DNA of 64,000 nucleotides from Ilex aquifolium (lineage: Eukaryota; Streptophyta; Magnoliopsida; Aquifoliales; Aquifoliaceae). The notes under the pieces were generated by a model. It was not told the DNA's origin and did not search any database. It saw only the letters and a program-made list of their open reading frames with translations. Position numbers and translations under genes: made by a program. Positions within the stretch are counted from its first letter, which is position 1, and each line of letters opens with the position of its first letter. Positions 1 through 64,000 of the stretch are shown here, piece by piece. The stretch covers positions 18,557,744-18,621,743 of the forward strand of contig OX637393.1 in the NCBI GenBank assembly GCA_951799425.1. The letters are read 5' to 3'.

Positions 1-229
1 GCTTATATACACATTTCACAAACTACCTCTGGTGTGATGTGATGATTTATTGTCTTATGAATTGTCAAATTTACCCTTGGCCATATAAAAAATGTTTAAA
101 GTAGTAGTAGTAAACATCCTTTTAATATTAATTTAATTAAATTAAATGCTAATTAGATTAAATAGAATATTTCCTATAAAAAAAATGTATCAAACAAATT
201 TGGTGTTAATTTTAAAAAATAATATTAAT

Positions 230-900
230 TTGATAAAACTAAATATTAAATTCAAAAAATTGAATGTTAATTTTATAAAATTGAATGACCATTTGGTATG
301 ATTTGATGAAATTAAATGTTAATTTTGAATTAATTTGATGAAACTGAATATTGATTTGGTGCTAATTTGATAAAATTGAATATCAATTTGTTGATATTGA
401 ATATTAGTTTGCTGAAATAAAATGATAATTTTATAAAATTTAAGATCAATTTCACGTTAATTTGGTAAAATATTTAATTAATTTGATGAAATTTAATGCT
501 AATTTGATAAAATTGATAGTTAATTTGGTGTTGATTAGATCAAATTGAATATTAATTTGGTAGTTAATTTTACGAAGTTTAATGTGGTTTTGATAAAATT
601 GAATGTCAATTTGTGTTAATTTCATGAAATTGAATATTAATTTGTTATTAGTTTAATAAAATTGAATGTTAATTAGATGAATTGAATGTTAATTTGATGA
701 ATGCAAATGTTAATTTGGAAAAATTTAATGTTAATTTGATAAAATTTAATGTTAATTTGGTGCTAATTTTAGGAAATTGAATATTAATTTGCTGTTAATT
801 TGATAAAATTAAATATTAATCAGATAAAATTGAATATTAATCAAACAAAATTATAGGTCAATTTGAAGTTAATTTAATAAAATTATAGATTATTTTTGTA
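230..900. repeat. Degenerate AT-rich tandem/minisatellite-like repeat
   Basis: The stretch is built from variants of a unit of about 30 bp, such as AATTTGATAAAATTGAATGT followed by TAATTTGGTG. Copies are diverged and period length drifts, so the array is old. No coding frame survives. The flanks (1-229 and 901-1139) are AT-rich sequence in which I recognise nothing. Confidence 0.6.
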
Positions 901-1147
901 TTAATTTGAGTAAAGGTAAGTAAGTAAAATGGGAGTTCTAGTAAGGGTAATTTAATAAAATTGTGTATTCTATTAGGGCACAAAAACTTACAGGAGTATG
1001 CAATGATATTTCAGAAACCAGAGGGAGTGTCAATGAAATATGACTTAAATCCAGGGGGCGTCAGTGAAATTTACCCATCTAATAATTATAAATCTAATAT
1101 AATTCCAAAATAGTTATTAAATTAAAGTTGAATCTTCAAATTACTCG

Positions 1148-1249
1148 AATTCGCGAATTTGGTCAACTGGGAGCGCGGATTCATAGACAATTCGCTCCAA
1201 AAGTGCGAATTCGCTCGTGGAGCGCCGGAGCACAACCTATTGTGCACAA
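1148..1249. other. Cluster of perfect palindromes in CpG-rich island
   Basis: Three perfect palindromes sit within about 100 bp of an otherwise AT-rich region: AATTCGCGAATT (1148-1159), GCGAATTCGC (1205-1214) and TTGTGCACAA (1240-1249). Further AATTCGC half-sites lie between them. The cluster resembles the palindrome arrays elsewhere in the window, but no LTR ends or clear TATA box can be assigned here. Confidence 0.4.
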
Positions 1250-1689
1250 ATTGTGCGACACAAGTTGTATGGAGAGTGGCCTCTAAAATATTTGCAACTT
1301 CCTTTAAGAGGTAATTAACTTTATATGAACTTTTGGGAGCCCGTTATTATGAAAGCAAGGAGAATGAATGGACATAAGAGGACTTGTTTATCAAGATGAG
1401 GGAGATTAACATTAATTCCATGTACTAGCATTCCCACTTATTTCTATGCGGATTGAAAAGATGACGAGAGATTCTTTGTGAGAAGGGAGGGTTAGGGTAA
1501 GAATTATCACCTTGTTAAGAGGGAGGTTGCCACAAAATTAAGGGTAAAAGGGAGCCTTTCAATTGGAAATTTGTTGGCGAGAAATGTAGCTTAAGTTGGG
1601 AAATAGTTATGGAGGTTTCCTGGGGAACGACATTCACTTCGACATTTGATTATTAAGAGTAAATATCATTTACATGTCAACAATTGGGA

Positions 1690-2000
1690 CACTAATCGGG
1701 TAGAAAGGAGAAGTGTTGTAAACGTGCAATACGGTGAACAAATAAAATAAAAGCAATCAATAACAAAAAACACGAAATTTACGTGGTTTGGCAAAACTTC
1801 TATCTACGTCCACGGGAGCAACTAATTTCACTCTATGAGAATCATAAAAGGCACTCATTTGAAAACCCCTTATCTCTGATAATCACTTAAACTAATCCCA
1901 AAAGGAGTGATAACCCAATATACCAAAGCGTTGCGCTCCACTTCGCAATGCTCTGCCCACTGACCCATTGTCTTTTGGGTCTAGTGGGTCGTTATCAAAG
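1690..2000. repeat. Dispersed-repeat-like sequence, unassigned
   Basis: The segment contains the phrase TTTACGTGGTTTGGC followed by CTACGTCCACGGGAG, which resembles a dispersed plant repeat whose family I cannot name with certainty. No coding frame or clear terminal repeats are visible. A library search would decide. The 300 bp upstream hold nothing recognisable. Confidence 0.3.
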
Positions 2001-2037
2001 TCCATGAAAGTTCATTTTTAAGAGGTTAAATAGATTC

Positions 2038-2758
2038 TTGCACAATGCCAAATATCTTGTGGGTAATGGGGAGAGAGTTAGATTCTGGGAGAATGTTTGG
2101 CTTGGAGGGTCTCCATTACCATCAAGGTCCTCTCGTCGCCCTCATACTTCTCATGTTTATCGTTCTTCCCTTTCTTCCATGATTCGTTATAGTTCTCATT
2201 CACATTCTTGTGACTTTTGTTTTCATCAAAATCTAGATGATAGAGATGTCTGGATATGGAATCACTTTCTCTCTATGCTTGAAAGTTCCCATTTGTCTCT
2301 TGAGGTAGTTGCTAGCAGATATAGGACTATTGACCCTTTAGGTGATTTTTCCTTGTAAATTTTTCTTGATTCTTTGGTTGATAATAATTCATACATAGTA
2401 TTTCTTCCCTCAGCGAGGATCTTGAAAGCTGAAGTGTCCATCAAAGTGCAAGTTTATGCATGGAATATTATGCATGATATGATTAATCTTGACGACATGC
2501 TTCAAAGGAGAAGACCTCATACTTGTTTTCCTCCAATCTATGTATCACCAACTCTTACATTGCCCTGTTGCTTTATCTTTATCGAACAAGGTGTTCAATG
2601 TCATAGGAGCAAGTTGGATGGCTCCTAGGTCCATCTCCTCTATTTTTGTTGACGCATTTAGTGATTTTGGTAGTAACAAAACAAAAGAATCACTTTATAG
2701 AACTGTGAATGCTTTGTCATTTTGTGGTTATGTTAGAAAATTACTTATTTATAATTGA
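2038..2758 (+). pseudogene. LINE (L1-type) ORF2 C-terminal fragment, broken
   Basis: The translation matches the end of plant L1-type ORF2, after the reverse transcriptase. It opens with a NGERVRFWENVWLGGSPL block. A zinc-binding (zf-RVT-like) block AWNIMHDMINLDDMLQRRRP follows, and then the HCPVALSLSNKVFNVIGASW region. The first frame has an in-frame stop at 2356-2358 and reopens at 2374. A frameshift near 2540 moves the match to the frame that ends at 2758. The endonuclease and RT core are missing, so this is a dead 3' remnant. It has no promoter or poly(A) tail that I can see. Confidence 0.8.
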
Positions 2759-2769
2759 CTAATTCCAGG

Positions 2770-3700
2770 TCATAATGCTTCAAATTCAAGATCCGAAAGC
2801 TAGAAGAAAAAAAGAGTTTAAGCTTCAAAGCCATATCATGAAGACCTCCCTTGAGCCTTCAAAGGATAGGAAAGGTAATGACCTAGATACGTCTTAAGCA
2901 ACAAATCCTTGGTGCTCAATGGGGAAAGTTTTTGTTTGGTTTTTGACTTAAAGACCATTAGGGACCGCTCTCTGCTCGCTTGCTTTTGGCTATAGCAGTA
3001 TGTGAACACTTTTGGAAAAAATCAAAGAAGGCTGAATAAGTTGGCTGTGAAGATTGGTCACTTGGCAGCTCGTTGGCTGCTCGAGCAACCTACAGATGGC
3101 ACGAGTGGTCCCTTTCTTTTCTTCATTCAAGTGATGTCCGCACTTTGACCGTTTTCTAACGTCTTGAGTGATCTCTCATGAATTTTAGTTTTCTGGGCCG
3201 ATAAATAGGGCAAACCAGTCTAACCTAAGGTAGCACTCATTAAGCATAAAATTTGCCTCATGTATCTTTAGAAAACCAAGAACAAACATAGATCCCTAAG
3301 ATCCAAAGGCCAATCCTATTTGATCCTTTAATTCAACTTCACACCTTCAAGAAAAAAATCTTATGGTGAACCACTAAAACCCACATAAGTTGTGTGCATA
3401 CTGAGAATCATGGCAGTCGTCCTTGAAGATTGCTCAAGACCTAGACGGACCATTGCGGTGATTGCATCCAAGTGAAACTAATTCTCAAGACTTTTGTGGC
3501 TGTATTTGGATGATAGATTAAAAAGAGAGAGTATCTAACCATGGGTATATTGGATGAGGTATAAGACTTATGCCCTTGTAATCAATTTTGGGAATAGTAG
3601 ATTAGGTTAGGTGACCCGAGATCAATTCCGTGATTTTTCCCGAAAATAAATTGCTTGTGTTACGGAGTGTTGATTTATTACTTTATGTTATGATGTTATC
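2770..3700 (+). mobile_element. Probable LTR remnant of a SIRE/Maximus-like copia element
   Basis: The sequence precedes a SIRE-like gag remnant and has LTR-like features: a TATA-like GATAAATAGGGC at about 3199 and a 3' part reading GATCAATTCCGTGATTTTTC. Neither LTR end nor a primer-binding site is preserved, so limits are approximate. 3700-3984 holds nothing I recognise. Confidence 0.4.
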
Positions 3701-4205
3701 ACACATACACATGCAATAGCGCACACAATGTGTTTGATGAATTGACTCATTAATTGTCATATTCAATATCTTCATCAATTTTGTTATTGTGGTGGTTGGC
3801 TTGTTTAGAGGGATACGATTGGAGGATTGGATTGTTGTTGAGCATTGACACATCTTTCATCCATTCATCGATTATGGGTTTATTCTAAAGATAAAGGGGG
3901 TTCAAAGAACTTAATTAACAAACTAATTCACTAATTTGGTAATTGTGATTAATAAGTTTTAAAATTAGTGATTGTTCGAGGTCTCCTCAAGTGAGGATGA
4001 AACTAAGATTGTTGAGGACATTCATGATGCAAATGACCAAATGTATGAAAAATGCCTCTAACAAAATAAGAAAGTGTGAGGCTCAATTCGAGAGAAGAAT
4101 AAAGCACTTCATGAGGACTTGGTGAAGTCCAAAGCTCAAATTTATGGGCTTAAAGAGTAGAATAAGTCCTGAAGGGACAAGATGAGTTTCCTTGAAATAG
4201 AGTGT

Positions 4206-4333
4206 CATGGGCTTATCGAGTAAAAGAAGAGTCTTGAGTTTAAGCTGATCAAACTAGATAGAGACCATTCATGGGCTTGTCGAGTCAAAAGAAGAGTCTT
4301 GAGTTTAAGTTGATCAACTTAGATAGAGACCAT
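4206..4333 (+). repeat. 64-bp tandem duplication in gag remnant
   Basis: Two adjacent diverged copies of a 64-bp unit start at 4206 and 4270. Both begin CATGGGCTT and end with AGATAGAGACCATT. The duplication lies in the coiled-coil-coding part of the gag remnant. Confidence 0.75.
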
Positions 4334-4885
4334 TAAGAATCGAATGAACTCTCCCGGATAATTCTCTAGGTTCAGAGAAATTGGAGAAAATGTTGTGGAA
4401 AAGTGAAGGTGACAAAAAAGATCTAGGATACACATATGGGCACACCACCACCACTCCTTCCAAGACCGTGTTTGTTAAGGGTAAAGTAAACCCTTAAACC
4501 CCAAGTGAACAACAGTCCGCCTAAGGCTAAAAATGGTAACAAGAGTCAAAACATAAAGAATGTTGTCGTAAAGGAACCTTATGCCAAATAATTAATTTGT
4601 TTCACATATGGTAAACATAATCACTATAGTACGCATTGCATCTATTCTAAAGAAGTCATGTACAAGAAACTCATCCACCTAGCAACCCAGTCAAAAGCCT
4701 TAAATAACTAAGTATTGAATCTTACCAAACTTATGGGTAGGTCTAGTGAGCCCAAGCCTAGAAATGTTTCACCACCTAAAGGCTCACTAGCTAGGTTGAA
4801 GAAGACTATATCAACTCCAAAGATTAAGATTGACTTGGAGACATCTAGAGAGAAGAGAGTAAATCTTCCACACATTCCTCGTGCT

Positions 4886-5004
4886 TTTATTTTTTGGGGA
4901 GGATCAGGCACTATTATAGTGTAAAGGAACGACGAGGTTTGAACCCGCGACCTTAAGGTCCAACAATGGAGGTGGTGATAATTAGACCAATCGCCACCCT
5001 CCTC
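4886..5004 (-). mobile_element. tRNA-derived SINE with 13-bp target-site duplication
   Basis: On the minus strand the element starts GAGGAGGGTGGCGATTGG. It has an A-box-like TGGCGATTGG (4987-4996) and a B-box GGTTCAAACCT (4936-4946) about 40 bp apart, the pol III promoter layout of tRNA-derived SINEs. The 3' end is a short A-rich tail (CCCCAAAAAATAAA on the minus strand). It is flanked by CATTCCTCGTGCT (4873-4885) and CATTCCTCATGCT (5005-5017), a 13-bp duplication with one mismatch. At about 119 bp it is short for a plant SINE. It sits inside the copia gag remnant. No cloverleaf is preserved, so it is not a tRNA gene. Confidence 0.8.
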
Positions 5005-5099
5005 CATTCCTCATGCTAACTTGAGAAATAGGCATGTAAAACAAGTTTGGGTTTGAAGTAAGGATTTTGAGAGACTCACTTCCTTGGTTATATTAAAAT

Positions 5100-6830
5100 C
5101 ATAGTTTTAAAACTCAGCCCGAACATCAACCCGGCAAAGGGACCGGGTCAATGGGTCACTGGTTCAACCGTTGTATCACTGGTCGGACTGGTAATATAAT
5201 AAAAAATTAAAAAATAATTATAAATACTAATAAATAGGCTAAAAAATCACAATAACTATAAAAATAACATCAAACATGTAAAGTTAAGTAGAGAAAAATC
5301 ATCAAACATGTATCCAATTTCAATGTATTCAATTTTCAATACAACTTGTAAAGTTAAGTAGAGAAAAATACCTCTATTGAAGTTCAACTGAATTCAAGGC
5401 TCCAAATCTAAGTCCAACTCTTCAACAATGCATCAATCTAAGCATAATCCATGTAATTTCTTCAAAGTTCAAACTTCAAATTCAAACTGTAGTAAGCAAG
5501 ACACATAAAAACAAAACGAAGCACATGAGCATAACATAAGGACTCAAATAAATGAAACTGAAAATAAACTATTCAACCACCGCCTAGTTCCACTTGAATA
5601 TACAAATATTACCACTATTATCAATTAAGTGATTAACTAATCTACAACCCAATTATATATAATGAACAATAAGAATCCCAAACAAGCCACAAGTTCAATA
5701 CCACAATTCATAATGCTCTTACTGCAATAAACAATCCACAAGTTCACAATCTTGCAGCTTATTTTAAAAGATAATAGCTTATACAAATCAAATTGCATCA
5801 CAGCTAGTAAAATAATCAAACACTTAATTCAGAATTCTGCAAATCAAATAGATACAAATTAAGAGCATTAGGGACCAAATAGACATATTTGATTAATAGA
5901 GATCGTCTTTCTCTTTCCAAATGAGATCTCTCAACAAATAGAAATTATATATGATTACTACTTGATGCCTTATCTCGTCTTTACAAATGTCCCAACCTAA
6001 GTGATGAAGAACTTTCCCAGAAAGATAGAGCCACCGGCTGCCTTGACTCGGGTCAATCAGAAACCACTACTAAATTTTCCAGGAAAATAAGAAAAAGGAA
6101 AAAGTGAGAGAGATAGAGAGTGTTTTCTATGGTGGACTCAATAGTCAAGGCATCCACACCACGTTCGCACTAAATTAAATTAGAAGAAACCTAAAGTCTT
6201 TTTCACAAACTACCACATCACTAATATTTTAATTTCTTCAGTCTAGCTAAAAGAGGTTGATGATTCGTGGCAATTGCAGCACAATATATAGGAAAAAGCA
6301 GCAAAACGTTGGTCAACCTTGCTGCTCGATGCGAGTCGATGATGGTCAGTCGGTGGAGGACTCGATGGTCACTCGGTGGAGTCTGATCTGATGGATGGAG
6401 GACACGATTAGACCACTGGTGCTGGCTGGAGGGTGGACTGGAGTCGATGCTGCCTGCGTGCTGTTGGAGGCTGGACTGGGTCGCTGGAGTCGCTGCAGCG
6501 CTGCCTGCTGGGGGTGGAGGCTGGAATCGCTGGCGGGAGGCAGCCGCTGATCTGGTCTCGTCCGTCTGACGCGATTTAGGGCAAAACAAAAGTACAAAAA
6601 CACAAAATGTCCAAAAAGTGCATAAAAATTGAGATTTATACCATTTTATTTAAACCGCCTGGTTTGAATTAATTCGTCCGGTTCGCACGGATTTACCGAT
6701 TTTTTACCGGTTTAACGGTTTGATCCCGGTTTTCATGCACAAACAATCTTTTGCTCGAATCGGCCTGGTTTAAACACTGGTTCACTGAGTCAACCCGTCG
6801 GGCCGAGTCGGGCCGAATTTTAAAACGCTG
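5100..6830. mobile_element. Non-autonomous hAT-like DNA transposon, 1.73 kb
   Basis: The left end reads CATAGTTTTAAAACTCAGCC and the reverse complement of the right end reads CAGCGTTTTAAAATTCGGCC. These are imperfect terminal inverted repeats starting with CA. Both ends are flanked by the 8-bp duplication ATTAAAAT (5092-5099 and 6831-6838), the length expected for hAT. Subterminal zones are rich in CCGGTTT and GGGTCAA motifs. No transposase frame is visible. The longest internal frame (6221-6589, minus) is a proline/serine/glutamine-rich low-complexity stretch. The element was probably moved by a transposase supplied elsewhere. It interrupts the SIRE-like copia remnant. Confidence 0.8.
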
Positions 6831-7099
6831 ATTAAAATCCATAGGACTATCGAGATAGTTGAATCACCTGAGAAGTAGGTGAGGTTAGGGTGTGAACCTA
6901 TATGCACATGCATGCATTGCATCTTATGTTCGAGGTCATGCATTGTAAATATTATTTATTGACTTTTCTTTTCATAAATTGAAAAATACCAAAAAAAAAA
7001 AAAAATTCAAAAAGAGTTTTGATGTTTAGTTGGGCATTCTTGTAGGACTTACTCTTTTAGTTGCTTTGTTTTTCTTTGTTATTGCATGTTATGCTTTGT

Positions 7100-7324
7100 T
7101 TTTATTTATGTTGTAAGAGTTTTTATTTTCTATATTGGACATAAGTTAATTAGTGTAGTATAATATTGTCATTATCCTAATATTACTCAATTATAAATAA
7201 GAGAGCGTAGGGCAACCTAGCCCACACAACTCATTATTCCACTCAATCTCTTTCTCTCTGTCTCCCTTCTTCTTTCTCTCATAAACCCTAACATGAACTT
7301 TACCATTTAACTTGATATCAGAAC
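7100..7324 (+). mobile_element. Copia 5' LTR end and degenerate primer-binding site
   Basis: A TATA-like TTATAAATAAGAG (about 7189) is followed by a pyrimidine-rich leader (CTCTTTCTCTCTGTCTCCC) and then by TTGATATCAGAAC at 7312-7324. The last is the tRNA-Met primer-binding motif TTGGTATCAGAGC with two G-to-A changes. The LTR start is not defined. 6840-7100 is sequence of unknown nature, and 7325-7850 contains no recognisable gag. Confidence 0.55.
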
Positions 7325-7849
7325 AAATGTTTTAGCAAATAATCACAAGAAACAATATAGTACAAACCATCTGGAGGATTTCGGTGTGCTAACATCATCG
7401 CTAGGATAGTGACATCATGCTGACATCAATAATTTCTGGCAACTACAACCCTAGCTGACTCAAATTTGTGCCCTGATAATCATGGTGATTTTTGCATAAT
7501 TTTTTAGGTCATCTAAATGGTTTTTTGAATGTTTTCTTGGATTTTTTTATTTCAACTGTGATCTCTTTACAAGGAGTCTTCAGGAGCTTTTCAATGCTTG
7601 ATCCCATGATAGAGAGGTATGACTAACATTCCAGTGGGAGTTTGTGCTTAACCCATTGAGATTTGGGTCAATTTTTGGTGGTTGTCAGCATCCTCTAGAT
7701 TGTTGTCCAGGCCTTCACAAGTACTGGGTGTGATATTTTCTTGCTTCTAGGTGTGTTTTCTAGGCAAGATTCACGGTGGGCAGCCTCCTCTTGATTGTTT
7801 TTAGACCCGATTAGTTTGGGGCATAAGCAAAATGGACTTTACTATTTGG

Positions 7850-8825
7850 AGTCCAAAGCAACAGTTCATGCCTTGTGTGCTACCGTGTCTCCCTTCTAGT
7901 AGCATTTTTGATTGGTTCATTATTCATTACAAAAGCTTCATTAAGTCTACAAAAGCTTCATTAAGTCATTCCTAGTTTGAGTTATGTTGTGTTAAAATGT
8001 GAAACTTGTCAATTAGGCAAGCATCATCGTAGTTCTTTTTTTACTAATAGTCCGAGTTGTCAGTTAGTCCTTTTACTATTGCTCACTTTGACATTTTGGG
8101 TCGTTTAAGAATAAAAATTATTTTTGAATTTCATTATTTTGGGATCTTTGTTAATGATTATTCTCATATGATTGAATTGTTTTTTATGAAGGATCGTTCT
8201 AAATTGCCTAAAATTTTTCTTACGTTCTATGATGAATTAATAAACGTATTAAAATATTTCATTCTAATAATACTCTTGAGTATGTACAATCTTTTATGCA
8301 TACATTTTGTATTGATCAAGGTATCATTCATCAAACTACATGTCCACATACATCCCAGCAAAATAGTGTTGTATAACACAAACATCGTCATTTATTAGGT
8401 GTTGTTCCTACCCCCATGTTTAAAATACATGTACACAAGCCTTATTAGGCAGCGTTCTCTCACTGCAATCTATCTTATTAATCAGATGTTTTTCCGCATC
8501 TTAAGTAACAAATCTCCATTCTCCTTGGTCTATCATGATATATCATCCTTTGGTCTGACTTCTTATGTCTTTCGTTGTGTTGCATTTCTTTACCTTGTTG
8601 GTTCGAGTTGAAATAAACTTTCACCTTGCTCAGTTAAATATGTCTTTTGCGATACTCTCGTACTCAAAAAGGTTATCGTTGTTCCTCTTGCTATTATTTT
8701 GTCAGTGCTGATGTCACTTAAAAGTCATCTATTTTCTACTTCAGGAATTATTCTTTTCCCAGATTTAATCTCTACTAATCAAGAGGAGCTCATGTTGTCA
8801 CTTGTACCAGATTATGAGATCAACT
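7850..8825 (+). pseudogene. Copia pol remnant: pre-integrase and integrase
   Basis: Conceptual translation gives the GAG-pre-integrase signature CETCQLGKHHRSSF near 8000. It then gives the integrase core (FVNDYSHMIELFFMKDRSKL near 8150 and IDQGIIHQTTCPHTSQQNSV near 8310-8370) and the post-core FSLVYHDISSFGLTSYVFRC block near 8520. Several frames are needed and stops are common. Protease, RT and RNase H are absent, so the copy is dead. It ends abruptly at about 8825, where unrelated sequence beginning TGTCACACCCC starts. Confidence 0.75.
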
Positions 8826-9779
8826 TGTCACACCCCAGTTCTCCTAGGCATGTAACTTATAACTCCCCGTATCACACAAGCACGTTATATGATAACAAAA
8901 GTACGTCGTGTTACAACTCGACCCATTCCCCACACCAAACACAAGTGTTAATGGTAAATAACTTGGAAACATAATGATAATCTAACAATCTTTACACACT
9001 TTTTACAAAACATTTATCAAACTCTACTTATTACAATACAAAAGTTCAGGCTATTGATCCCAAGTCAATATAAACCAAAACATGCAGTTCAGACTTATAC
9101 TTTATTCCCCATTACCCGTACCTGTCTGAAAAAGAAATAAGTAGCGTAGGATGATCGACAATTCCAAAAACACAAGTTTGAAAATAAGTTACTTTGTTGT
9201 GCTTTGATTCGAATTTTAGCCTATTCATCGTAAAATCAAAGTTGAAGTGCATTACTGTAAGTCATATTAAGGGATTGAGAACTTAGTAGTTATAAGTCTT
9301 AGAGCATAATCTTGAAACTAATTCTATTTCACCCTTGTGTGCTTCAATGGTGTTGATATTTGGAAAATTCATAAAACTAAGTACACGCTTAACCAATCAC
9401 CTTTATTGATTAAAAGTCTTGCTTGCTTGAGTTATTAATGACCTTACATAACTTTAACTGTTGGTGACAAGTGAACACATAGCTTACGATTAATAAAGCC
9501 CCAAATCCCGTACAAAGATGTCAAAGAACTAAATGTGAGAAAAGAGTCAGATGTGACCAAAATTAAAAAGTAAAGGCATATATAGAATGGTTAGTATCAA
9601 GAACACTTGAATTGTTGAAAGTACTATATGCTTGTTGTAAATGTTCACTAGTAAAGCTCAAAAATCTATGTTACACACATGATAGAAGCATAATTTGTAA
9701 AGTACGAAGTGTCCAAAAAAACAAAGATGCAAAGTATGAATGTCATAATGAGTATAAGGGATGTAAAAAGAGGGGGAGT
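8826..9779. other. Unassigned segment, possibly LTR-derived
   Basis: The segment starts TGTCACACCCC, which resembles the minus-strand end of gypsy LTRs of the TGTAACACCCC type seen elsewhere here. No matching end or target-site duplication was found. It holds no convincing coding sequence. The two short overlapping frames at 9612-10020 look fortuitous. Confidence 0.25.
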
Positions 9780-10276
9780 GTCAAAAAAGAGGATAAAAAT
9801 AACTCCTAATTCCAAAGTCTCCACCTCCCAAAGTCTACTCCTCACCCTAGGACAATTCAGTCAATACACCCCGATTAACCACCATTCTATTCCATCATTA
9901 GACTTAATTCTAAGTGAAATTGAGAACTCACCCTCTATTGACTCCTCTACTTTGACAGTCCTTTCATCCCATGTAATCGCAATACCACCAAACCTACCAA
10001 CAAACGGCAACCAAACCTAATTCCTATATCTAGAACCCCACACACTCTTAATCAAATTCCAAGTAATCGCAATACCACCAGACCTACCAACAAATGGCAA
10101 CCAAACCCAATTCCTATATCTAGAAGCCCACAAACTCTTAATCAAATTCCTATAAACCTTTTCCTTCATGGACTCTTGCAAAATAACCACGCCTAGCCCT
10201 ACTTGCATCAACCCATAATTGAACTCCTTTTACTATGTGATCCAAGGCCCCTCACATTCCAACTAACTAGTTTCAT
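9780..10276 (-). pseudogene. LINE ORF2 endonuclease N-terminus, with in-frame duplication
   Basis: The minus strand from an ATG at 10276 encodes MKLVSWNVRGLGSHSKRS, the start of the apurinic endonuclease domain of plant L1-type ORF2, which nicks target DNA. After a stop at 10208 a shifted frame carries the NLIKSLWASRYRNWVWLP and GRSGGIAITW blocks. The sequence then runs on through DGIEWWLIGVY to about 9780. The middle of the domain is present twice in tandem. RT is missing. LINE copies normally lose the 5' end, so keeping the 5' end while lacking the 3' end is unusual and points to later deletion. Confidence 0.75.
9973..10152 (-). repeat. 90-bp (30-codon) tandem duplication in LINE endonuclease
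   Basis: Two units, 9973-10062 and 10063-10152, each start GTAATCGCAATACCACC on the plus strand and differ at only a few bases. The period is exactly 90 bp, so the duplicated endonuclease segment stays in frame. Confidence 0.85.
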
Positions 10277-10683
10277 ATTGTTCGAATGTATGAGTGGCAT
10301 CCATGCAATAACTATATACCAAGAAGGGTATGTTAGTCTATATATTATATATATATATATATATCTATCTAATAAAGTAGAGCGAAGTTTGAATCCAAAA
10401 GACAAAGAGAGGTCCAGATTGTTTTGAGACAAAATCTAAAAGACAAAGAGAGGTCCAGATCGTTTTGAAACAAAAGACGGTTCAGATCATCTCAAAAATT
10501 TTGATCCAATGGTCTACGATTAGTCCTAAATTTTTTTTTCCCGCCCATGAAGAAACCTATCTCTCGCCAGTCTCTCTCTCACGCCTCTCTCTCTCTCCAA
10601 TTCTAAAGTTTTATCTCTCACACGCCTCTATCTCTTACTCTCTCTCAAAATCCTCTCCACCTCCTTTCGGTTCTACGCCGTCG

Positions 10684-10956
10684 CCACCGATGAGTTAAAA
10701 TTCATCGCCGTCGATCCCTTCACTGCCAGGGACAGCGAGATCTCCGCCGGCTCCGCGAGCTACACCGCCGTCGACTTTATCTCCACCGTCGGGTGGGTCA
10801 TCGGGAATATCTACTGGGGTAGTGGTGGGTATAGCTATTGGTGGTGTTGTGATTCTAGCTGTGTTGAGTTTGTTGCTCATATGTTGTAAGAAGAAAAGGC
10901 GAAGAGACCATAGACATGGGGATTACTATGTTCCTCCACCTTCTGGACCCAAAGGT
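10684..10956 (+). pseudogene. Captured PERK-like receptor kinase fragment (ectodomain end and TM)
   Basis: The frame encodes a Ser/Pro-rich segment (PPSTLSPPSGGSSG) and a transmembrane helix (VVVGIAIGGVVILAVLSLLL). A basic stop-transfer stretch (CCKKKRRRDHRHG) and a YYVPPPSGPKG juxtamembrane segment follow. This is the order found in proline-rich extensin-like receptor kinases, which are plasma-membrane and cell-wall-associated. After CCCAAAG the sequence continues GTGAGATC, a plausible 5' splice site, so the capture was from genomic DNA. No kinase domain follows, and a stop codon lies just after the first Met. The fragment could give a chimeric transcript but not a kinase. Family assignment is from motif order, not from a search. 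Confidence 0.65.
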
Positions 10957-13027
10957 GAGATCTTTCTGCAATTTACTGATTTCCAGCATGTTGTGATGAA
11001 TGAGAAATTACATAAATTTTTCAAAGTTATGATTTTGTTGTGCTTTTTTTCTTTGGGAATTTGTAGGATTGATTAGGAACTACATTAGCTATACCATCAG
11101 TCTCATAAAGTTACTCTGTTCTAATCTTTCAATCCTAGGCTTTATTTTTCATTTTTTGTTGATTGATATGATTTTTCATGGGTATAATGGCTTGAATTTT
11201 TTGTTTACTACCGTTACTTTAGGCATGAACATAAGGTGTTTGACAAAATGTTTGTGAGAAAAAGCACTTAGCTTGATATGAAACAATTTTACAGTCTCTA
11301 AGGGTCAAGGCTGCGAGTTCATTTCTGCTTGGAGTAAAGAAGGTTGCATAAGTAGGGAGGTTTGTATCATGGTGTCATCTAAGAGTTGCCCTTGATGCTC
11401 TTCTACTGGGGTTTTATCTATGATCTTTTTTTTTTTAAGTTTGGTTTTGGTAAAATTTGTTTTGTTTTGATAGGCAATTTTGAGTAGGCTTTTAAAGTTC
11501 TTACTTTTGTCTACTACAGTTGGAATAGTGCCTCTTGAAGCTTCAAGCATGTCATGCCATCTATGGGGATTGCCAAATGAGCATAGGAGGGTCATGAGGT
11601 TTGGATTTAATGGTTGTAATACGTATTTTCTACCAACTTGGCTGTTGGTTGGTATTTTGATAATTGAGAGGTTCGTTAAAAAAAAAAAGTTAAGTAGTTT
11701 GGGGTGCTGTCATTTTCTTTTGAAACTTGAGTTGGGTACATTTGGCATGTCTACTCTTTTTTGTAATGTGATGCCTATACTTTGATTACTCATCATAATG
11801 GCTTCGATTTTTTTTTTGAATGAAGGATTTTTTTGCATTAGCATTGGGCAAAAAACTGAGTTCCAATGTTCAATAGCACAGTTTTGCATCCATTAACTTT
11901 AATCTGAATGTTGGCAAATGAAAGCATTGTGCTGAGGATTACAGACATACTATAATTGATTCAAATCGTTGTTACAGATTGATATATTGTGTTTCCTTTG
12001 GCATTGAAGTGCCAAATCGATTCAAGGTGCGCCCCCCTTCTTATCTTCTTTTCTCTTATAATTTATAGAAATTTTGTCTCTATTTTTTTGTGGGTTTGTT
12101 TGTTTCACTTTAGTTTCTTTTAATTATGTGTTTTTGCTAATTTGCATTGCATTGATCAATGGGTTTTGTTGCAAGTTTTAGTGCAATGGTTGGTGGGTTT
12201 TACTGCAATGGTTTAACAAAATGCAAAGTTTTGGGGGTTCATTTCAAATATTTGAGGTGAGTCTCTCTCTCACACACTCATAATCTGCGGGATTTTTTTT
12301 TTTTTTTTTAATAGTGTGTGAGTTTTGATGCATTTTAGTTGTTTGAAGTTTGTTTTCATGCTCTTAATTTCAAAAAAAAAAAAAAATGTTTTCATGCTCA
12401 TTAGCACTGCATAATAATTAGAATTTCCATTAGCTTTATACTTTCTTTATTCATTGGGGTTTGCTAGGGAATTGCTTGCTTTATTTATTGATTGTTTTGA
12501 TTTGATTTGGTATCAATTAATTGGTTAAAGTGGAGTAGTGCGGGTTTGCTTGGATTTGTTGAAATGATTTCAGCAAATTTTATACTATCCTTGGAGGGAT
12601 GTGGGTTTGCTTGGCCTTTCTGGTAATAGAATAATTGTTGTTGGTATGTGGTAAAAATCCTTCTAAGTGGTCACCTGTGGTGAGATAGGATGACTATTCC
12701 TACATATGCTTCTCAGTTTGTTGTTTGAGTTCTGAGTTCCAAAACAAATGTCACAGTTTACAATAATATTCATTATTGTTACTTTTTGTGGGCAACCGTG
12801 TCTATTATCGTAAGTTCCTATATTGGTAGTCATTTTTCCTTATTGTCTCCAGTTGTTCCATTTGACTCTTTTGAGGTTGGTTTGAATAAATCTAAATGTT
12901 ATTTTGTGATGTTATAGTGTTTTTTTTTACTCTCTGTATCTATATATATAAATACACATCTCTCCTTCTACATAAGAGTATTTTTAAATAATATTTATTC
13001 TAATGACAATTTTTTTGTGTTACGCAA

Positions 13028-13054
13028 GTGCCTTCAGGCACGGGCATTAACTAG
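13028..13054 (+). terminator. Helitron 3' hairpin and CTAG end
   Basis: GTGCCT and AGGCAC form a 6-bp stem around TC. CTAG follows after GGGCATTAA. The hairpin is the transposition terminator of Helitrons. Confidence 0.85.
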
Positions 13055-13063
13055 TATATATAT

Positions 13064-13435
13064 ATGAGTCCATTCAGCAAATCTCCGTTCTTTGGTCAGG
13101 CCGGTTCAGTAGGTATTCCAGCTAGTTCAGCATCTATTATGGTTGGTTTTGCAACTTTGAGGCCAATTCAACAAGTTTTCAGTTACTCCAGCCAGTTCAG
13201 CGGCTTTTCCAGCCGATTCAGCAGCTTTCCCAGTCGGTTCATCAACTTTGAGGCCGGTTCACTGCTTTTCCAATTTCACCAGCCTAGTCAGCTCATTCTG
13301 CGGGATTTTCAACCATCCTTTTTGTTGATTCTGCCCCGGTTCAGCACCCGTTTCATTGCTTTCGCCTTTGTGCAGTGAGTTTCAGCGCATCTATTTGTTG
13401 ATTCTACATTCTTTGCTTAGTTTTTTATTGAGAGC
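13064..13435 (+). other. Leader of copia element 2 with 21-bp tandem repeats
   Basis: This untranslated leader precedes the gag start. Between about 13187 and 13270 it holds three to four diverged 21-bp units of the type TCCAGCCAGTTCAGCGGCTT. The 5' LTR is not found upstream, where the Helitron lies instead. Confidence 0.55.
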
Positions 13436-14530
13436 ATGGATCCTAAGGTAGATACTGCTCCCTCGACCACTAGTAATGTTCCCATTACCTCAGTTCCTCC
13501 ACCAAATTTTTCTCATGCTTCCTTCTTTAATGCTCCTATGACCTTCGTTAAATTGAATGGAAGTAACTATGTATTGTGGGCACGCTCTGTTGATGTTTTT
13601 CTTAATGGAAAAGGTCTTCATAAGCACTTAGTGGAGCCTAAATCGAATGAGAGTGATCCTGGCTTTGCTCAGTGGGAACAGGAAGATGCATATACTGTTT
13701 CCCTCCTCTTCACTTGCATTGAGCCTCACATCAATTCTACTTTACTTTGTCTAGACACTACCAAGGAAATTTGGGACCACTGACTCATATGTACTCTGCC
13801 ACCAGTAATATCACCCGCATTTATGAGATATGCATATAGTACTTTAGACTTGAACAGGGTATCTTGACTCTTGAGGATTACTTTTCTAAGGTTATGGGAA
13901 TTTGTGAGGAACGTAAGTTGTATTAGTCTATATCTTCTGATGTTTTAAAGATGGAACAACAATGTGATGATGTTGATGTTGTCCATTTTTTTGACTGGGT
14001 TGCGGTCAAAGAATGAGCCTATCCGTGCACGGATTTTGGGTAGTCCCAAACTTCCATCTCTCCATGATGTGTTTTCTCTCGCCTTCAGCGTGCTACTTTA
14101 TCTGATAATCATTCTCTTGCAAGTCCTGATCCTATTAGTGATTGGTCCGCTTTAGTTGTTTCCCAGGGTGAGTCTAGTGGTTCTCGTGGAGGACGTGGTG
14201 GTAGAGGCGATCATGGCCCGCGAGGTGGATCTGGTAGTTCTCGTGGAGGCCTTGGTGGTAGAGGAGGTCGTGACACTCGCAGGTGTACTCATTGTGGTCA
14301 TAATAACCACACAGTGGAGTATTGTTAGGATTTAAATGGTAAACAACCTACTTCAGCTCATCAGGTATCTTCTTAAGAGGATGTTTCATCCTCTAGCCTT
14401 ACTCAACCTCGTACTAGTGACTGTATTACTATCACACGTGATGAATATGTACAGTTTATGTCCTAGAAGCAGGCCTTAACATCCTTTACTGCTACATTGC
14501 TTAGTCAGGTACGACACCTACTTGTTTACT
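13436..14530 (+). pseudogene. Copia element 2 gag, broken
   Basis: The ATG at 13436 opens 115 codons with the copia Gag block FVKLNGSNYVLWARSVDVFL. A stop occurs after TTKEIWDH, and the match continues in other frames to about 14160. A Gly/Arg-rich linker (GRGGRGDHGPRGGSG) follows. Then comes one intact CCHC zinc knuckle, CTHCGHNNHTVEYC (14284-14325), directly followed by TAG. Gag packages element RNA. At least four frame breaks make this copy dead. It is the host element for three later insertions. Confidence 0.8.
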
Positions 14531-15639
14531 GATTTTCACGTCTAGCACATGGATCATTGATTTTGGAGCCTTAGATCATATGATTGGTTCCTCTAGTCAC
14601 TTATCTTACTTTCACTCTGTAGCTCCATCTCGCAGTGTTAGTTTTGCCAACGGATCCTCATGACAAGTTTCAGGTTTGGGTAATATACAACTTAGTCCTT
14701 CTCTCTTGTTATCTTCTGTATTGCATGTTTTGCAGTTTCCCTATAGTTAATCCGGAAGATTACTCGTTCTCTTAACTATTTAGTAACCTTTTATCCCTCA
14801 TTTTTGTGTCTTTTAGGATCTCAAGGCGAAAAGGAAGATTGATACGGGGCATAAATCTGGTGTTCTCTATTACTTTGACTTTGAACCACCTCCTAGAACC
14901 TTACAAACCTCCTTGTCTCCCCTACAGTGACACTGTTGTCTCGGACATCCATTTCTTCCAGTTTTGAAGTCTCAAGTTTCTAGTCTTAGTAGTTTGTCGT
15001 CCTTATCTTGTGAAGCATGTCAACTTAGTAAGCACCATCGTGTGCCTTTTAAATCTAGGATTGATAATAGTGTTTCTAGTCCTTTTGAATTAGTTCATTA
15101 CGATATATAGGGTCCTCCTGGAGATTCTTCAATAAATGAATTTCGTTATTTTGTTACATTTGTCGATGATCATTCTCGTATGCCTTGGTTATTTTTAATG
15201 AAATCTCGCTTATCTTTCAGTTGTTTCATAAATAAGTTAAGACCCAATTTGACAGTCATATTCGTGTTCTTCGGTCTGATAATACTAAAGAATATATGTC
15301 TAATCTCTTTCAAGAGTTATTTCCAACAAAAGGGGATTATACATTAGACCTCTTGTGTACACACGCCTCAACAAAATGGCGTGGCTGAGCAGAAGAATCG
15401 TCATTTAGTAGATGTCACTCGGGCTCTCCTCTTTCATATGCATGTTCCTCCTTGATTTTGGGGTGATGCTGTTTTGACTGCTTGTTATCTTATTAACCGT
15501 TTGCCTTCTACAATCTTACGAGGGGCCTCTCCTCATTCTGTATTTTTTCCTCAATCTCCATTGTTCTCAATTCCTCTCAAGATATTTGGTTGTGTTTGTT
15601 TTGTTCATAATCTTAGTCCTGGTTTTGGTAAACTAGATC
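14531..15639 (+). pseudogene. Copia element 2 protease, pre-integrase and integrase core, broken
   Basis: A protease-like STWIIDFGALDHMIG appears near 14545, with Asp-Phe-Gly where copia proteases have Asp-Ser-Gly. Pre-integrase CEACQLSKHHRVPF (near 15010) and integrase FVDDHSRMPWLFLMKSR (near 15160) follow, and then HTPQQNGVAEQKNRHLVDVT and FWGDAVLTACYLINRLPST. Several frames and stops are involved. The sequence breaks at 15639 at the target site of solo LTR copy 1 and resumes at 17906. Confidence 0.8.
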
Positions 15640-17905
15640 TGTAACGCCCCAAATACCACCCTGGACGGCATTACACTATGAAACCATTCATGTCATGAGA
15701 GCAACTAAATATATATCCATCGAATAAGAAACATTCTTAATTTTAACAAAATTTGGGCAGAGTCTCCTTTGTACAGGAAGCTCCACTCAAAAATCACAAC
15801 CTGTGCAATTCTATTAACTTGACCACACAGGGTCCATTTAACCATCCAATAACAATAAAATTTCTATTTACCATCTATACTATCCTTAACATTATCCCAA
15901 AAGAATAGGCCAGATACGGCAATTACATTCCCCAAAAGAATTACATGAATATATCGCAGCGGAGTTTCAAAAGAATCTAGACTTTACATTGTTCAGAAAT
16001 AAATCTCCTAGTCTAGAACAAAATAAGCTATATCTCTAGATGTCCCATTCGGGATCTAGGTACCCCTCCAAGGAAGCTTCCCCAAGGCCCGGCTCATTCA
16101 CACCGAGCTCCTCCTCTAAAGCCAAATCTGAAAATATTAATTGTAGGGGATGAGCACGAAGCTCTGTAGTAAAATCTTCCCAAACTCAAACAAGGTTTAG
16201 AAAAGCATATAAAACGGTTGGTCTCATTTTCACAAATAGCATATATACCATTTTGAAGGAAAAGCAGGATTTTTTAAATAGATCTCAAGTTTAAACCATA
16301 ACAACAATCAAGTAAAAGAATAAATTAAATTGAACAACAATACACCGTGTCCAAAGTTAGGCCAATTCGGAAGGGCGTCTTCCGATGCATTGTCCCATAC
16401 CAATGCCCCGGCCGAGACGTTCCAACTCATCATCCCAAGTATATTGGTTCATCCCCGTACCATGTATGTTGATTGCTTCTCCTGAATTTACCTAACGGTT
16501 ATACCTAGTCCACCAATCACAATCACATTCACAAGCATTTTAGGAAAGGGCGTCTACCATCCCAATGGCAGTGACGAGTCCCTTCCCAGGAAAAGTATAC
16601 TATCCCTTGTTCGAACTCCAGTGAACGATAGTGGTTTCATTACCAAATGACAACCCACTACAAGTGCTAGGAAACCATCTCATCCCCACTGGGGTAGACT
16701 AACTTCTAACACTCTACGACATCTCTCGAAGGCAATCCAAGTCCCTCACAACAACCATACAATTGAGGAAACCAAAATATTCTCAATTCATCAACATTTC
16801 AAGGAATTACCAAATTCCACAATTTCTAATATAATGTTTCATAATATGATGGAAGAAAATGAGCAAGAGATCATCATAAGTAACATTTTGGTGTACAATA
16901 TCAAACACTAAAGTTTTGAAAGCAATACCAAGAAAAAATAGAGGGAAAAGTCCATTTCTCTTTAAAACCAAGGTTTGAAGATGAAAAAGAGAAATTTAAT
17001 AGTTACCCAACCATCACAATGTTCAAAACATGGCATTTATTTCAAGAGGAACAAGAATCATGTATTTCTTATCATGTATATAAGGATGAGAGTGGAAAAC
17101 ATATTTATATACATAAACCCTAGCCTCAATGTAAGAGATTAGGAAGAAATCCCCTACCTCAATGCTCAAGAGTTTTAGCCAAATACCCAAGCTTCAAGAC
17201 CTTCTTGCTTTCCTTTCTTTTCCTTTTAATCTCCTCTCCCTAGGGTTTTCAAAAGATTTGGGTGAGAGTGGGTGAAGAATGGAAGAAAAGAGAATGAGTA
17301 GAGAAGTGAAATCTTAGAAATCTAGGGTTTTAATCTTCTAAAATGGTGTATCTCTCCTTATCTTTGATGTTCTTCTCTCCATCTCTTTCTCTCTAAAGGT
17401 GCCTAGGGTTTAGAAGGCTGAAATGGGGCTCAAATAGTCGGCCTTAAGTATTTATAGGGAGAGAGAGAGAGGCCGAAATTCGCGACTTTAAAATAAACAG
17501 TCTGGTTTCGGTAGTACCGGTACTCAGTACCGGTACCATTCAGTACCGGTACCCAGTACCGGTACAAGAAACCTTCTGGAATCGGGGGTACCGGTACCAT
17601 TTACCCAGTTTTGCCTATTTCTTTTGTTTTCCATTTCCAATCCATTCCAAAACTAACCAAATCCATCACAAACCTCTCCAACACATATTTATACACCAAA
17701 CCTATCTAATACAAGTTATAGGACCTAACATTTTATATTTTCACTCACTAAAATTAAATTTCAACTATGATTTTCATTAACATTTTAAATCTTTACTTTT
17801 CAAATTTACAAAGTTCAAACACACTTCAATACCCCTATCCACATCTTTACAATCATTATTTGCTATATCTATATATCTATATGAACGAAAATGCGGGGTG
17901 TTACA
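15640..17905 (-). mobile_element. Solo LTR copy 1 (2.27 kb, gypsy), TSD AGATC
   Basis: The sequence begins TGTAACGCCCC and ends GGGTGTTACA, and is flanked by AGATC at 15635-15639 and 17906-17910. The orientation is inferred from homology to the plus-strand LTRs at 45-58 kb, whose 3' end reads GGGGCGTTACA before a primer-binding site. U3 is about 450 bp, and R-U5 about 1.8 kb. On the minus strand U3 holds a palindrome array, then a CT-rich run and TATAAATA (17449-17456). No internal region remains, so it arose by LTR-LTR recombination. It interrupts copia integrase. Confidence 0.88.
17449..17597 (-). promoter_or_regulatory. LTR promoter with class I palindrome array (5 x GTACCGGTAC)
   Basis: Five perfect GTACCGGTAC palindromes lie at 17514-17597, with centre spacings 13, 16, 13 and 32 bp. 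The TATA box TATAAATA is on the minus strand at 17449-17456, about 58 bp downstream of the array. Each palindrome has a central CpG. Confidence 0.85.
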
Positions 17906-18566
17906 AGATCTATGTGCCACTAAGTGTACATTCCTTGGTTACTCTCGCATGCAAAAAGTTTACCCTTGTTACAGTCCTACACTTAGGCGATACTTTACTT
18001 GTGCTGATGTCAGCTTCTGGGAGTCTACCCCCTATGTCTCTGCACCATCCATTCCTTTTGATTTTCACTCTGACTCCTCTTCCTTGCCTATTTCCCTTCC
18101 TCTACCAACTCTAGGTCCCCTTCCCTCTCTTGAGCCACCTCGTGTTAGTATCTCCTCATGTAACTCCCACCACACCATTACGTGTCTATTCTCATCAGTT
18201 GAAACCACCAACACCTGCACCTGCTCCAATTCCACCACCAGCTTCCTCGTCGTCTTCGGATCTTGCCACTTCAGCACCGATAAACTCCCTATTGATTGCT
18301 CTTCGTAATGGTATTCGTTCCTGTGTTACTAACCATCCTATTGGTAATTTTATTTCTTCTCATTCGTTATCTCCAGTATTTTCTTGTTTTATCTCTCAAT
18401 TATCTACTATATCTATTCCTAAGACTGTCTGAGCTGCCCTCTCTGATCCACATTGGAGTCAAGCTATGGAAAAGGAGATGCATGCACTCTATGACAATCA
18501 CACTTGGGATCTTGTTTCGTTGCCTCCTGGTAAGCAGATTGTTGGGTATCGTTGGGTTTACACCAC
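17906..18566 (+). pseudogene. Copia element 2 integrase C-end and RT start, broken
   Basis: The frame resumes after copy 1 with LCATKCTFLGYSRMQKVYPC and RRYFTCADVSFWES, the integrase C-terminal block. A Pro/Ser-rich linker (PPTPAPAPIPPPASSSSSD, near 18200) is followed by HWSQAMEKEMHALYDNHTWD and PGKQIVGYRWVYTT, the entry into reverse transcriptase. It stops at 18566 where LTR A is inserted. The linker reads in a different frame. Confidence 0.8.
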
Positions 18567-20487
18567 TGATGAGCACAAAATATTGTATATTTCAATGCCT
18601 CATTACATGCATTTTAACTCAACTTTTGCATCTAAGTACTCAGAGTTAGCCGATTTTATGAATAATGTTGAATTCTCGATGTTGCATGTTTTTATAGCTT
18701 AAATCATGTATTTTAGGACCTTGCAACTATGATGGATGTGTGGTGAGGGCATGTACACATTACATGAAGATTTGGAGGCTTAAAAGTGAAGAAATCAAGG
18801 AGGTATTGGTGTTTGGGAACAAAAGCGCCAGCAGCCACACCACTGGGTTGAAGAGCCTCGGTTTTCCTCCATTTTGACCATGATCCACTTCGAATCTGAA
18901 AATGTTCAAAACATGAAAGTTGTAGATTTGGATGTCTTCTATATTGTGTCAAAATTTCAGCTCAATCGGACGGTTAGATCAAAAGTTATGCCAATTCTAC
19001 GAAGAATGATCCGGAGTAGAAAAACCGTGCCGGTACGCCGTACCGGTACTGTACCGTACCGGTACTGTACCGTACCGGTACTCAGTACCGGTATGCCGAA
19101 GCTACTGGTGTACGAAAGTACCGGTACGGTACAGTACCGGTACTCAGTACCGGTACGCCGTGCCGAACAGCCCAAAAACGCCTGTAACTCATCTCCACTT
19201 GCTTGGGGGTCCCACCTACACTTCTCCCACTTGCCCCCCAACATTTCCTTACACATTTCCATGCCTCCCTTACACAATTAAAAGAATTTGGAGGCCATTA
19301 CATTAATGAGGATGGGAGAGAAGGGGTAGCCTGGGGGAGGCTTGTCCTAGCCTGCAACACCCATCCATTCAGCCCCCTATTGATGGAGGCCTTTCACACA
19401 GCTAGGGGGGACCACCATGCACGAAATTGAAGGCTAACTCTCCATTATATTCAGCATTCAACAAGCATTCAAGGGGTGGCTACCTAAGCTTAGTTTTAGT
19501 TCCATGTAGAAGATGATAAATAGTGTAATGTAAGTTTATGTTTTTGCATTTTCCTTTCCATTTCAATTGTTGTAAGCTTTAAACTTCTTGTAATCTTCAT
19601 TCCTTGCACTTTAATCTAGTTTATTCCAAGTTTACTTGCATGTTCTTTATTTCACCATTGTTGCTTCAAGTTTTCTTCATTTCATCTTTTAAAATGGGTA
19701 TTGCATATTTTCCTTCATAGCTTTAGATTTCTTGCTTCAAGTTAAGTTTCATGCTTTAAATCTTCATTTCTCTACAATGTCTTTCATTTACATTATGCTT
19801 GTCTTCCTTTTACCATGAGTAGCTAGATTTTAAGTTGGTTAATCCAAGGGAGAACTCCTCTTGGGTGTGCCACTTCAACTCATTTTCATTCCTGCTCTCA
19901 GAGTACGATGGCTCGGTTTGACTGGGTTGGGGTGAGGACATGGTTGTGAGTTCTTGATACACCATAGGCATTGTCACGGGGTATGCTTGAATCCTCACCT
20001 CCATTTTAGTCCCGAGCTTCCCACCAATCAATCGTACTTCTAGGCTCTATTGGAGGAAGGCTTGAGTTGATTTGGTATTCCCATTGGAATGACCTCTTTG
20101 GATTAGCCAACACTTGTTTTTATTTCATTTTCATTAAGAACACTATCACAAACCAAACTCAAAACTCAAAAGATTTTACACTTCTCTTTTGTTCACTAAA
20201 ATCACCTTCACACACTTGAACTTTCCTTCCCTGAGAAGACGACCTTGGAATACTTTTCCAAGTAAAACACCGACACACAAAAGACTCTTTGCGATTGGGG
20301 AGCACTTTTGTTCACACACCCACATTTCATTCACATTTTGTTCATTCCATTTTCCATCAATCCGTTGTTGCCTAATCTCTTGCATCACCCCGAGGGAGAG
20401 TGACACTCCCTTTCACACATAAGCCATATACACATGTCAAATGGTGATGTTTAGGGGTTCGGAACAACAACGTTTTTTCATCAATCA
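18567..20487 (+). mobile_element. Solo LTR A (1.92 kb, Tat-like gypsy), TSD ACCAC
   Basis: It starts TGATGAGCACAAAATATTG and ends TTTTTTCATCAATCA, and ACCAC flanks it at 18562-18566 and 20488-20492. Removing it rejoins the copia RT frame exactly. A related LTR B lies at 43.99-60.64 kb. Near its 3' end it has a GAAGACGACCTTGGAATAC stretch of the kind seen near Tat/Athila LTR ends, which sets the orientation. It carries a class I palindrome array at 19027-19163 and, just upstream, a block of about 100 bp (18897-18993) shared in inverted orientation with the 2.3-kb LTR family. Lineage assignment is moderate, insertion is firm. Confidence 0.82.
19027..19163. promoter_or_regulatory. Class I palindrome array (6 perfect GTACCGGTAC) in LTR A
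   Basis: Six perfect copies plus partial ones. Centres are spaced 16, 16, then 13 to a one-base-imperfect copy (at about 19089), then 33, 16 and 13 bp. This is the same 13/16 rule as in solo LTR copies 1-3, which belong to another LTR family. No clear TATA box follows. Confidence 0.82.
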
Positions 20488-20492
20488 ACCAC

Positions 20493-20931
20493 TAAATTTC
20501 ATCCAATTGACGATCCAAAGCTCATCTGGTTACTAAAGGGTATACCTAGACATATGGTGTTGACTATGCTGAGACTTTTTCTCTCATGGCCAAGATTTCT
20601 TTTGTCCGGATTTTCATTTCTTTGGCTGCTAATCTCTCTTGGCCATTATTTCAGTTAGATGTGAAAAATGTTCTTACATGGTGACTTTGCAAAATAAGTT
20701 TATATGGAACAACCACTCGATTTTGTTGTCTAGGGGAGTATCAGGGATAAGTGTGCAAATTAAAGAAAGCATTGTATGGGTTGAAACAATCTCCATGAGT
20801 ATGATTTAGGAAGTTTTCAGATGCAGTGATGGATTTTAGCCTTCATAGATGGGAGACAGATCATTTGGTATTTCACCTATGTACCAATTCAGGTAATATC
20901 CTTCTTTATGTTTATGTTGATGATATTGTGA
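20493..20931 (+). pseudogene. Copia element 2 reverse transcriptase, middle part
   Basis: Broken frames give KFHPIDD, YGVDYAETFSLMAKISF, FISLAANLSWPLFQLDVKN and KLKKALYGLKQS. The final frame runs into LCTNSGNILLYVYVDDIV, whose YVDD is the RT catalytic motif. An hAT-like element interrupts it two codons later. Confidence 0.82.
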
Positions 20932-21564
20932 CATGGTTCAAGGTCGCCGTATCGGTCCTTAATTCGGATGCCACTGAGATACATCGGTTACGACATCGTG
21001 GTATAGTATCGGCCAATACGCTCAAACCCTATATAGAAGGCTCAATTTTTTTTAAAAAAAATCATGAAAAATTGTAATAAATGCAAATATCATCATTCAT
21101 GCATCACATCCCCCAAAATGCATTATTTAACACATTAATCATTATAACGAGGAATAATAAAGGTCTACCAGAATAATATAATTTAATTTATAATGTTTAC
21201 AAATTATATAGATAATTCAATTTAAAGCTTTTGAAAATGTATATCTAATTATAAAAACAATTTGTCCATTTAATCATGTAATGTATATCTAACTACAAAT
21301 TATATGTATTTATTTGATAATGTACATGTAATTTTTAAATTTTCCACTACACATACACAAGAAAATTTAATAAATTATTTTTAATAGTTAAGTTCTAATT
21401 AGATTATGTGGTAAATAATAAAACATAAATTATTAGAAGAATTGGAGCAAGTGGGTCTCAGTTTGAATTGGGTCATTGAGAACAAAAAAAGAAAAGAAAA
21501 AAAACCACTTAAAACCGACACAATGGTCTCGGTTTGAGAGACCCATTGTGACTGCAAGAGAGAG

Positions 21565-22325
21565 TAGGGGTGTTCATGGGCCGGGTTACCCACGGGTCCA
21601 GTTATCCGGCCCAAAAAAAATAAGCTCGAAACCCAATAAGCTCGATAGTTGGCCCGCCCGAGCTCGAGCCCAATATCCTTTAAGAAATGGTTTGGGTTTA
21701 CCTCTAAACCCACAACCCGGCACGAAGCCTGGCCTAATAACCCACCCACAAAACCCGCCTGCCTAGCCCCAATAACCCGTTAGAATTCCTGGGGTTTCTC
21801 ATACTTCCATACTGGAAGATGATACTGCACTCCGTGAAGTAGTTGGAGAACTTCATTGTATTAATTCTGACATTATGAGAACAGTTGGTTCAAGGACTTC
21901 ATAAATGTTAGGGGCTGTCCAGTAGTAGCAATCTACAATCATCTTTTGTGTTGACAAAGATCCTGGTTTCTAATGCAAAATGGCCTCTTTGAAGGTAGCT
22001 TTTCTTCCAGTTAAAAAAGAAACAAAAAAAAGGTAGCTTTTCTTAATTTGCACTACGGTGTTAGAGGTGAAAATGGGTTTAACGCAATAATAAGCTTGTT
22101 GGTTAGTTTAACACAATAGTAAACTTGCTTAGTTGTGATTTGTGCATTAGAGCCCAAGAAGGCCACCCAGTCAGACCCGCCTGCAAAGCCCGCCCAATAG
22201 GTGACGGGTTGAGTTGCGGGTAGCTTACCTCTACCCAAAGCCCGGCCCGGCCTACCCGATAACTCGCTCGGGTAAGGGCTTGGGCCGGTCCGAAAAAATT
22301 TTACGGGCCGAGCTGGACAGCCCTA
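21565..22325. mobile_element. Nested hAT-like MITE, 761 bp, TSD AGAGAGAG
   Basis: It begins TAGGGGTGTTCATGGGCCGG and ends GGGCCGAGCTGGACAGCCCTA, as imperfect inverted repeats with TAGGG/CCCTA termini. AGAGAGAG flanks it at 21557-21564 and 22326-22333. The host is a (GA)-rich region, which slightly weakens the duplication as evidence. Interior is rich in GGCCCG motifs and has no coding frame. Confidence 0.7.
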
Positions 22326-22451
22326 AGAGAGAGGGGGGGATTGGGTAGTTGTGAACAAAAAAAAAAAAGAAAAAAGAAAAAGAAAACTTTTAAATTTAAG
22401 GTCTTGGTTACAGACCACAATTGAGAGTCTTGAGACTAAGACACTCAGACA

Positions 22452-22457
<6 letters not shown>

Positions 22458-22514
<57 letters not shown>
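22458..22514. repeat. (GA)n microsatellite
   Basis: Uninterrupted GA dinucleotides over about 57 bp lie inside the hAT-like element. They create spurious Ser-Leu frames on the minus strand. Confidence 0.95.
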
Positions 22515-22516
<2 letters not shown>

Positions 22517-23067
22517 CTGGTCTGGCTATATGCTGATTTCTGAGATAAGGAGACGTAGATGGAGATATGGGCCTTCGATGTTGTAAGATACCTAATGAGT
22601 CCGACGATGCTAGAGTTTCTGCTACAAAGAATAGGAAGAGAAAGAGGAAGATGGGGCTTTTAGTTTCTACCAATTCAAATGCTTTAAAGGTATGCTATAT
22701 GTGTAGTTATAATTTTGCAAATACCTAATTTGTTTATACAATGGGAAAATGGGGAAATAGGGTTTCATTTAGGGTTCAGATATTCTATTTTTTGACATGT
22801 TCTCTGCTGTCATCTTCTATTGTCCCTTTTTTCATTTTTTTTGGCACGTTTTCTAGTCTGTTGGTGTTGGGTAGACGCCTCGGTCCAAATTGGATGCAAA
22901 TCGGCGATTCGACCGAGTTTTACCGATTTGGCCCAAGTTGAAACCGATTAGGAAGAGACTTGGGATTTTTTCGTATTGTCTCAATATCGTATCAGTCATG
23001 GCCGAGTCGTATCGGTCCTGGCCAAGTCGTATTGGTCTCGGCCAATACTTCGAACCGTATATTGTGA

Positions 23068-23905
23068 TTACCGGTGATGACTCTATGGATATTGCCAAGT
23101 TGAAACAGTTTCTGCATCATCGGTTTCATAATAAAGATCTAGGCAAACTCTGATATTTTTTGGGTATCGAAGTTGCAAGATCTAAACAGGACATTAATCT
23201 ATCTCGAAGAAAATATGAGGTTCATCTTTTGGAGGAAACTGGTTTTCTAGATGTGGTCGACCAGTTGATATCCCTATGGACCCAAACCATAAACTCTCAG
23301 TGGATGAAGGTAAATGCTTCTCAGATCCAAGACGATATTGTTGACTAGTTGGAAAGTTAAATTACCTCACTATTACTCGACCAAATATATCATATGTAGT
23401 AAGTGTAATAAGTCAATTTATGGAAACTCCTCAAGTACCACATTGAGATGCAGTTATTCGTATTCTTAGATATCTCAAGTGAGCTCTCGAACTTGGATTA
23501 TTATATCAATCACATGGACACCTTAAGTTGGAAGGGTTCACTGATGCTGATTGGCAGGTTCCTCCTTGGATAGACAATCTACTATTGGATATTGTAACTT
23601 TTTAGGAGGTAATTTAGTTACATGAAAGAGTAAGAAGCAGATAGTGGTGGCTCGATCTAGTGCAAAAGCTGAGTACAGGGCAATGGCTCACTCATGTAGT
23701 AAGTTAACGTGGTTACAACACTTTCTTGAGGAGATTGGGTTCCTAGTTCAGACTCCGATTGAGTTATCTTGTGATAATCAAGCTGCTATTCATATTGCTT
23801 CTAATCCTGTGTTCTATGAACGAACAAAGCACATTAAAATTAATTATCATTTTGTCCGAGAGAAAGTGTTGCATGGGGATATTGTCACACCATTTGTTAA
23901 ATATG
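23068..23905 (+). pseudogene. Copia element 2 RT C-terminus and RNase H, broken
   Basis: Translation gives LGIEVARSKQDINLSRRKY and YEVHLLEETGFLDV (RT end). After several breaks RNase H follows as VARSSAKAEYRAMAHSCSKL, IELSCDNQAAIHIASNPVF and ERTKHIKINYHFVREKV. Sequence typical of the copia 3' end (the segment after VTPFVK) and the 3' LTR are missing: the match stops at about 23905. Confidence 0.85.
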
Positions 23906-24269
23906 CTTCGTTCGCCATTTCTATGTCTCTATCTCCCCTCTCTCTCTCTATGTTTCCTGTTCTCTATCCCAAACGCACCAAACCCTACTCAACGCGCACA
24001 CACACGTACATGCACCACAAAATCAACACGCACTTATACACACTATTTGTTAATTAATTTTCCCTTCTATTTCTCTCATAAATCTCTCCGTTACTTTCTC
24101 ATGCCCACATTTATCAACCTTGCGATTCTCCCATGTTTGATGAAAATTCCCAAAAAGCTATGGAACATCCAGGATTACATATAGTATGCAATTTCTAGAT
24201 GTTCTGGGTTTCATTTTTTCATTTATATTTTGTGGGTTTTCAGATCTTTGCAAAAGGTTGAACCTAATC
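23906..24269. other. Unassigned segment between two retrotransposon remnants
   Basis: CT-rich and CA-rich sequence looking like a 5' leader (CTCTATCTCCCCTCTCTCTC). It has no recognised coding frame, LTR end or duplication. Confidence 0.4.
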
Positions 24270-25742
24270 TTCTCTTTTTGGGCAAGTTTGTTTGAGAATA
24301 CAAGGCTAAATTATGAAATGATAAGAAAGGAGTTGAAAACGTAGTAGCAGATCACTTGTCAAGGCTAAATTATGATATAAAGGAAGAACCAATTCCAAGA
24401 AGAGAAACCTTTCCAGATAAGCAACTTTTTGCAATAACAGAAGTACTATGGTATGCAGATATAGCCAATTATTTAGCTATTGATACTATTCCTTCTCATT
24501 ATACCTGGACTGATAAAAATAAGTTTCTGAATGAGGTACGTAATTTTTTTTGGGAAGATCCTTATTTGTTTAAATATTGTAAAGATCAAATAATAAGACG
24601 CTGTGTACCTAATCATGAAATTGGTTAGGTAATTTAGTTTTGTCATTCTGAAACTTGCGGATATCATTTTGCTTCAAAGAAAACCGCTGCTAAAATTTTA
24701 TAGTGTGAATTTTATTGACCAACTCTTTTCAAAAACGTACATTTCTTTTGTTTAAATTGTGACAGATGTCAAAGAATTGGAAATATTTCAAAACGAAATA
24801 TGATGCCTTTAAACCCTATTTTAATTGTTGAAATTTTCGATTGTTGGGGCATTGATTTTATGAGACCATTTCCCCCGTCCTTTGGATATTTGTACATTTT
24901 GGTTGCAATTGATTATTTCTCTAAATGAGTAGAGGCAATTCCATATAGAAATAATGATCACAGAACAGTTGTCAAGTTTTTAAAAGAAAATATTTTATCC
25001 AGATTTGAAATTCCTCAAACCATTATTAGTGATGGTGAATCACATTTCTGTAATAAATTTTTTGAATATTTTATGAAAAAATATTTGATTTCTCATAAAA
25101 TATCCACTCCGTATCATCCACAGACAAGTGGACAAGCTGAATTAGCTAATAGGGAGATAAAATATATTTTAGAAAAAAATAGTGAATCCAGATCGTAAAG
25201 ATTGGTCTTTGAGATTAACTGATGCACTTTGGGCTTACTGTACTGCATATAAAACTATTTTAGGAATGTCTCTTTATCGGTTAGTTTTTGGTAAACTATG
25301 TCACTTGCCTGTAGAATTAGAATATCGAGCATATTGGGTAATCAAAATGATGAATTTTGATATGGATAAAGTTGGAGTATCTTGCAAACTTCAAATTAAT
25401 GAATTGGAAGAATTAAAAAATGAAGCATATGACAATGCAAAGATTGCTAAGTCTAGAACAAAAATTTTTCATGATAAATATATCATGCGAAAGTCTTTTG
25501 AACCTTCTCAGAAAGTTCTGTTATATAATTCAAAACTTCTTCTATTTCTTGGAAAATTAAGATCTAGATGGACAGGTCCTTACATTGTCAAGCAAGTTTT
25601 TGATTATGGGGTAGTTGAAATTGAGAATCCATTAACCGAAAATGTTTTCAAAGTGAATGGTCAAAGGCTTAAACCTTATTATGATGGATTCACTCAAGAT
25701 GTAACTTCTATACAGTTGTTAGAGTCAGTCTATGTGTTTTGA
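24270..25742 (+). pseudogene. Element 1 (Athila/Tat-like gypsy): RNase H end and integrase, broken
   Basis: The match starts with KKGVENVVADHLSRL, the end of gypsy RNase H. The integrase zinc-binding region follows (HSETCGYHFASKKTAAKIL, CLNCDRCQRIG). The DDE core is WGIDFM, IISDGESHFCN and QTSGQAELANREIK, and the C-terminal part is [16 protein letters not shown] and [13 protein letters not shown]. Stops are mainly TGG-to-TGA changes, with a frameshift near 25180. From 25182 the frame is open for 186 codons to a TGA-type end at 25742. RT, protease and gag are absent, so element 1 is 5'-truncated. This is the host element of the ORF-Z/ORF-P region downstream. Confidence 0.88.
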
Positions 25743-26127
25743 AAAATTTATATTATTGTTTGATTATAAATAGTAGTACTAATTGTTTGTTATTTATTTT
25801 ACAGATTAGGTTTTATATTATCAGTTATATTACATTCCACACATGATTAGCATTTCTCTATATTTTTACTGTTTTATACGTTGCGGACAATGTTTAATTT
25901 AAGTTGGGGGGAGGGAAACTTATAATGAAACTTATAATGTTTAATTTTTGTCTATGTCATTTAAATTCGTCTTTGTGACTGACATATGTTAAAGAACCGG
26001 ATAGTGAATCAATTTTTCGAGTCATTTTTAAAATTTTTAGAAAGATAATTATAAAATGGACAAGAAACTATTTTGGTTAAGTTTAATTATACTGCGCCAT
26101 TTTTTAAAAGATATACATTCGTTAATC
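25743..26127 (+). other. Spacer with conserved purine-rich tract
   Basis: This noncoding spacer between pol and ORF-Z contains GCGGACAATGTTTAATTTAA followed by GTTGGGGGGAGGG (25883-25915). Element 2 has the same arrangement on the minus strand at 43890-43935. The tract may serve as an additional polypurine primer or a leader for the 3' ORFs; this is inference. Confidence 0.5.
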
Positions 26128-26466
26128 ATGGCAAAAGCTAGACTTGTTAGAAATTTAAAAAATTTTGAAAGTCAAGCAAAACCCTTGTGCGGGAGAAGTT
26201 CATTTGCTAAACGCCGACAAACAAATCGTCTCGGTGGTTGTGTGAGATGTGGTCATTTAATGCATTTGAGACAATATAATCAGTGTGTGGAACCAATTTC
26301 AGGACGAGTGTTTGATCGTCTTGAGTGGATTAGGTATGAGCAGAGTAAGGAATACCCTGAGACGCCATCCTATTCTACTCCTATGTTGTCAAGATACGTG
26401 AGAAGTGAAATTAACCGTGTCACTAGTGTTGTTGATCTAGAAGATTCTGATTATGATCAATTGTGA
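26128..26466 (+). CDS. ORF-Z: small basic Cys/His protein of Athila/Tat-like element 1
   Basis: The open frame gives 112 codons from the ATG at 26128 (the frame is open from 26056, but homology to element 2 starts at this Met). The N-terminus is basic (MAKARLVRN). A putative zinc-binding cluster follows: C21, C38, C41, H43/H46 and C53, in CGRSSFAKRR, then RLGGCVRCGHLMH, then YNQC. The C-terminal part is acidic (VVDLEDSDYDQL). A homologue in element 2 (43328-43648, minus) keeps the Cys/His pattern, the RR tract and the SK.YP.TP.YS motif despite three stops. The protein was therefore under selection. I recognise no named family. DNA or RNA binding is plausible but inferred. It lies between pol and the palindrome promoter. 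Confidence 0.6.
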   Translation: MAKARLVRNLKNFESQAKPLCGRSSFAKRRQTNRLGGCVRCGHLMHLRQYNQCVEPISGRVFDRLEWIRYEQSKEYPETPSYSTPMLSRYVRSEINRVTSVVDLEDSDYDQL

Positions 26467-26978
26467 TCAAATGATGAATAATTTTGAGAATGGTGCATAA
26501 AAAGTAAATAGCTATAGATTAATTGGAAAAATTAGTAAATAATAAATAACAAATAAATAATTAATAAACCAATTTTTTGAAAAAAAAGAGAGAGTAGCAA
26601 GTTATGTGGAATGTGTAAAGTTATAATTAATCTTGTAACTGTAGGATTCTAACTGAAGAAGACAGAAGACCAGGAGTCAGCAACCTGCAGATTGCATGCA
26701 AAATCCAGTGCATCAGCACCGTCCGGACGGTGGTGATGGCGTCCGGATGGTACTGCCACTATAAATATCCACCAGCATGAAAAACCGATCAGTTTCAGTT
26801 CCCTCGCAGGCCAAATACGAAAAACAATGTCCTATTCACTAAATTCCTTCTCAAATCTGCTATATACAATCGTTTTTTTCAAATTTTCTTCAATCAATCA
26901 CTTACCCATATCATTTTGAAGGTTCATACTGATTGAAATCAGTTAAAAGCAAGCAGAGAGAGAGAAATCAGTGAAAAG
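26467..26978 (+). promoter_or_regulatory. Internal promoter of element 1 with class II palindromes
   Basis: CCGTCCGGACGG (26719-26730) and GCGTCCGGATGG (26739-26750, one mismatch) have centres 20 bp apart. They are directly followed by TATAAATAT (26760-26768) and about 210 bp of leader before the ORF-P ATG. The 34-bp block from CAGCACCG through GGCGTCCGGA is the same as in this element's own LTR at about 29981-30014. The upstream part (26467-26700) is AT-rich spacer. Confidence 0.7.
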
Positions 26979-28064
26979 ATGGATCCAAGGATTAGAACGA
27001 GAGGTTCTTCGAGTCGAGCACGAAGAGGCCAATCTCAGTAACCCGAAGCACCTCTGCAACAACCCCAGCCAGGAAATGTTTACAATGTTACGGTATTTGA
27101 GAATGTTGAACAACAGGTTTGCTATGATACTTATTTCATGTCTAAAACTATCATTCCTGAAAGGCCAGTAATTTATGAAGATTTTGAGAATATAGGAGTC
27201 AGACAAATTCTTGCTGCACGTGGATGGCTAGAATATGTTAGATTTTTTGCTCTTGCTTATGATTGTTTGGTTCGTGAATTTTATAGCAATGCACAAATAA
27301 CTGGGGAAAGAGAAATTCGTGTGTTTGTTCGGGGTAGAGTTTTTCAAGTTACACCGGCTACTATAGCTGATATTTTTCAACCTATGCCAAGACATCCCAA
27401 CCCGCAATACCCTTACACACAAGTGCCTTATTTGACCAATGTAAGGATAGAATTGACGGGTAATCCATATTATGTATGGGGAAGGCCACACAAATATATA
27501 AAGTAAGGGGATTTAATGGACAAGTACCGAATTTTGAATTTGATTACAATGAATAGTTTGTTACATGCCTTTGGGATGGGACACACGATCGATCTTCTGA
27601 ACCTCATTATGGATCAAATGTCGATTACTGTGCAAGAAAAGAAACCCTCACTTCCATATGCTATGTTAGTTTCACAGTTATGCAGAGATAAGGGAGTGAT
27701 TACAGATCCCTTGTGGCAAACAGTGGAGCATTTTGCACCATTAGACAAGACTTCTTTGAAGAAAAGCCATGAAGTTCAACTCGAGGAGCAACCTAAAGTA
27801 CCACCAGCACCACAAGAGGAGCCATTCCAAGTACTTGAAGAGTTTTTCCCACTAGAGCAGCCTCCGCCATAAGAAGATTAGTCGTATATACCAGTGGATG
27901 ATAGGACTGAAAGACAGATTTTACTAGGGTTAGAGACCACTGTTACTCAGCTTGGGACCAGCATCACCCAGATCAATCAACGTATAGCTGATTATGAGCA
28001 AAACCAGGCTGAAATATTGAGGCTACTCAGAGAGCGTTTTGGTGGAGGTCCATCTAATTCTTGA
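26979..28064 (+). pseudogene. ORF-P of element 1: 3' ORF with plant-transposon-protein-like domain
   Basis: One frame runs from the ATG at 26979 to TGA at 28062-28064. Only four in-frame stops break it (27039, 27504, 27870 and 27879), and there is no frameshift. The central domain contains RGWLEYVRFFALAYDCLVRE, FYSNAQ and VRGRVFQVTPATIADIF. This resembles the 'putative plant transposon protein' domain found in gypsy elements (PF20167, from memory). The C-terminus has a Pro/Glu-rich linker and a short coiled coil (ITQINQRIADYEQNQAEILR). It sits at the place of the env-like ORF of Athila elements, but I see no signal peptide or transmembrane segment. The function is unknown. A homologue is at 40929-42522. 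Confidence 0.65.
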
Positions 28065-29724
28065 TCAGAGAAACTGGAGATTCTACAGACTTTTGCTATC
28101 TCTTACTCATCTTTTATTTACGCACTTAAATTTACTTTATGTTTTGAACGTTGGTTTTGAACTTGTTTTTGTTAGTTAATGTGGAACTCATGTTTTTAAG
28201 TTAGGAGGATTATTTCATATAATTCATAGTTTAATTAGGTTATTATTCCCATGCTTTGCAAGAATAGTCTTAATCTGATCACTCGAGATTTTCATACTTT
28301 GGTTGTATATTATCTTAATATTTTTATTTAAACTTATTCTATTGAGCACAAATACATTTCTTTATTTTGAAAACCTTATAAAATATTATACTCTTTGCAT
28401 ATATAGTGGAGATGTAAAACCTATTGCAGAATTTGAGCCAATCTTTCTTGGAGAGATATTCTACATCTACTCAAATAAGAATCTTCGATTCAACGGTAAA
28501 TTTTCTTTGAATAATCTCATTAGTTTTGTTTTGATTAGCACTCATTAGATTGTATTGTTAGCATTTTCCTTGAAATTTTTACTTAGGCATTATACATGTG
28601 TATGATTTCTGTAAAATGATCTTAGGCCATTTTTGATTTATTTTGAGCCTTGACCATTTCTTTCACAAAATTATATCCTTAGTTAACTGTGATTGAGCAT
28701 AAAAGAGTATAAGTTTTTTTCATGAAACCTGAAAAATACCCGAGCCACATGAAAATATATATTAAACCTACCTTTGCTATCTAATTTTCTTGCATCCTCT
28801 TCTAAATCAAGGTAGAAAAGCACAAAGAAAAGAAAATGATGATTACTGTTCAAGGAAAAGAAAAATATGTGAAATAAATTTAAAGAAAAAGAAAGAAAAG
28901 AGCCAAGAAAGTGAAAAAATGGAAAAAATGAAAAGGATTAACGTGCAAGTCTTAGAAAGCTAGGAAGAGGTGTGCCACCATATTCAGAAAAGATAGCTTT
29001 TGAATCCCATTGACGTCGTTTCTTAAACCCTAAACCGATGGCCGCATTACAACCCTACGAAAGTCCTTTTTGATTCCAGAAGTTATACATGTGTATTAAT
29101 CCTATCAATCCAAAAAGGGAGAATGTTGATAATATGTTTAATGTAGTGTTAATATCCTTTCATGAGATTATGTCAAATTCTAGTTCTATTTAAATAACCA
29201 CTCTTTTGATTTATTACATGTGAAATTATTTGCTTTGTTAACAATATTCCAATCACATGTAATTTTTGAGTGAATAGTCACTATAACGTATGTGTGTTCT
29301 TTGCTGAGTATATTCCAGAGGAGGATTGACATCTACCATGAAAGATGGTGATATTTCCTGAGTGATTTTTGAGATAAAGAAATCATTGCATACACACAAA
29401 AGTTTTTATAAAAATATATGGATAATATTACAACTAACGTGTGTTACTCTTATAGTGATCAGAAAAAGGAAGTATTCTAGCAATGCAGAGGAATATTGAT
29501 TTAATTTTATCTGTGAAAAGTATGAATTATGAACTCCTAACTATTGAATTTTGTAGGTAGCTTCACTGAAAATCATCATGAGACAAAACTCGTCCACTAG
29601 GGATCACCTAGGGGTTTAACGGCTTATTGCATACGCTAAATGCAATCGTGAAAATCTACGAAAGTGATTTTATTTTGTTAATAGTTTTTATTTACTAGGG
29701 ACTAGTAAAGTTTAGGTTGGGGAG
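28065..29724 (+). other. 3' noncoding region of element 1
   Basis: A long untranslated region between ORF-P and the 3' LTR. Blocks such as AGCTTCACTGAAAA, CTAGGGGTTTAACG and GCTAAATGCAA (29559-29650) recur in element 2 at 39310-39400, minus strand, so it is conserved noncoding sequence. It ends with TTTAGGTTGGGGAG, the polypurine tract, just before the LTR. The frame 28303-28548 is fortuitous. Confidence 0.6.
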
Positions 29725-31394
29725 TGTGATTAACCCTAATTAGTATGTAAATTAAAATAATTAAATAAGTTAATTTTGCAAGATAAAACAATTAAAAACT
29801 GTAAATTAGGGTTAGTGCGTAAGCTAGGGTTTATGTGTGAAATGTCTCAAATTTCAGGGTTTTTATGCGGAAAGCAAGAGGAGCAATCTTCTAAAGTTTA
29901 AACCAATAAGGAAGCAAGTTTAATTTAAACAAGGAACATACAAGAATACTGTGGAAGACCTTCACCACTTTCCAGCAAATCAGCACCGTCCGGACGGTGG
30001 TGATGGCGTCCGGACGGTTATCAAAGGCGGTTCAGCTTCTTCTCCTCCATTCTAGACATTCTTTTGGCCTATAAATAGGCCTATCCAGCCAACCTAACCA
30101 AGAGCTTAGAATGGGAGAGAGGGGGAGTTCCAGGAAGCCTTGGAGATAATTCAAACACAATACCAAAAGGAATTCAAAGAAAGATTCAAGAATCCAAGGG
30201 GAGATCCTGTCCAACCTACTTTTCAACTAGAATTCTGTTATTTCTATATTTCTGTTATGCTTTTCTACTTGGAGATTTGAACTTTCGCCACCTTTGTGTC
30301 TTAACTGATATTAAGGGTGGTTGTATTTCAATTATTCCTTGGGAAAAGAGTGTCAGTGTCTGTATTTTATTTAATATTGTAATGAAATTTACCTGCACTT
30401 CTTGCTTGTTTATAGCAATGAGGTGTGAGTAGTTTAATTATACCCTTCAGTAAGGGGTAAACATATGTATATTATTGGTTAAATTATGAATGTCGATGTT
30501 TAATTATGCTTTATTGATATATATATACCTCCCTTAATTGATGAATGGTTATATTTATAATATGCTCATGGTTATGAATACCGAGCAGTACTTAATATTT
30601 TATACCATACTATCTACTATTATGTACTTCATGCATGATATAGTGATGTATGTAATTGGGTGTTACGTAAAAGTGGATTGATTGGTTATAGACGAGTTAA
30701 GTGTCGGCATAGCCAATGCTTTCAGTTCAATACGTAGTCCGAAATTATATCATCAGTGAATCATCAACCAGCCGGTGGAATATCTAAAGTGTTCCAACTG
30801 AATGGCTTGACCTTCTGGTGCACTAAGGATGTTTAACTGTTGTATGGTACAAAACTGTCAAATGAATAACCTAAGTGATCCTCCTGAATGTTTCACTAGG
30901 GTTGTTTAACTAATACATGATATAAAACTGCAAATTGAGTAATTCCAGTATTCCTTCTGAATGGCTTGACCTCTGGTTTACTTGAATTATTCAATTGCTG
31001 CATATACCTACCAGCTAACCTAAACAGTTGCTGTGCTATGGTTCAATATACATCAGACCTACCGGTTAACTTTCCAGTGACCTAAGATTTAATTGTTATA
31101 AGGTGGCATTTCAAGTACTTAACCAATATAAAGCATATGAGATCCTTAAATTGAAGGGTATTTTTCATATTAGTGTCTTTTAACAGTTTACCTACGCATT
31201 ACATTTACTTAGTCTAGTTATCAATCTAAGCTCACTTCATAAGCTATCTCATGTTACACTGCTTTAACAATAACTTCACTGTTCTTATTTTAAATTCCAA
31301 TTATTAAAACTCTTAGTGGGATCGATCTTGGACTTAAACCAAGAAAACTACAATTCGACCACTTATAATTAGGTGTATGATATAAAGTAGGTCA
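29725..31394 (+). mobile_element. 3' LTR of element 1 (1.67 kb, Athila/Tat-like)
   Basis: It starts TGTGATTAACCC right after a polypurine tract and ends near AAAGTAGGTCA. The 3' part has GTGGGATCGATCTTGGAC, typical of Athila/Tat LTR ends. The homologous LTR of element 2 (35279-39223 without its insert) is about 1.65 kb, so the limits agree. Two class II palindromes and TATAAATA lie 260-350 bp from the start. The 5' LTR is missing, so no duplication can be checked. Confidence 0.7.
29985..30077 (+). promoter_or_regulatory. LTR promoter of element 1 with class II palindromes
   Basis: ACCGTCCGGACGGT (29985-29998, a 14-bp perfect palindrome) and CGTCCGGACG (30007-30016) have centres 20 bp apart. 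TATAAATA follows at 30070-30077. Confidence 0.82.
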
Positions 31395-31903
31395 CGAAAC
31401 AGGTTGAATCAAGGTGGCTGGTAGTTCCTATAATTTAGCACATCACTTGGTAACCGCTCTCAACTACCTTCCATGATCAAGCCATACACAATAATCGCTC
31501 TCAACCACATGGTTTCATGCATTGAGCATACCTATCCCAGCCATGTGTCTATAAATCAGCAGCCAAACCATGCCCATGAACCAATCATGCATATTGGTCA
31601 AGTGCCAACCATGGCTTGCGAAGCTATGCTGACATTGCCTTAATCGAGCCCACCACGTGTTGCCATCCTTAGCCGTGTGGCATTTCATAGCTACGAGTTT
31701 CCACAATTTGTCCGGTCTCGTCGTCTATCTTAGTTTTCCATGTCTGCCTTGCCTCACCCGTGGCAAGGACCTTGCTGCATGCCTTACCCAATGGTGTCAA
31801 GGCTTGTCGGGCCCTTGGTGCCCCTCAACTATCACCACCCCCTATATATGCTATTAGAATGTTTTTCAAAGTGACATGAGCGGACACTTCTGAACTAACG
31901 AAG
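31395..31903. other. Unassigned segment
   Basis: A sequence with a repeated CGCTCTCAAC phrase (about 31453 and 31496) and no recognised domain. Overlapping short frames on both strands look fortuitous. Confidence 0.4.
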
Positions 31904-32228
31904 TGTGCCGCCTCAAAATCCGGGGTCCTTTCTCAATCCGTTGATCACCCTTCAACCCGCAGAAATGCCCGTGAGTACTACATAACCCGATACCACATTG
32001 TTACACCTAATTCACCGGGATAATAACCAAAAAAGACTTTGGGCAGAGCCTCTTTTGTACGGGAGTCTTACTCAATCCGTAACCTATGCATTCAATAATC
32101 ATAGGACCATTTTAAGGTCTAAACCCTAATGATTAGGACTTATTCTTCTCCATTTATATCATCCAAAGAGGAACACTCAAGAAGTGAAGGACCCTCAATG
32201 TTACATTTTAAAATTTCAAGTTTTTGGA

Positions 32229-32496
32229 AGAGGTACCAGTACCTTGTATAAGTGATACTAGTACATGAGCCTTTTGTTTGCTAGGAACTGGTACCTATGT
32301 GACTTGGTACCTGTACCTGGGCCCACTGTTTACTAGGTAGCAGTACTTGTTAGCCTAGATACCGGTACTTGAGCCCATTGTCCGTCGGGATACCGGTACC
32401 TGAAAGCCTAGTTACTAGTACCTGAGCCAAGGTACTAGTACCTGAGCCCACTAAAAACCAGGTACCGGTACGTGGGCCTTCCGACAGTGTGGTACC
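32229..32496. repeat. Degenerate GGTACCGGTACC-type palindrome array
   Basis: About ten imperfect units (GGTACCAGTACCT, GATACCGGTACCTG, GGTACTAGTACCTG and similar) are separated by spacers such as GAGCCCACTGTTT. The array continues after copy 2 at 34813-34851. It looks like an aged relative of the class I arrays. Confidence 0.7.
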
Positions 32497-34812
32497 TGTA
32501 ACACCCCAAATACCACCCTGGACGGCATTACACTAGGAAACCATTCATGTCATGAGAGGAACTAAATATATATCCATCGAATAAGAAACATTCTTAATTT
32601 TAACAAAATTTGGGCAGAGTCTCATTTGTACAGGAAGCTCCACCCAAAAATCACAACCTGTGCAATTCTATTAACTTGACCACACAGGGTCCATTTAACC
32701 ATCCAATAACAATAGAATTTCTATTTACCATCTATACTATCCTTAACATTATCACAAAAGAATAGGCCAGATATGGCAATTACATTCCCCAAAAGAATTA
32801 CATGAATATATCGCAGCGGAGTTTCAAAAGAATCTAGACTTTACATTGTTCAGAAATAAATCTCCTAGTCTAGAACAAAATAAGCTATATCTCTAGATGT
32901 CCCATTCGGGATCTAGGTACCCCTCCAAGGAAGCTTCTCCAAGGCCCGGCTCATTCACACCGAGCTCCTCCTCTAAAGCCAAATCTGAAAAATATTAATT
33001 GTAGGTGATGAGCACGAAGCTCTGTAGCAAAATCTTCCCAAACTCAAACAAGGTTTAGAAAAGCATATAAAACGGTTGGTCTCATTTTCAAAAATAGCAT
33101 ATATACCATTTTGAAGGAAAAGCAGGATTTTTTAAATAGATCTCAAGTTTAAACCATAAAACAATCAAGTAAAAGAATAAATTAAATTGAACAACAATAC
33201 ACCGTGTCCAAAGTTAGGCCAATTCGGAAGGGCGTCTTCCGATGCATTGTCCCATACCAATGCACCGGCCGAGACGTTCCAACTCATCGTCCCAAGTATA
33301 TTGGTTCATCCCCGTACCATGTAGGTTGATTGTTTCTCATGAATCTACCCAACGATTATACCTAGTCCACCAATCACAGTCACATTCACAAGCATTTTAG
33401 GAAAAGGGCGTCTACCATCCCAATGGCAGTGACGAGTCCCTTCCCAGGAAAAGTATACTATCCCTTGTTCGAACTCCAGTGAACGATAGTGGTTTCATTA
33501 CCAAATGACAACCCACTACAAGTGCTAGGAAACCATCTCACCCCCACTGGGGTAGACTAACCTCTAACACTCTACGGCATCTCTCGAAGGCAATCCAAGT
33601 CCCTCACAACAACCATACAATTGAGGAAACCAAAATATTCTCAATTCATCAACATTTCAAGGAATTACCAAATTCCACAATTTCTAATATAATGTTTCAT
33701 AATATGCTGGAAGAAAATGAGCAAGAGATCATCATAAGAACATTTTGGTGTACAATATCAAACACTAAAGTTTTGAAAGCAATACCAAGGAAAAATAGAG
33801 GGAAAAGTCCATTTCTCTTTAAAACCAAGGTTTGAAGATGAAAAAGAGAAATTTAATAGTTACCCAACCATCACAATGTTCAAAACATGGCATTTATTTC
33901 AAGAGGAACAAGAATCATGTATTTCTTATCATGTATATAAGGATGAGAGTGGAAAACATATATATATACATTAACCCTAGCCTCAATGTAAGAGATTAGG
34001 AAGAAATCCCCTACCTCAATGCTCAAGAGTTTTAGCCAAATACCCAAGCTTCAAGACCTTCTTGCTTTCCTTTCTTTTTCCTTTTAATCTCCTCTCCCTA
34101 GGGTTTTCAAAAGATTTGGGTGAGAGTGGGTGAAGAATGGAAGAAAAGAGAATGAGTAGAGAAGTGAAATCTTAGAAATCTAGGGTTTTAATCTTCTAAA
34201 ATGGTGTATCTCTCCTTATCTTTGATGTTCTTCTCTCCCTCTCTTTTTCTCTAAAGGTGCCTAGGGTTTAGAAGGCTGAAATGGGGCTCAAATAGTCGGC
34301 CTTAAGTATTTATAGGGAGAGAGAGAGAGGCCGAAATTCGCGACTTTAAAATAAACAGTCTGGTTTCGGTAGTACCGGTACTCAGTACCGGTACCATTCA
34401 GTACCGGTACCCAGTACCGGTACAAGAAACCTTCTGGAATCGGGGTACCGGTACACAGTACCGGTACGGTACAGTACCGGTACCCAGTACCGGTACCATT
34501 TACCCAGTTTTGCCTATTTCTTTTGTTTTCCATTTCCAATCCATTCCAAAACTAACCGAATCCATCACAAACCTCTCCAACACATATTTATACACCAAAC
34601 CTATCTAATACAAGTTATAGGACCTAACATTTTATATTTTCACTCACTAAAACTAAATTTCAACTATGATTTTCATTAACATTTTAAATCTTTACTTTTC
34701 AAATTTACAAAGTTCAAACACACTTCAATACCCCTATCCACATCTTTACAACCATTATTTGCTATATCTATATATCTATATGCATATATAAAAGAAAATG
34801 CGGGGTGTTACA
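32497..34812 (-). mobile_element. Solo LTR copy 2 (2.32 kb), TSD GTACC
   Basis: It starts TGTAACACCCC and ends GGGTGTTACA, and is flanked by GTACC at 32492-32496 and 34813-34817. It is nearly identical to copy 1 throughout, so the two are recent relatives. It inserted within a GTACC palindrome array. Its own array has eight GTACCGGTAC copies (34372-34496), and TATAAATA lies on the minus strand at 34307-34314. Confidence 0.9.
34307..34496 (-). promoter_or_regulatory. LTR promoter, class I array (8 x GTACCGGTAC)
   Basis: Eight perfect palindromes with centre spacings 13, 16, 13, 31, 13, 16 and 13 bp. The TATA box lies on the minus strand at 34307-34314. The array is three units longer than in copy 1. 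Confidence 0.88.
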
Positions 34813-36276
34813 GTACCAGTACCTATTCACTTAGGTACCAGTACCTGGACCCAAATATCCTCCAATCTTTCAAATTTTCAATTCATCTCAGCCAAATTCA
34901 TACCATACTCAAAACATTCTTTCATTTACATGAAAACATTGTCCAATAAAGTTCCATTTCATACTCTATTACCAATATACAAGTTCAAAATAATTTTACA
35001 TGATTGATTTACAAAATGCAATTCAAAAGCTAAATTCCGGCTCTATCACCAATAAGGGCCCAAATGAGGGACGTCCATCGACACTTGTCCAATACCTGAA
35101 ATATGTTCCCATAAAAGGTGAGCCACGCTCAATAGGGTATCTCCTAAGGAGGCTATTCCCTAACCTAGATGCATATAAAATGTCACATGCAATTCCTCAT
35201 ATAAATCATTCATTCAAGAACATACATTTCATAAATGAATGCTACACTTTTCGTGCTATGTCGTGAGATGGAACTCACTGACTTGATCCGAAATGTGTAC
35301 ACCCAAGTGCAAGCGATCAAGTTGTAGTAATAATCCGGTTAAGTCCGGAGTCGAATCCACAGGGAACTAATGTTGGTGTTTCGAAGTAAGCAGTGACAGA
35401 GACCAAAGTGACTAGAAACTTTGAGATTTAAAGTTATGATGTTTATGGATTTTTCTGGACATAATATACAGTTCTTTCCAAGAGGATTTTCTAGAAAAAA
35501 TATAATATAATCTCAAATGTAAAAGTCATCATTTAGCTTGAGGATCTGGACATGTAGTCAATCATCCAGTTGTTATACTTATGCTTGGGAACTCAATTAA
35601 CTCCTGTGTCAACATAAAGTTAATCAGATGATAAAAATGAATTGTGAGAATTAAGAGTATGGTTCCGATGTCTTTGTAGAGATTTATAAGAATTGTCTGT
35701 GCCGAAACTCAACCTGTCTACAAACAAGCAAGTGTTTCTATAAGGCATCCAACCATGGTGTTGGTATTCCATTCTTAGTTGAAGCACAATAATTGTGAAG
35801 ATTGAAAGGTAGTCATGAAGATCTAGCTGGAGTACTTGCAAAGGACCAATGCGTCTTCTTATGCCAAGAGTCATCTATGTCATAGAAAGGACTCATGCTT
35901 GTGCAGAGTACCTTAGCTTTGCAAGATGCATTCAATCATTCAATAAGCAAGTAAGAGATAAAACATTAAGCATAAACGAAATGCACAAATATAACTTCCG
36001 AACGATTTATACATGTCCATCACCTCTTACTAAAGAGTGAATGAGAAACTACTCACTCTTCATGCCTTTGGTAAAGCTAGAAAAGTGAGTGATTCTCATC
36101 CCTCCAAGTAGAGGAGTTACAAGGTAAAACACACTACACAAGGAGCCAATCGTCGACGAAGAATGAGAAAGCCCTAGAAAAGTAGAAGAGTTTCACTCCT
36201 CTAAGGGAAGAAGGAAGCTCAAACAATGGAAGCAAATAAAACTAATAATGAAAGTAGAAGAAAGCTAGTCACTTTT

Positions 36277-38573
36277 TGTAACGCCCCAAAACACACCCTG
36301 GACGGCATTACATTATGAAACCATTCCTGTCATGAGAGCAACTAAATATATATATATATCCATCAAATAAGAAACATTCTTAATTTAACAAAATTTGGGC
36401 AGAGTCTCCTTCGTACGGGAAGCTCTCCCAAAACTCACAACCTGTACATTTATAATACCTTGACCGCACCGGGTCTATCTAACCATCAAATCCAAAATAT
36501 TTCATTCACCATATATACTATCCACAACAATCATCCCAAAAGAATAAGCCAAACTAAGGCCATTACAACCCAAAAGAATTACATGAATATATTGCAGCGG
36601 AATTTCAAAAGAAACTAGACTTTACAATGTTTGTACATATTGGTTCCTAGTCTAGTACAAAAATAAAAGGGGCATCTCTAAATGTCCCACTCGGGATCCA
36701 GGTACCCCTTTAATGAGGCTTCCCCAAAGCCCGGCTCATTAGCGCCAAGCTCCTCCTCTATAGCATAATCTGAAAAATGTTAATTGTAGGGGATGAGCAC
36801 GAAGCTCTGTAGCAAAATCTTCCCAAACTCAAACAAGGTTTAGGAGAGCATATAAAACGGTTGGTCTCATTTTCACAAATAGCATATATAACATTTTGAA
36901 GGAAAAGCAGGACATTTTAAATAGATCTCAAGTTTAAGTAGCAATAGTAATCGAAATGGATAAATAAACACCATATACCATTGGTAATTCATTCTACCAT
37001 GAACCGTTTTCAACAAGTTCTCGCAGAATCCCATACTTCCCGAAACTCTTGTCAAAACAATTTATGGTACAATGCACGATGACCCACACTGTGTGCCCGA
37101 TACAACCCACGTTACTAACCCATGATCATTAGCGATATGAAAAGTTTATACCCACACGGCGTACAAAGGCGTCTACCCACTCCATGTGGTAGGAAAAGTT
37201 CATACCCGTGTGACATATAAAGACGTATACCCACTACATGATACCCGGTCCATAGTAATCCATGTTCGTATCGTACAACCACGCAAGCGATAAAATTCCC
37301 ACAAATATCTCACATTCTAACCATACCATAAACCCCCACCGGGATAGACTAACCTCTAACACTCTACGGCAATGCTCGAAAGTAATTCAAGTCCATCACA
37401 ACAATCATATAAGAGATATCATTACAAACATTTTCTCAATTTACCAGAAATCCCAGAATCCCCAAATTTCACAATTTGTACCATAGCATAATTGAAGAAA
37501 AAGAGCAAGAGATCACCATAAACATCATTTTGTTATACAATATCAAGCACTAAGGTTTTGATGGTGAGAACAAAGAAAATGTAAAGAGGAAAAATTCATT
37601 TTTCTTAAAACTAGGGTTTGAGAATGAAAAAGGGACCTTTAATGGTTACCCAACTACCACAATGTTTAAAACATAACAATAAATGCAAGAGGATCAAGAA
37701 TCAAGTAAATAATAGCAAGTATATAGGATTTTGAACCAAAAGAATACATATAATTTAATCCTAGCCTCAATGTAAGAGAATAGGAAGAAATCCCCTACCT
37801 TAAGCTCAAGAGTTTTAGCCAAATACCCAAACTTCAAGACCTTCTTGCTTTCCTTTCTTTTCCTTTTAATCTCCTCTCCCTAGGGTTTTCAAAAGATTTG
37901 GGTGAATGTGGGTGAAGAATGGAAGAAAAGAGAATGAGTATAGAAGTGAAATCTTAGAAATCTAGGGTTTTAATCTTCTAAAATGGTGTATCTCTCCTTA
38001 TCTTTGATGTTCTTCTCTCCCTCTCTTTCTCTCTAAAGGTGCCTAGGGTTTAGAAGGCTGAAATGGGGCTCAAATAGTCGGCCTTAAGTATTTATAGGGA
38101 GAGAGAGAGAGGCCGAAATTCACGACTTTAAAATAAACAGTCTGGTTTCGGTAGTACCGGTACTCAGTACCGGTACCATTCAGTACCGGTACCCAGTACC
38201 GGTACCATTCAGTACCGGTACCCAGTACCGGTACAAGAAACCTTCTGGAATCGGGGTACCGGTACCATTTACCCAGTTTTGCCTATTTCTTTTGTTTTCC
38301 ATTTCCAATCCATTCCAAAACTAACCAAATCCATCACAAACCTCTCCAACACATATTTATACACCAAACCTATCTAATACAAGTTATAGGACCTAACATT
38401 TTATATTTTCACTCACTAAAACTAAATTTCAACTATGATTTTCATTAACATTTTAAATCTTTACTTTTCAAATTTACAAAGTTCAAACACACTTCAATAC
38501 CCCTATCCACATCTTTACAACCATTATTTGCTATATCTATATATCTATATGAACGAAAATGCGGGGTGTTACA
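36277..38573 (-). mobile_element. Solo LTR copy 3 (2.30 kb), TSD CTTTT, mosaic
   Basis: It starts TGTAACGCCCC and ends GGGTGTTACA, and is flanked by CTTTT at 36272-36276 and 38574-38578. From about 37780 to 38573 it is nearly identical to copies 1 and 2. From 36277 to 37780 it is clearly diverged, and 36945-37330 has no match to them. It carries seven GTACCGGTAC palindromes (38154-38265), and TATAAATA is at 38089-38096 on the minus strand. Confidence 0.88.
38089..38265 (-). promoter_or_regulatory. LTR promoter, class I array (7 x GTACCGGTAC)
   Basis: Seven perfect palindromes start at 38154 and end at 38265. The extra units relative to copy 1 look like a duplication of the CATTCAGTACCGGTACC segment. 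Confidence 0.85.
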
Positions 38574-38710
38574 CTTTTGGAGGGTTTCCTCCTCAACCAA
38601 AAGATGATCTATCTCCCTCTATGTATGTCTATCTATAGCCAAGTGCAAGTGTATGCAAGTGTAAGTCTAAGTCTAAGTTCAAGTCCCCCTTAAAGCTCCC
38701 ACAATGGGAG

Positions 38711-39036
38711 TATTTATAGGCAAGTAGGAGGGGGCAAAGAAGTGTGAAAGAATAGTACAAGGTCTTCAAAGTCCAAGTGAATGCCCCAAGGTCCGGATAG
38801 AAAATCAACCACTCTACAGCCTGTCTGGGGACAACGTTCGAACGTTAGATGGCGTTCGAACGTTGTCTCCTGTCTTCCTTATGGGCGTTTGAACGCTGAA
38901 TGAAGTTTGAACTTCTTACTCAAGTGGCATTTGTTCTTCTGTGAGAGTAACTGCAACATGCCATATAACATCACCTCAGCAGTCTGGTCCTCAAATAAGT
39001 CAAGAGGACGTTCAAACGTGGATTGGCGTTCGAACG
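38711..39036 (-). promoter_or_regulatory. LTR promoter of element 2 with class III palindromes
   Basis: AACGTTCGAACGTT (38833-38846) pairs with CGTTCGAACG (38853-38862). The decayed pair CGTTTGAACG (38886) and AAGTTTGAACTT (38903) follows, and then ACGTTCAAACGT (39008) with CGTTCGAACG (39027). Within each pair the centres are 18 bp apart. The TATA box CTATAAATA is on the minus strand at about 38711-38719, downstream of the array. Confidence 0.8.
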
Positions 39037-39223
39037 TTCATGCCTTGTTTCAAACTTCTCCAATTTTCTTCCAGAACATGTGGGTGTTGCATGAAAGTTT
39101 GGTATCCATTGAATTTAGGCCCTTGTACAATCTTCTCCTGAAATGTCATCATTGAAACTCTATCAAAGCATAATTAGTCTTAAAAAGGCATAGTAAGTTG
39201 CTAATTTTAACTACTAATCACAC

Positions 39224-40928
39224 CCCAACCTAAATATTGCTAGTCTCGAGTAATATAACAACAATTGAATGAGAAATTATTTACAATGCCATTTTTGTAG
39301 GTCATCCGGTTGCATTTAGCATATGCAACAAGTCGTTAAACCCCTAGGCTTCCCCTAGCGGACGAATGCTGTCTCTTGATTGTTTTCAGTGAAGCTACCC
39401 ACAAACTTAAGTTGAACAGATGTGTGTGTGAGATTGCTTGTCAGAGTGAGTTAGCATCATGGTCTTTGAGACACCCAATCCTCAATTTCGACTTATCTCC
39501 CAAGCACGTCTCTTTCATAGGTATGTACTCCATGTAAAAATAAACATTTGTTATATTGGTATTTGAAATTCCCTATGTAGTCAGAATGATCTTTGTAGCG
39601 ACGAGAATTGTTATATAACAAACACTCATCTTTACAACCCTCCATGTATAGCTTTGATTTCACAAACCTCTCTTAGAATGCTCTCAACAAAAATTCCCTC
39701 CGATTATAGTGACTTTTCTCTCAAAGGACATGTGATCAGAAGAAGGCTAATTGTAAAATCACATGCACGATTAGTACGGGAGTGAAATCTAAGGAAACAG
39801 ACTAATCATGTTTGGTATAATTTTATGGAAGAATATTGATAAAAATAAAGTAATACTATTAACATACCCCAGACTTTTGGTTGACGACCTACGTATGCAT
39901 CAGACTTGAGATCAATTAGGACTTTTTATAGGTTGTAATGTGGTTAGGGGTCAATGGTTAACGAAATGACGTCATTGGTATTCAAAAGCTATCATTTTCT
40001 TATGTAATATAGCACACCTCTTTCTAGCTTTTCGAAACTTCAACTACATCGTATTTCATTATTTTTCTCATTTTTCACTTTCTTGGCCATTTTCTGTCTT
40101 CCTTTCTTTTTTGTATCATATTGATTTATAAGAGGGTGCAAGAAAATTAGATAGCAAAGGTATGTCAAATATATTTTTTCGTGGCTCGGTTATAATATGG
40201 GTTTTATGAAAAAGAATTCACAGTTTTAAAGGCTCAATCCTAGCTGACTAGGGATATAATTTTGTAAAAGCAATGACTAAGGCTCAAAATTAAATCAAAG
40301 ATGGCCTAAGATCATTTCTCAAGCATGTGCAGATGTATGTCTCGTATAAACAGATTCTTTGTAGGATACATCAATAGACTACTCTATTTGCGTCAATCAA
40401 TAACAATTTTAATGAGAATATTCAAGGATAGAAAGTGAAAAACCTTACTTGAGTAAATGTTGATTTTCTCTCAAAAGCATCGCGAAGCTTGAAAACTTAT
40501 CGTGGTATTCTTTGTTATCTCCACTGGTTATGTCAGGTTTTCAAAGAATGTCGGTTATATATCAATTCCATTTTTGAGTCTGGTCATCTTATACATTAAG
40601 AATAACAAATACCAATGTACATTTGACATTTAAGCATAGAGAAAATACCATTTTTCAATGACATGCGATTTTAAGTCTAGATTGCTAGGTTAGGTGTCAG
40701 ACCGATCATGTGATTAGTCACTTTAGCAAACAATCTCAATATTTTCATCTGTTTCATCAATTATTAACATAAAACAATGTAATGTTAAGGCTAACACATG
40801 CATTTAAAAAGATAGATATAAAAACTAATTCATTCATTTAACAAAATATCATCGTTTAGCACAAAAAATATTCAAATCATCCACATAACCATCCACAGTA
40901 AGTACAAAAATCTCTCTCTCTCTCTCTC
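39224..40928 (-). other. 3' noncoding region of element 2
   Basis: Untranslated sequence between ORF-P and the 3' LTR. It shares blocks with the same region of element 1 on the opposite strand, for example CTAGGGGTTTAACG and AGCTTCACTGAAAA. A (CT)n tract lies at 40911-40931. No coding frame is recognised. Confidence 0.55.
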
Positions 40929-42522
40929 TCACTCTATCGTCTCTCCAGTGCTTGAAGGTCCTCCAACTCCACCCCTCAAAAAGGCTGAGAATCTCCTCCT
41001 GTTTTTGGAGAATCTCATCTTGCTTGGCCTTGATGCCAAGCATGATATCTCGTAGTGACCGTCGGGTGCTGGTACCTGCCTCATCCTGTGCCTGTGCCTC
41101 GAGCTCTCTCTCCTCCGCGTCATCTAAGGCATCCTGCACCTCATTGGTGCCCTGGGCCGGTGGTATATCCCGTCTCATCGCCGGACCGCCACTATGACCT
41201 TGGCTCATTCAGAAGGACGCCTTGTTCAATGGTTCCATCGGCTTTTGCACTCCCATCTCCGGCCTCACTCTCACTCCATAGTCCGAGCATATCTCCATCA
41301 CAAGGGTACCGAAGGGGAGTGAATTTCTCTTCACGTCACACCCCTTCATCATCTCCATCAAGATCAAGGACGAGAGATCTATGTTTTGGCCCCTACCTAT
41401 TGCATATAGCAATCGGGCCATCTCCGGGAGGATCTCATTCTTCCGTCCGATGGGGGCGAAGTTTGAGACGACAATTAAGTTGAGCATTTTGTATTTTTCA
41501 GTCAAATCTCCTAGCCTAAAGAACCTCCGTCCTCCCTAAGAAAATGTTGCCAAACCTGTCAACACAACACCGTCCACATCCATCCCCACATTCTTCCTCG
41601 GGGGGTAGCTAGGCTTTGGTACTCGTCGTACCTCTTGCCTCATATCTCGAATGTAGTCTTCATCCACATCGATGTGGGCCCCCCTTACATAGGTTTTAAT
41701 CGCCCCATTCATAATCTCGGCGTTGGAGTAAAACTCCCGCACCAACTCCTTCACTGAATCTCCACCGTTCCTCAAATACAAACTCCAACCTCTTGCCTCC
41801 ATATTCGCAAAAATGCCCAAATCCATAAAATTCGATAACACAACTGTGAGATCTTGGAATCCCACATCGGTTAGGGAGAGGAAAGTTGCTGGGCTTATAA
41901 GTAAGCCCCTCACCTTACATGGCGTAAGGCCTTTTCCCAGGGGTACTGGGAGAAAAAAAATCGAGAGGGCCAGTGGGCCCAAAGCGGATAATATTATGCC
42001 ATGTGGAGGGTGGGGTATTACAAGAGTTGGTATCAGAGCCGACTCTTGCCTGGATCGAGTATGGGGCCCTGCAGTCACGTGTATGTGGGTGGGCAGGTAG
42101 CTGGCGAGCTACTGCACGGGGACGTGCAGCCCTTAAGGGGGGTGGATTGTGAGATCCTGGAATCCCACATCGGTTAGGGAGAGGAAAGTTGATGGGCTTA
42201 TAAGTAAGCCCCTCGCCTTACATGGCATAAGGCCTTTGCCCAGGGGTACTGGGAGAAACAAAACCGTGAGGGCCAGTGGGCCCAAAGCGGACAATATTAT
42301 GCCATGTGGAGGGTGGGGTGTTACAACAATCGTTCATTCACAAATAATAGCTTGATTTTGAAAGAAATTTTTGTACCTAGCCACTTTGAGAGCATTGGGG
42401 AAGCGGGTTCTATCGTATCTTCAGACTATGGGTGGCCTCCCCTCTCGTTCCTCGATCACTTCTTCCACAATATTTGGCTCTTGGTTGGCCTCTTTGTGCT
42501 TAGCGGGCATCCTTGGAGGCAT
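40929..42522 (-). pseudogene. ORF-P of element 2, broken and split by a TRIM
   Basis: The minus strand encodes MPPRMPAKHKEANQEPN from 42522, then RTRFPNAL and QNQAIICE. After the TRIM come SNFMDLGIFANMEARGW, LVREFYSNAEIMNGA and IKTYVRGAHIDVDEDYI, the same domain as ORF-P of element 1 (shared LVREFYSNA and VRG). The C-terminal part has an acidic linker (EVQDALDDAEERELEAQ) and a coiled coil (IKAKQDEILQKQEEILSLF). Stops near 42421 and 41536 and some frameshifts are present. The probable end is the stop at 40929. Its function is unknown. Confidence 0.7.
41845..42325 (+). mobile_element. TRIM (481 bp) with 178-bp terminal repeats
   Basis: The two direct repeats are 41845-42022 and 42148-42325, each 178 bp, starting TGTGAGATC and ending TTACA. 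Between them lie the primer-binding site TGGTATCAGAGC (42028-42039) and a polypurine tract AAGGGGGGTGGA (about 42135-42146). The flanks are ACAAC (41840-41844) and ACAAT (42326-42330), a 5-bp duplication with one mismatch. There is no coding capacity. Repeat and tract order set it on the plus strand, opposite to the host ORF-P. Confidence 0.93.
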
Positions 42523-42722
42523 GACTTTCGATTTTGGGGGTTTTAGGGCTTGAAAAGTTTGGATTTCTTGTGAAAAAGGAGAGAAATGAGGTGGGAATGT
42601 GTTTGGGATGTTTGATTTTGGGTAGAAATTGGAAATGGATGAGGTTTTGAGGGCTGGGAAGTTAAGAGTCACCGAGGGTTTTGGGAGTTTTGGGTGATTT
42701 TGAAATGAAGAAGATGAACCAA

Positions 42723-43037
42723 GTATTTATAGGCAGGCTGACAATGTTCGAACATCACTAACGTTCAAACGTGTGTAGAAGGATTTTTAACAGAATGTTC
42801 GAACATTACCTAGGCATTCGAACATTTTGAGCACCCAGTACTTTTGATGTCCTGCAGAGGCCAAAGTAATGTAAATTTCTGTTGTTCGAACGAGGGTTTA
42901 GCGTTCGAACGTTGGGTCCTAGTTCAAACGTTACCCAGTCATTCAAACGTTTGGTGCTTCTAGTACTTTTAATGTCCTGCAGAGGCCAAAGTACTGTAAG
43001 CACAGAACGTTCGAACGTTAAATGGCGTTCGAACGCC
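42723..43037 (-). promoter_or_regulatory. Internal promoter of element 2 with class III palindromes
   Basis: About ten CGTTCGAACG-type sites lie between 42743 and 43037, for example AATGTTCGAACATT, GCGTTCGAAC and AACGTTCGAACGTT. Neighbouring centres within groups are 17-19 bp apart. A repeated block TGTCCTGCAGAGGCCAAAGT (42848 and 42973) shows that part of the array was duplicated. CCTATAAATAC follows on the minus strand (42723-42733), and the ORF-P ATG is about 200 bp further on. This mirrors the arrangement in element 1. Confidence 0.75.
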
Positions 43038-43327
43038 AAATAAAAAATCACAATTTTTATGCACATTTATATACACATTAAAAGAAGGCTATGTACACAA
43101 TTTGAACTTGAAAAAAAATCATGGCGTCTTAGGATAAGTCCCTACTCACGCTTAAGGTTGGTATTATAGGACATTCCTTACTCGACCCACATTTTATTTC
43201 AACAAAGAGGATTTTGTACATCTAACCAAAAGATATTTACACTTTTTACAAAAAGTTCGGACCTTTGACTTTCATCCCAAAAACACAGTTTTCCACAATT
43301 TTGTCAAAAAATAGTCTAATCCGAGTC

Positions 43328-43648
43328 TTCCCCTATCTCCATGCCATTTGAACAATTAGTGACTCTTCTAATTTTCTATCGCACAAAACGGGTAAGTAAA
43401 GTACCGGAATAACATGGCGTCTTAGGATAATCCTTACTCTGCCCATTCACTATCTAGTCTAATCGATCGAGTGCGTAACCGAAAATTAGTGTAGAACACT
43501 GATTATATTCTTTCATGTGAAAGATCCAGCCACATTGTTTACAGGCACCAAGTCTTTTGGCACGACGACGTTTAGCAAAAGTACTTCTGCCACATTGTGT
43601 ATGCTGTTCTCAGATTTCAGTTTTTCTTACCAATCTTGCTTTTCTCAT
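43328..43648 (-). pseudogene. ORF-Z of element 2, broken by three stops
   Basis: The minus strand from the ATG at 43648 encodes MRKARLVRKTE. After a stop follow CGRSTFAKRRRAKRLGACKQ, then CGWIFHMKEYNQC. A second stop comes before SKDYPKTPCYSGTLLTRFVR, and a third after it. The frame ends at TAG 43328-43330. The Cys/His spacing is that of ORF-Z in element 1, including the paired arginines. It lies between pol and the internal promoter, as in element 1. Confidence 0.7.
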
Positions 43649-43988
43649 TATCACAGCATGCACATCAAATGGAAAAGTGCATAAAACTCCTAGACTGAAC
43701 CAAAAAATCTTACTATCCATTCTTTCTAAACTTTAAGGCACTTTCTGGTTCTTTAACGTCTACCAGTCACAAAGACGATTGAAGCTGCTTTAAGGACATG
43801 ATCATCACTATAAAGACTGTAAAAATGCAAAATACAAGACAGAATGCACAATATGATCAAAAATTTTTTTTAAAGGCACAAAATATGAACTGTAGTTCTC
43901 ACCCCCAAACTAAACTTAACATTGTCCCCAATGTTTTGAATTTACTAGTATACGCAAAGTGGAGTTAGGATTGAAAGTAGGGATCTGT
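43649..43988 (-). other. Spacer of element 2 with conserved purine-rich tract
   Basis: Noncoding sequence upstream of ORF-Z. The minus strand reads GGGGACAATGTTAAGTTTAG then TTTGGGGGTGAG, matching the tract after pol in element 1. TCATC at 43989-43993 is the target site of LTR B. Confidence 0.55.
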
Positions 43989-44150
43989 TCATCTGTTGAT
44001 TAGCACAAAACATTCCATATATTATATGTTTTTATGCCCTTTTATACTTGTTTCTGTTGTGAATTTGGGGAGAAATGTGTTTAATCTTCTCTTTAATGAA
44101 GTTTTGTGTGAATGTATGTGAAAATGTTGTAAATGGAAAATTGGATGAAA

Positions 44151-44341
44151 AACTTTCGGAAGGTTTGACCATAAACCTTCCAGAAGGTTTGCATTTGATC
44201 TGCTTATTCACTGCCAAAACCTTCCGGAAGGTTTTGTCTACTGGAATGAACCTTCTGGAAGGTTTGCATCGACCTTCCGAAAGGTTTTGCTTACTGGACT
44301 GCTATTTTAACTGTTCATGCACAAACCTTCCGGAAGGTTTT
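44151..44341. promoter_or_regulatory. Class IV palindrome array (6 x CCTTCCGGAAGG type) in LTR B
   Basis: Six units of AACCTTCCGGAAGGTT or close variants, irregularly spaced (22-53 bp). They occupy the same part of the LTR as the class I array of LTR A. The TTCCAGAA and TTCCGGAA cores also fit the heat-shock-element pattern TTCnnGAA. Confidence 0.75.
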
Positions 44342-45272
44342 GCCTAAAATGCCCAGATAGCATGTAACTCAAGCTCTGCCATTTGGGGGTCTCACGTACA
44401 CTTCTCCAACTTGTCCCCTGACATCCCTTACACATCTACATGCCTCCCCACACCCTTGCTTGTACTTTGGAGGCTCAAGCATTAATGAGGAAGAGAGAGA
44501 AGAGGCAAGCCAAAGGAGTTATAGGCTAGGCTTGTCCTAGCCTGCCCAAGCCATCAAGTCAGCCCCCTATGGATGGGAAGCCTGTCACACACCTAGAGGG
44601 AGCTCCATGGATGAAAAATACAATATTAATTCCACAATTTGCAGATTGTATTGCATTGTAGAGAGAGAAGCTCTAGGAAGAAGAGATAGTTTTAGTGAGA
44701 GAAAGCTTAGATTTATACATTTCTTCCATCCATTTCACTTGTAATCTCCTTGAATACTCTTTTAAGCTTCATTTATTGTCTTTAATGTCATTTACTTCAA
44801 GTACATTGCAGTTTAGTTGGGTATCTTAGAATCTACCATTGTTGTATTTAAGTTTTCGTCTCAAGCTCTTAAGTGGGTAGTAAATGCACTTTTCTGTAGT
44901 TTATATTTTCTTGCATTAATTTAAGTTTCAATCTTCATTTCTTCACAATGTCACTTTACTTCATTAATGTCCTTGCACTAAATATGAGTAGCTAAGCTTT
45001 AAGTTGGCTAATCCAAGGGAGAATTCCTCTTGGGTAATGCTAAATCAACTCTTTTTCATTCCTCCTCGTAGTGTACGATGATTTGGTTTGACTAGGTTGA
45101 GTCTGGACATGGTTGTGAGTTCTTGTGTAACACCCCAAAACACACCCTGGACGGCATTACATTCTAAGACCATTCACAACATGAGAGCACTAATATAATT
45201 CCATCAATAAGAAAAAAATTTCATTCATCATCCATAAAATTTACAATATCATCCCAAAAGAATAAGCCAAGC

Positions 45273-47596
45273 TGTAAGCCCCCACATATTTATATTAATA
45301 TGAGGATATAATTGTGTTGTAATTCTAAGGTAAGAAATGACGTAAGAATGAATCACATAGATTATAATAGTAGAAATAAATAAATGGGAGACGAATTGAT
45401 TGGGAAGTTTAAGTTTCGAAGGTGTTTAAACTTGGAGAAGGGTTATTAGATAAGTCTCTAAATATTTTTAGGTCAAAATAAGGTTTCCATTGAGTCCGGA
45501 AGGTCAAAAAACTTTGGGAGAGGTAATATGAGGTGTATTAGAAGTTAGGAAGTATTTTGGAGTTAAAACACATTTTAGAGAAAATTTGGGAATTTAGGAT
45601 TTTGGACACTGTTTAGTATTTTGGCCATAACTTTTTATCCTTAAGTCCAATTGATCTGAAAGTTTTACAGTAGATAGTAGACATCTAGGGCTACAAAAGT
45701 GTGTCTCATGAAAATTTTCCAATTCGACCTCTAAATAGGTGAAAAATGCTCTGGAAGTTGGGACAGAAAGCTGGGACAGAGAGTTGCCAGCGTCCGGACG
45801 TCCAAGTCACCGTCCGGACGGTACCATTAATATATACCCAGATCAGTTCGCGATTTTCCCCAATTCTTGCTTTCTAAATACACCAAAACCGCCTCCTTCA
45901 CCCCATTTTCCCCATTTCTAACCCTAGAGAGCTTTGGGGGAGGAAGAAGGAAGGGGATTCTCACCTCAAAGTAGATCAATCCTCAAGGTCTTCACACCAA
46001 ACTAAGGAAGAGGTAGGGGTTTTCTCTCACTCTCTCACATTGAGGCTAGGGCTATATATATATATATATATATGTATATACATATGTCTCCTTCTCTAAA
46101 TCTTGGATATGTGTTAGGGAAATCTTTGATTCTTTATATTTTTGCAATCAATGCCATGTTTTGAACCATGTGATGGTTTGGTAACCATTTTATCTTTCTT
46201 TTTCATCTTCAATCATTGATTTGTAAGGAAAATGGACTTTTCTCTTGGTAATTCCTTGGTTTTCACTTTCAAAACTTATAGTTTTATATTGTGCAACAAA
46301 TGATGTTTATAATGATCTCTTGCATTTTTCTTAGTTGGTTATTGAAAATGTCGCATGCTATATTTGGGGATTTTTGAGATATGCTTATAAATTGGGTAAA
46401 TTGGTTTGATGTTGTATCTCTAATGGGTGTGGGATGACCATGGGTGTCCTTTGACGAGATGTCGTAGAATGGGTTAGTGCTTTGGTAATACTAATCCATT
46501 CGTAGTGGGATTAGTGCTTTGGTAAGACTAAACCACTATCGCTCACGTGGTGCCGTGTAAGAGGGTTAGTATACTAATGCCTGGGTTGGATTTCGTCACT
46601 GCCATTGGTATGGTACACGCCCTTCCTAAAGGTTGGATATCTTTGATAAGATGTGTGTGTGGGTGTGGGCAAGACGTTACTCAATGTGTCGATTCATGTG
46701 GATGCCTTACATCATTGTTGAGATACATGTACATATATTGCCGGAAATGTTCAAGTGTGAGTTATCGTTCATTGTACCAAATACGATTTCTGCAAGAGTT
46801 TTGGGGTAGTATGAGATGCCACAAGAACTTGTGGAAATGGTGTATGGTGGGATGGATTATGTTTTGGGAATTGATTCTTATTGGTATCTTGTGTTCATTT
46901 ATTCTTTTAATTATCGTGGTTCCTTAAACTGGAGATCTATTTAAATGCCCTGTTTTCCTTCAAAAGTTCTATACTATATTTGTGAAAATGAGACCGACCG
47001 AATTTTAAATGTTTTCTAAACCTTGTTTGGGTTTGGGAGAAATTTTCTACAGAGCTTCGTGCTCACCCCCTACCGCTAATATTTTCAGATTATATACTTG
47101 AGGAGGAGTTGGGAGTCGAGGAGCCCGCATATTGGGAGACTCCGATCGACGGGAGTGTAGATCCCGAGGTGGACATGTAGAGATATAGCTTCTTTTGTAC
47201 TAGACTAGAGAGTTTATTTGGAGATCATGTAAAGTCTAATATTTTGTTATTCCGCTGCAAGTGTACTTTAATTCTCTTGGAATGTAAATGCCATTGCTTG
47301 GCCTATTCTTTTGGGATGATAGTGTGGATATGATATATGGTGAATGGAAGTTTATTTTATGATGGATAAATGGACCCGGTGTGGTCAATAGTTATGCATA
47401 TGTGAACCCAGTGTGGTCAATTGTAATATAATTGTACAGGTTGTGTTTTGGGTAGAACTCCCCGTGCAAAGGAGACTCTGCCCAAATTTTGTTAAATTAA
47501 GGACCCCCTGTTATTTATGGGTTTTTATTAGTTGCTCTCATGGTATAAATGGTTTTAGAATGTAATGCCGTCTAGGGTGGTATTTGAGGCGTTACA
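45273..47596 (+). repeat. LTR-a of tandem array
   Basis: 2324 bp, TGTAAGCCCCC to GGCGTTACA. U3 is about 560 bp, with class II palindromes at 45791-45800 and 45811-45820. The TATA-like ATTAATATATACC follows at 45826-45838. R-U5 is about 1.75 kb and includes a (TA)n tract near 46053. The 126-codon frame at 46547 is not considered coding. Confidence 0.92.
45791..45838 (+). promoter_or_regulatory. LTR-a promoter: two class II palindromes and TATA
   Basis: Two CGTCCGGACG sites with centres 20 bp apart, the same spacing as in Athila-like element 1. The second is extended to ACCGTCCGGACGGT. TTAATATATA follows within 10 bp. Confidence 0.82.
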
Positions 47597-47599
47597 AAG

Positions 47600-47613
47600 T
47601 TGGTATCAGAGCC
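47600..47613 (+). other. Primer-binding site, internal region a
   Basis: TTGGTATCAGAGCC starts 4 bp after the LTR-a end. It is complementary to the 3' end of initiator tRNA-Met and fixes the element orientation. Confidence 0.9.
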
Positions 47614-47784
47614 TAGGCTTTAGGTCTTACATGGGAGCTGTAGGTTATGGATCACCACTAGAGCCTTAGGACTAGGTTGGATAAAAATTCTTGAGTTAGA
47701 TTTTCACACATCCTATGTTCTAGATTAAAGTGATAGTGGGATATCTTGTACATCAATGAACTAAGTTGTATATTGATGTGCAGG

Positions 47785-49284
47785 ATGGACGGTGAACGTG
47801 TACGTGGACGAGGGCGTGGTCGTGGTCGTGGAGGGCAAACAAACCCACCACCGCCACGACCTCCCGATGCAATTAATGGCATCTATTAGTGTTTGAGGGA
47901 GCTCACCACTCTGGTACAACACCAGAATGGGAACAACCATAATGGTGGGGCTCATCCACTAGCCCAAGTACCGGGCAACGGAGAGGAGAATAGGAGAATG
48001 GTAGTCCTCCGAGAATTTCTGAGGCAACACCCGCCTACTTTCCAAGGGAGCTCTAACCCCTTGGATGCGGATAAATGGATCCGCCGAGTGAAGAAGATAT
48101 GTGATGGCATGGGGATAGCCGAGGATCTTCAGGTCGGCTTGGCGACTTATCTATTCGAGGGGGAGGCCGACCATTGGTGGGACTCAGTGAAAAGAAGGAG
48201 GACCACGGATGCACTCACTTGGGAGGAATTTGACCAAATTTTCCAAGACAAGTACTTTCCGGAATCAGTAAGAGACAGAATGAAGGCCGATTTCCTTGCT
48301 CTCCGACAGGGCAGCATGACGGTGATCGAGTATGAGAGGAGTTTTGATGAGCTATCCCGTTATGCTACAGAGTTTATATCTACTGAGGCCAGCAGGGCCA
48401 AGCGCTTTGAGCAGGGCTTGAGGCCTGCTATCCGGGAGAAGCTGGTGGCTCTCAAGATCCGGGAGTATGGGGACCTAGTTGACCGAGCTGCATTGGTGGA
48501 GAGAGATATAGAGGATAGCCAGCGGCGACAGAGCTTCGCGAGAGGAGGTCCGATCAGGATGGACCCTAGCACCAGTGGAGTGCAGCGAGCAGCACCATAC
48601 CGAAGTCCAGACCAGGCAGGTGGACAGAGACTTCTGACGGCTCGAGGAGATGAAGTGACTCAAACTAGAACAAGAACTGACCCGCGCCAATGCTTTGCAT
48701 GCGGAGAGTATGGGCACTTCAAACATAGATGCCCCTCGTTTCCCCCAAGGACCAAACAAGCAACCGAGCAAGTACCAGTAAACAAGCCACCTCTACAAAG
48801 GCCAGCACAGCAGATACCTCAGATAGCTCGAGGAGCGGGAGGCGTACCAGAGAGAGTAGGCACGGATGCACGCCGATGCTTCGCCTGTGGAGGTGTTGGG
48901 CACTTCAAAGATAATTGTCCATTGCTTTCCACCAAGACCAACCGAGCAACTGGGCGAGTGAATGCAAACAGGCCACCGCTACGACAGCCATTACCACCAC
49001 AGAGACCGTTACAAGCTCATGCCCCCGGTGGCACCAATCAAGGAAGGGTTTTTGCCTTGACTCAACCGGACGAAGATGCCTCCAACGCCATTGTGGAAGG
49101 TATTGTTCTTTTCTATCATTCTTGGGCCCAAATTTTATTGGATTCTTATGCGACTCATTCTTTTGTACGTACTGCATATGCTGTGAAATTTGGATTGGGT
49201 TTCGAGGAAATAGAACTTACGGTATATGTTAATTTGTCTACGGGAGAACAAGGGGATACCAGTAGGGTTATTATATATATGTAA
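47785..49284 (+). pseudogene. gag-protease start, internal region a, with one nonsense codon
   Basis: Same product as the copy at 52922, but codon 35 is TAG (47887-47889) where the other copy has CAG. The rest is open to 49284. It contains the Gag core (DALTWEEFDQIFQDKYFPES and YERSFDELSRYATEF) and two CCHC knuckles (CFACGEYGHFKHRC, CFACGGVGHFKDNC). A truncated protease start follows, with Asp-Ser-Tyr. A start at the next Met would skip the Arg/Gly-rich N-terminus. Confidence 0.85.
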
Positions 49285-49924
49285 TCTTTGACTCTAAATT
49301 ATATCTACTTGCTAGGAAATCATCATGTCTTGTCATTCTTGTTAATATTACCTTGTTCTAAAATATATTATGGTTGGGTAAACTCTAAATCTTATCTTAT
49401 GCCTTCACAACCCTAGTTTACACAGGAGATGTGTTTTTCTCTTGATTTCTCATTTGTTCTTGATTCCAAACCTTAAATCTTATCTTGTTTTAACTATGTT
49501 ATGCTTGGGTAACCACTAATTCTCGTTGTATGCCTTCGAAACCTTAAGTTTCAAGGAAAAGTGGGTTTTCTCTTGATTCCTTCCTTGTTCTTGAGATCTA
49601 AACTTGATATTCATTTGTCATTGAATTCTAACCTTGATATTCAATTGTCCTTGAGATCAAAACTTGTTATTCATTGGTTACTGAATTCAAACCTTAATCT
49701 TCAATGGTTCTTGAGATCAAAACTTGTTATTCATTTGTTATTGAATTCTAACCTTAATATTCAATTGTTCTTGAGATCTAAACTTAATAGCCATTCATTC
49801 TTGATTCCAAAGCTTGATTATTTACTTGTTCATTGAATTCAGCACTCTAGTGATTTGTATTGACCAATAAAAAGGGTATTTCCGATGATATTATGTTAAT
49901 TTTTCTTAAAATTATTTCGTTTGA
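49285..49924 (+). other. Noncoding filler replacing pol, with about 60-bp tandem repeats
   Basis: Between the protease start and the integrase end, RT, RNase H and the integrase core are missing. Instead there are about 640 bp of LTR-leader-like sequence. Tandem units of about 60 bp start TTGAGATCTAAACTTGATAT or similar (about 49590-49780). The 91-codon frame at 49561 only reflects this repeat. An identical filler is in the second unit at 54422-55061. Confidence 0.75.
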
Positions 49925-50414
49925 AAAAAAAAAAAAAGAAAAAAAGAAAAAGAAAAAAGTATGTGGATTTGGGTCGCCTAAGAAAGGAGTGTTTAGATTC
50001 GGCAAGAAGGGCAAGTTAGCGCTACGATTTACCGGACCATTTGAAGTGATTAAAGTCGTGGGCAAGGCGGCGTATCAGTTGCGGTTACCAGCTCAACTAT
50101 CCGGGGTGCAAGATGTGTTTCACGTGTCGATGCTGAGGAAGTGCAATCAGATACAACGCCGGTCGTAGATTTGGAAGATATTGAAATTCAAGACGGAGCA
50201 ACCTATGAAGAACAACCGGTGAAGATTCTCGACTCCAAGGAGAAGGTACTTCGCAACAAAGTCATCAAATTGGTGAAAGTCTGGTGGCAACATCTTGGAG
50301 CGGTAGAAGCTACTTGGGAACCGGAGTTAGAGATGCGGGAGAAGTATCCGTATTTATTCACTACTCGACGATTAAGTTTCGAGGACGAAACTTTCTTTAA
50401 GGGGGGTGGATTGT
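49925..50414 (+). pseudogene. Integrase C-terminus with chromodomain-like end, unit a, frameshifted
   Basis: After an A-rich tract the frame encodes KLALRFTGPFEVIKVVGKAA, YQLRLPAQLSGVQDVFHVS and MLRKC. A 1-nt deletion near 50141 (GTGCAATC against GTGTCAATC in unit b) shifts the frame before the VIKLVKVWWQHLGAVEATWE end. That end is a degenerate chromodomain-like tail of the chromovirus type, which guides integration in relatives. Confidence 0.8.
50398..50411 (+). other. Polypurine tract, unit a
   Basis: TAAGGGGGGTGGAT directly precedes TGTAAGCC of LTR-b. It is the plus-strand primer site. Confidence 0.85.
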
Positions 50415-52733
50415 AAGCCCCCACATATTTATATTAATATGAGGATATAATTGTGTTGTAATTCTAAGGTAAGAAATGACGTAAGAATGAATCACATAGA
50501 TTATAATAGTAGAAATAAATAATTGGGAGACGAATTGATTGAGAAGTTTAAGTTTCGAAGGTGTTTAAACTCGGAGAAGGGTTATTAGATAAGTCTCTAA
50601 ATATTTTTAGGTCAAAATAAGGTTTTCATTGAGTCCGGAAGGTCAAAAAACTTTGGGAGAGGTAATATGAGGTGTATTAGAAGTTAGGAAGTATTTTGGA
50701 GTTAAAACACATTTTAGAGAAAATTTGGGAATTTAGGATTTTGGACACTATTTAGTATTTTGGCCATAACTGTTTATCCTTAAGTCCAATTGATCTGAAA
50801 TTTTTATAGTAGATAGTAGACATCTAGGGCTACAAAAGTGTGTCTTATGAAAAGTTTCCAATTCGACCTCTAAATAGGTGAAAACTGCTTTGGAAGTTGG
50901 GACAGAAAGCTGGGACAGAGAGTTGCCAGCGTCCGGACGTCCAAGGCACCGTCCGGACGGTACCATTAATATATACCCAGATCAGTTCGCGATTTTCCCC
51001 AATTCTTGCTTTCTAAATACACCAAAACCGCCTCCTTCACCCCATTTTCCCCATTTCTAACCCTAGAGAGCTTTGGGGGAGGAAGAAGGAAGAGGATTCT
51101 CACCTCAAAGTAGATCAATCCTAAAGGTCTTCACACCAAACTAAGGAAGAGGTAGGGGTTTTCTCTCACTCTCTCACATTGAGGCTAGGGCTATATATAT
51201 ATATATATATGTATATACATATGTCTCCTTCTCTAAATCTTGGATATGTGTTAGGGAAATCTTTGATTCTTTATATTTTTGCAATCAATGCCATGTTTTG
51301 AACCATGTGATGGTTTGGTAACCATTTTATCTTTCTTTTTCATCTTCAATCATTGATTTGTAAGGAAAATGGACTTTTCTCTTGGTAATTCCTTGGTTTT
51401 CACTTTCAAAACTTATAGTTTTATATTGTGCAACAAATGATGTTTATAATGATCTCTTGCATTTTTCTTAGTTGGTTATTGAAAATGTCGCATGCTATAT
51501 TTGGGGATTTTTGAGATATGCTTATAAATTGGGTAAATTGGTTTGATATTGTATCTCTAATGGGTGTGGGATGACCATGGGTGTCCTTTGACGAGATGTC
51601 GTAGAATGGGTTAGTGCTTTGGTAATACTAATCCATTCGTAGTGGGATTAGTGCTTTGGTAAGACTAAACCACTATCGCTCACGTGGTGCCGTGTAAGAG
51701 GGTTAGTATACTAATGCCTGGGTTGGATTTCGTCACTGCCATTGGTATGGTACACGCCCTTCCTAAAGGTTGGATATCTTTGATAAGATGTGTGTGTGGG
51801 TGTGGGCAAGACGTTACTCAATGTGTCGATTCATGTGGATGCCTTACATCATTGTTGAGATACATGTACATATATTGTCGGAAATGTTCAAGTGTGAGTT
51901 ATCGTTTATTGTACCAAATACGATTTCTGCAAGAGTTTTGGGGTAGTATGGGATGCCACAAGAACTTGTGGAAATGGTGTATGGTGGGATGGATTATGTT
52001 TTGGGAATTGATTCTTATTGGTATATTGTGTTCATTTATTCTTTTAATTATCGTGGTTCCTTAAACTGGAGATCTATTTAAATGCCCTGTTTTCCTTCAA
52101 AAGTTCTATACTATATTTGTGAAAATGAGACCGACCGAATTTTAAATGTTTTCTAAACCTTGTTTGGGTTTGGGAGAAATTTTCTACAGAGCTTCGTGCT
52201 CACCCCCTACCGCTAATATTTTCAGATTATATACTTGAGGAGGAGTTGGGAGTCGAGGAGCCCGCATATTGGGAGACTCCGATCGACGGGAGTGTAGATC
52301 CCGAGGTGGACATGTAGAGATATAGCTTCTTTTGTACTAGACTAGAGAGTTTATTTGGAGATCATGTAAAGTCTAATATTTTGTTATTCCGCTGCAAGTG
52401 TACTTTAATTCTCTTGGAATGTAAATGCCATTGCTTGACCTATTCTTTTGGGATGATAGTGTGGATATGATATATGGTGAATGGAAGTTTATTTTATGAT
52501 GGATAAATGGACCCGGTGTGGTCAATAGTTATGCATATGTGAACCCGGTGTGGTCAATTGTAATATAATTGTACAGGTTGTGTTTTGGGTAGAACTCCCC
52601 GTGCAAAGGAGACTCTGCCCAAATTTTGTTAAATTAAGGACCCCCTGTTATTTATGGGTTTTTATTAGTTGCTCTCATGGTATAAATGGTTTTAGAATGT
52701 AATGCCGTCCAGGGTGGTATTTGGGGCGTTACA
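50412..52733 (+). repeat. LTR-b of tandem array
   Basis: 2322 bp, nearly identical to LTR-a. Class II palindromes are at 50930-50939 and 50950-50959 with the TATA-like sequence just after. It serves as 3' LTR of unit a and 5' LTR of unit b. The (TA)n tract near 51192 is the shortest of the three. Confidence 0.92.
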
Positions 52734-52736
52734 AAG

Positions 52737-52750
52737 TTGGTATCAGAGCC
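52737..52750 (+). other. Primer-binding site, internal region b
   Basis: TTGGTATCAGAGCC, 3 bp after the end of LTR-b. Confidence 0.9.
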
Positions 52751-52921
52751 TAGGCTTTAGGTCTTACATGGGAGCTGTAGGTTATGGATCACCACTAGAG
52801 CCTTAGGACCAGGTTGGATAAAAATTCTTGAGTTAGATTTTCACACGTCCTATGTTCTAGATTAAAGTGATAGTGGGATATCTTGTACATCAATGAACTA
52901 AGTTGTATATTGATGTGCAGG

Positions 52922-54421
52922 ATGGACGGTGAACGTGTACGTGGACGAGGGCGTGGTCGTGGTCGTGGAGGGCAAACAAACCCACCACCGCCACGACCTC
53001 CCGATGCAATTAATGGCATCTATCAGTGTTTGAGGGAGCTCACCACTCTGGTACAACACCAGAATGGGAACAACCATAATGGTGGGGCTCATCCACTAGC
53101 CCAAGTACCGGGCAACAGAGAGGAGAATAGGAGAATGGTAGTCCTCCGAGAATTTCTGAGGCAACACCCGCCTACTTTCCAAGGGAGCTCTAACCCCTTG
53201 GATGCGGATAAATGGATCTGCCGAGTGAAGAAGATATGTGATGGCATGGGGATAGCCGAGGATCTTCAGGTCGGCTTGGCGACTTATCTATTCGAGGGGG
53301 AGGCCGACCATTGGTGGGACTCAGTGAAAAGAAGGAGGACCACGGATGCACTCACTTGGGAGGAATTTGACCAAATTTTCCAAGACAAGTACTTTCCGGA
53401 ATCAGTAAGAGACAGAATGAAGGCCGATTTCCTTGCTCTCCGACAGGGCAGCATGACGGTGATCGAGTATGAGAGGAGTTTCGATGAGCTATCCCGTTAT
53501 GCTACAGAGTTTATATCTACTGAGGCCAGCAGGGCCAAGCGCTTTGAGCAGGGCTTGAGGCCTGCTATCCGGGAGAAGCTGGTGGCTCTCAAGATCCGGG
53601 AGTATGGGGACCTAGTTGACCGAGCTGCATTGGTGGAGAGAGATATAGAGGATAGCCAGCGACGACAGAGCTTCGCGAGAGGAGGTCCGATCAGGATGGA
53701 CCCTGGCACCAGTGGAGTGCAGCGAGCAGCACCATACCGAAGTCCAGACCAGGCAGGTGGACAGAGACTTCTGACGGCTCGAGGAGATGAAGTGACTCAA
53801 ACTAGAACAAGAACTGACCCGCGCCAATGCTTTGCATGCGGAGAGTATGGGCACTTCAAACATAGATGCCCCTCGTTTCCCCCAAGGACCAAACAAGCAA
53901 CCGAGCAAGTACCAGTAAACAAGTCACCTCTACAAAGGCCAGCACAGCAGATACCTCAGATAGCTCGAGGAGCGGGAGGCGTACCAGAGAGAGTAGGCAC
54001 GGATGCACGCCGATGCTTCGCCTGTGGAGGTGTTGGGCACTTCAAAGATAATTGTCCATTGCTTTCCACCAAGACCAACCGAGCAACTGGGCGAGTGAAT
54101 GCAAACAGGCCACCGCTACGACAGCCATTACCACCACAGAGACCGTTACAAGCTCATGCCCCCGGCGGCACCAATCAAGGAAGGGTTTTTGCCTTGACTC
54201 AACCGGACGAAGATGCCTCCAACGCCGTTGTGGAAGGTATTGTTCTTTTCTATCATTCTTGGGCCCAAATTTTATTGGATTCCTATGCGACTCATTCTTT
54301 TGTACGTACTGCATATGCTGTGAAATTTGGATTGGGTTTCGAGGAAATAGAACTTACGGTATATGTTAATTTGCCTACGGGAGAACAAGGGGATACCAGT
54401 AGGGTTATTATATATATGTAA
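52922..54421 (+). CDS. gag with protease start, unit b (intact frame, 499 codons)
   Basis: The ATG at 52922 follows the leader directly and begins MDGERVRGRGRGRGRGG, an Arg/Gly-rich RNA-binding-like N-terminus. The retrotransposon Gag core spans about residues 70-190, and CCHC knuckles start at residues 303 and 365. After an ALTQPDEDASNA linker the aspartic-protease start reads LLDSYATHSF at residue 453: the Asp-Ser-Gly triad has Tyr in place of Gly, in both units. The frame ends 45 codons later without RT. The likely product is a Gag able to form particles but with no active protease, in a non-autonomous element that would need a pol-encoding relative. A further upstream Met at 52883 is less likely. 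Confidence 0.85.
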   Translation: MDGERVRGRGRGRGRGGQTNPPPPRPPDAINGIYQCLRELTTLVQHQNGNNHNGGAHPLAQVPGNREENRRMVVLREFLRQHPPTFQGSSNPLDADKWICRVKKICDGMGIAEDLQVGLATYLFEGEADHWWDSVKRRRTTDALTWEEFDQIFQDKYFPESVRDRMKADFLALRQGSMTVIEYERSFDELSRYATEFISTEASRAKRFEQGLRPAIREKLVALKIREYGDLVDRAALVERDIEDSQRRQSFARGGPIRMDPGTSGVQRAAPYRSPDQAGGQRLLTARGDEVTQTRTRTDPRQCFACGEYGHFKHRCPSFPPRTKQATEQVPVNKSPLQRPAQQIPQIARGAGGVPERVGTDARRCFACGGVGHFKDNCPLLSTKTNRATGRVNANRPPLRQPLPPQRPLQAHAPGGTNQGRVFALTQPDEDASNAVVEGIVLFYHSWAQILLDSYATHSFVRTAYAVKFGLGFEEIELTVYVNLPTGEQGDTSRVIIYM

Positions 54422-55061
54422 TCTTTGACTCTAAATTATATCTACTTGCTAGGAAATCATCATGTCTTGTCATTCTTGTTAATATTACCTTGTTCTAAAA
54501 TATATTATGGTTGGGTAAACTCTAAATCTTATCTTATGCCTTCACAACCCTAGTTTACACAGGAGATGTGTTTTTCTCTTGATTTCTCATTTGTTCTTGA
54601 TTCCAAACCTTAAATCTTATCTTGTTTTAACTATGTTATGCTTGGGTAACCACTAATTCTCGTTGTATGCCTTCGAAACCTTAAGTTTCAAGGAAAAGTG
54701 GGTTTTCTCTTGATTCCTTCCTTGTTCTTGAGATCTAAACTTGATATTCATTTGTCATTGAATTCTAACCTTGATATTCAATTGTCCTTGAGATCAAAAC
54801 TTGTTATTCATTGGTTACTGAATTCAAACCTTAATCTTCAATGGTTCTTGAGATCAAAACTTGTTATTCATTTGTTATTGAATTCTAACCTTAATATTCA
54901 ATTGTTCTTGAGATCTAAACTTAATAGCCATTCATTCTTGATTCCAAAGCTTGATTATTTACTTGTTCATTGAATTCAGCACTCTAGTGATTTGTATTGA
55001 CCAATAAAAAGGGTATTTTCGATGATATTATGTTAATTTTTCTTAAAATTATTTCGTTTGA
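54422..55061 (+). other. Noncoding filler, unit b
   Basis: It is the same as 49285-49924, with the same about 60-bp tandem units (54727-54917), and ends in an A-rich tract at the junction with the integrase tail. Confidence 0.75.
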
Positions 55062-55555
55062 AAAAAAAAAAAAAAGAAAAAAAGAAAAAGAAAAAAGTAT
55101 GTGGATTTGGGTCGCCTAAGAAAGGAGTGTTTAGATTCGGCAAGAAGGGCAAGTTAGCGCTACGATTTACCGGACCATTTGAAGTGATTAAAGTCGTGGG
55201 CAAGGCGGCGTATCAGTTGCGGTTACCAGCTCAACTATCCGGGGTGCAAGATGTGTTTCACGTGTCGATGCTGAGGAAGTGTCAATCAGATACAACGCCG
55301 GTCGTAGATTTGGAAGATATTGAAATTCAAGACGGAGCAACCTATGAAGAACAACCGGTGAAGATTCTCGACTCCAAGGAGAAGGTACTTCGCAACAAAG
55401 TCATCAAATTGGTGAAAGTCTGGTGGCAACATCTTGGAGCGGTAGAAGCTACTTGGGAACCGGAGTTAGAGATGCGGGAGAAGTATCCGTATTTATTCAC
55501 TACTCGACGATTAAGTTTCGAGGACGAAACTTTCTTTAAGGGGGGTGGATTGTAA
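55062..55555 (+). CDS. Integrase C-terminal/chromodomain-like tail, unit b (open)
   Basis: An open frame of about 160 codons follows the A-rich tract. It carries ALRFTGPFEVIKVVGKAAYQ, DVFHVSMLRKC and VIKLVKVWWQHLGAVEATWE. There is no start codon of its own except within the A-rich tract (55058), so it is a pol remnant rather than a gene. The TAA stop (55553-55555) lies within the first bases of LTR-c. Confidence 0.75.
55536..55550 (+). other. Polypurine tract, unit b
   Basis: TTTAAGGGGGGTGGAT-type purine run directly before LTR-c. Confidence 0.85.
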
Positions 55556-56329
55556 GCCCCCACATATTTATATTAATATGAGGATATAATTGTGTTGTAA
55601 TTCTAAGGTAAGAAATGACGTAAGAATGAATCACATAGATTATAATAGTAGAAATAAATAATTGGGAGACGAATTGATTGAGAAGTTTAAGTTTCGAAGG
55701 TGTTTAAACTCGGAGAAGGGTTATTAGATAAGTCTCTAAATATTTTTAGGTCAAAATAAGGTTTCCATTGAGTCCGGAAGGTCAAAAAACTTTGGGAGAG
55801 GTAATATGAGGTGTATTAGAAGTTAGGAAGTATTTTGGAGTTAAAACACATTTTAGAGAAAATTTGGGAATTTAGGATTTTGGACACTGTTTAGTATTTT
55901 GGCCATAACTGTTTATCCTTAAGTCCAATTGATCTGAAATTTTTATCGTAGATAGTAGACATCTAGGGCTACAAAAGTGTGTCTTATGAAAAGTTTCCAA
56001 TTCGACCTCTAAATAGGTGAAAACTGCTTTGGAAGTTGGGACAGAAAGCTGGGACAGAGAGTTGCCAGCGTCCGGACGTCCAAGGCACCGTCCGGACGGT
56101 ACCATTAATATATACCCAGATCAGTTCGCGATTTTCCCCAATTCTTGCTTTCTAAATACACCAAAACCGCCTCCTTCACCCCATTTTCCCCATTTCTAAC
56201 CCTAGAGAGCTTTGGGGGAGGAAGAAGGAAGGGGATTCTCACCTCAAAGTAGATCAATCCTCAAGGTCTTCACACCAAACTAAGGAAGCGGTAGGGGTTT
56301 TCTCTCACTCTCTCACATCGAGGCTAGGG

Positions 56330-56379
<50 letters not shown>

Positions 56380-57890
56380 GTCTCCTTCTCTAAATCTTGG
56401 ATATGTGTTAGGGAAATCTTTGATTCTTTATATTTTTGCAATCAATGCCATGTTTTGAACCATGTGATGGTTTGGTAACCATTTTATCTTTCTTTTTCAT
56501 CTTCAATCATTGATTTGTAAGGAAAATTGACTTTTCTCTTGGTAATTCCTTGGTTTTCACTTTCAAAACTTATAGTTTTATATTGTGCAACAAATGATGT
56601 TTATAATGATCTCTTGCATTTTTCTTAGTTGGTTATTGAAAATGTCGCATGCTATATTTGGGGATTTTTGAGATATGCTTATAAATTGGGTAAATTGGTT
56701 TGATGTTGTATCTCTAATGGGTGTGGGATGACCATGGGTGTCCTTTGACGAGATGTCGTAGAATGAGTTAGTGCTTTGGTAAGACTAATCCATTCGTAGT
56801 GGGATTAGTGCTTTGGTAAGACTAAACCACTATCGCTCACGTGGTGCCGTGTAAGAGGGTTAGTATACTAATGCCTGGGTTGGATTTCGTCACTGCCATT
56901 GGTATGGTACACGCCCTTCCTAAAGGTTGGATATCTTTGATAAGATGTGTGTGTGGGTGTGGGCAAGACGTTACTCAATGTGTCGATTCATGTGGATGCC
57001 TTACATCATTGTTGAGATACATGTACATATATTGCCGAAAATGTTCAAGTGTGAGTTATCGTTCATTGTACCAAATACGATTTCTGCAAGAGTTTTGGGG
57101 TAGTATGAGATGCCACAAGAACTTGTGGAAATGGTGTATGGTGGGATGGATTATGTTTTGGGAATTGATTCTTATTGGTATCTTGTGTTCATTTATTCTT
57201 TTAATTATCGTGGTTCCTTAAACTGGAGATCTATTTAAATGCCCTGTTTTCCTTCAAAAGTTCTATACTATATTTGTGAAAATGAGACCGACCGAATTTT
57301 AAATGTTTTCTAAACCTTGTTTGGGTTTGGGAGAAATTTTCTACAGAGCTTCGTGCTCACCCCCTACCGCTAACATTTTCAGATTATATACTTGAGGAGG
57401 AGTTGGGAGTCGAGGAGCCCGCATATTGGGAGACTCTGATCGACGGGAGTGTAGATCCCGAGGTGGACATGTAGAGATATAGCTTCTTTTGTACTAGACT
57501 AGAGAGTTTATTTGGAGATCATGTAAAGTCTAATATTTTGTTATTCCGCTGCAAGTGTACTTTAATTCTGTTGGAATGTAAATGCCATTGCTTGGCCTAA
57601 TCTTTTGGGATGATAGTGTAGATATGATATATGGTGAATGGAAGTTTATTTTATGATGGATAAATGGACCCGGTCTGGTCAATAGTTATGCATATGTGAA
57701 CCCGGTGTGGTCGATTGTAATATAATTGTACAGGTTGTGTTTTGGGTAGAGCTCCCCGTGCAAAGGAGACTCTGCCCAAATTTTGTTAAATTAAGGACCC
57801 CCTGTTATTTATGAGTTTTTATTAGTTGCTCTCATGGTATAAATGGTTTTAGAATGTAATGCCGTCCAGGGTGGTATTTGGGGCGTTACA
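55551..57890 (+). repeat. LTR-c of tandem array
   Basis: 2340 bp, TGTAAGCCCCC to GGCGTTACA. Class II palindromes are at 56069-56078 and 56089-56098 (centres 20 bp apart). Its (TA)n tract (56331-56374) is about twice as long as in LTR-a and LTR-b and accounts for much of the length difference. Confidence 0.92.
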
Positions 57891-59316
57891 CAAGCTATGA
57901 CATTTACATCTCAAAGGATCAAATGTAACTTAGCAGCGGAATAACAAAAGAAAACTAAACTTCACATGATTTCAAAATAAATTCTCAAGTCTATTACAAA
58001 GGAAGCTATGTCTCTATATGTCCACCTCGGGATCTAGATTTCCCTCGAATGGGGCCTCCCAATACCCCTGCTCGTCAACTCCGAGGTTCTCCTTTAGCAC
58101 CGTATCTGAAAAATGTTAGCGGTAGGGGGTGAGCACTAAGCTCCGTAGCAACATTCCTCCCAAACTCGAACAAGGTTTATCAAAACATACAAAATGGCCG
58201 GTCTCATTTTACAAATAGCATACATAATCTTTGAAGTAAAACAGAGACATTTTAAAATGGATCTCAAGTTTAAGTAGCAACAGTAATTTAAATAAACAGT
58301 AAAAGAAACCAAGATCCAATACATATCCATTTTCCAAAATATAAACCATTTTCCCACAAGACCTTGTGGAATCCCATACTCCCACAAGTCCTTGTAGGAA
58401 ACCATTTTCCACAATAATACAACAATCCATCAATATGTATATGTATCTCAAACATGATGTAAGACACACTCCATGAATCAACACATTGAGTAATATCTAA
58501 CCCACACACACCCACACAAATCTTATCAAAGATATCCATCCTTTAGGAAGGGCGTATGCCACACCAATGGCAGTGACGTATCCAACCCAGGTATTAGTAT
58601 ACTAACCCTCTTACACGGCACCCGTGAGCAATAGCGGTTTAGTCTTACCAAAGCACTAACCCCACTACGAGTGGTAGGAGAAATGGCCACCCACACGGAG
58701 CAAGCAACACGTCTACCCACTCTACGATATCTCGTCAAAGGCCACCCATGGTCATCCAACACTCATAAGAGATACAATACCAAACCCAATTTCACAATTT
58801 ACAAGTATATCTTAAAAACCCCCAATTTTCTCAAGTTGTTGTACAAAGAGCAATATAAGAAAGTGTACAAGAGATCCTCATAAATACCATTTTGTTGTTC
58901 AATATGAAACACTAAAGTTTTGAAATCAAGAATAAAGGAAGAGTTCAAAAGGAAAACCCACCACTCTTGAAAACTAGGGTTTTTCAAACAAAAGAGGGAT
59001 TTCATGGGTATACAACCCTAACTTTGTGTAAAACATGTAATCTTTGTCAAAAAGCCTAAGAGAGGATGATTACATAGCATATATATACCATTGATAGCCA
59101 AAACATACATATATAAATACCCTAACCTCAATGTAAGAGAAAGAGAAGAAATTCCCCTACCTTTCTTCTTCCTAAGTGTTCTTGAAAACTTGGAGTTTTG
59201 ATCTTCTTCAAGGTGCAATTCCTCCTTTGATCTTGTGTTTTCCCCTTCTTTCCTCCTCTCTAAGTCTTCCTAGGGTTATAAATGTTGGAATGAGGCAAAG
59301 AGAGGCGTCCTTATGT

Positions 59317-59524
59317 ATTTAAAGTGGAAGAAATGGCCTCATGTGCGCGATTCTGAAGTTCAGAATTCGTAACTCACGTTCGAACGTCATTGGCGTTCGA
59401 ACGGTCGTTGCTCCCAGTACTTTTGTTTTTCTATCAGACAAGAGTACTGGAACGCACTTACGTTCGAACGTTTATTCACGTTCAAACGTCGATTCACGTT
59501 CGAACGTCGAGTCACGTTCGAACG
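59317..59524 (-). promoter_or_regulatory. Outer LTR promoter with class III palindromes
   Basis: ACGTTCGAACGT (59376-59387) and CGTTCGAACG (59394-59403) are 17 bp apart. Four more sites centred near 59465, 59483, 59501 and 59519 are exactly 18 bp apart; one is ACGTTCAAACGT. TTTAAATA lies about 55 bp downstream on the minus strand (59317-59324). The LTR flanks upstream match those of LTR-a/b/c, but the palindrome class differs. Confidence 0.8.
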
Positions 59525-59995
59525 AAATTCTTGTTTTTTGCTGAAACTTCCAGTGAAGTTTTGGCATATTTGGAGATTGATTTGGAAAATTTTCTTGAGA
59601 TACACTTTTGTAGCCCTGGATGTCTACTATCTACTGTAAAAATTTCAGATTAATTGGACATAAGAATAAAAAGTTATAAACAAAATACTAGAAGGTGTCC
59701 CAACTCCTTTTTACCCAAATTCTCTCTAAGTGTGTCTTTTCTCCAAAATACTTCCTAACTTCCAATACACCTCATATTACCTCTCCCAAGGTTGTTCGAT
59801 CTTCCGGATTCAATGGACACTTTATTTTGACCTAAAAATATTTAAAAATTCATCTAATCACCATTTCCAAGTTTAAACGTCTTGGAAACTCCAACTTCCC
59901 AATCAATATGCATTTCTAGCATTTCTCCTACTATTACAATCTATATAGTTCATTCTTACATCATTACACATATCCACATTTTTACAACAATTATT

Positions 59996-59998
<3 letters not shown>

Positions 59999-60062
<64 letters not shown>
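59999..60062. repeat. (TA)n microsatellite, 32 units
   Basis: Perfect TA repeat in the 5' end region of the outer LTR. Confidence 0.97.
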
Positions 60063-60064
<2 letters not shown>

Positions 60065-60449
60065 AAAGAAAATGCGGGGTGTTACATCTTGATACACTGT
60101 AGACTTGTCACGGGGTATGCTTGAATCCTCACCTCCATTTTAGTCACTCGCTTCCTACAAATCAATCAAACATCTAGGTACCATTGGAGGAAGGTCTTGA
60201 GTTGATTTGACATTCCCATTGGAAATGACCTATTAGGATTAGCCAACACTTATTTTCATTTCATTTTCATCAAGAACACAAATCACCAAACTCAAACATC
60301 AAAGATTTTTACACTTTTCTTTTTTTTTTTCACCAAAATCACTTTCAAAACAATTCACCTCCTTCCCCGAGGAGACGACCTTGGAATACGATTTCCAAGT
60401 AAATCACGACACTCAAAAGTCTCTCTGCACTTGGGGAGCACTTTTGTTC

Positions 60450-60474
60450 ACACACACACACACACACACACACA
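60450..60474. repeat. (CA)n microsatellite in LTR B
   Basis: CACACA run of about 25 bp within the right part of LTR B. Confidence 0.9.
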
Positions 60475-60973
60475 TTTCATCTCACACACTCATTTTTCCA
60501 TTTCTTGCATCGAACCCGAGTGAGAGTGACACTCATCCACACACATAAGCCATATAAACATTGAGGGTTTATGTTCGAAAATTAGGGTCGACGGATTAAG
60601 TCAAGCATCTGCCGACACCTACAAATAAAATACACAAATTAATCATCTTTACGAAAATCTGGGTTTCGACTAGGATGGAAATCCTTGTGTGTGAGTGTGA
60701 ACAGAAGCATGACACCCATGAGCAAATACAAAATTAAAATGCAAAACATGAAGCAAAGGATTGTGTTTGTGGAGTGTGTGGCCATGGAGTTGCAAACAGT
60801 GGATTGTTTGTAGAGAACAGGTAAGAAAATGAAGAAGAAGAAGAAGAAAAAGAAGAAGAAAAAGAAGAAGGATAGCGGCAGATGGGGAAAAAGGAAAGGG
60901 TTGGAGGCCTTAAAAAGGCATCATTTCGGGTCGGGTTGGGTTGGATTTTTACTGAACCGACCCCTTTTTTGTG

Positions 60974-61363
60974 TCAGCAGATGCGAATCTTGGAGGAATA
61001 TTCTGGATCCATTAAAAAAATGGTTTCCACATCTTTAACAAAATCTTCCAAAAATGGTTTCAAATGCTGACCATTGATAGTAAAATTACCATTTGATGGA
61101 TTTTCCACTTCCACTGCTCCATGTCCAAACACTTGTTTAACAATGTTAGGCCTATTCCATCTAGATCTTAAATTACCAGGAAACAGGCGGAGCCTTGAAT
61201 TGAATAAGAGGACTTTCTTTGAAGGGGTAAAGGATTTATCAAAATGTTTTTATCATGAAAAACCTTCATCATTTCCTTTGCAATTTTCGTATTGTCACAT
61301 GCCTCATTTCTCAATTCCACGAACCCATTAATCTGAAGTTTTCTTGAGAGTCCACCCTTGTCT
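60974..61363 (-). pseudogene. Element 2 pol C-terminus (integrase end), broken
   Basis: The minus strand encodes LQINGFVELRNEACDNTKIA, KVFHDKNILI, then in a shifted frame GNLRSRWN and VKQVFGHGAVEVENPSNGNF, and INGQHLKPF to a TGA at 60974-60976. It matches the integrase end of element 1 ([34 protein letters not shown]). This places it in the same element as ORF-Z and ORF-P on the minus strand, across LTR B. It is cut at 61363 by the next insertion. The region 60648-60973 between it and LTR B holds a (GAA)n tract (60829-60870) and no gene. Confidence 0.75.
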
Positions 61364-63668
61364 TGTAACGCCCCAAAAATCGGGGGTCCTTAATTTAACA
61401 AAATTCGGGCAGAGTCTCCTTTGTACGGGGAGCTCTACCCCAAAATACAACTTGTGCAATCATACAAGATTGACCACACCGGGTCCATTTATCCATACTC
61501 ATATGACCACATGCAATTTTTTTACATTAGAAACAGTCCATATGAGTTCGATTACAATTCTTTTATATTTACATGCCAAAATGGGATTTTCACAAAAGTT
61601 ATACAAAATGAGTCATAAAAGCCACAAGTCGGCCTTCTTCACCCTTGAGATTCGAATTGGGAGCCGTCCGCCGGTGTGAACCCCGCATCTAAAATGTTTT
61701 CCCACGAAGGGTGAGCCACGCTCAATAGGGTATCTCCTAAAGAGGCTACTTCCCAACCAAGATGCATATGAAATGTTTACATGTAACAATCAACCATTCA
61801 AAACATTCCCATCAAGAATATGCATTCAAAAACAAGAAACTCATGCTATGTCATGAAATGAGATGAAACCACTCATGTACATCTACCCGAGCCTTCAACG
61901 GCTCCCTTAACACATGCAATTGCCATGTATGAAAACCGGGCTTTATAAGCCCCCGTCATTGACGTTACACATCAAATGACAATTTATAAACAAAATCATG
62001 TGTCTTTATTGGGTAGCAGACTTTTGGTGTTGCACACCGATACACTTTTTTGGACTTGCACCATCGGAAGTGTATAAACCAGTAGCCGGGTCTTACACTC
62101 GAGGGAGAGTCTAGCCCTTCTTGCTATACACGACACAAGTTTTTCATGCAACCGTGCGACTCAATCGGAACTTCGTTCCAACTTTTCCCGAGCCCACTCA
62201 TCATCCACCAAGTATGGTGTTTGATTGAACCATGCACACACACACCCACACTCATGCCCAATGCCCATGAATGTGATGCCAACATTATGCCTAATATGAA
62301 ATGAATGCTAAATGAGCAATTTCCACCATTCTATTGCCAATTATATCAAAAACATATAATTTCCACACTTATTATAATGCTAACATATCATAAAACTTAT
62401 ATTAACATCACACCCATAATAATTCCCTAGCATGTTATCACATTATCTATGCAACATACTTAATTTCACATTTGCATTTATTTCAAACACCTTCAAGGCA
62501 TCCAATCATTTCATCACATAATTTGCCCAATTAATCACACAACTTAAGAATCACATTAGGTAATTTCCACATACCTAATTCACAATAGAAATTATTCTAC
62601 CCATTCTCAATACCTATTTCCAAGCATATATGATTTCAATTACATTTTCAATTGTAAATTACATCATAAGCATATGATTTCAATTTACCACATTATCCAA
62701 GCATGTTATTTGAATTTCATCAAAACAACAACCTCAATCATTCAAGACATTTTATCAAACACCCATACAAGACACAACATGTCCAAAATTCCACATTTTT
62801 CAAGAAATTACATTATGCAATTTCTACGTACCCAATTTAAAATAGAATGTATTCTACCAATTTCTAATACCCATTTCATGAATTTCACAACAATAGGCAA
62901 GTGTTAAAGTCTCTAACAACCTACCCATTCCATATCACAATCATAGGTTGAGAATAAACCTAAGTAGGAAGAAAACCCTACCTCTTGAAGCGTAAACTCA
63001 ACGTAGGAAGTTTCAAGAATTCAACCCAAGCTCTAATCCAAGCTTTCCAAAATTTTCGTTTTTCAAACCTTCGGTGAAAGCCTTTGTTTTTGGTATGGTT
63101 GTGTAGCCCTCCTCGAGGAGAACAACTTTAATACTTGGCTCGAGTTGATTTGAGCGACGAGGAGGCGTTGATCGTAGAGAGAAGTTGTATTTTCTCTCTT
63201 TTTCCCCCTCTTCCTCTCCAACGTTGAAGACCAGCTGAGTTGTAGGGGAGAAATCAGATTTCTCCCCCTATTTATACCCTTTAAATGCTTGGCCCACAAC
63301 GTGCCACACAACCTTCTTTTCCCCAGGTCTGTTTTCGTCTCGAAACGATTAAATTTTGCCCCGGTTTAAGTTCAAAATATTTTTATTTCAAATTGGTTTA
63401 AATTATTTTCCAACTTTCGAAATTTTATTCAAAAATTCGTTTTTGGGTCACCCAAGACCAACCAACTCGTAAAACGCGAAAAATTCGACTATCTCGAAAT
63501 TCGATGAAAATTGATAGGGTTGCTAGATTTCGTGAGACGAATCCAATGGTGAGGTCCGTTTCGTCATTTGAGCTCTAGAAAAATTCAGGTTTGTAACTCG
63601 TACCGTAGTGAAAAATTACTGTTTTGCCCCTCTTTCATAGAAGTTCAAATTTACCCAGTTTTTATATT
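61364..63668 (-). mobile_element. 3' LTR of a chromovirus-like gypsy element leaving the window
   Basis: It begins TGTAACGCCCC, is about 2.3 kb like the other LTRs of this group, and on the minus strand follows a polypurine tract AAGGGGGGAAG (63670-63680). TATAAATA is on the minus strand at 63269-63276. The 5' LTR base pair is degraded (ATATAAAAAC after the tract). It inserted in the integrase end of element 2; TGTCT (61359-61363) may be the target site, whose partner lies beyond the window. Its U3 (63277-63668) has no palindrome array. Confidence 0.75.
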
Positions 63669-63755
63669 CTTCCCCCCTTAAAAAGAATTTCGTCCTCGAA
63701 ATTCAAAAAAACATACACACTTAATCGCATGCATATGAAACAAGTAATACTATAC

Positions 63756-64000
63756 TTAAAATTGTAAACATGTACCTCCATCCTCGAACAAGAACGGATA
63801 ACTGGTACGTATGGTGTCCTCACGCTCCCATGTCGCCTCCTCCATACCTCGGTGCTGCCACAGCACATTTACTAGCCTCACAGTCTTGCCTCACAAAAAT
63901 TGCTCCCGGCTATCCATGATATGCACTGGTCTCTCCTCAAAGGTCCCATCCGCATCAACAATCAACTCGCCCTAATCCCCCGCATGTGTTGGATTTGGAG
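63756..64000 (-). pseudogene. Chromovirus-like pol end with chromodomain-like tail, partial
   Basis: The minus strand enters at the window edge with ELIVDADGTFEERPVHIMDS. It continues through VRLVNVLWQHRGMEEATWER and SYPFLFEDGGTCLQF to TAA (63756-63758). It matches the integrase tail of the array elements (KLVKVWWQHLGAVEATWEPE). One in-frame TGA (63891-63893) sits where the relatives have Arg, consistent with a CGA-to-TGA change. Between its end and the LTR lies about 85 bp with a polypurine tract. Confidence 0.8.

Follow-up and report, generated by a model that had tools for sequence, protein, structure and literature searches.

Short palindromes with a central CpG stand in homotypic arrays in the LTRs of several retrotransposon lineages of holly, Ilex aquifolium, both in a 64,000-nucleotide stretch of contig OX637393.1 (the window) and genome-wide. 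We think it rather probable, at roughly 60%, that dimeric regulators recognize these palindromes in a sequence-specific manner, that their homotypic arrays act as an upstream activating (or anti-silencing) region, and that the words are exchanged or amplified. One subunit of such a dimer would contact each 5-bp half-site, and the array, which as a rule immediately precedes the LTR TATA box, would activate transcription or counter silencing. The word could change either by exchange of the whole array between related, and sometimes unrelated, LTR lineages, perhaps through template switching between co-packaged RNAs or conversion between copies, or by amplification of a new word in place through short tandem duplication. 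The binder may be encoded by the elements themselves or belong to a family of host factors whose specificity shifts. Sequence data establish that the words are enriched genome-wide, dyad-symmetric, homotypic and set at a characteristic position, that their class switches while the place in the promoter stays the same, and that arrays are exchanged as modules; the dyad symmetry could have arisen partly by amplification of a few founder words. The first-pass annotation had read the arrays as a promoter cassette shared by unrelated LTR families, an interpretation that as a whole is supported in part.

Exact copies in the window numbered 27 for GTACCGGTAC, 11 for CGTTCGAACG, 9 for CGTCCGGACG and 2 for CCTTCCGGAAGG, and the four recurring classes, all of the form SKWYC-GRWMS, were found where that annotation had placed them. 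A fifth class (V), CTACCGGTAG, was found in this analysis. Counts over 800 Mb of the holly genome gave 51,910 occurrences of class I, 8,992 of class II, 32,359 of class III, 23,874 of class IV and 22,728 of class V, compared with 907, 134, 278, 931 and 353, respectively, for the reversed-word controls. A CpG-centred control word made by rearranging the letters of the class I half-site occurred 93 times. The five classes together account for 139,863 occurrences, against 93 to 931 for each letter-matched control palindrome, and exceed their controls 26 to 560 times. These counts extend the enrichment to the genome, and the letter-matched controls rule out a general excess of palindromes. The question of how the promoters of retrotransposons stay abreast of control by the host can thereby be approached by counting, with five interchangeable words at about 140,000 sites in one genome.

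A homotypic array was defined by two or more identical copies of a 10-bp palindrome within 300 bp, leaving aside palindromes built from just one or two letters, and the arrays were compared with 30 dinucleotide shuffles. All 13 such arrays in the window were CpG-centred, and the shuffles contained no CpG-centred array. In a comparison sample of 18 ten-kb stretches from elsewhere in holly, chosen by position and totalling 180 kb, 14 homotypic arrays were detected, of which 9 were CpG-centred (0 in shuffles), 4 AT-centred and 1 TA-centred; two of the nine CpG-centred arrays, those of GACACGTGTC and GAAACGTTTC, lie outside the SKWYC consensus. Single palindromes in the same sample showed an excess when centred on CG (57, shuffle maximum 34) and mild excesses when centred on GC (52, maximum 42) or AT (83, maximum 77), while TA-centred ones showed no excess over all 30 shuffles. 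The shuffle comparison rules out a chance origin of the palindromes.

The central CpG might itself be the decisive element, as a methylation-sensitive switch or as part of dense CpG islets that protect LTR promoters from methylation. A change of the central C to T was the commonest single change near intact copies (13/27), which indicates present or past methylation of the CpG in many copies, and the decayed class III word CGTTTGAACG occurred 3,978 times compared with 1,836 for its reversed control. However, the dyad is conserved in its entirety, a role of the CpG alone would not call for different words, AT-centred arrays also occur, and class I changes most often at its outermost base (5/10). 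We therefore regard a decisive role of the CpG as improbable.

Neighbouring palindromes were strictly of one kind: across 244 kb, 54 pairs within 200 bp were of the same class and none was mixed. Words that combine two half-sites were also rare on both strands taken together, GTACCGGTAG occurring 938 times compared with 51,910 and 22,728 for its symmetric parents, and CGTTCGGACG 1,265 times compared with 8,992 and 32,359. This rarity of mixed half-sites rules out independent base change as the origin of the words. The five half-sites GTACC, CTACC, CTTCC, CGTCC and CGTTC form a one-step chain, as do 503 of 2,000,000 random sets; the chain was noticed post hoc and is not rare given the SKWYC consensus (784 of 4,368 sets).

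In the window, the arrays of the 2.3-kb LTRs comprise three classes. Class I arrays, all on the minus strand, lie at 17514 to 17597 (five copies of GTACCGGTAC) in solo LTR T1 (15639 to 17905; TATAAA at 17451 to 17456), at 34372 to 34496 (eight copies) in solo LTR T2 (about 32496 to 34812; TATAAA at 34309 to 34314), and at 38154 to 38265 (seven copies) in solo LTR T3 (36277 to 38573; TATAAA at 38091 to 38096). These solo LTRs have GATCT (a 5-bp duplication), GGTAC and AAAAG, respectively, on both sides. Class II arrays lie on the plus strand at 45791 to 45820 in chromovirus LTR T4 (45273 to 47596), where two copies of CGTCCGGACG 20 bp apart are followed after about 10 bp by the TATA-like TAATATATA, at 50930 to 50959 in LTR T5 (50412 to 52733), and at 56069 to 56098 in LTR T6 (55551 to 57890). 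A class III array of five copies of CGTTCGAACG and one decayed copy occupies 59377 to 59524 on the minus strand of solo LTR T7, which consists of 57891 to 60086 plus 45126 to 45272 and is split by T4 to T6; CAAGA flanks T7 and CAAGC flanks T4 to T6. T7 carries TTTAAATA at the position of TATAAATA in its relative L024.

These LTRs had been described as unrelated families, which is partly wrong: those with classes I, II and III (at 15.6 to 17.9, 32.5 to 34.8, 36.3 to 38.6, 45.3 to 57.9 and 57.9 to 60.1 kb) are 68 to 76% identical in R/U5, and the class II and III LTRs also have the U3 before the array in common, at about 80%. Their elements have Retrotrans_gag, a Tf2-type SH3 domain and a sub-threshold chromodomain match, as in Ty3/gypsy chromoviruses. 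Judged by these matches, the 2.3-kb LTRs are one chromovirus lineage, here termed T; the grouping into lineages T, B, C and D is our own.

The remaining arrays of the window belong to the other three lineages. Lineage D, which we take to be Athila/Tat-like, carries a class II array of one exact and one decayed copy at 26720 to 26749 (plus strand; TATA 10 bp downstream) and a class III array with TGTTCGAACA variants at 42745 to 43035 (minus strand; TATA 13 bp downstream). No Pfam domain was found in the pol-like pieces at 25173 to 25739 and in L024 at 8001 to 8243. Lineage C has a class II array at 29987 to 30016 (plus strand; TATA 53 bp downstream) and a class III array at 38835 to 39036 (minus strand; TATA 116 bp downstream). 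Two arrays of lineage B, given without strand, are a class I array at 19040 to 19156, with no TATA within 150 bp, and a class IV array of CTTCCGGAAG and decayed copies at 44153 to 44336, with TATAWAW 106 bp away on one side.

Outward of the array and no more than 150 bp from it, TATAWAW was present for 14 of 25 arrays, in a list compiled by hand that includes L001, L003 and L025 from pattern searches, compared with 24% of random positions. It was found for 7/12 arrays of lineage T, with a further one (at 50930) lying on the wrong side, 2/2 of lineage D, 2/4 of lineage C and 1/2 of the arrays outside the five classes; in lineage B, it was absent within 150 bp of 4 of 5 arrays. The earlier statement that a TATA box lies downstream in most cases therefore holds for most T and D arrays and half of those in C, but not for lineage B (1/5).

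The evidence for class switching comes from homologous LTRs in which little apart from the word differs around the array. For 21 LTR pairs with a common U3 but discordant classes, we compared the array itself and the 250 bp on either side of it; T5 was left out of this comparison, and L001 and L003 were included although they had been drawn by a class II search. Similarity above 200 shuffles was observed in the upstream flank of 21/21 pairs, the downstream flank of 21/21 and the array of 1/21; with 40 shuffles, the array exceeded the shuffles in 2/21 and the downstream flank in 20/21. In at least three pairs, homology returns 40 to 45 bp past the array, at about the position of the TATA box. 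Conversely, the class I array is 88 to 92% alike between LTRs with unrelated upstream U3 (T1 to T3 and L022). Homologous flanks around a replaced array, and one class I array on two unrelated upstream regions, show that the array is an exchangeable promoter module with a switching word, and in this respect the proposed cassette behavior was borne out.

The spacers between palindromes trace part of this exchange. Shared spacers were detected between lineages for class II in C26 and C30 (z 8.6) and for class III between C43 and L024b (z 8.2), T7 (z 5.9) and C39 (z 4.8); in the LTR comparison, neither C26 and C30 nor C43 and C39 proved homologous. For class I, sharing between T and B was weak or absent (z at most 3.7), as it was for class V between T and B, class II between T and both C and D, and class III between T and C, and no shared spacer was found between C43 and C022 or C006, a cross-lineage D-C comparison. 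Part of the word sharing between lineages is therefore not established as exchange. Copy spacings recur within arrays (13 and 16 bp in class I, 17 to 18 in class III and 20 in class II), as expected from tandem duplication, and LTRs are repetitive, so that the arrays could be functionless, a few founder palindromes having spread by tandem duplication and LTR amplification. This would require five founders that were all perfect CpG-centred dyads at the same promoter position of homologous LTRs, with flanks kept and the array alone replaced, and we consider it very improbable.

A further possibility is that the arrays act as RNA, or as a silencing target, in that inverted copies in U3 would form hairpins in the transcript of the 3' LTR and so give rise to small RNAs, a role already suggested for the Sirevirus palindromes of maize, with word diversity reflecting escape from those small RNAs. 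Transcripts of five arrays folded better than shuffles (z -3.4 to -10.6), but self-complementary words fold well regardless of role, and the folding score therefore does not discriminate. In maize, the parts of the reports available to us describe Sirevirus palindrome regions as small-RNA hotspots of high sequence variability (PMC5311732, PMC10760457). Inverted pairs would suffice for hairpins, however, without every unit having to be a perfect 10-bp dyad, and hairpins leave the location next to the TATA box unexplained; this explanation appears unlikely, if less so than the previous one.

The nature of the regulator bears on a variant, rather than an opposite, of the dimer-binding reading, in which a conventional host transcription factor family of several paralogues, with stress or developmental roles, recognizes the words, and many different LTRs exploit its sites opportunistically without any dedicated system. 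Recruitment of host factors is common among LTR promoters, and the occurrence of the words in four lineages would be expected from such a factor. In PLACE, the matches of the Sirevirus motifs were mostly to stress-related sites, according to the portion of that study consulted (PMC2829016). Against this, one would not usually expect strict homotypy, five switching words and some 140,000 copies from such a family. We know of no single plant transcription factor family that fits all five words, and a literature search on LBD proteins and TCCGGA gave, among the papers listed, none with that word. This variant is quite conceivable, falling somewhat short of even odds. Identification of a binder would make it possible to ask if the elements have an activator in common, compete for it or each encode one themselves.

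The nearest known system is that of the Sirevirus Ty1/copia LTRs, in which palindromic repeated motifs (RM boxes) shortly before the TATA box were called Sirevirus specific among the elements compared, in the part of the paper seen (Bousios et al. 2010, PMC2829016). That paper in part supplies the description that the annotation did not know of; a full-text search for the palindrome words gave no title on retrotransposons among the matches listed. As far as that source could be read, the two systems are alike in having one CpG-rich palindrome in many copies per element, in U3 and ahead of a conserved TATA box, with a palindrome that differs between elements and unrelated flanking sequence; two Sirevirus words, CGGTCGACCG and ACAATCGATTGT, are CpG-centred without a spacer. 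In contrast, the holly arrays are in Ty3/gypsy LTRs (chromovirus by profile for T, presumably Athila/Tat-like for D), and the CGG-CCG signature is absent, CGTTCGAACG having neither triplet and the other words having CCGG, in which CCG overlaps CGG in the other order. In holly, moreover, the same words are common to several lineages, arrays are exchanged and classes switch at a homologous position. A feature once called Sirevirus specific thus extends to Ty3/gypsy elements, where the array moves as a unit.

VANC proteins of VANDAL elements mediate sequence-specific anti-silencing through motifs also found in the unrelated element AT9TSD1, in the sections available (PMC5735166). Their short motifs likewise form homotypic tandem arrays in noncoding parts and change together between related families. 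VANDALs, however, are DNA transposons with an element-encoded protein, and their motifs have one orientation and are not palindromes. Both many copies of one palindrome per LTR and homotypic arrays differing between related families were found when holly was compared with the Sirevirus and VANC systems. Distant Athila families recombine to yield new lineages (PMC2410132), a comparable exchange; the abstract of that paper mentions neither palindrome arrays nor promoter modules.

A candidate regulator, predicted from its open frame, is a carlavirus-type cysteine-rich nucleic-acid-binding protein (NABP) of one Athila/Tat-like lineage, whose gene precedes class II and III arrays. The window contains a 136-amino-acid frame at 26056 to 26463 (plus strand), 257 bp upstream of the lineage D class II array, and a broken relative at 43355 to 43720 (minus strand; tblastn E 4e-36), 320 bp upstream of the class III array. 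The former scored 31.5 bits with PF05515 (cutoff 23) and 20.4 with PF01623, slightly below the cutoff of 20.9. For the L024 and 43-kb copies, stop-free pieces scored 23.5 and 25.2 with PF01623 and, below the cutoff, 20.2 and 20.7 with PF05515; P0001, P0002 and P0003 scored 44.1, 40.0 and 30.1 with PF05515. A search of PDB sequences gave no match, no relative was found in a scan of viral contigs, and the AlphaFold model of P0001 had a mean pLDDT of 49, too low for the model to be used.

This retroelement-borne, virus-type NABP offers a concrete candidate binder. It might even serve a private transcription system. In that case the protein, encoded by Athila/Tat-like elements, would act through the palindromes to switch LTRs on or lift their silencing, its specificity would drift from one half-site to the next, from GTACC through CTACC, CTTCC and CGTCC to CGTTC, and other lineages would join by acquiring a matching array; we regard that scenario as improbable. 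The carlavirus cysteine-rich protein CVB p12 is described as both a eukaryotic transcription factor and a weak suppressor of silencing in the part of the report consulted (PMC12172455). The holly protein resembles it in PF05515/PF01623, and the gene, at the 3' end in flexiviruses, is near the 3' end of the internal part of the holly element. Unlike its flexivirus-encoded counterpart, the NABP gene stands next to a retroelement LTR and has at least 150 matches in holly chromosomes, with 45 of 150 stop-free when counted by eye. The window copy and L024 gave a dN/dS of 0.6, over 97 codons only; the frame of the copy at 43.4 to 43.7 kb aligns with these two only with gaps, which makes both comparisons with it invalid. 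All three NABP copies in the sequence examined lie 257 to 571 bp before a palindrome array.

All four CpG-centred 10-bp palindromes that the first-pass annotation had proposed as a promoter cassette shared by unrelated LTR families were found in the window where it had placed them. The 13 CpG-centred arrays of the window consist of classes I to IV or of a symmetric class III variant (TGTTCGAACA), and 30 shuffles of the window produced no such array. We searched 800,232,872 bases in 103 contigs (the assembly is described as 800.0 Mb in 104 scaffolds [PMC11109700]) and counted 51,910 copies of class I (GTACCGGTAC), 8,992 of class II (CGTCCGGACG), 32,359 of class III (CGTTCGAACG) and 23,874 of class IV (CTTCCGGAAG). 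A fifth word, class V (CTACCGGTAG; 22,728 copies), was absent from the original list and was met in the sampled stretches L020, L022 and L024. Genome-wide, reversed-word controls for the five classes gave 134 to 931 copies each, and a CpG-centred control with the class I letters rearranged gave 93. The proposed half-site consensus SKWYC extended to class V, but some sampled arrays are AT- or TA-centred and two CpG-centred ones fall outside it; the consensus is therefore not universal for palindrome arrays.

Comparison of segments resolved four LTR lineages (T, B, C and D), each with at least two palindrome classes. The LTRs of lineage T are about 2.3 kb long, carry classes I, II, III and V, start with TGTAACACCCC (TGTAAGCCCCC in T4) and end with GGGGCGTTACA or a near variant. 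Because the internal parts contain gag, protease, a Tf2-type SH3 and a chromodomain match below threshold, and TGGTATCAGAGC directly follows the LTR, we assigned lineage T to the Ty3/gypsy chromoviruses. The T4-T6 chromovirus (45273-57890) is a tandem LTR-internal-LTR-internal-LTR arrangement. Its gag-protease frames lie at 47890-49284 and 52874-54421, and an integrase end carrying a Tf2-type SH3 and a weakly matching chromodomain lies at 55037-55552; tandem repeats of 30 bp (49525-49878 and 54662-55015) separate gag-protease from the integrase end. The element is probably non-autonomous, since its internal parts are short and no room was seen for reverse transcriptase. Lineage B comprises a repeat at 19.0 and 44.2 kb, in L006 and L025, plus L020, which was placed there by homology ending about 330 bp before its array; its classes are I, IV and, less surely, V. 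Classes II and III occur both in lineage C (28.4-30.4 and 38.6-40.5 kb, L006 and L022) and in lineage D (25.7-27.0 and 42.1-43.9 kb), which we take to be Athila/Tat-like. In lineage D, each of two arrays with its TATA is followed, a few hundred base pairs downstream, by a frame that matches PF20167 (Transposase_32) below threshold (27042-27503 on the plus strand and 41539-42108 on the minus strand).

The order of insertion is readable at one place, the nest at 44153-60561, where the solo LTR T7 (class III) splits the lineage B repeat (class IV), with the 5-bp duplication CAAGA at both flanks, and is itself split by the T4-T6 element (class II), flanked by the 5-bp duplication CAAGC. T1, T2 and T3 are also solo LTRs, all of class I, with 5-bp duplications GATCT, GGTAC and AAAAG, respectively.

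Among eight lineage T LTRs with a common U3 (T4, T6, T7, L001, L003, L022a, L024a and L024b), 21 pairs differ in class. In 21/21 of them the 250-bp flank upstream of the array (77 to 87% identical) scored above 200 shuffles, as did the 250-bp downstream flank, whereas the array itself did so in 1/21 (I versus V, with eight central bases in common). Upstream, array and downstream regions were all alignable in the seven same-class pairs. BLAST homology ended between 33 bp before the array and 6 bp inside it. In at least three pairs it resumed 40 to 45 bp past the array, roughly where the TATA box lies; in others it did so about 100 to 450 bp past the array. In the converse case, the class I arrays of T1-T3 matched that of L022 in 3/3 pairs (88 to 92%) and the upstream regions in 0/3. 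T1 and L024a (classes I and V) are 89% identical in R/U5 and unrelated in U3 past the first 80 bp. Pairing T1-T3 with the other LTRs gave a further 21 discordant pairs, in which upstream regions matched in none, arrays in three (all with class V) and downstream regions in nine. Since flanks align where arrays differ, and one array is common to unrelated U3 regions, the array behaves as a module, subject to exchange or rewriting.

With palindromes masked, spacers were shared between lineages D and C for class II (z 8.6), between T and D for class III (z 8.2 and 5.9) and between D and C for class III in one of three pairs (z 4.8); sharing was weak for class I in T and B (z at most 3.7). The same masked comparison found none for class V in T-B, class II in T-C or T-D, or class III in T-C (z at most 2.1). 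Class III arrays of T and D have in common, between palindromes, an inverted repeat around AGTACT (window 42.8-43.0 and 59.4 kb; L024 9.56-9.62 kb); this repeat could itself fold into a separate hairpin.

Neighbouring palindromes no more than 200 bp apart formed 54 same-class and no different-class pairs in the window and sample (244 kb). Counting both strands, we found 938 words that join half-sites I and V, fewer than the 1,250 of the reversed control, and 1,265 that join II and III, against 444 for the control; some of the latter adjoin class II copies (for example, C1:869,067 and 869,045), the pattern expected from C to T decay. Hybrid words are thus rare, and the dyad is kept, over and above the sequence. 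Among one-mismatch copies near intact palindromes, 13/27 were C to T changes in the central CpG, and many copies are therefore likely to be, or to have been, methylated there. In lineage T, class I arrays include AACCTTCTGGAA (about 17,570), by its appearance a remnant of a class IV site. As a post hoc observation, the half-sites GTACC, CTACC, CTTCC, CGTCC and CGTTC each lie one base from the next; such connection occurred in 503 of 2,000,000 random five-half-site sets ending in C and in 784 of 4,368 sets inside SKWYC. At least one class I-V palindrome was present in 6 of 18 sampled 10-kb stretches. Other palindrome arrays were noted in L016 (6434-6571, GACACGTGTC, within a tandem repeat), L021 (9700-9730, a pair of GAAACGTTTC) and L022 (3351-3433, a triple of ATGAATTCAT).

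TATAWAW lay within 150 bp outward of 14/25 arrays (one on the wrong side), compared with 24% of random positions; this count misses TATA-like variants at the homologous place in T4, T6, T7 and L022. In lineage B the motif was near 1/5 arrays. We propose that the arrays are upstream sites for a dimeric regulator, a reading that fits the perfect 10-bp dyads, the strict homotypy, the TATA proximity in three lineages and the replacement as a unit. Such exchange of arrays might arise through template switching while the elements are reverse transcribed; distant Athila families have been described as recombining with one another (PMC2410132). Predicted hairpin formation was strong in five arrays, as expected of any such palindromic array. 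Sirevirus repeated motifs are likewise palindromic LTR arrays, lying in U3 before TATA and differing between elements, and resemble the holly arrays in copy number also, but differ in superfamily and in their CGG-CCG signature (PMC2829016). On these likenesses and differences, the holly arrays appear to be a variant of palindromic LTR arrays already described; the word exchange between lineages of one genome seen in holly had no Sirevirus report that we found in the available part of that source.

A candidate factor for the palindromes is a carlavirus-type cysteine-rich nucleic-acid-binding protein (NABP), whose gene is carried by retroelements. Its 136-aa frame at 26056-26463 (plus strand) matches PF05515, with PF01623 just under the cut-off; a relative lies at 43355-43720 (minus strand) and a further copy at L024 8552-8952. 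Each of these three copies precedes, on its own strand, an array of class II or III, at distances of 257, 320 and 571 bp, respectively. In L024 the copy is followed by a lineage T LTR, which may be an insertion. Among the papers listed by our literature search, none describes a carlavirus-type NABP gene inside a retrotransposon. Of 4,087 first-look candidates in the holly genome, 150 were scored; none of those listed had an E value above 4.2e-61, and about 45 of these 150 are stop-free. Three relatives, with 63 to 67% identity, were of other origin.
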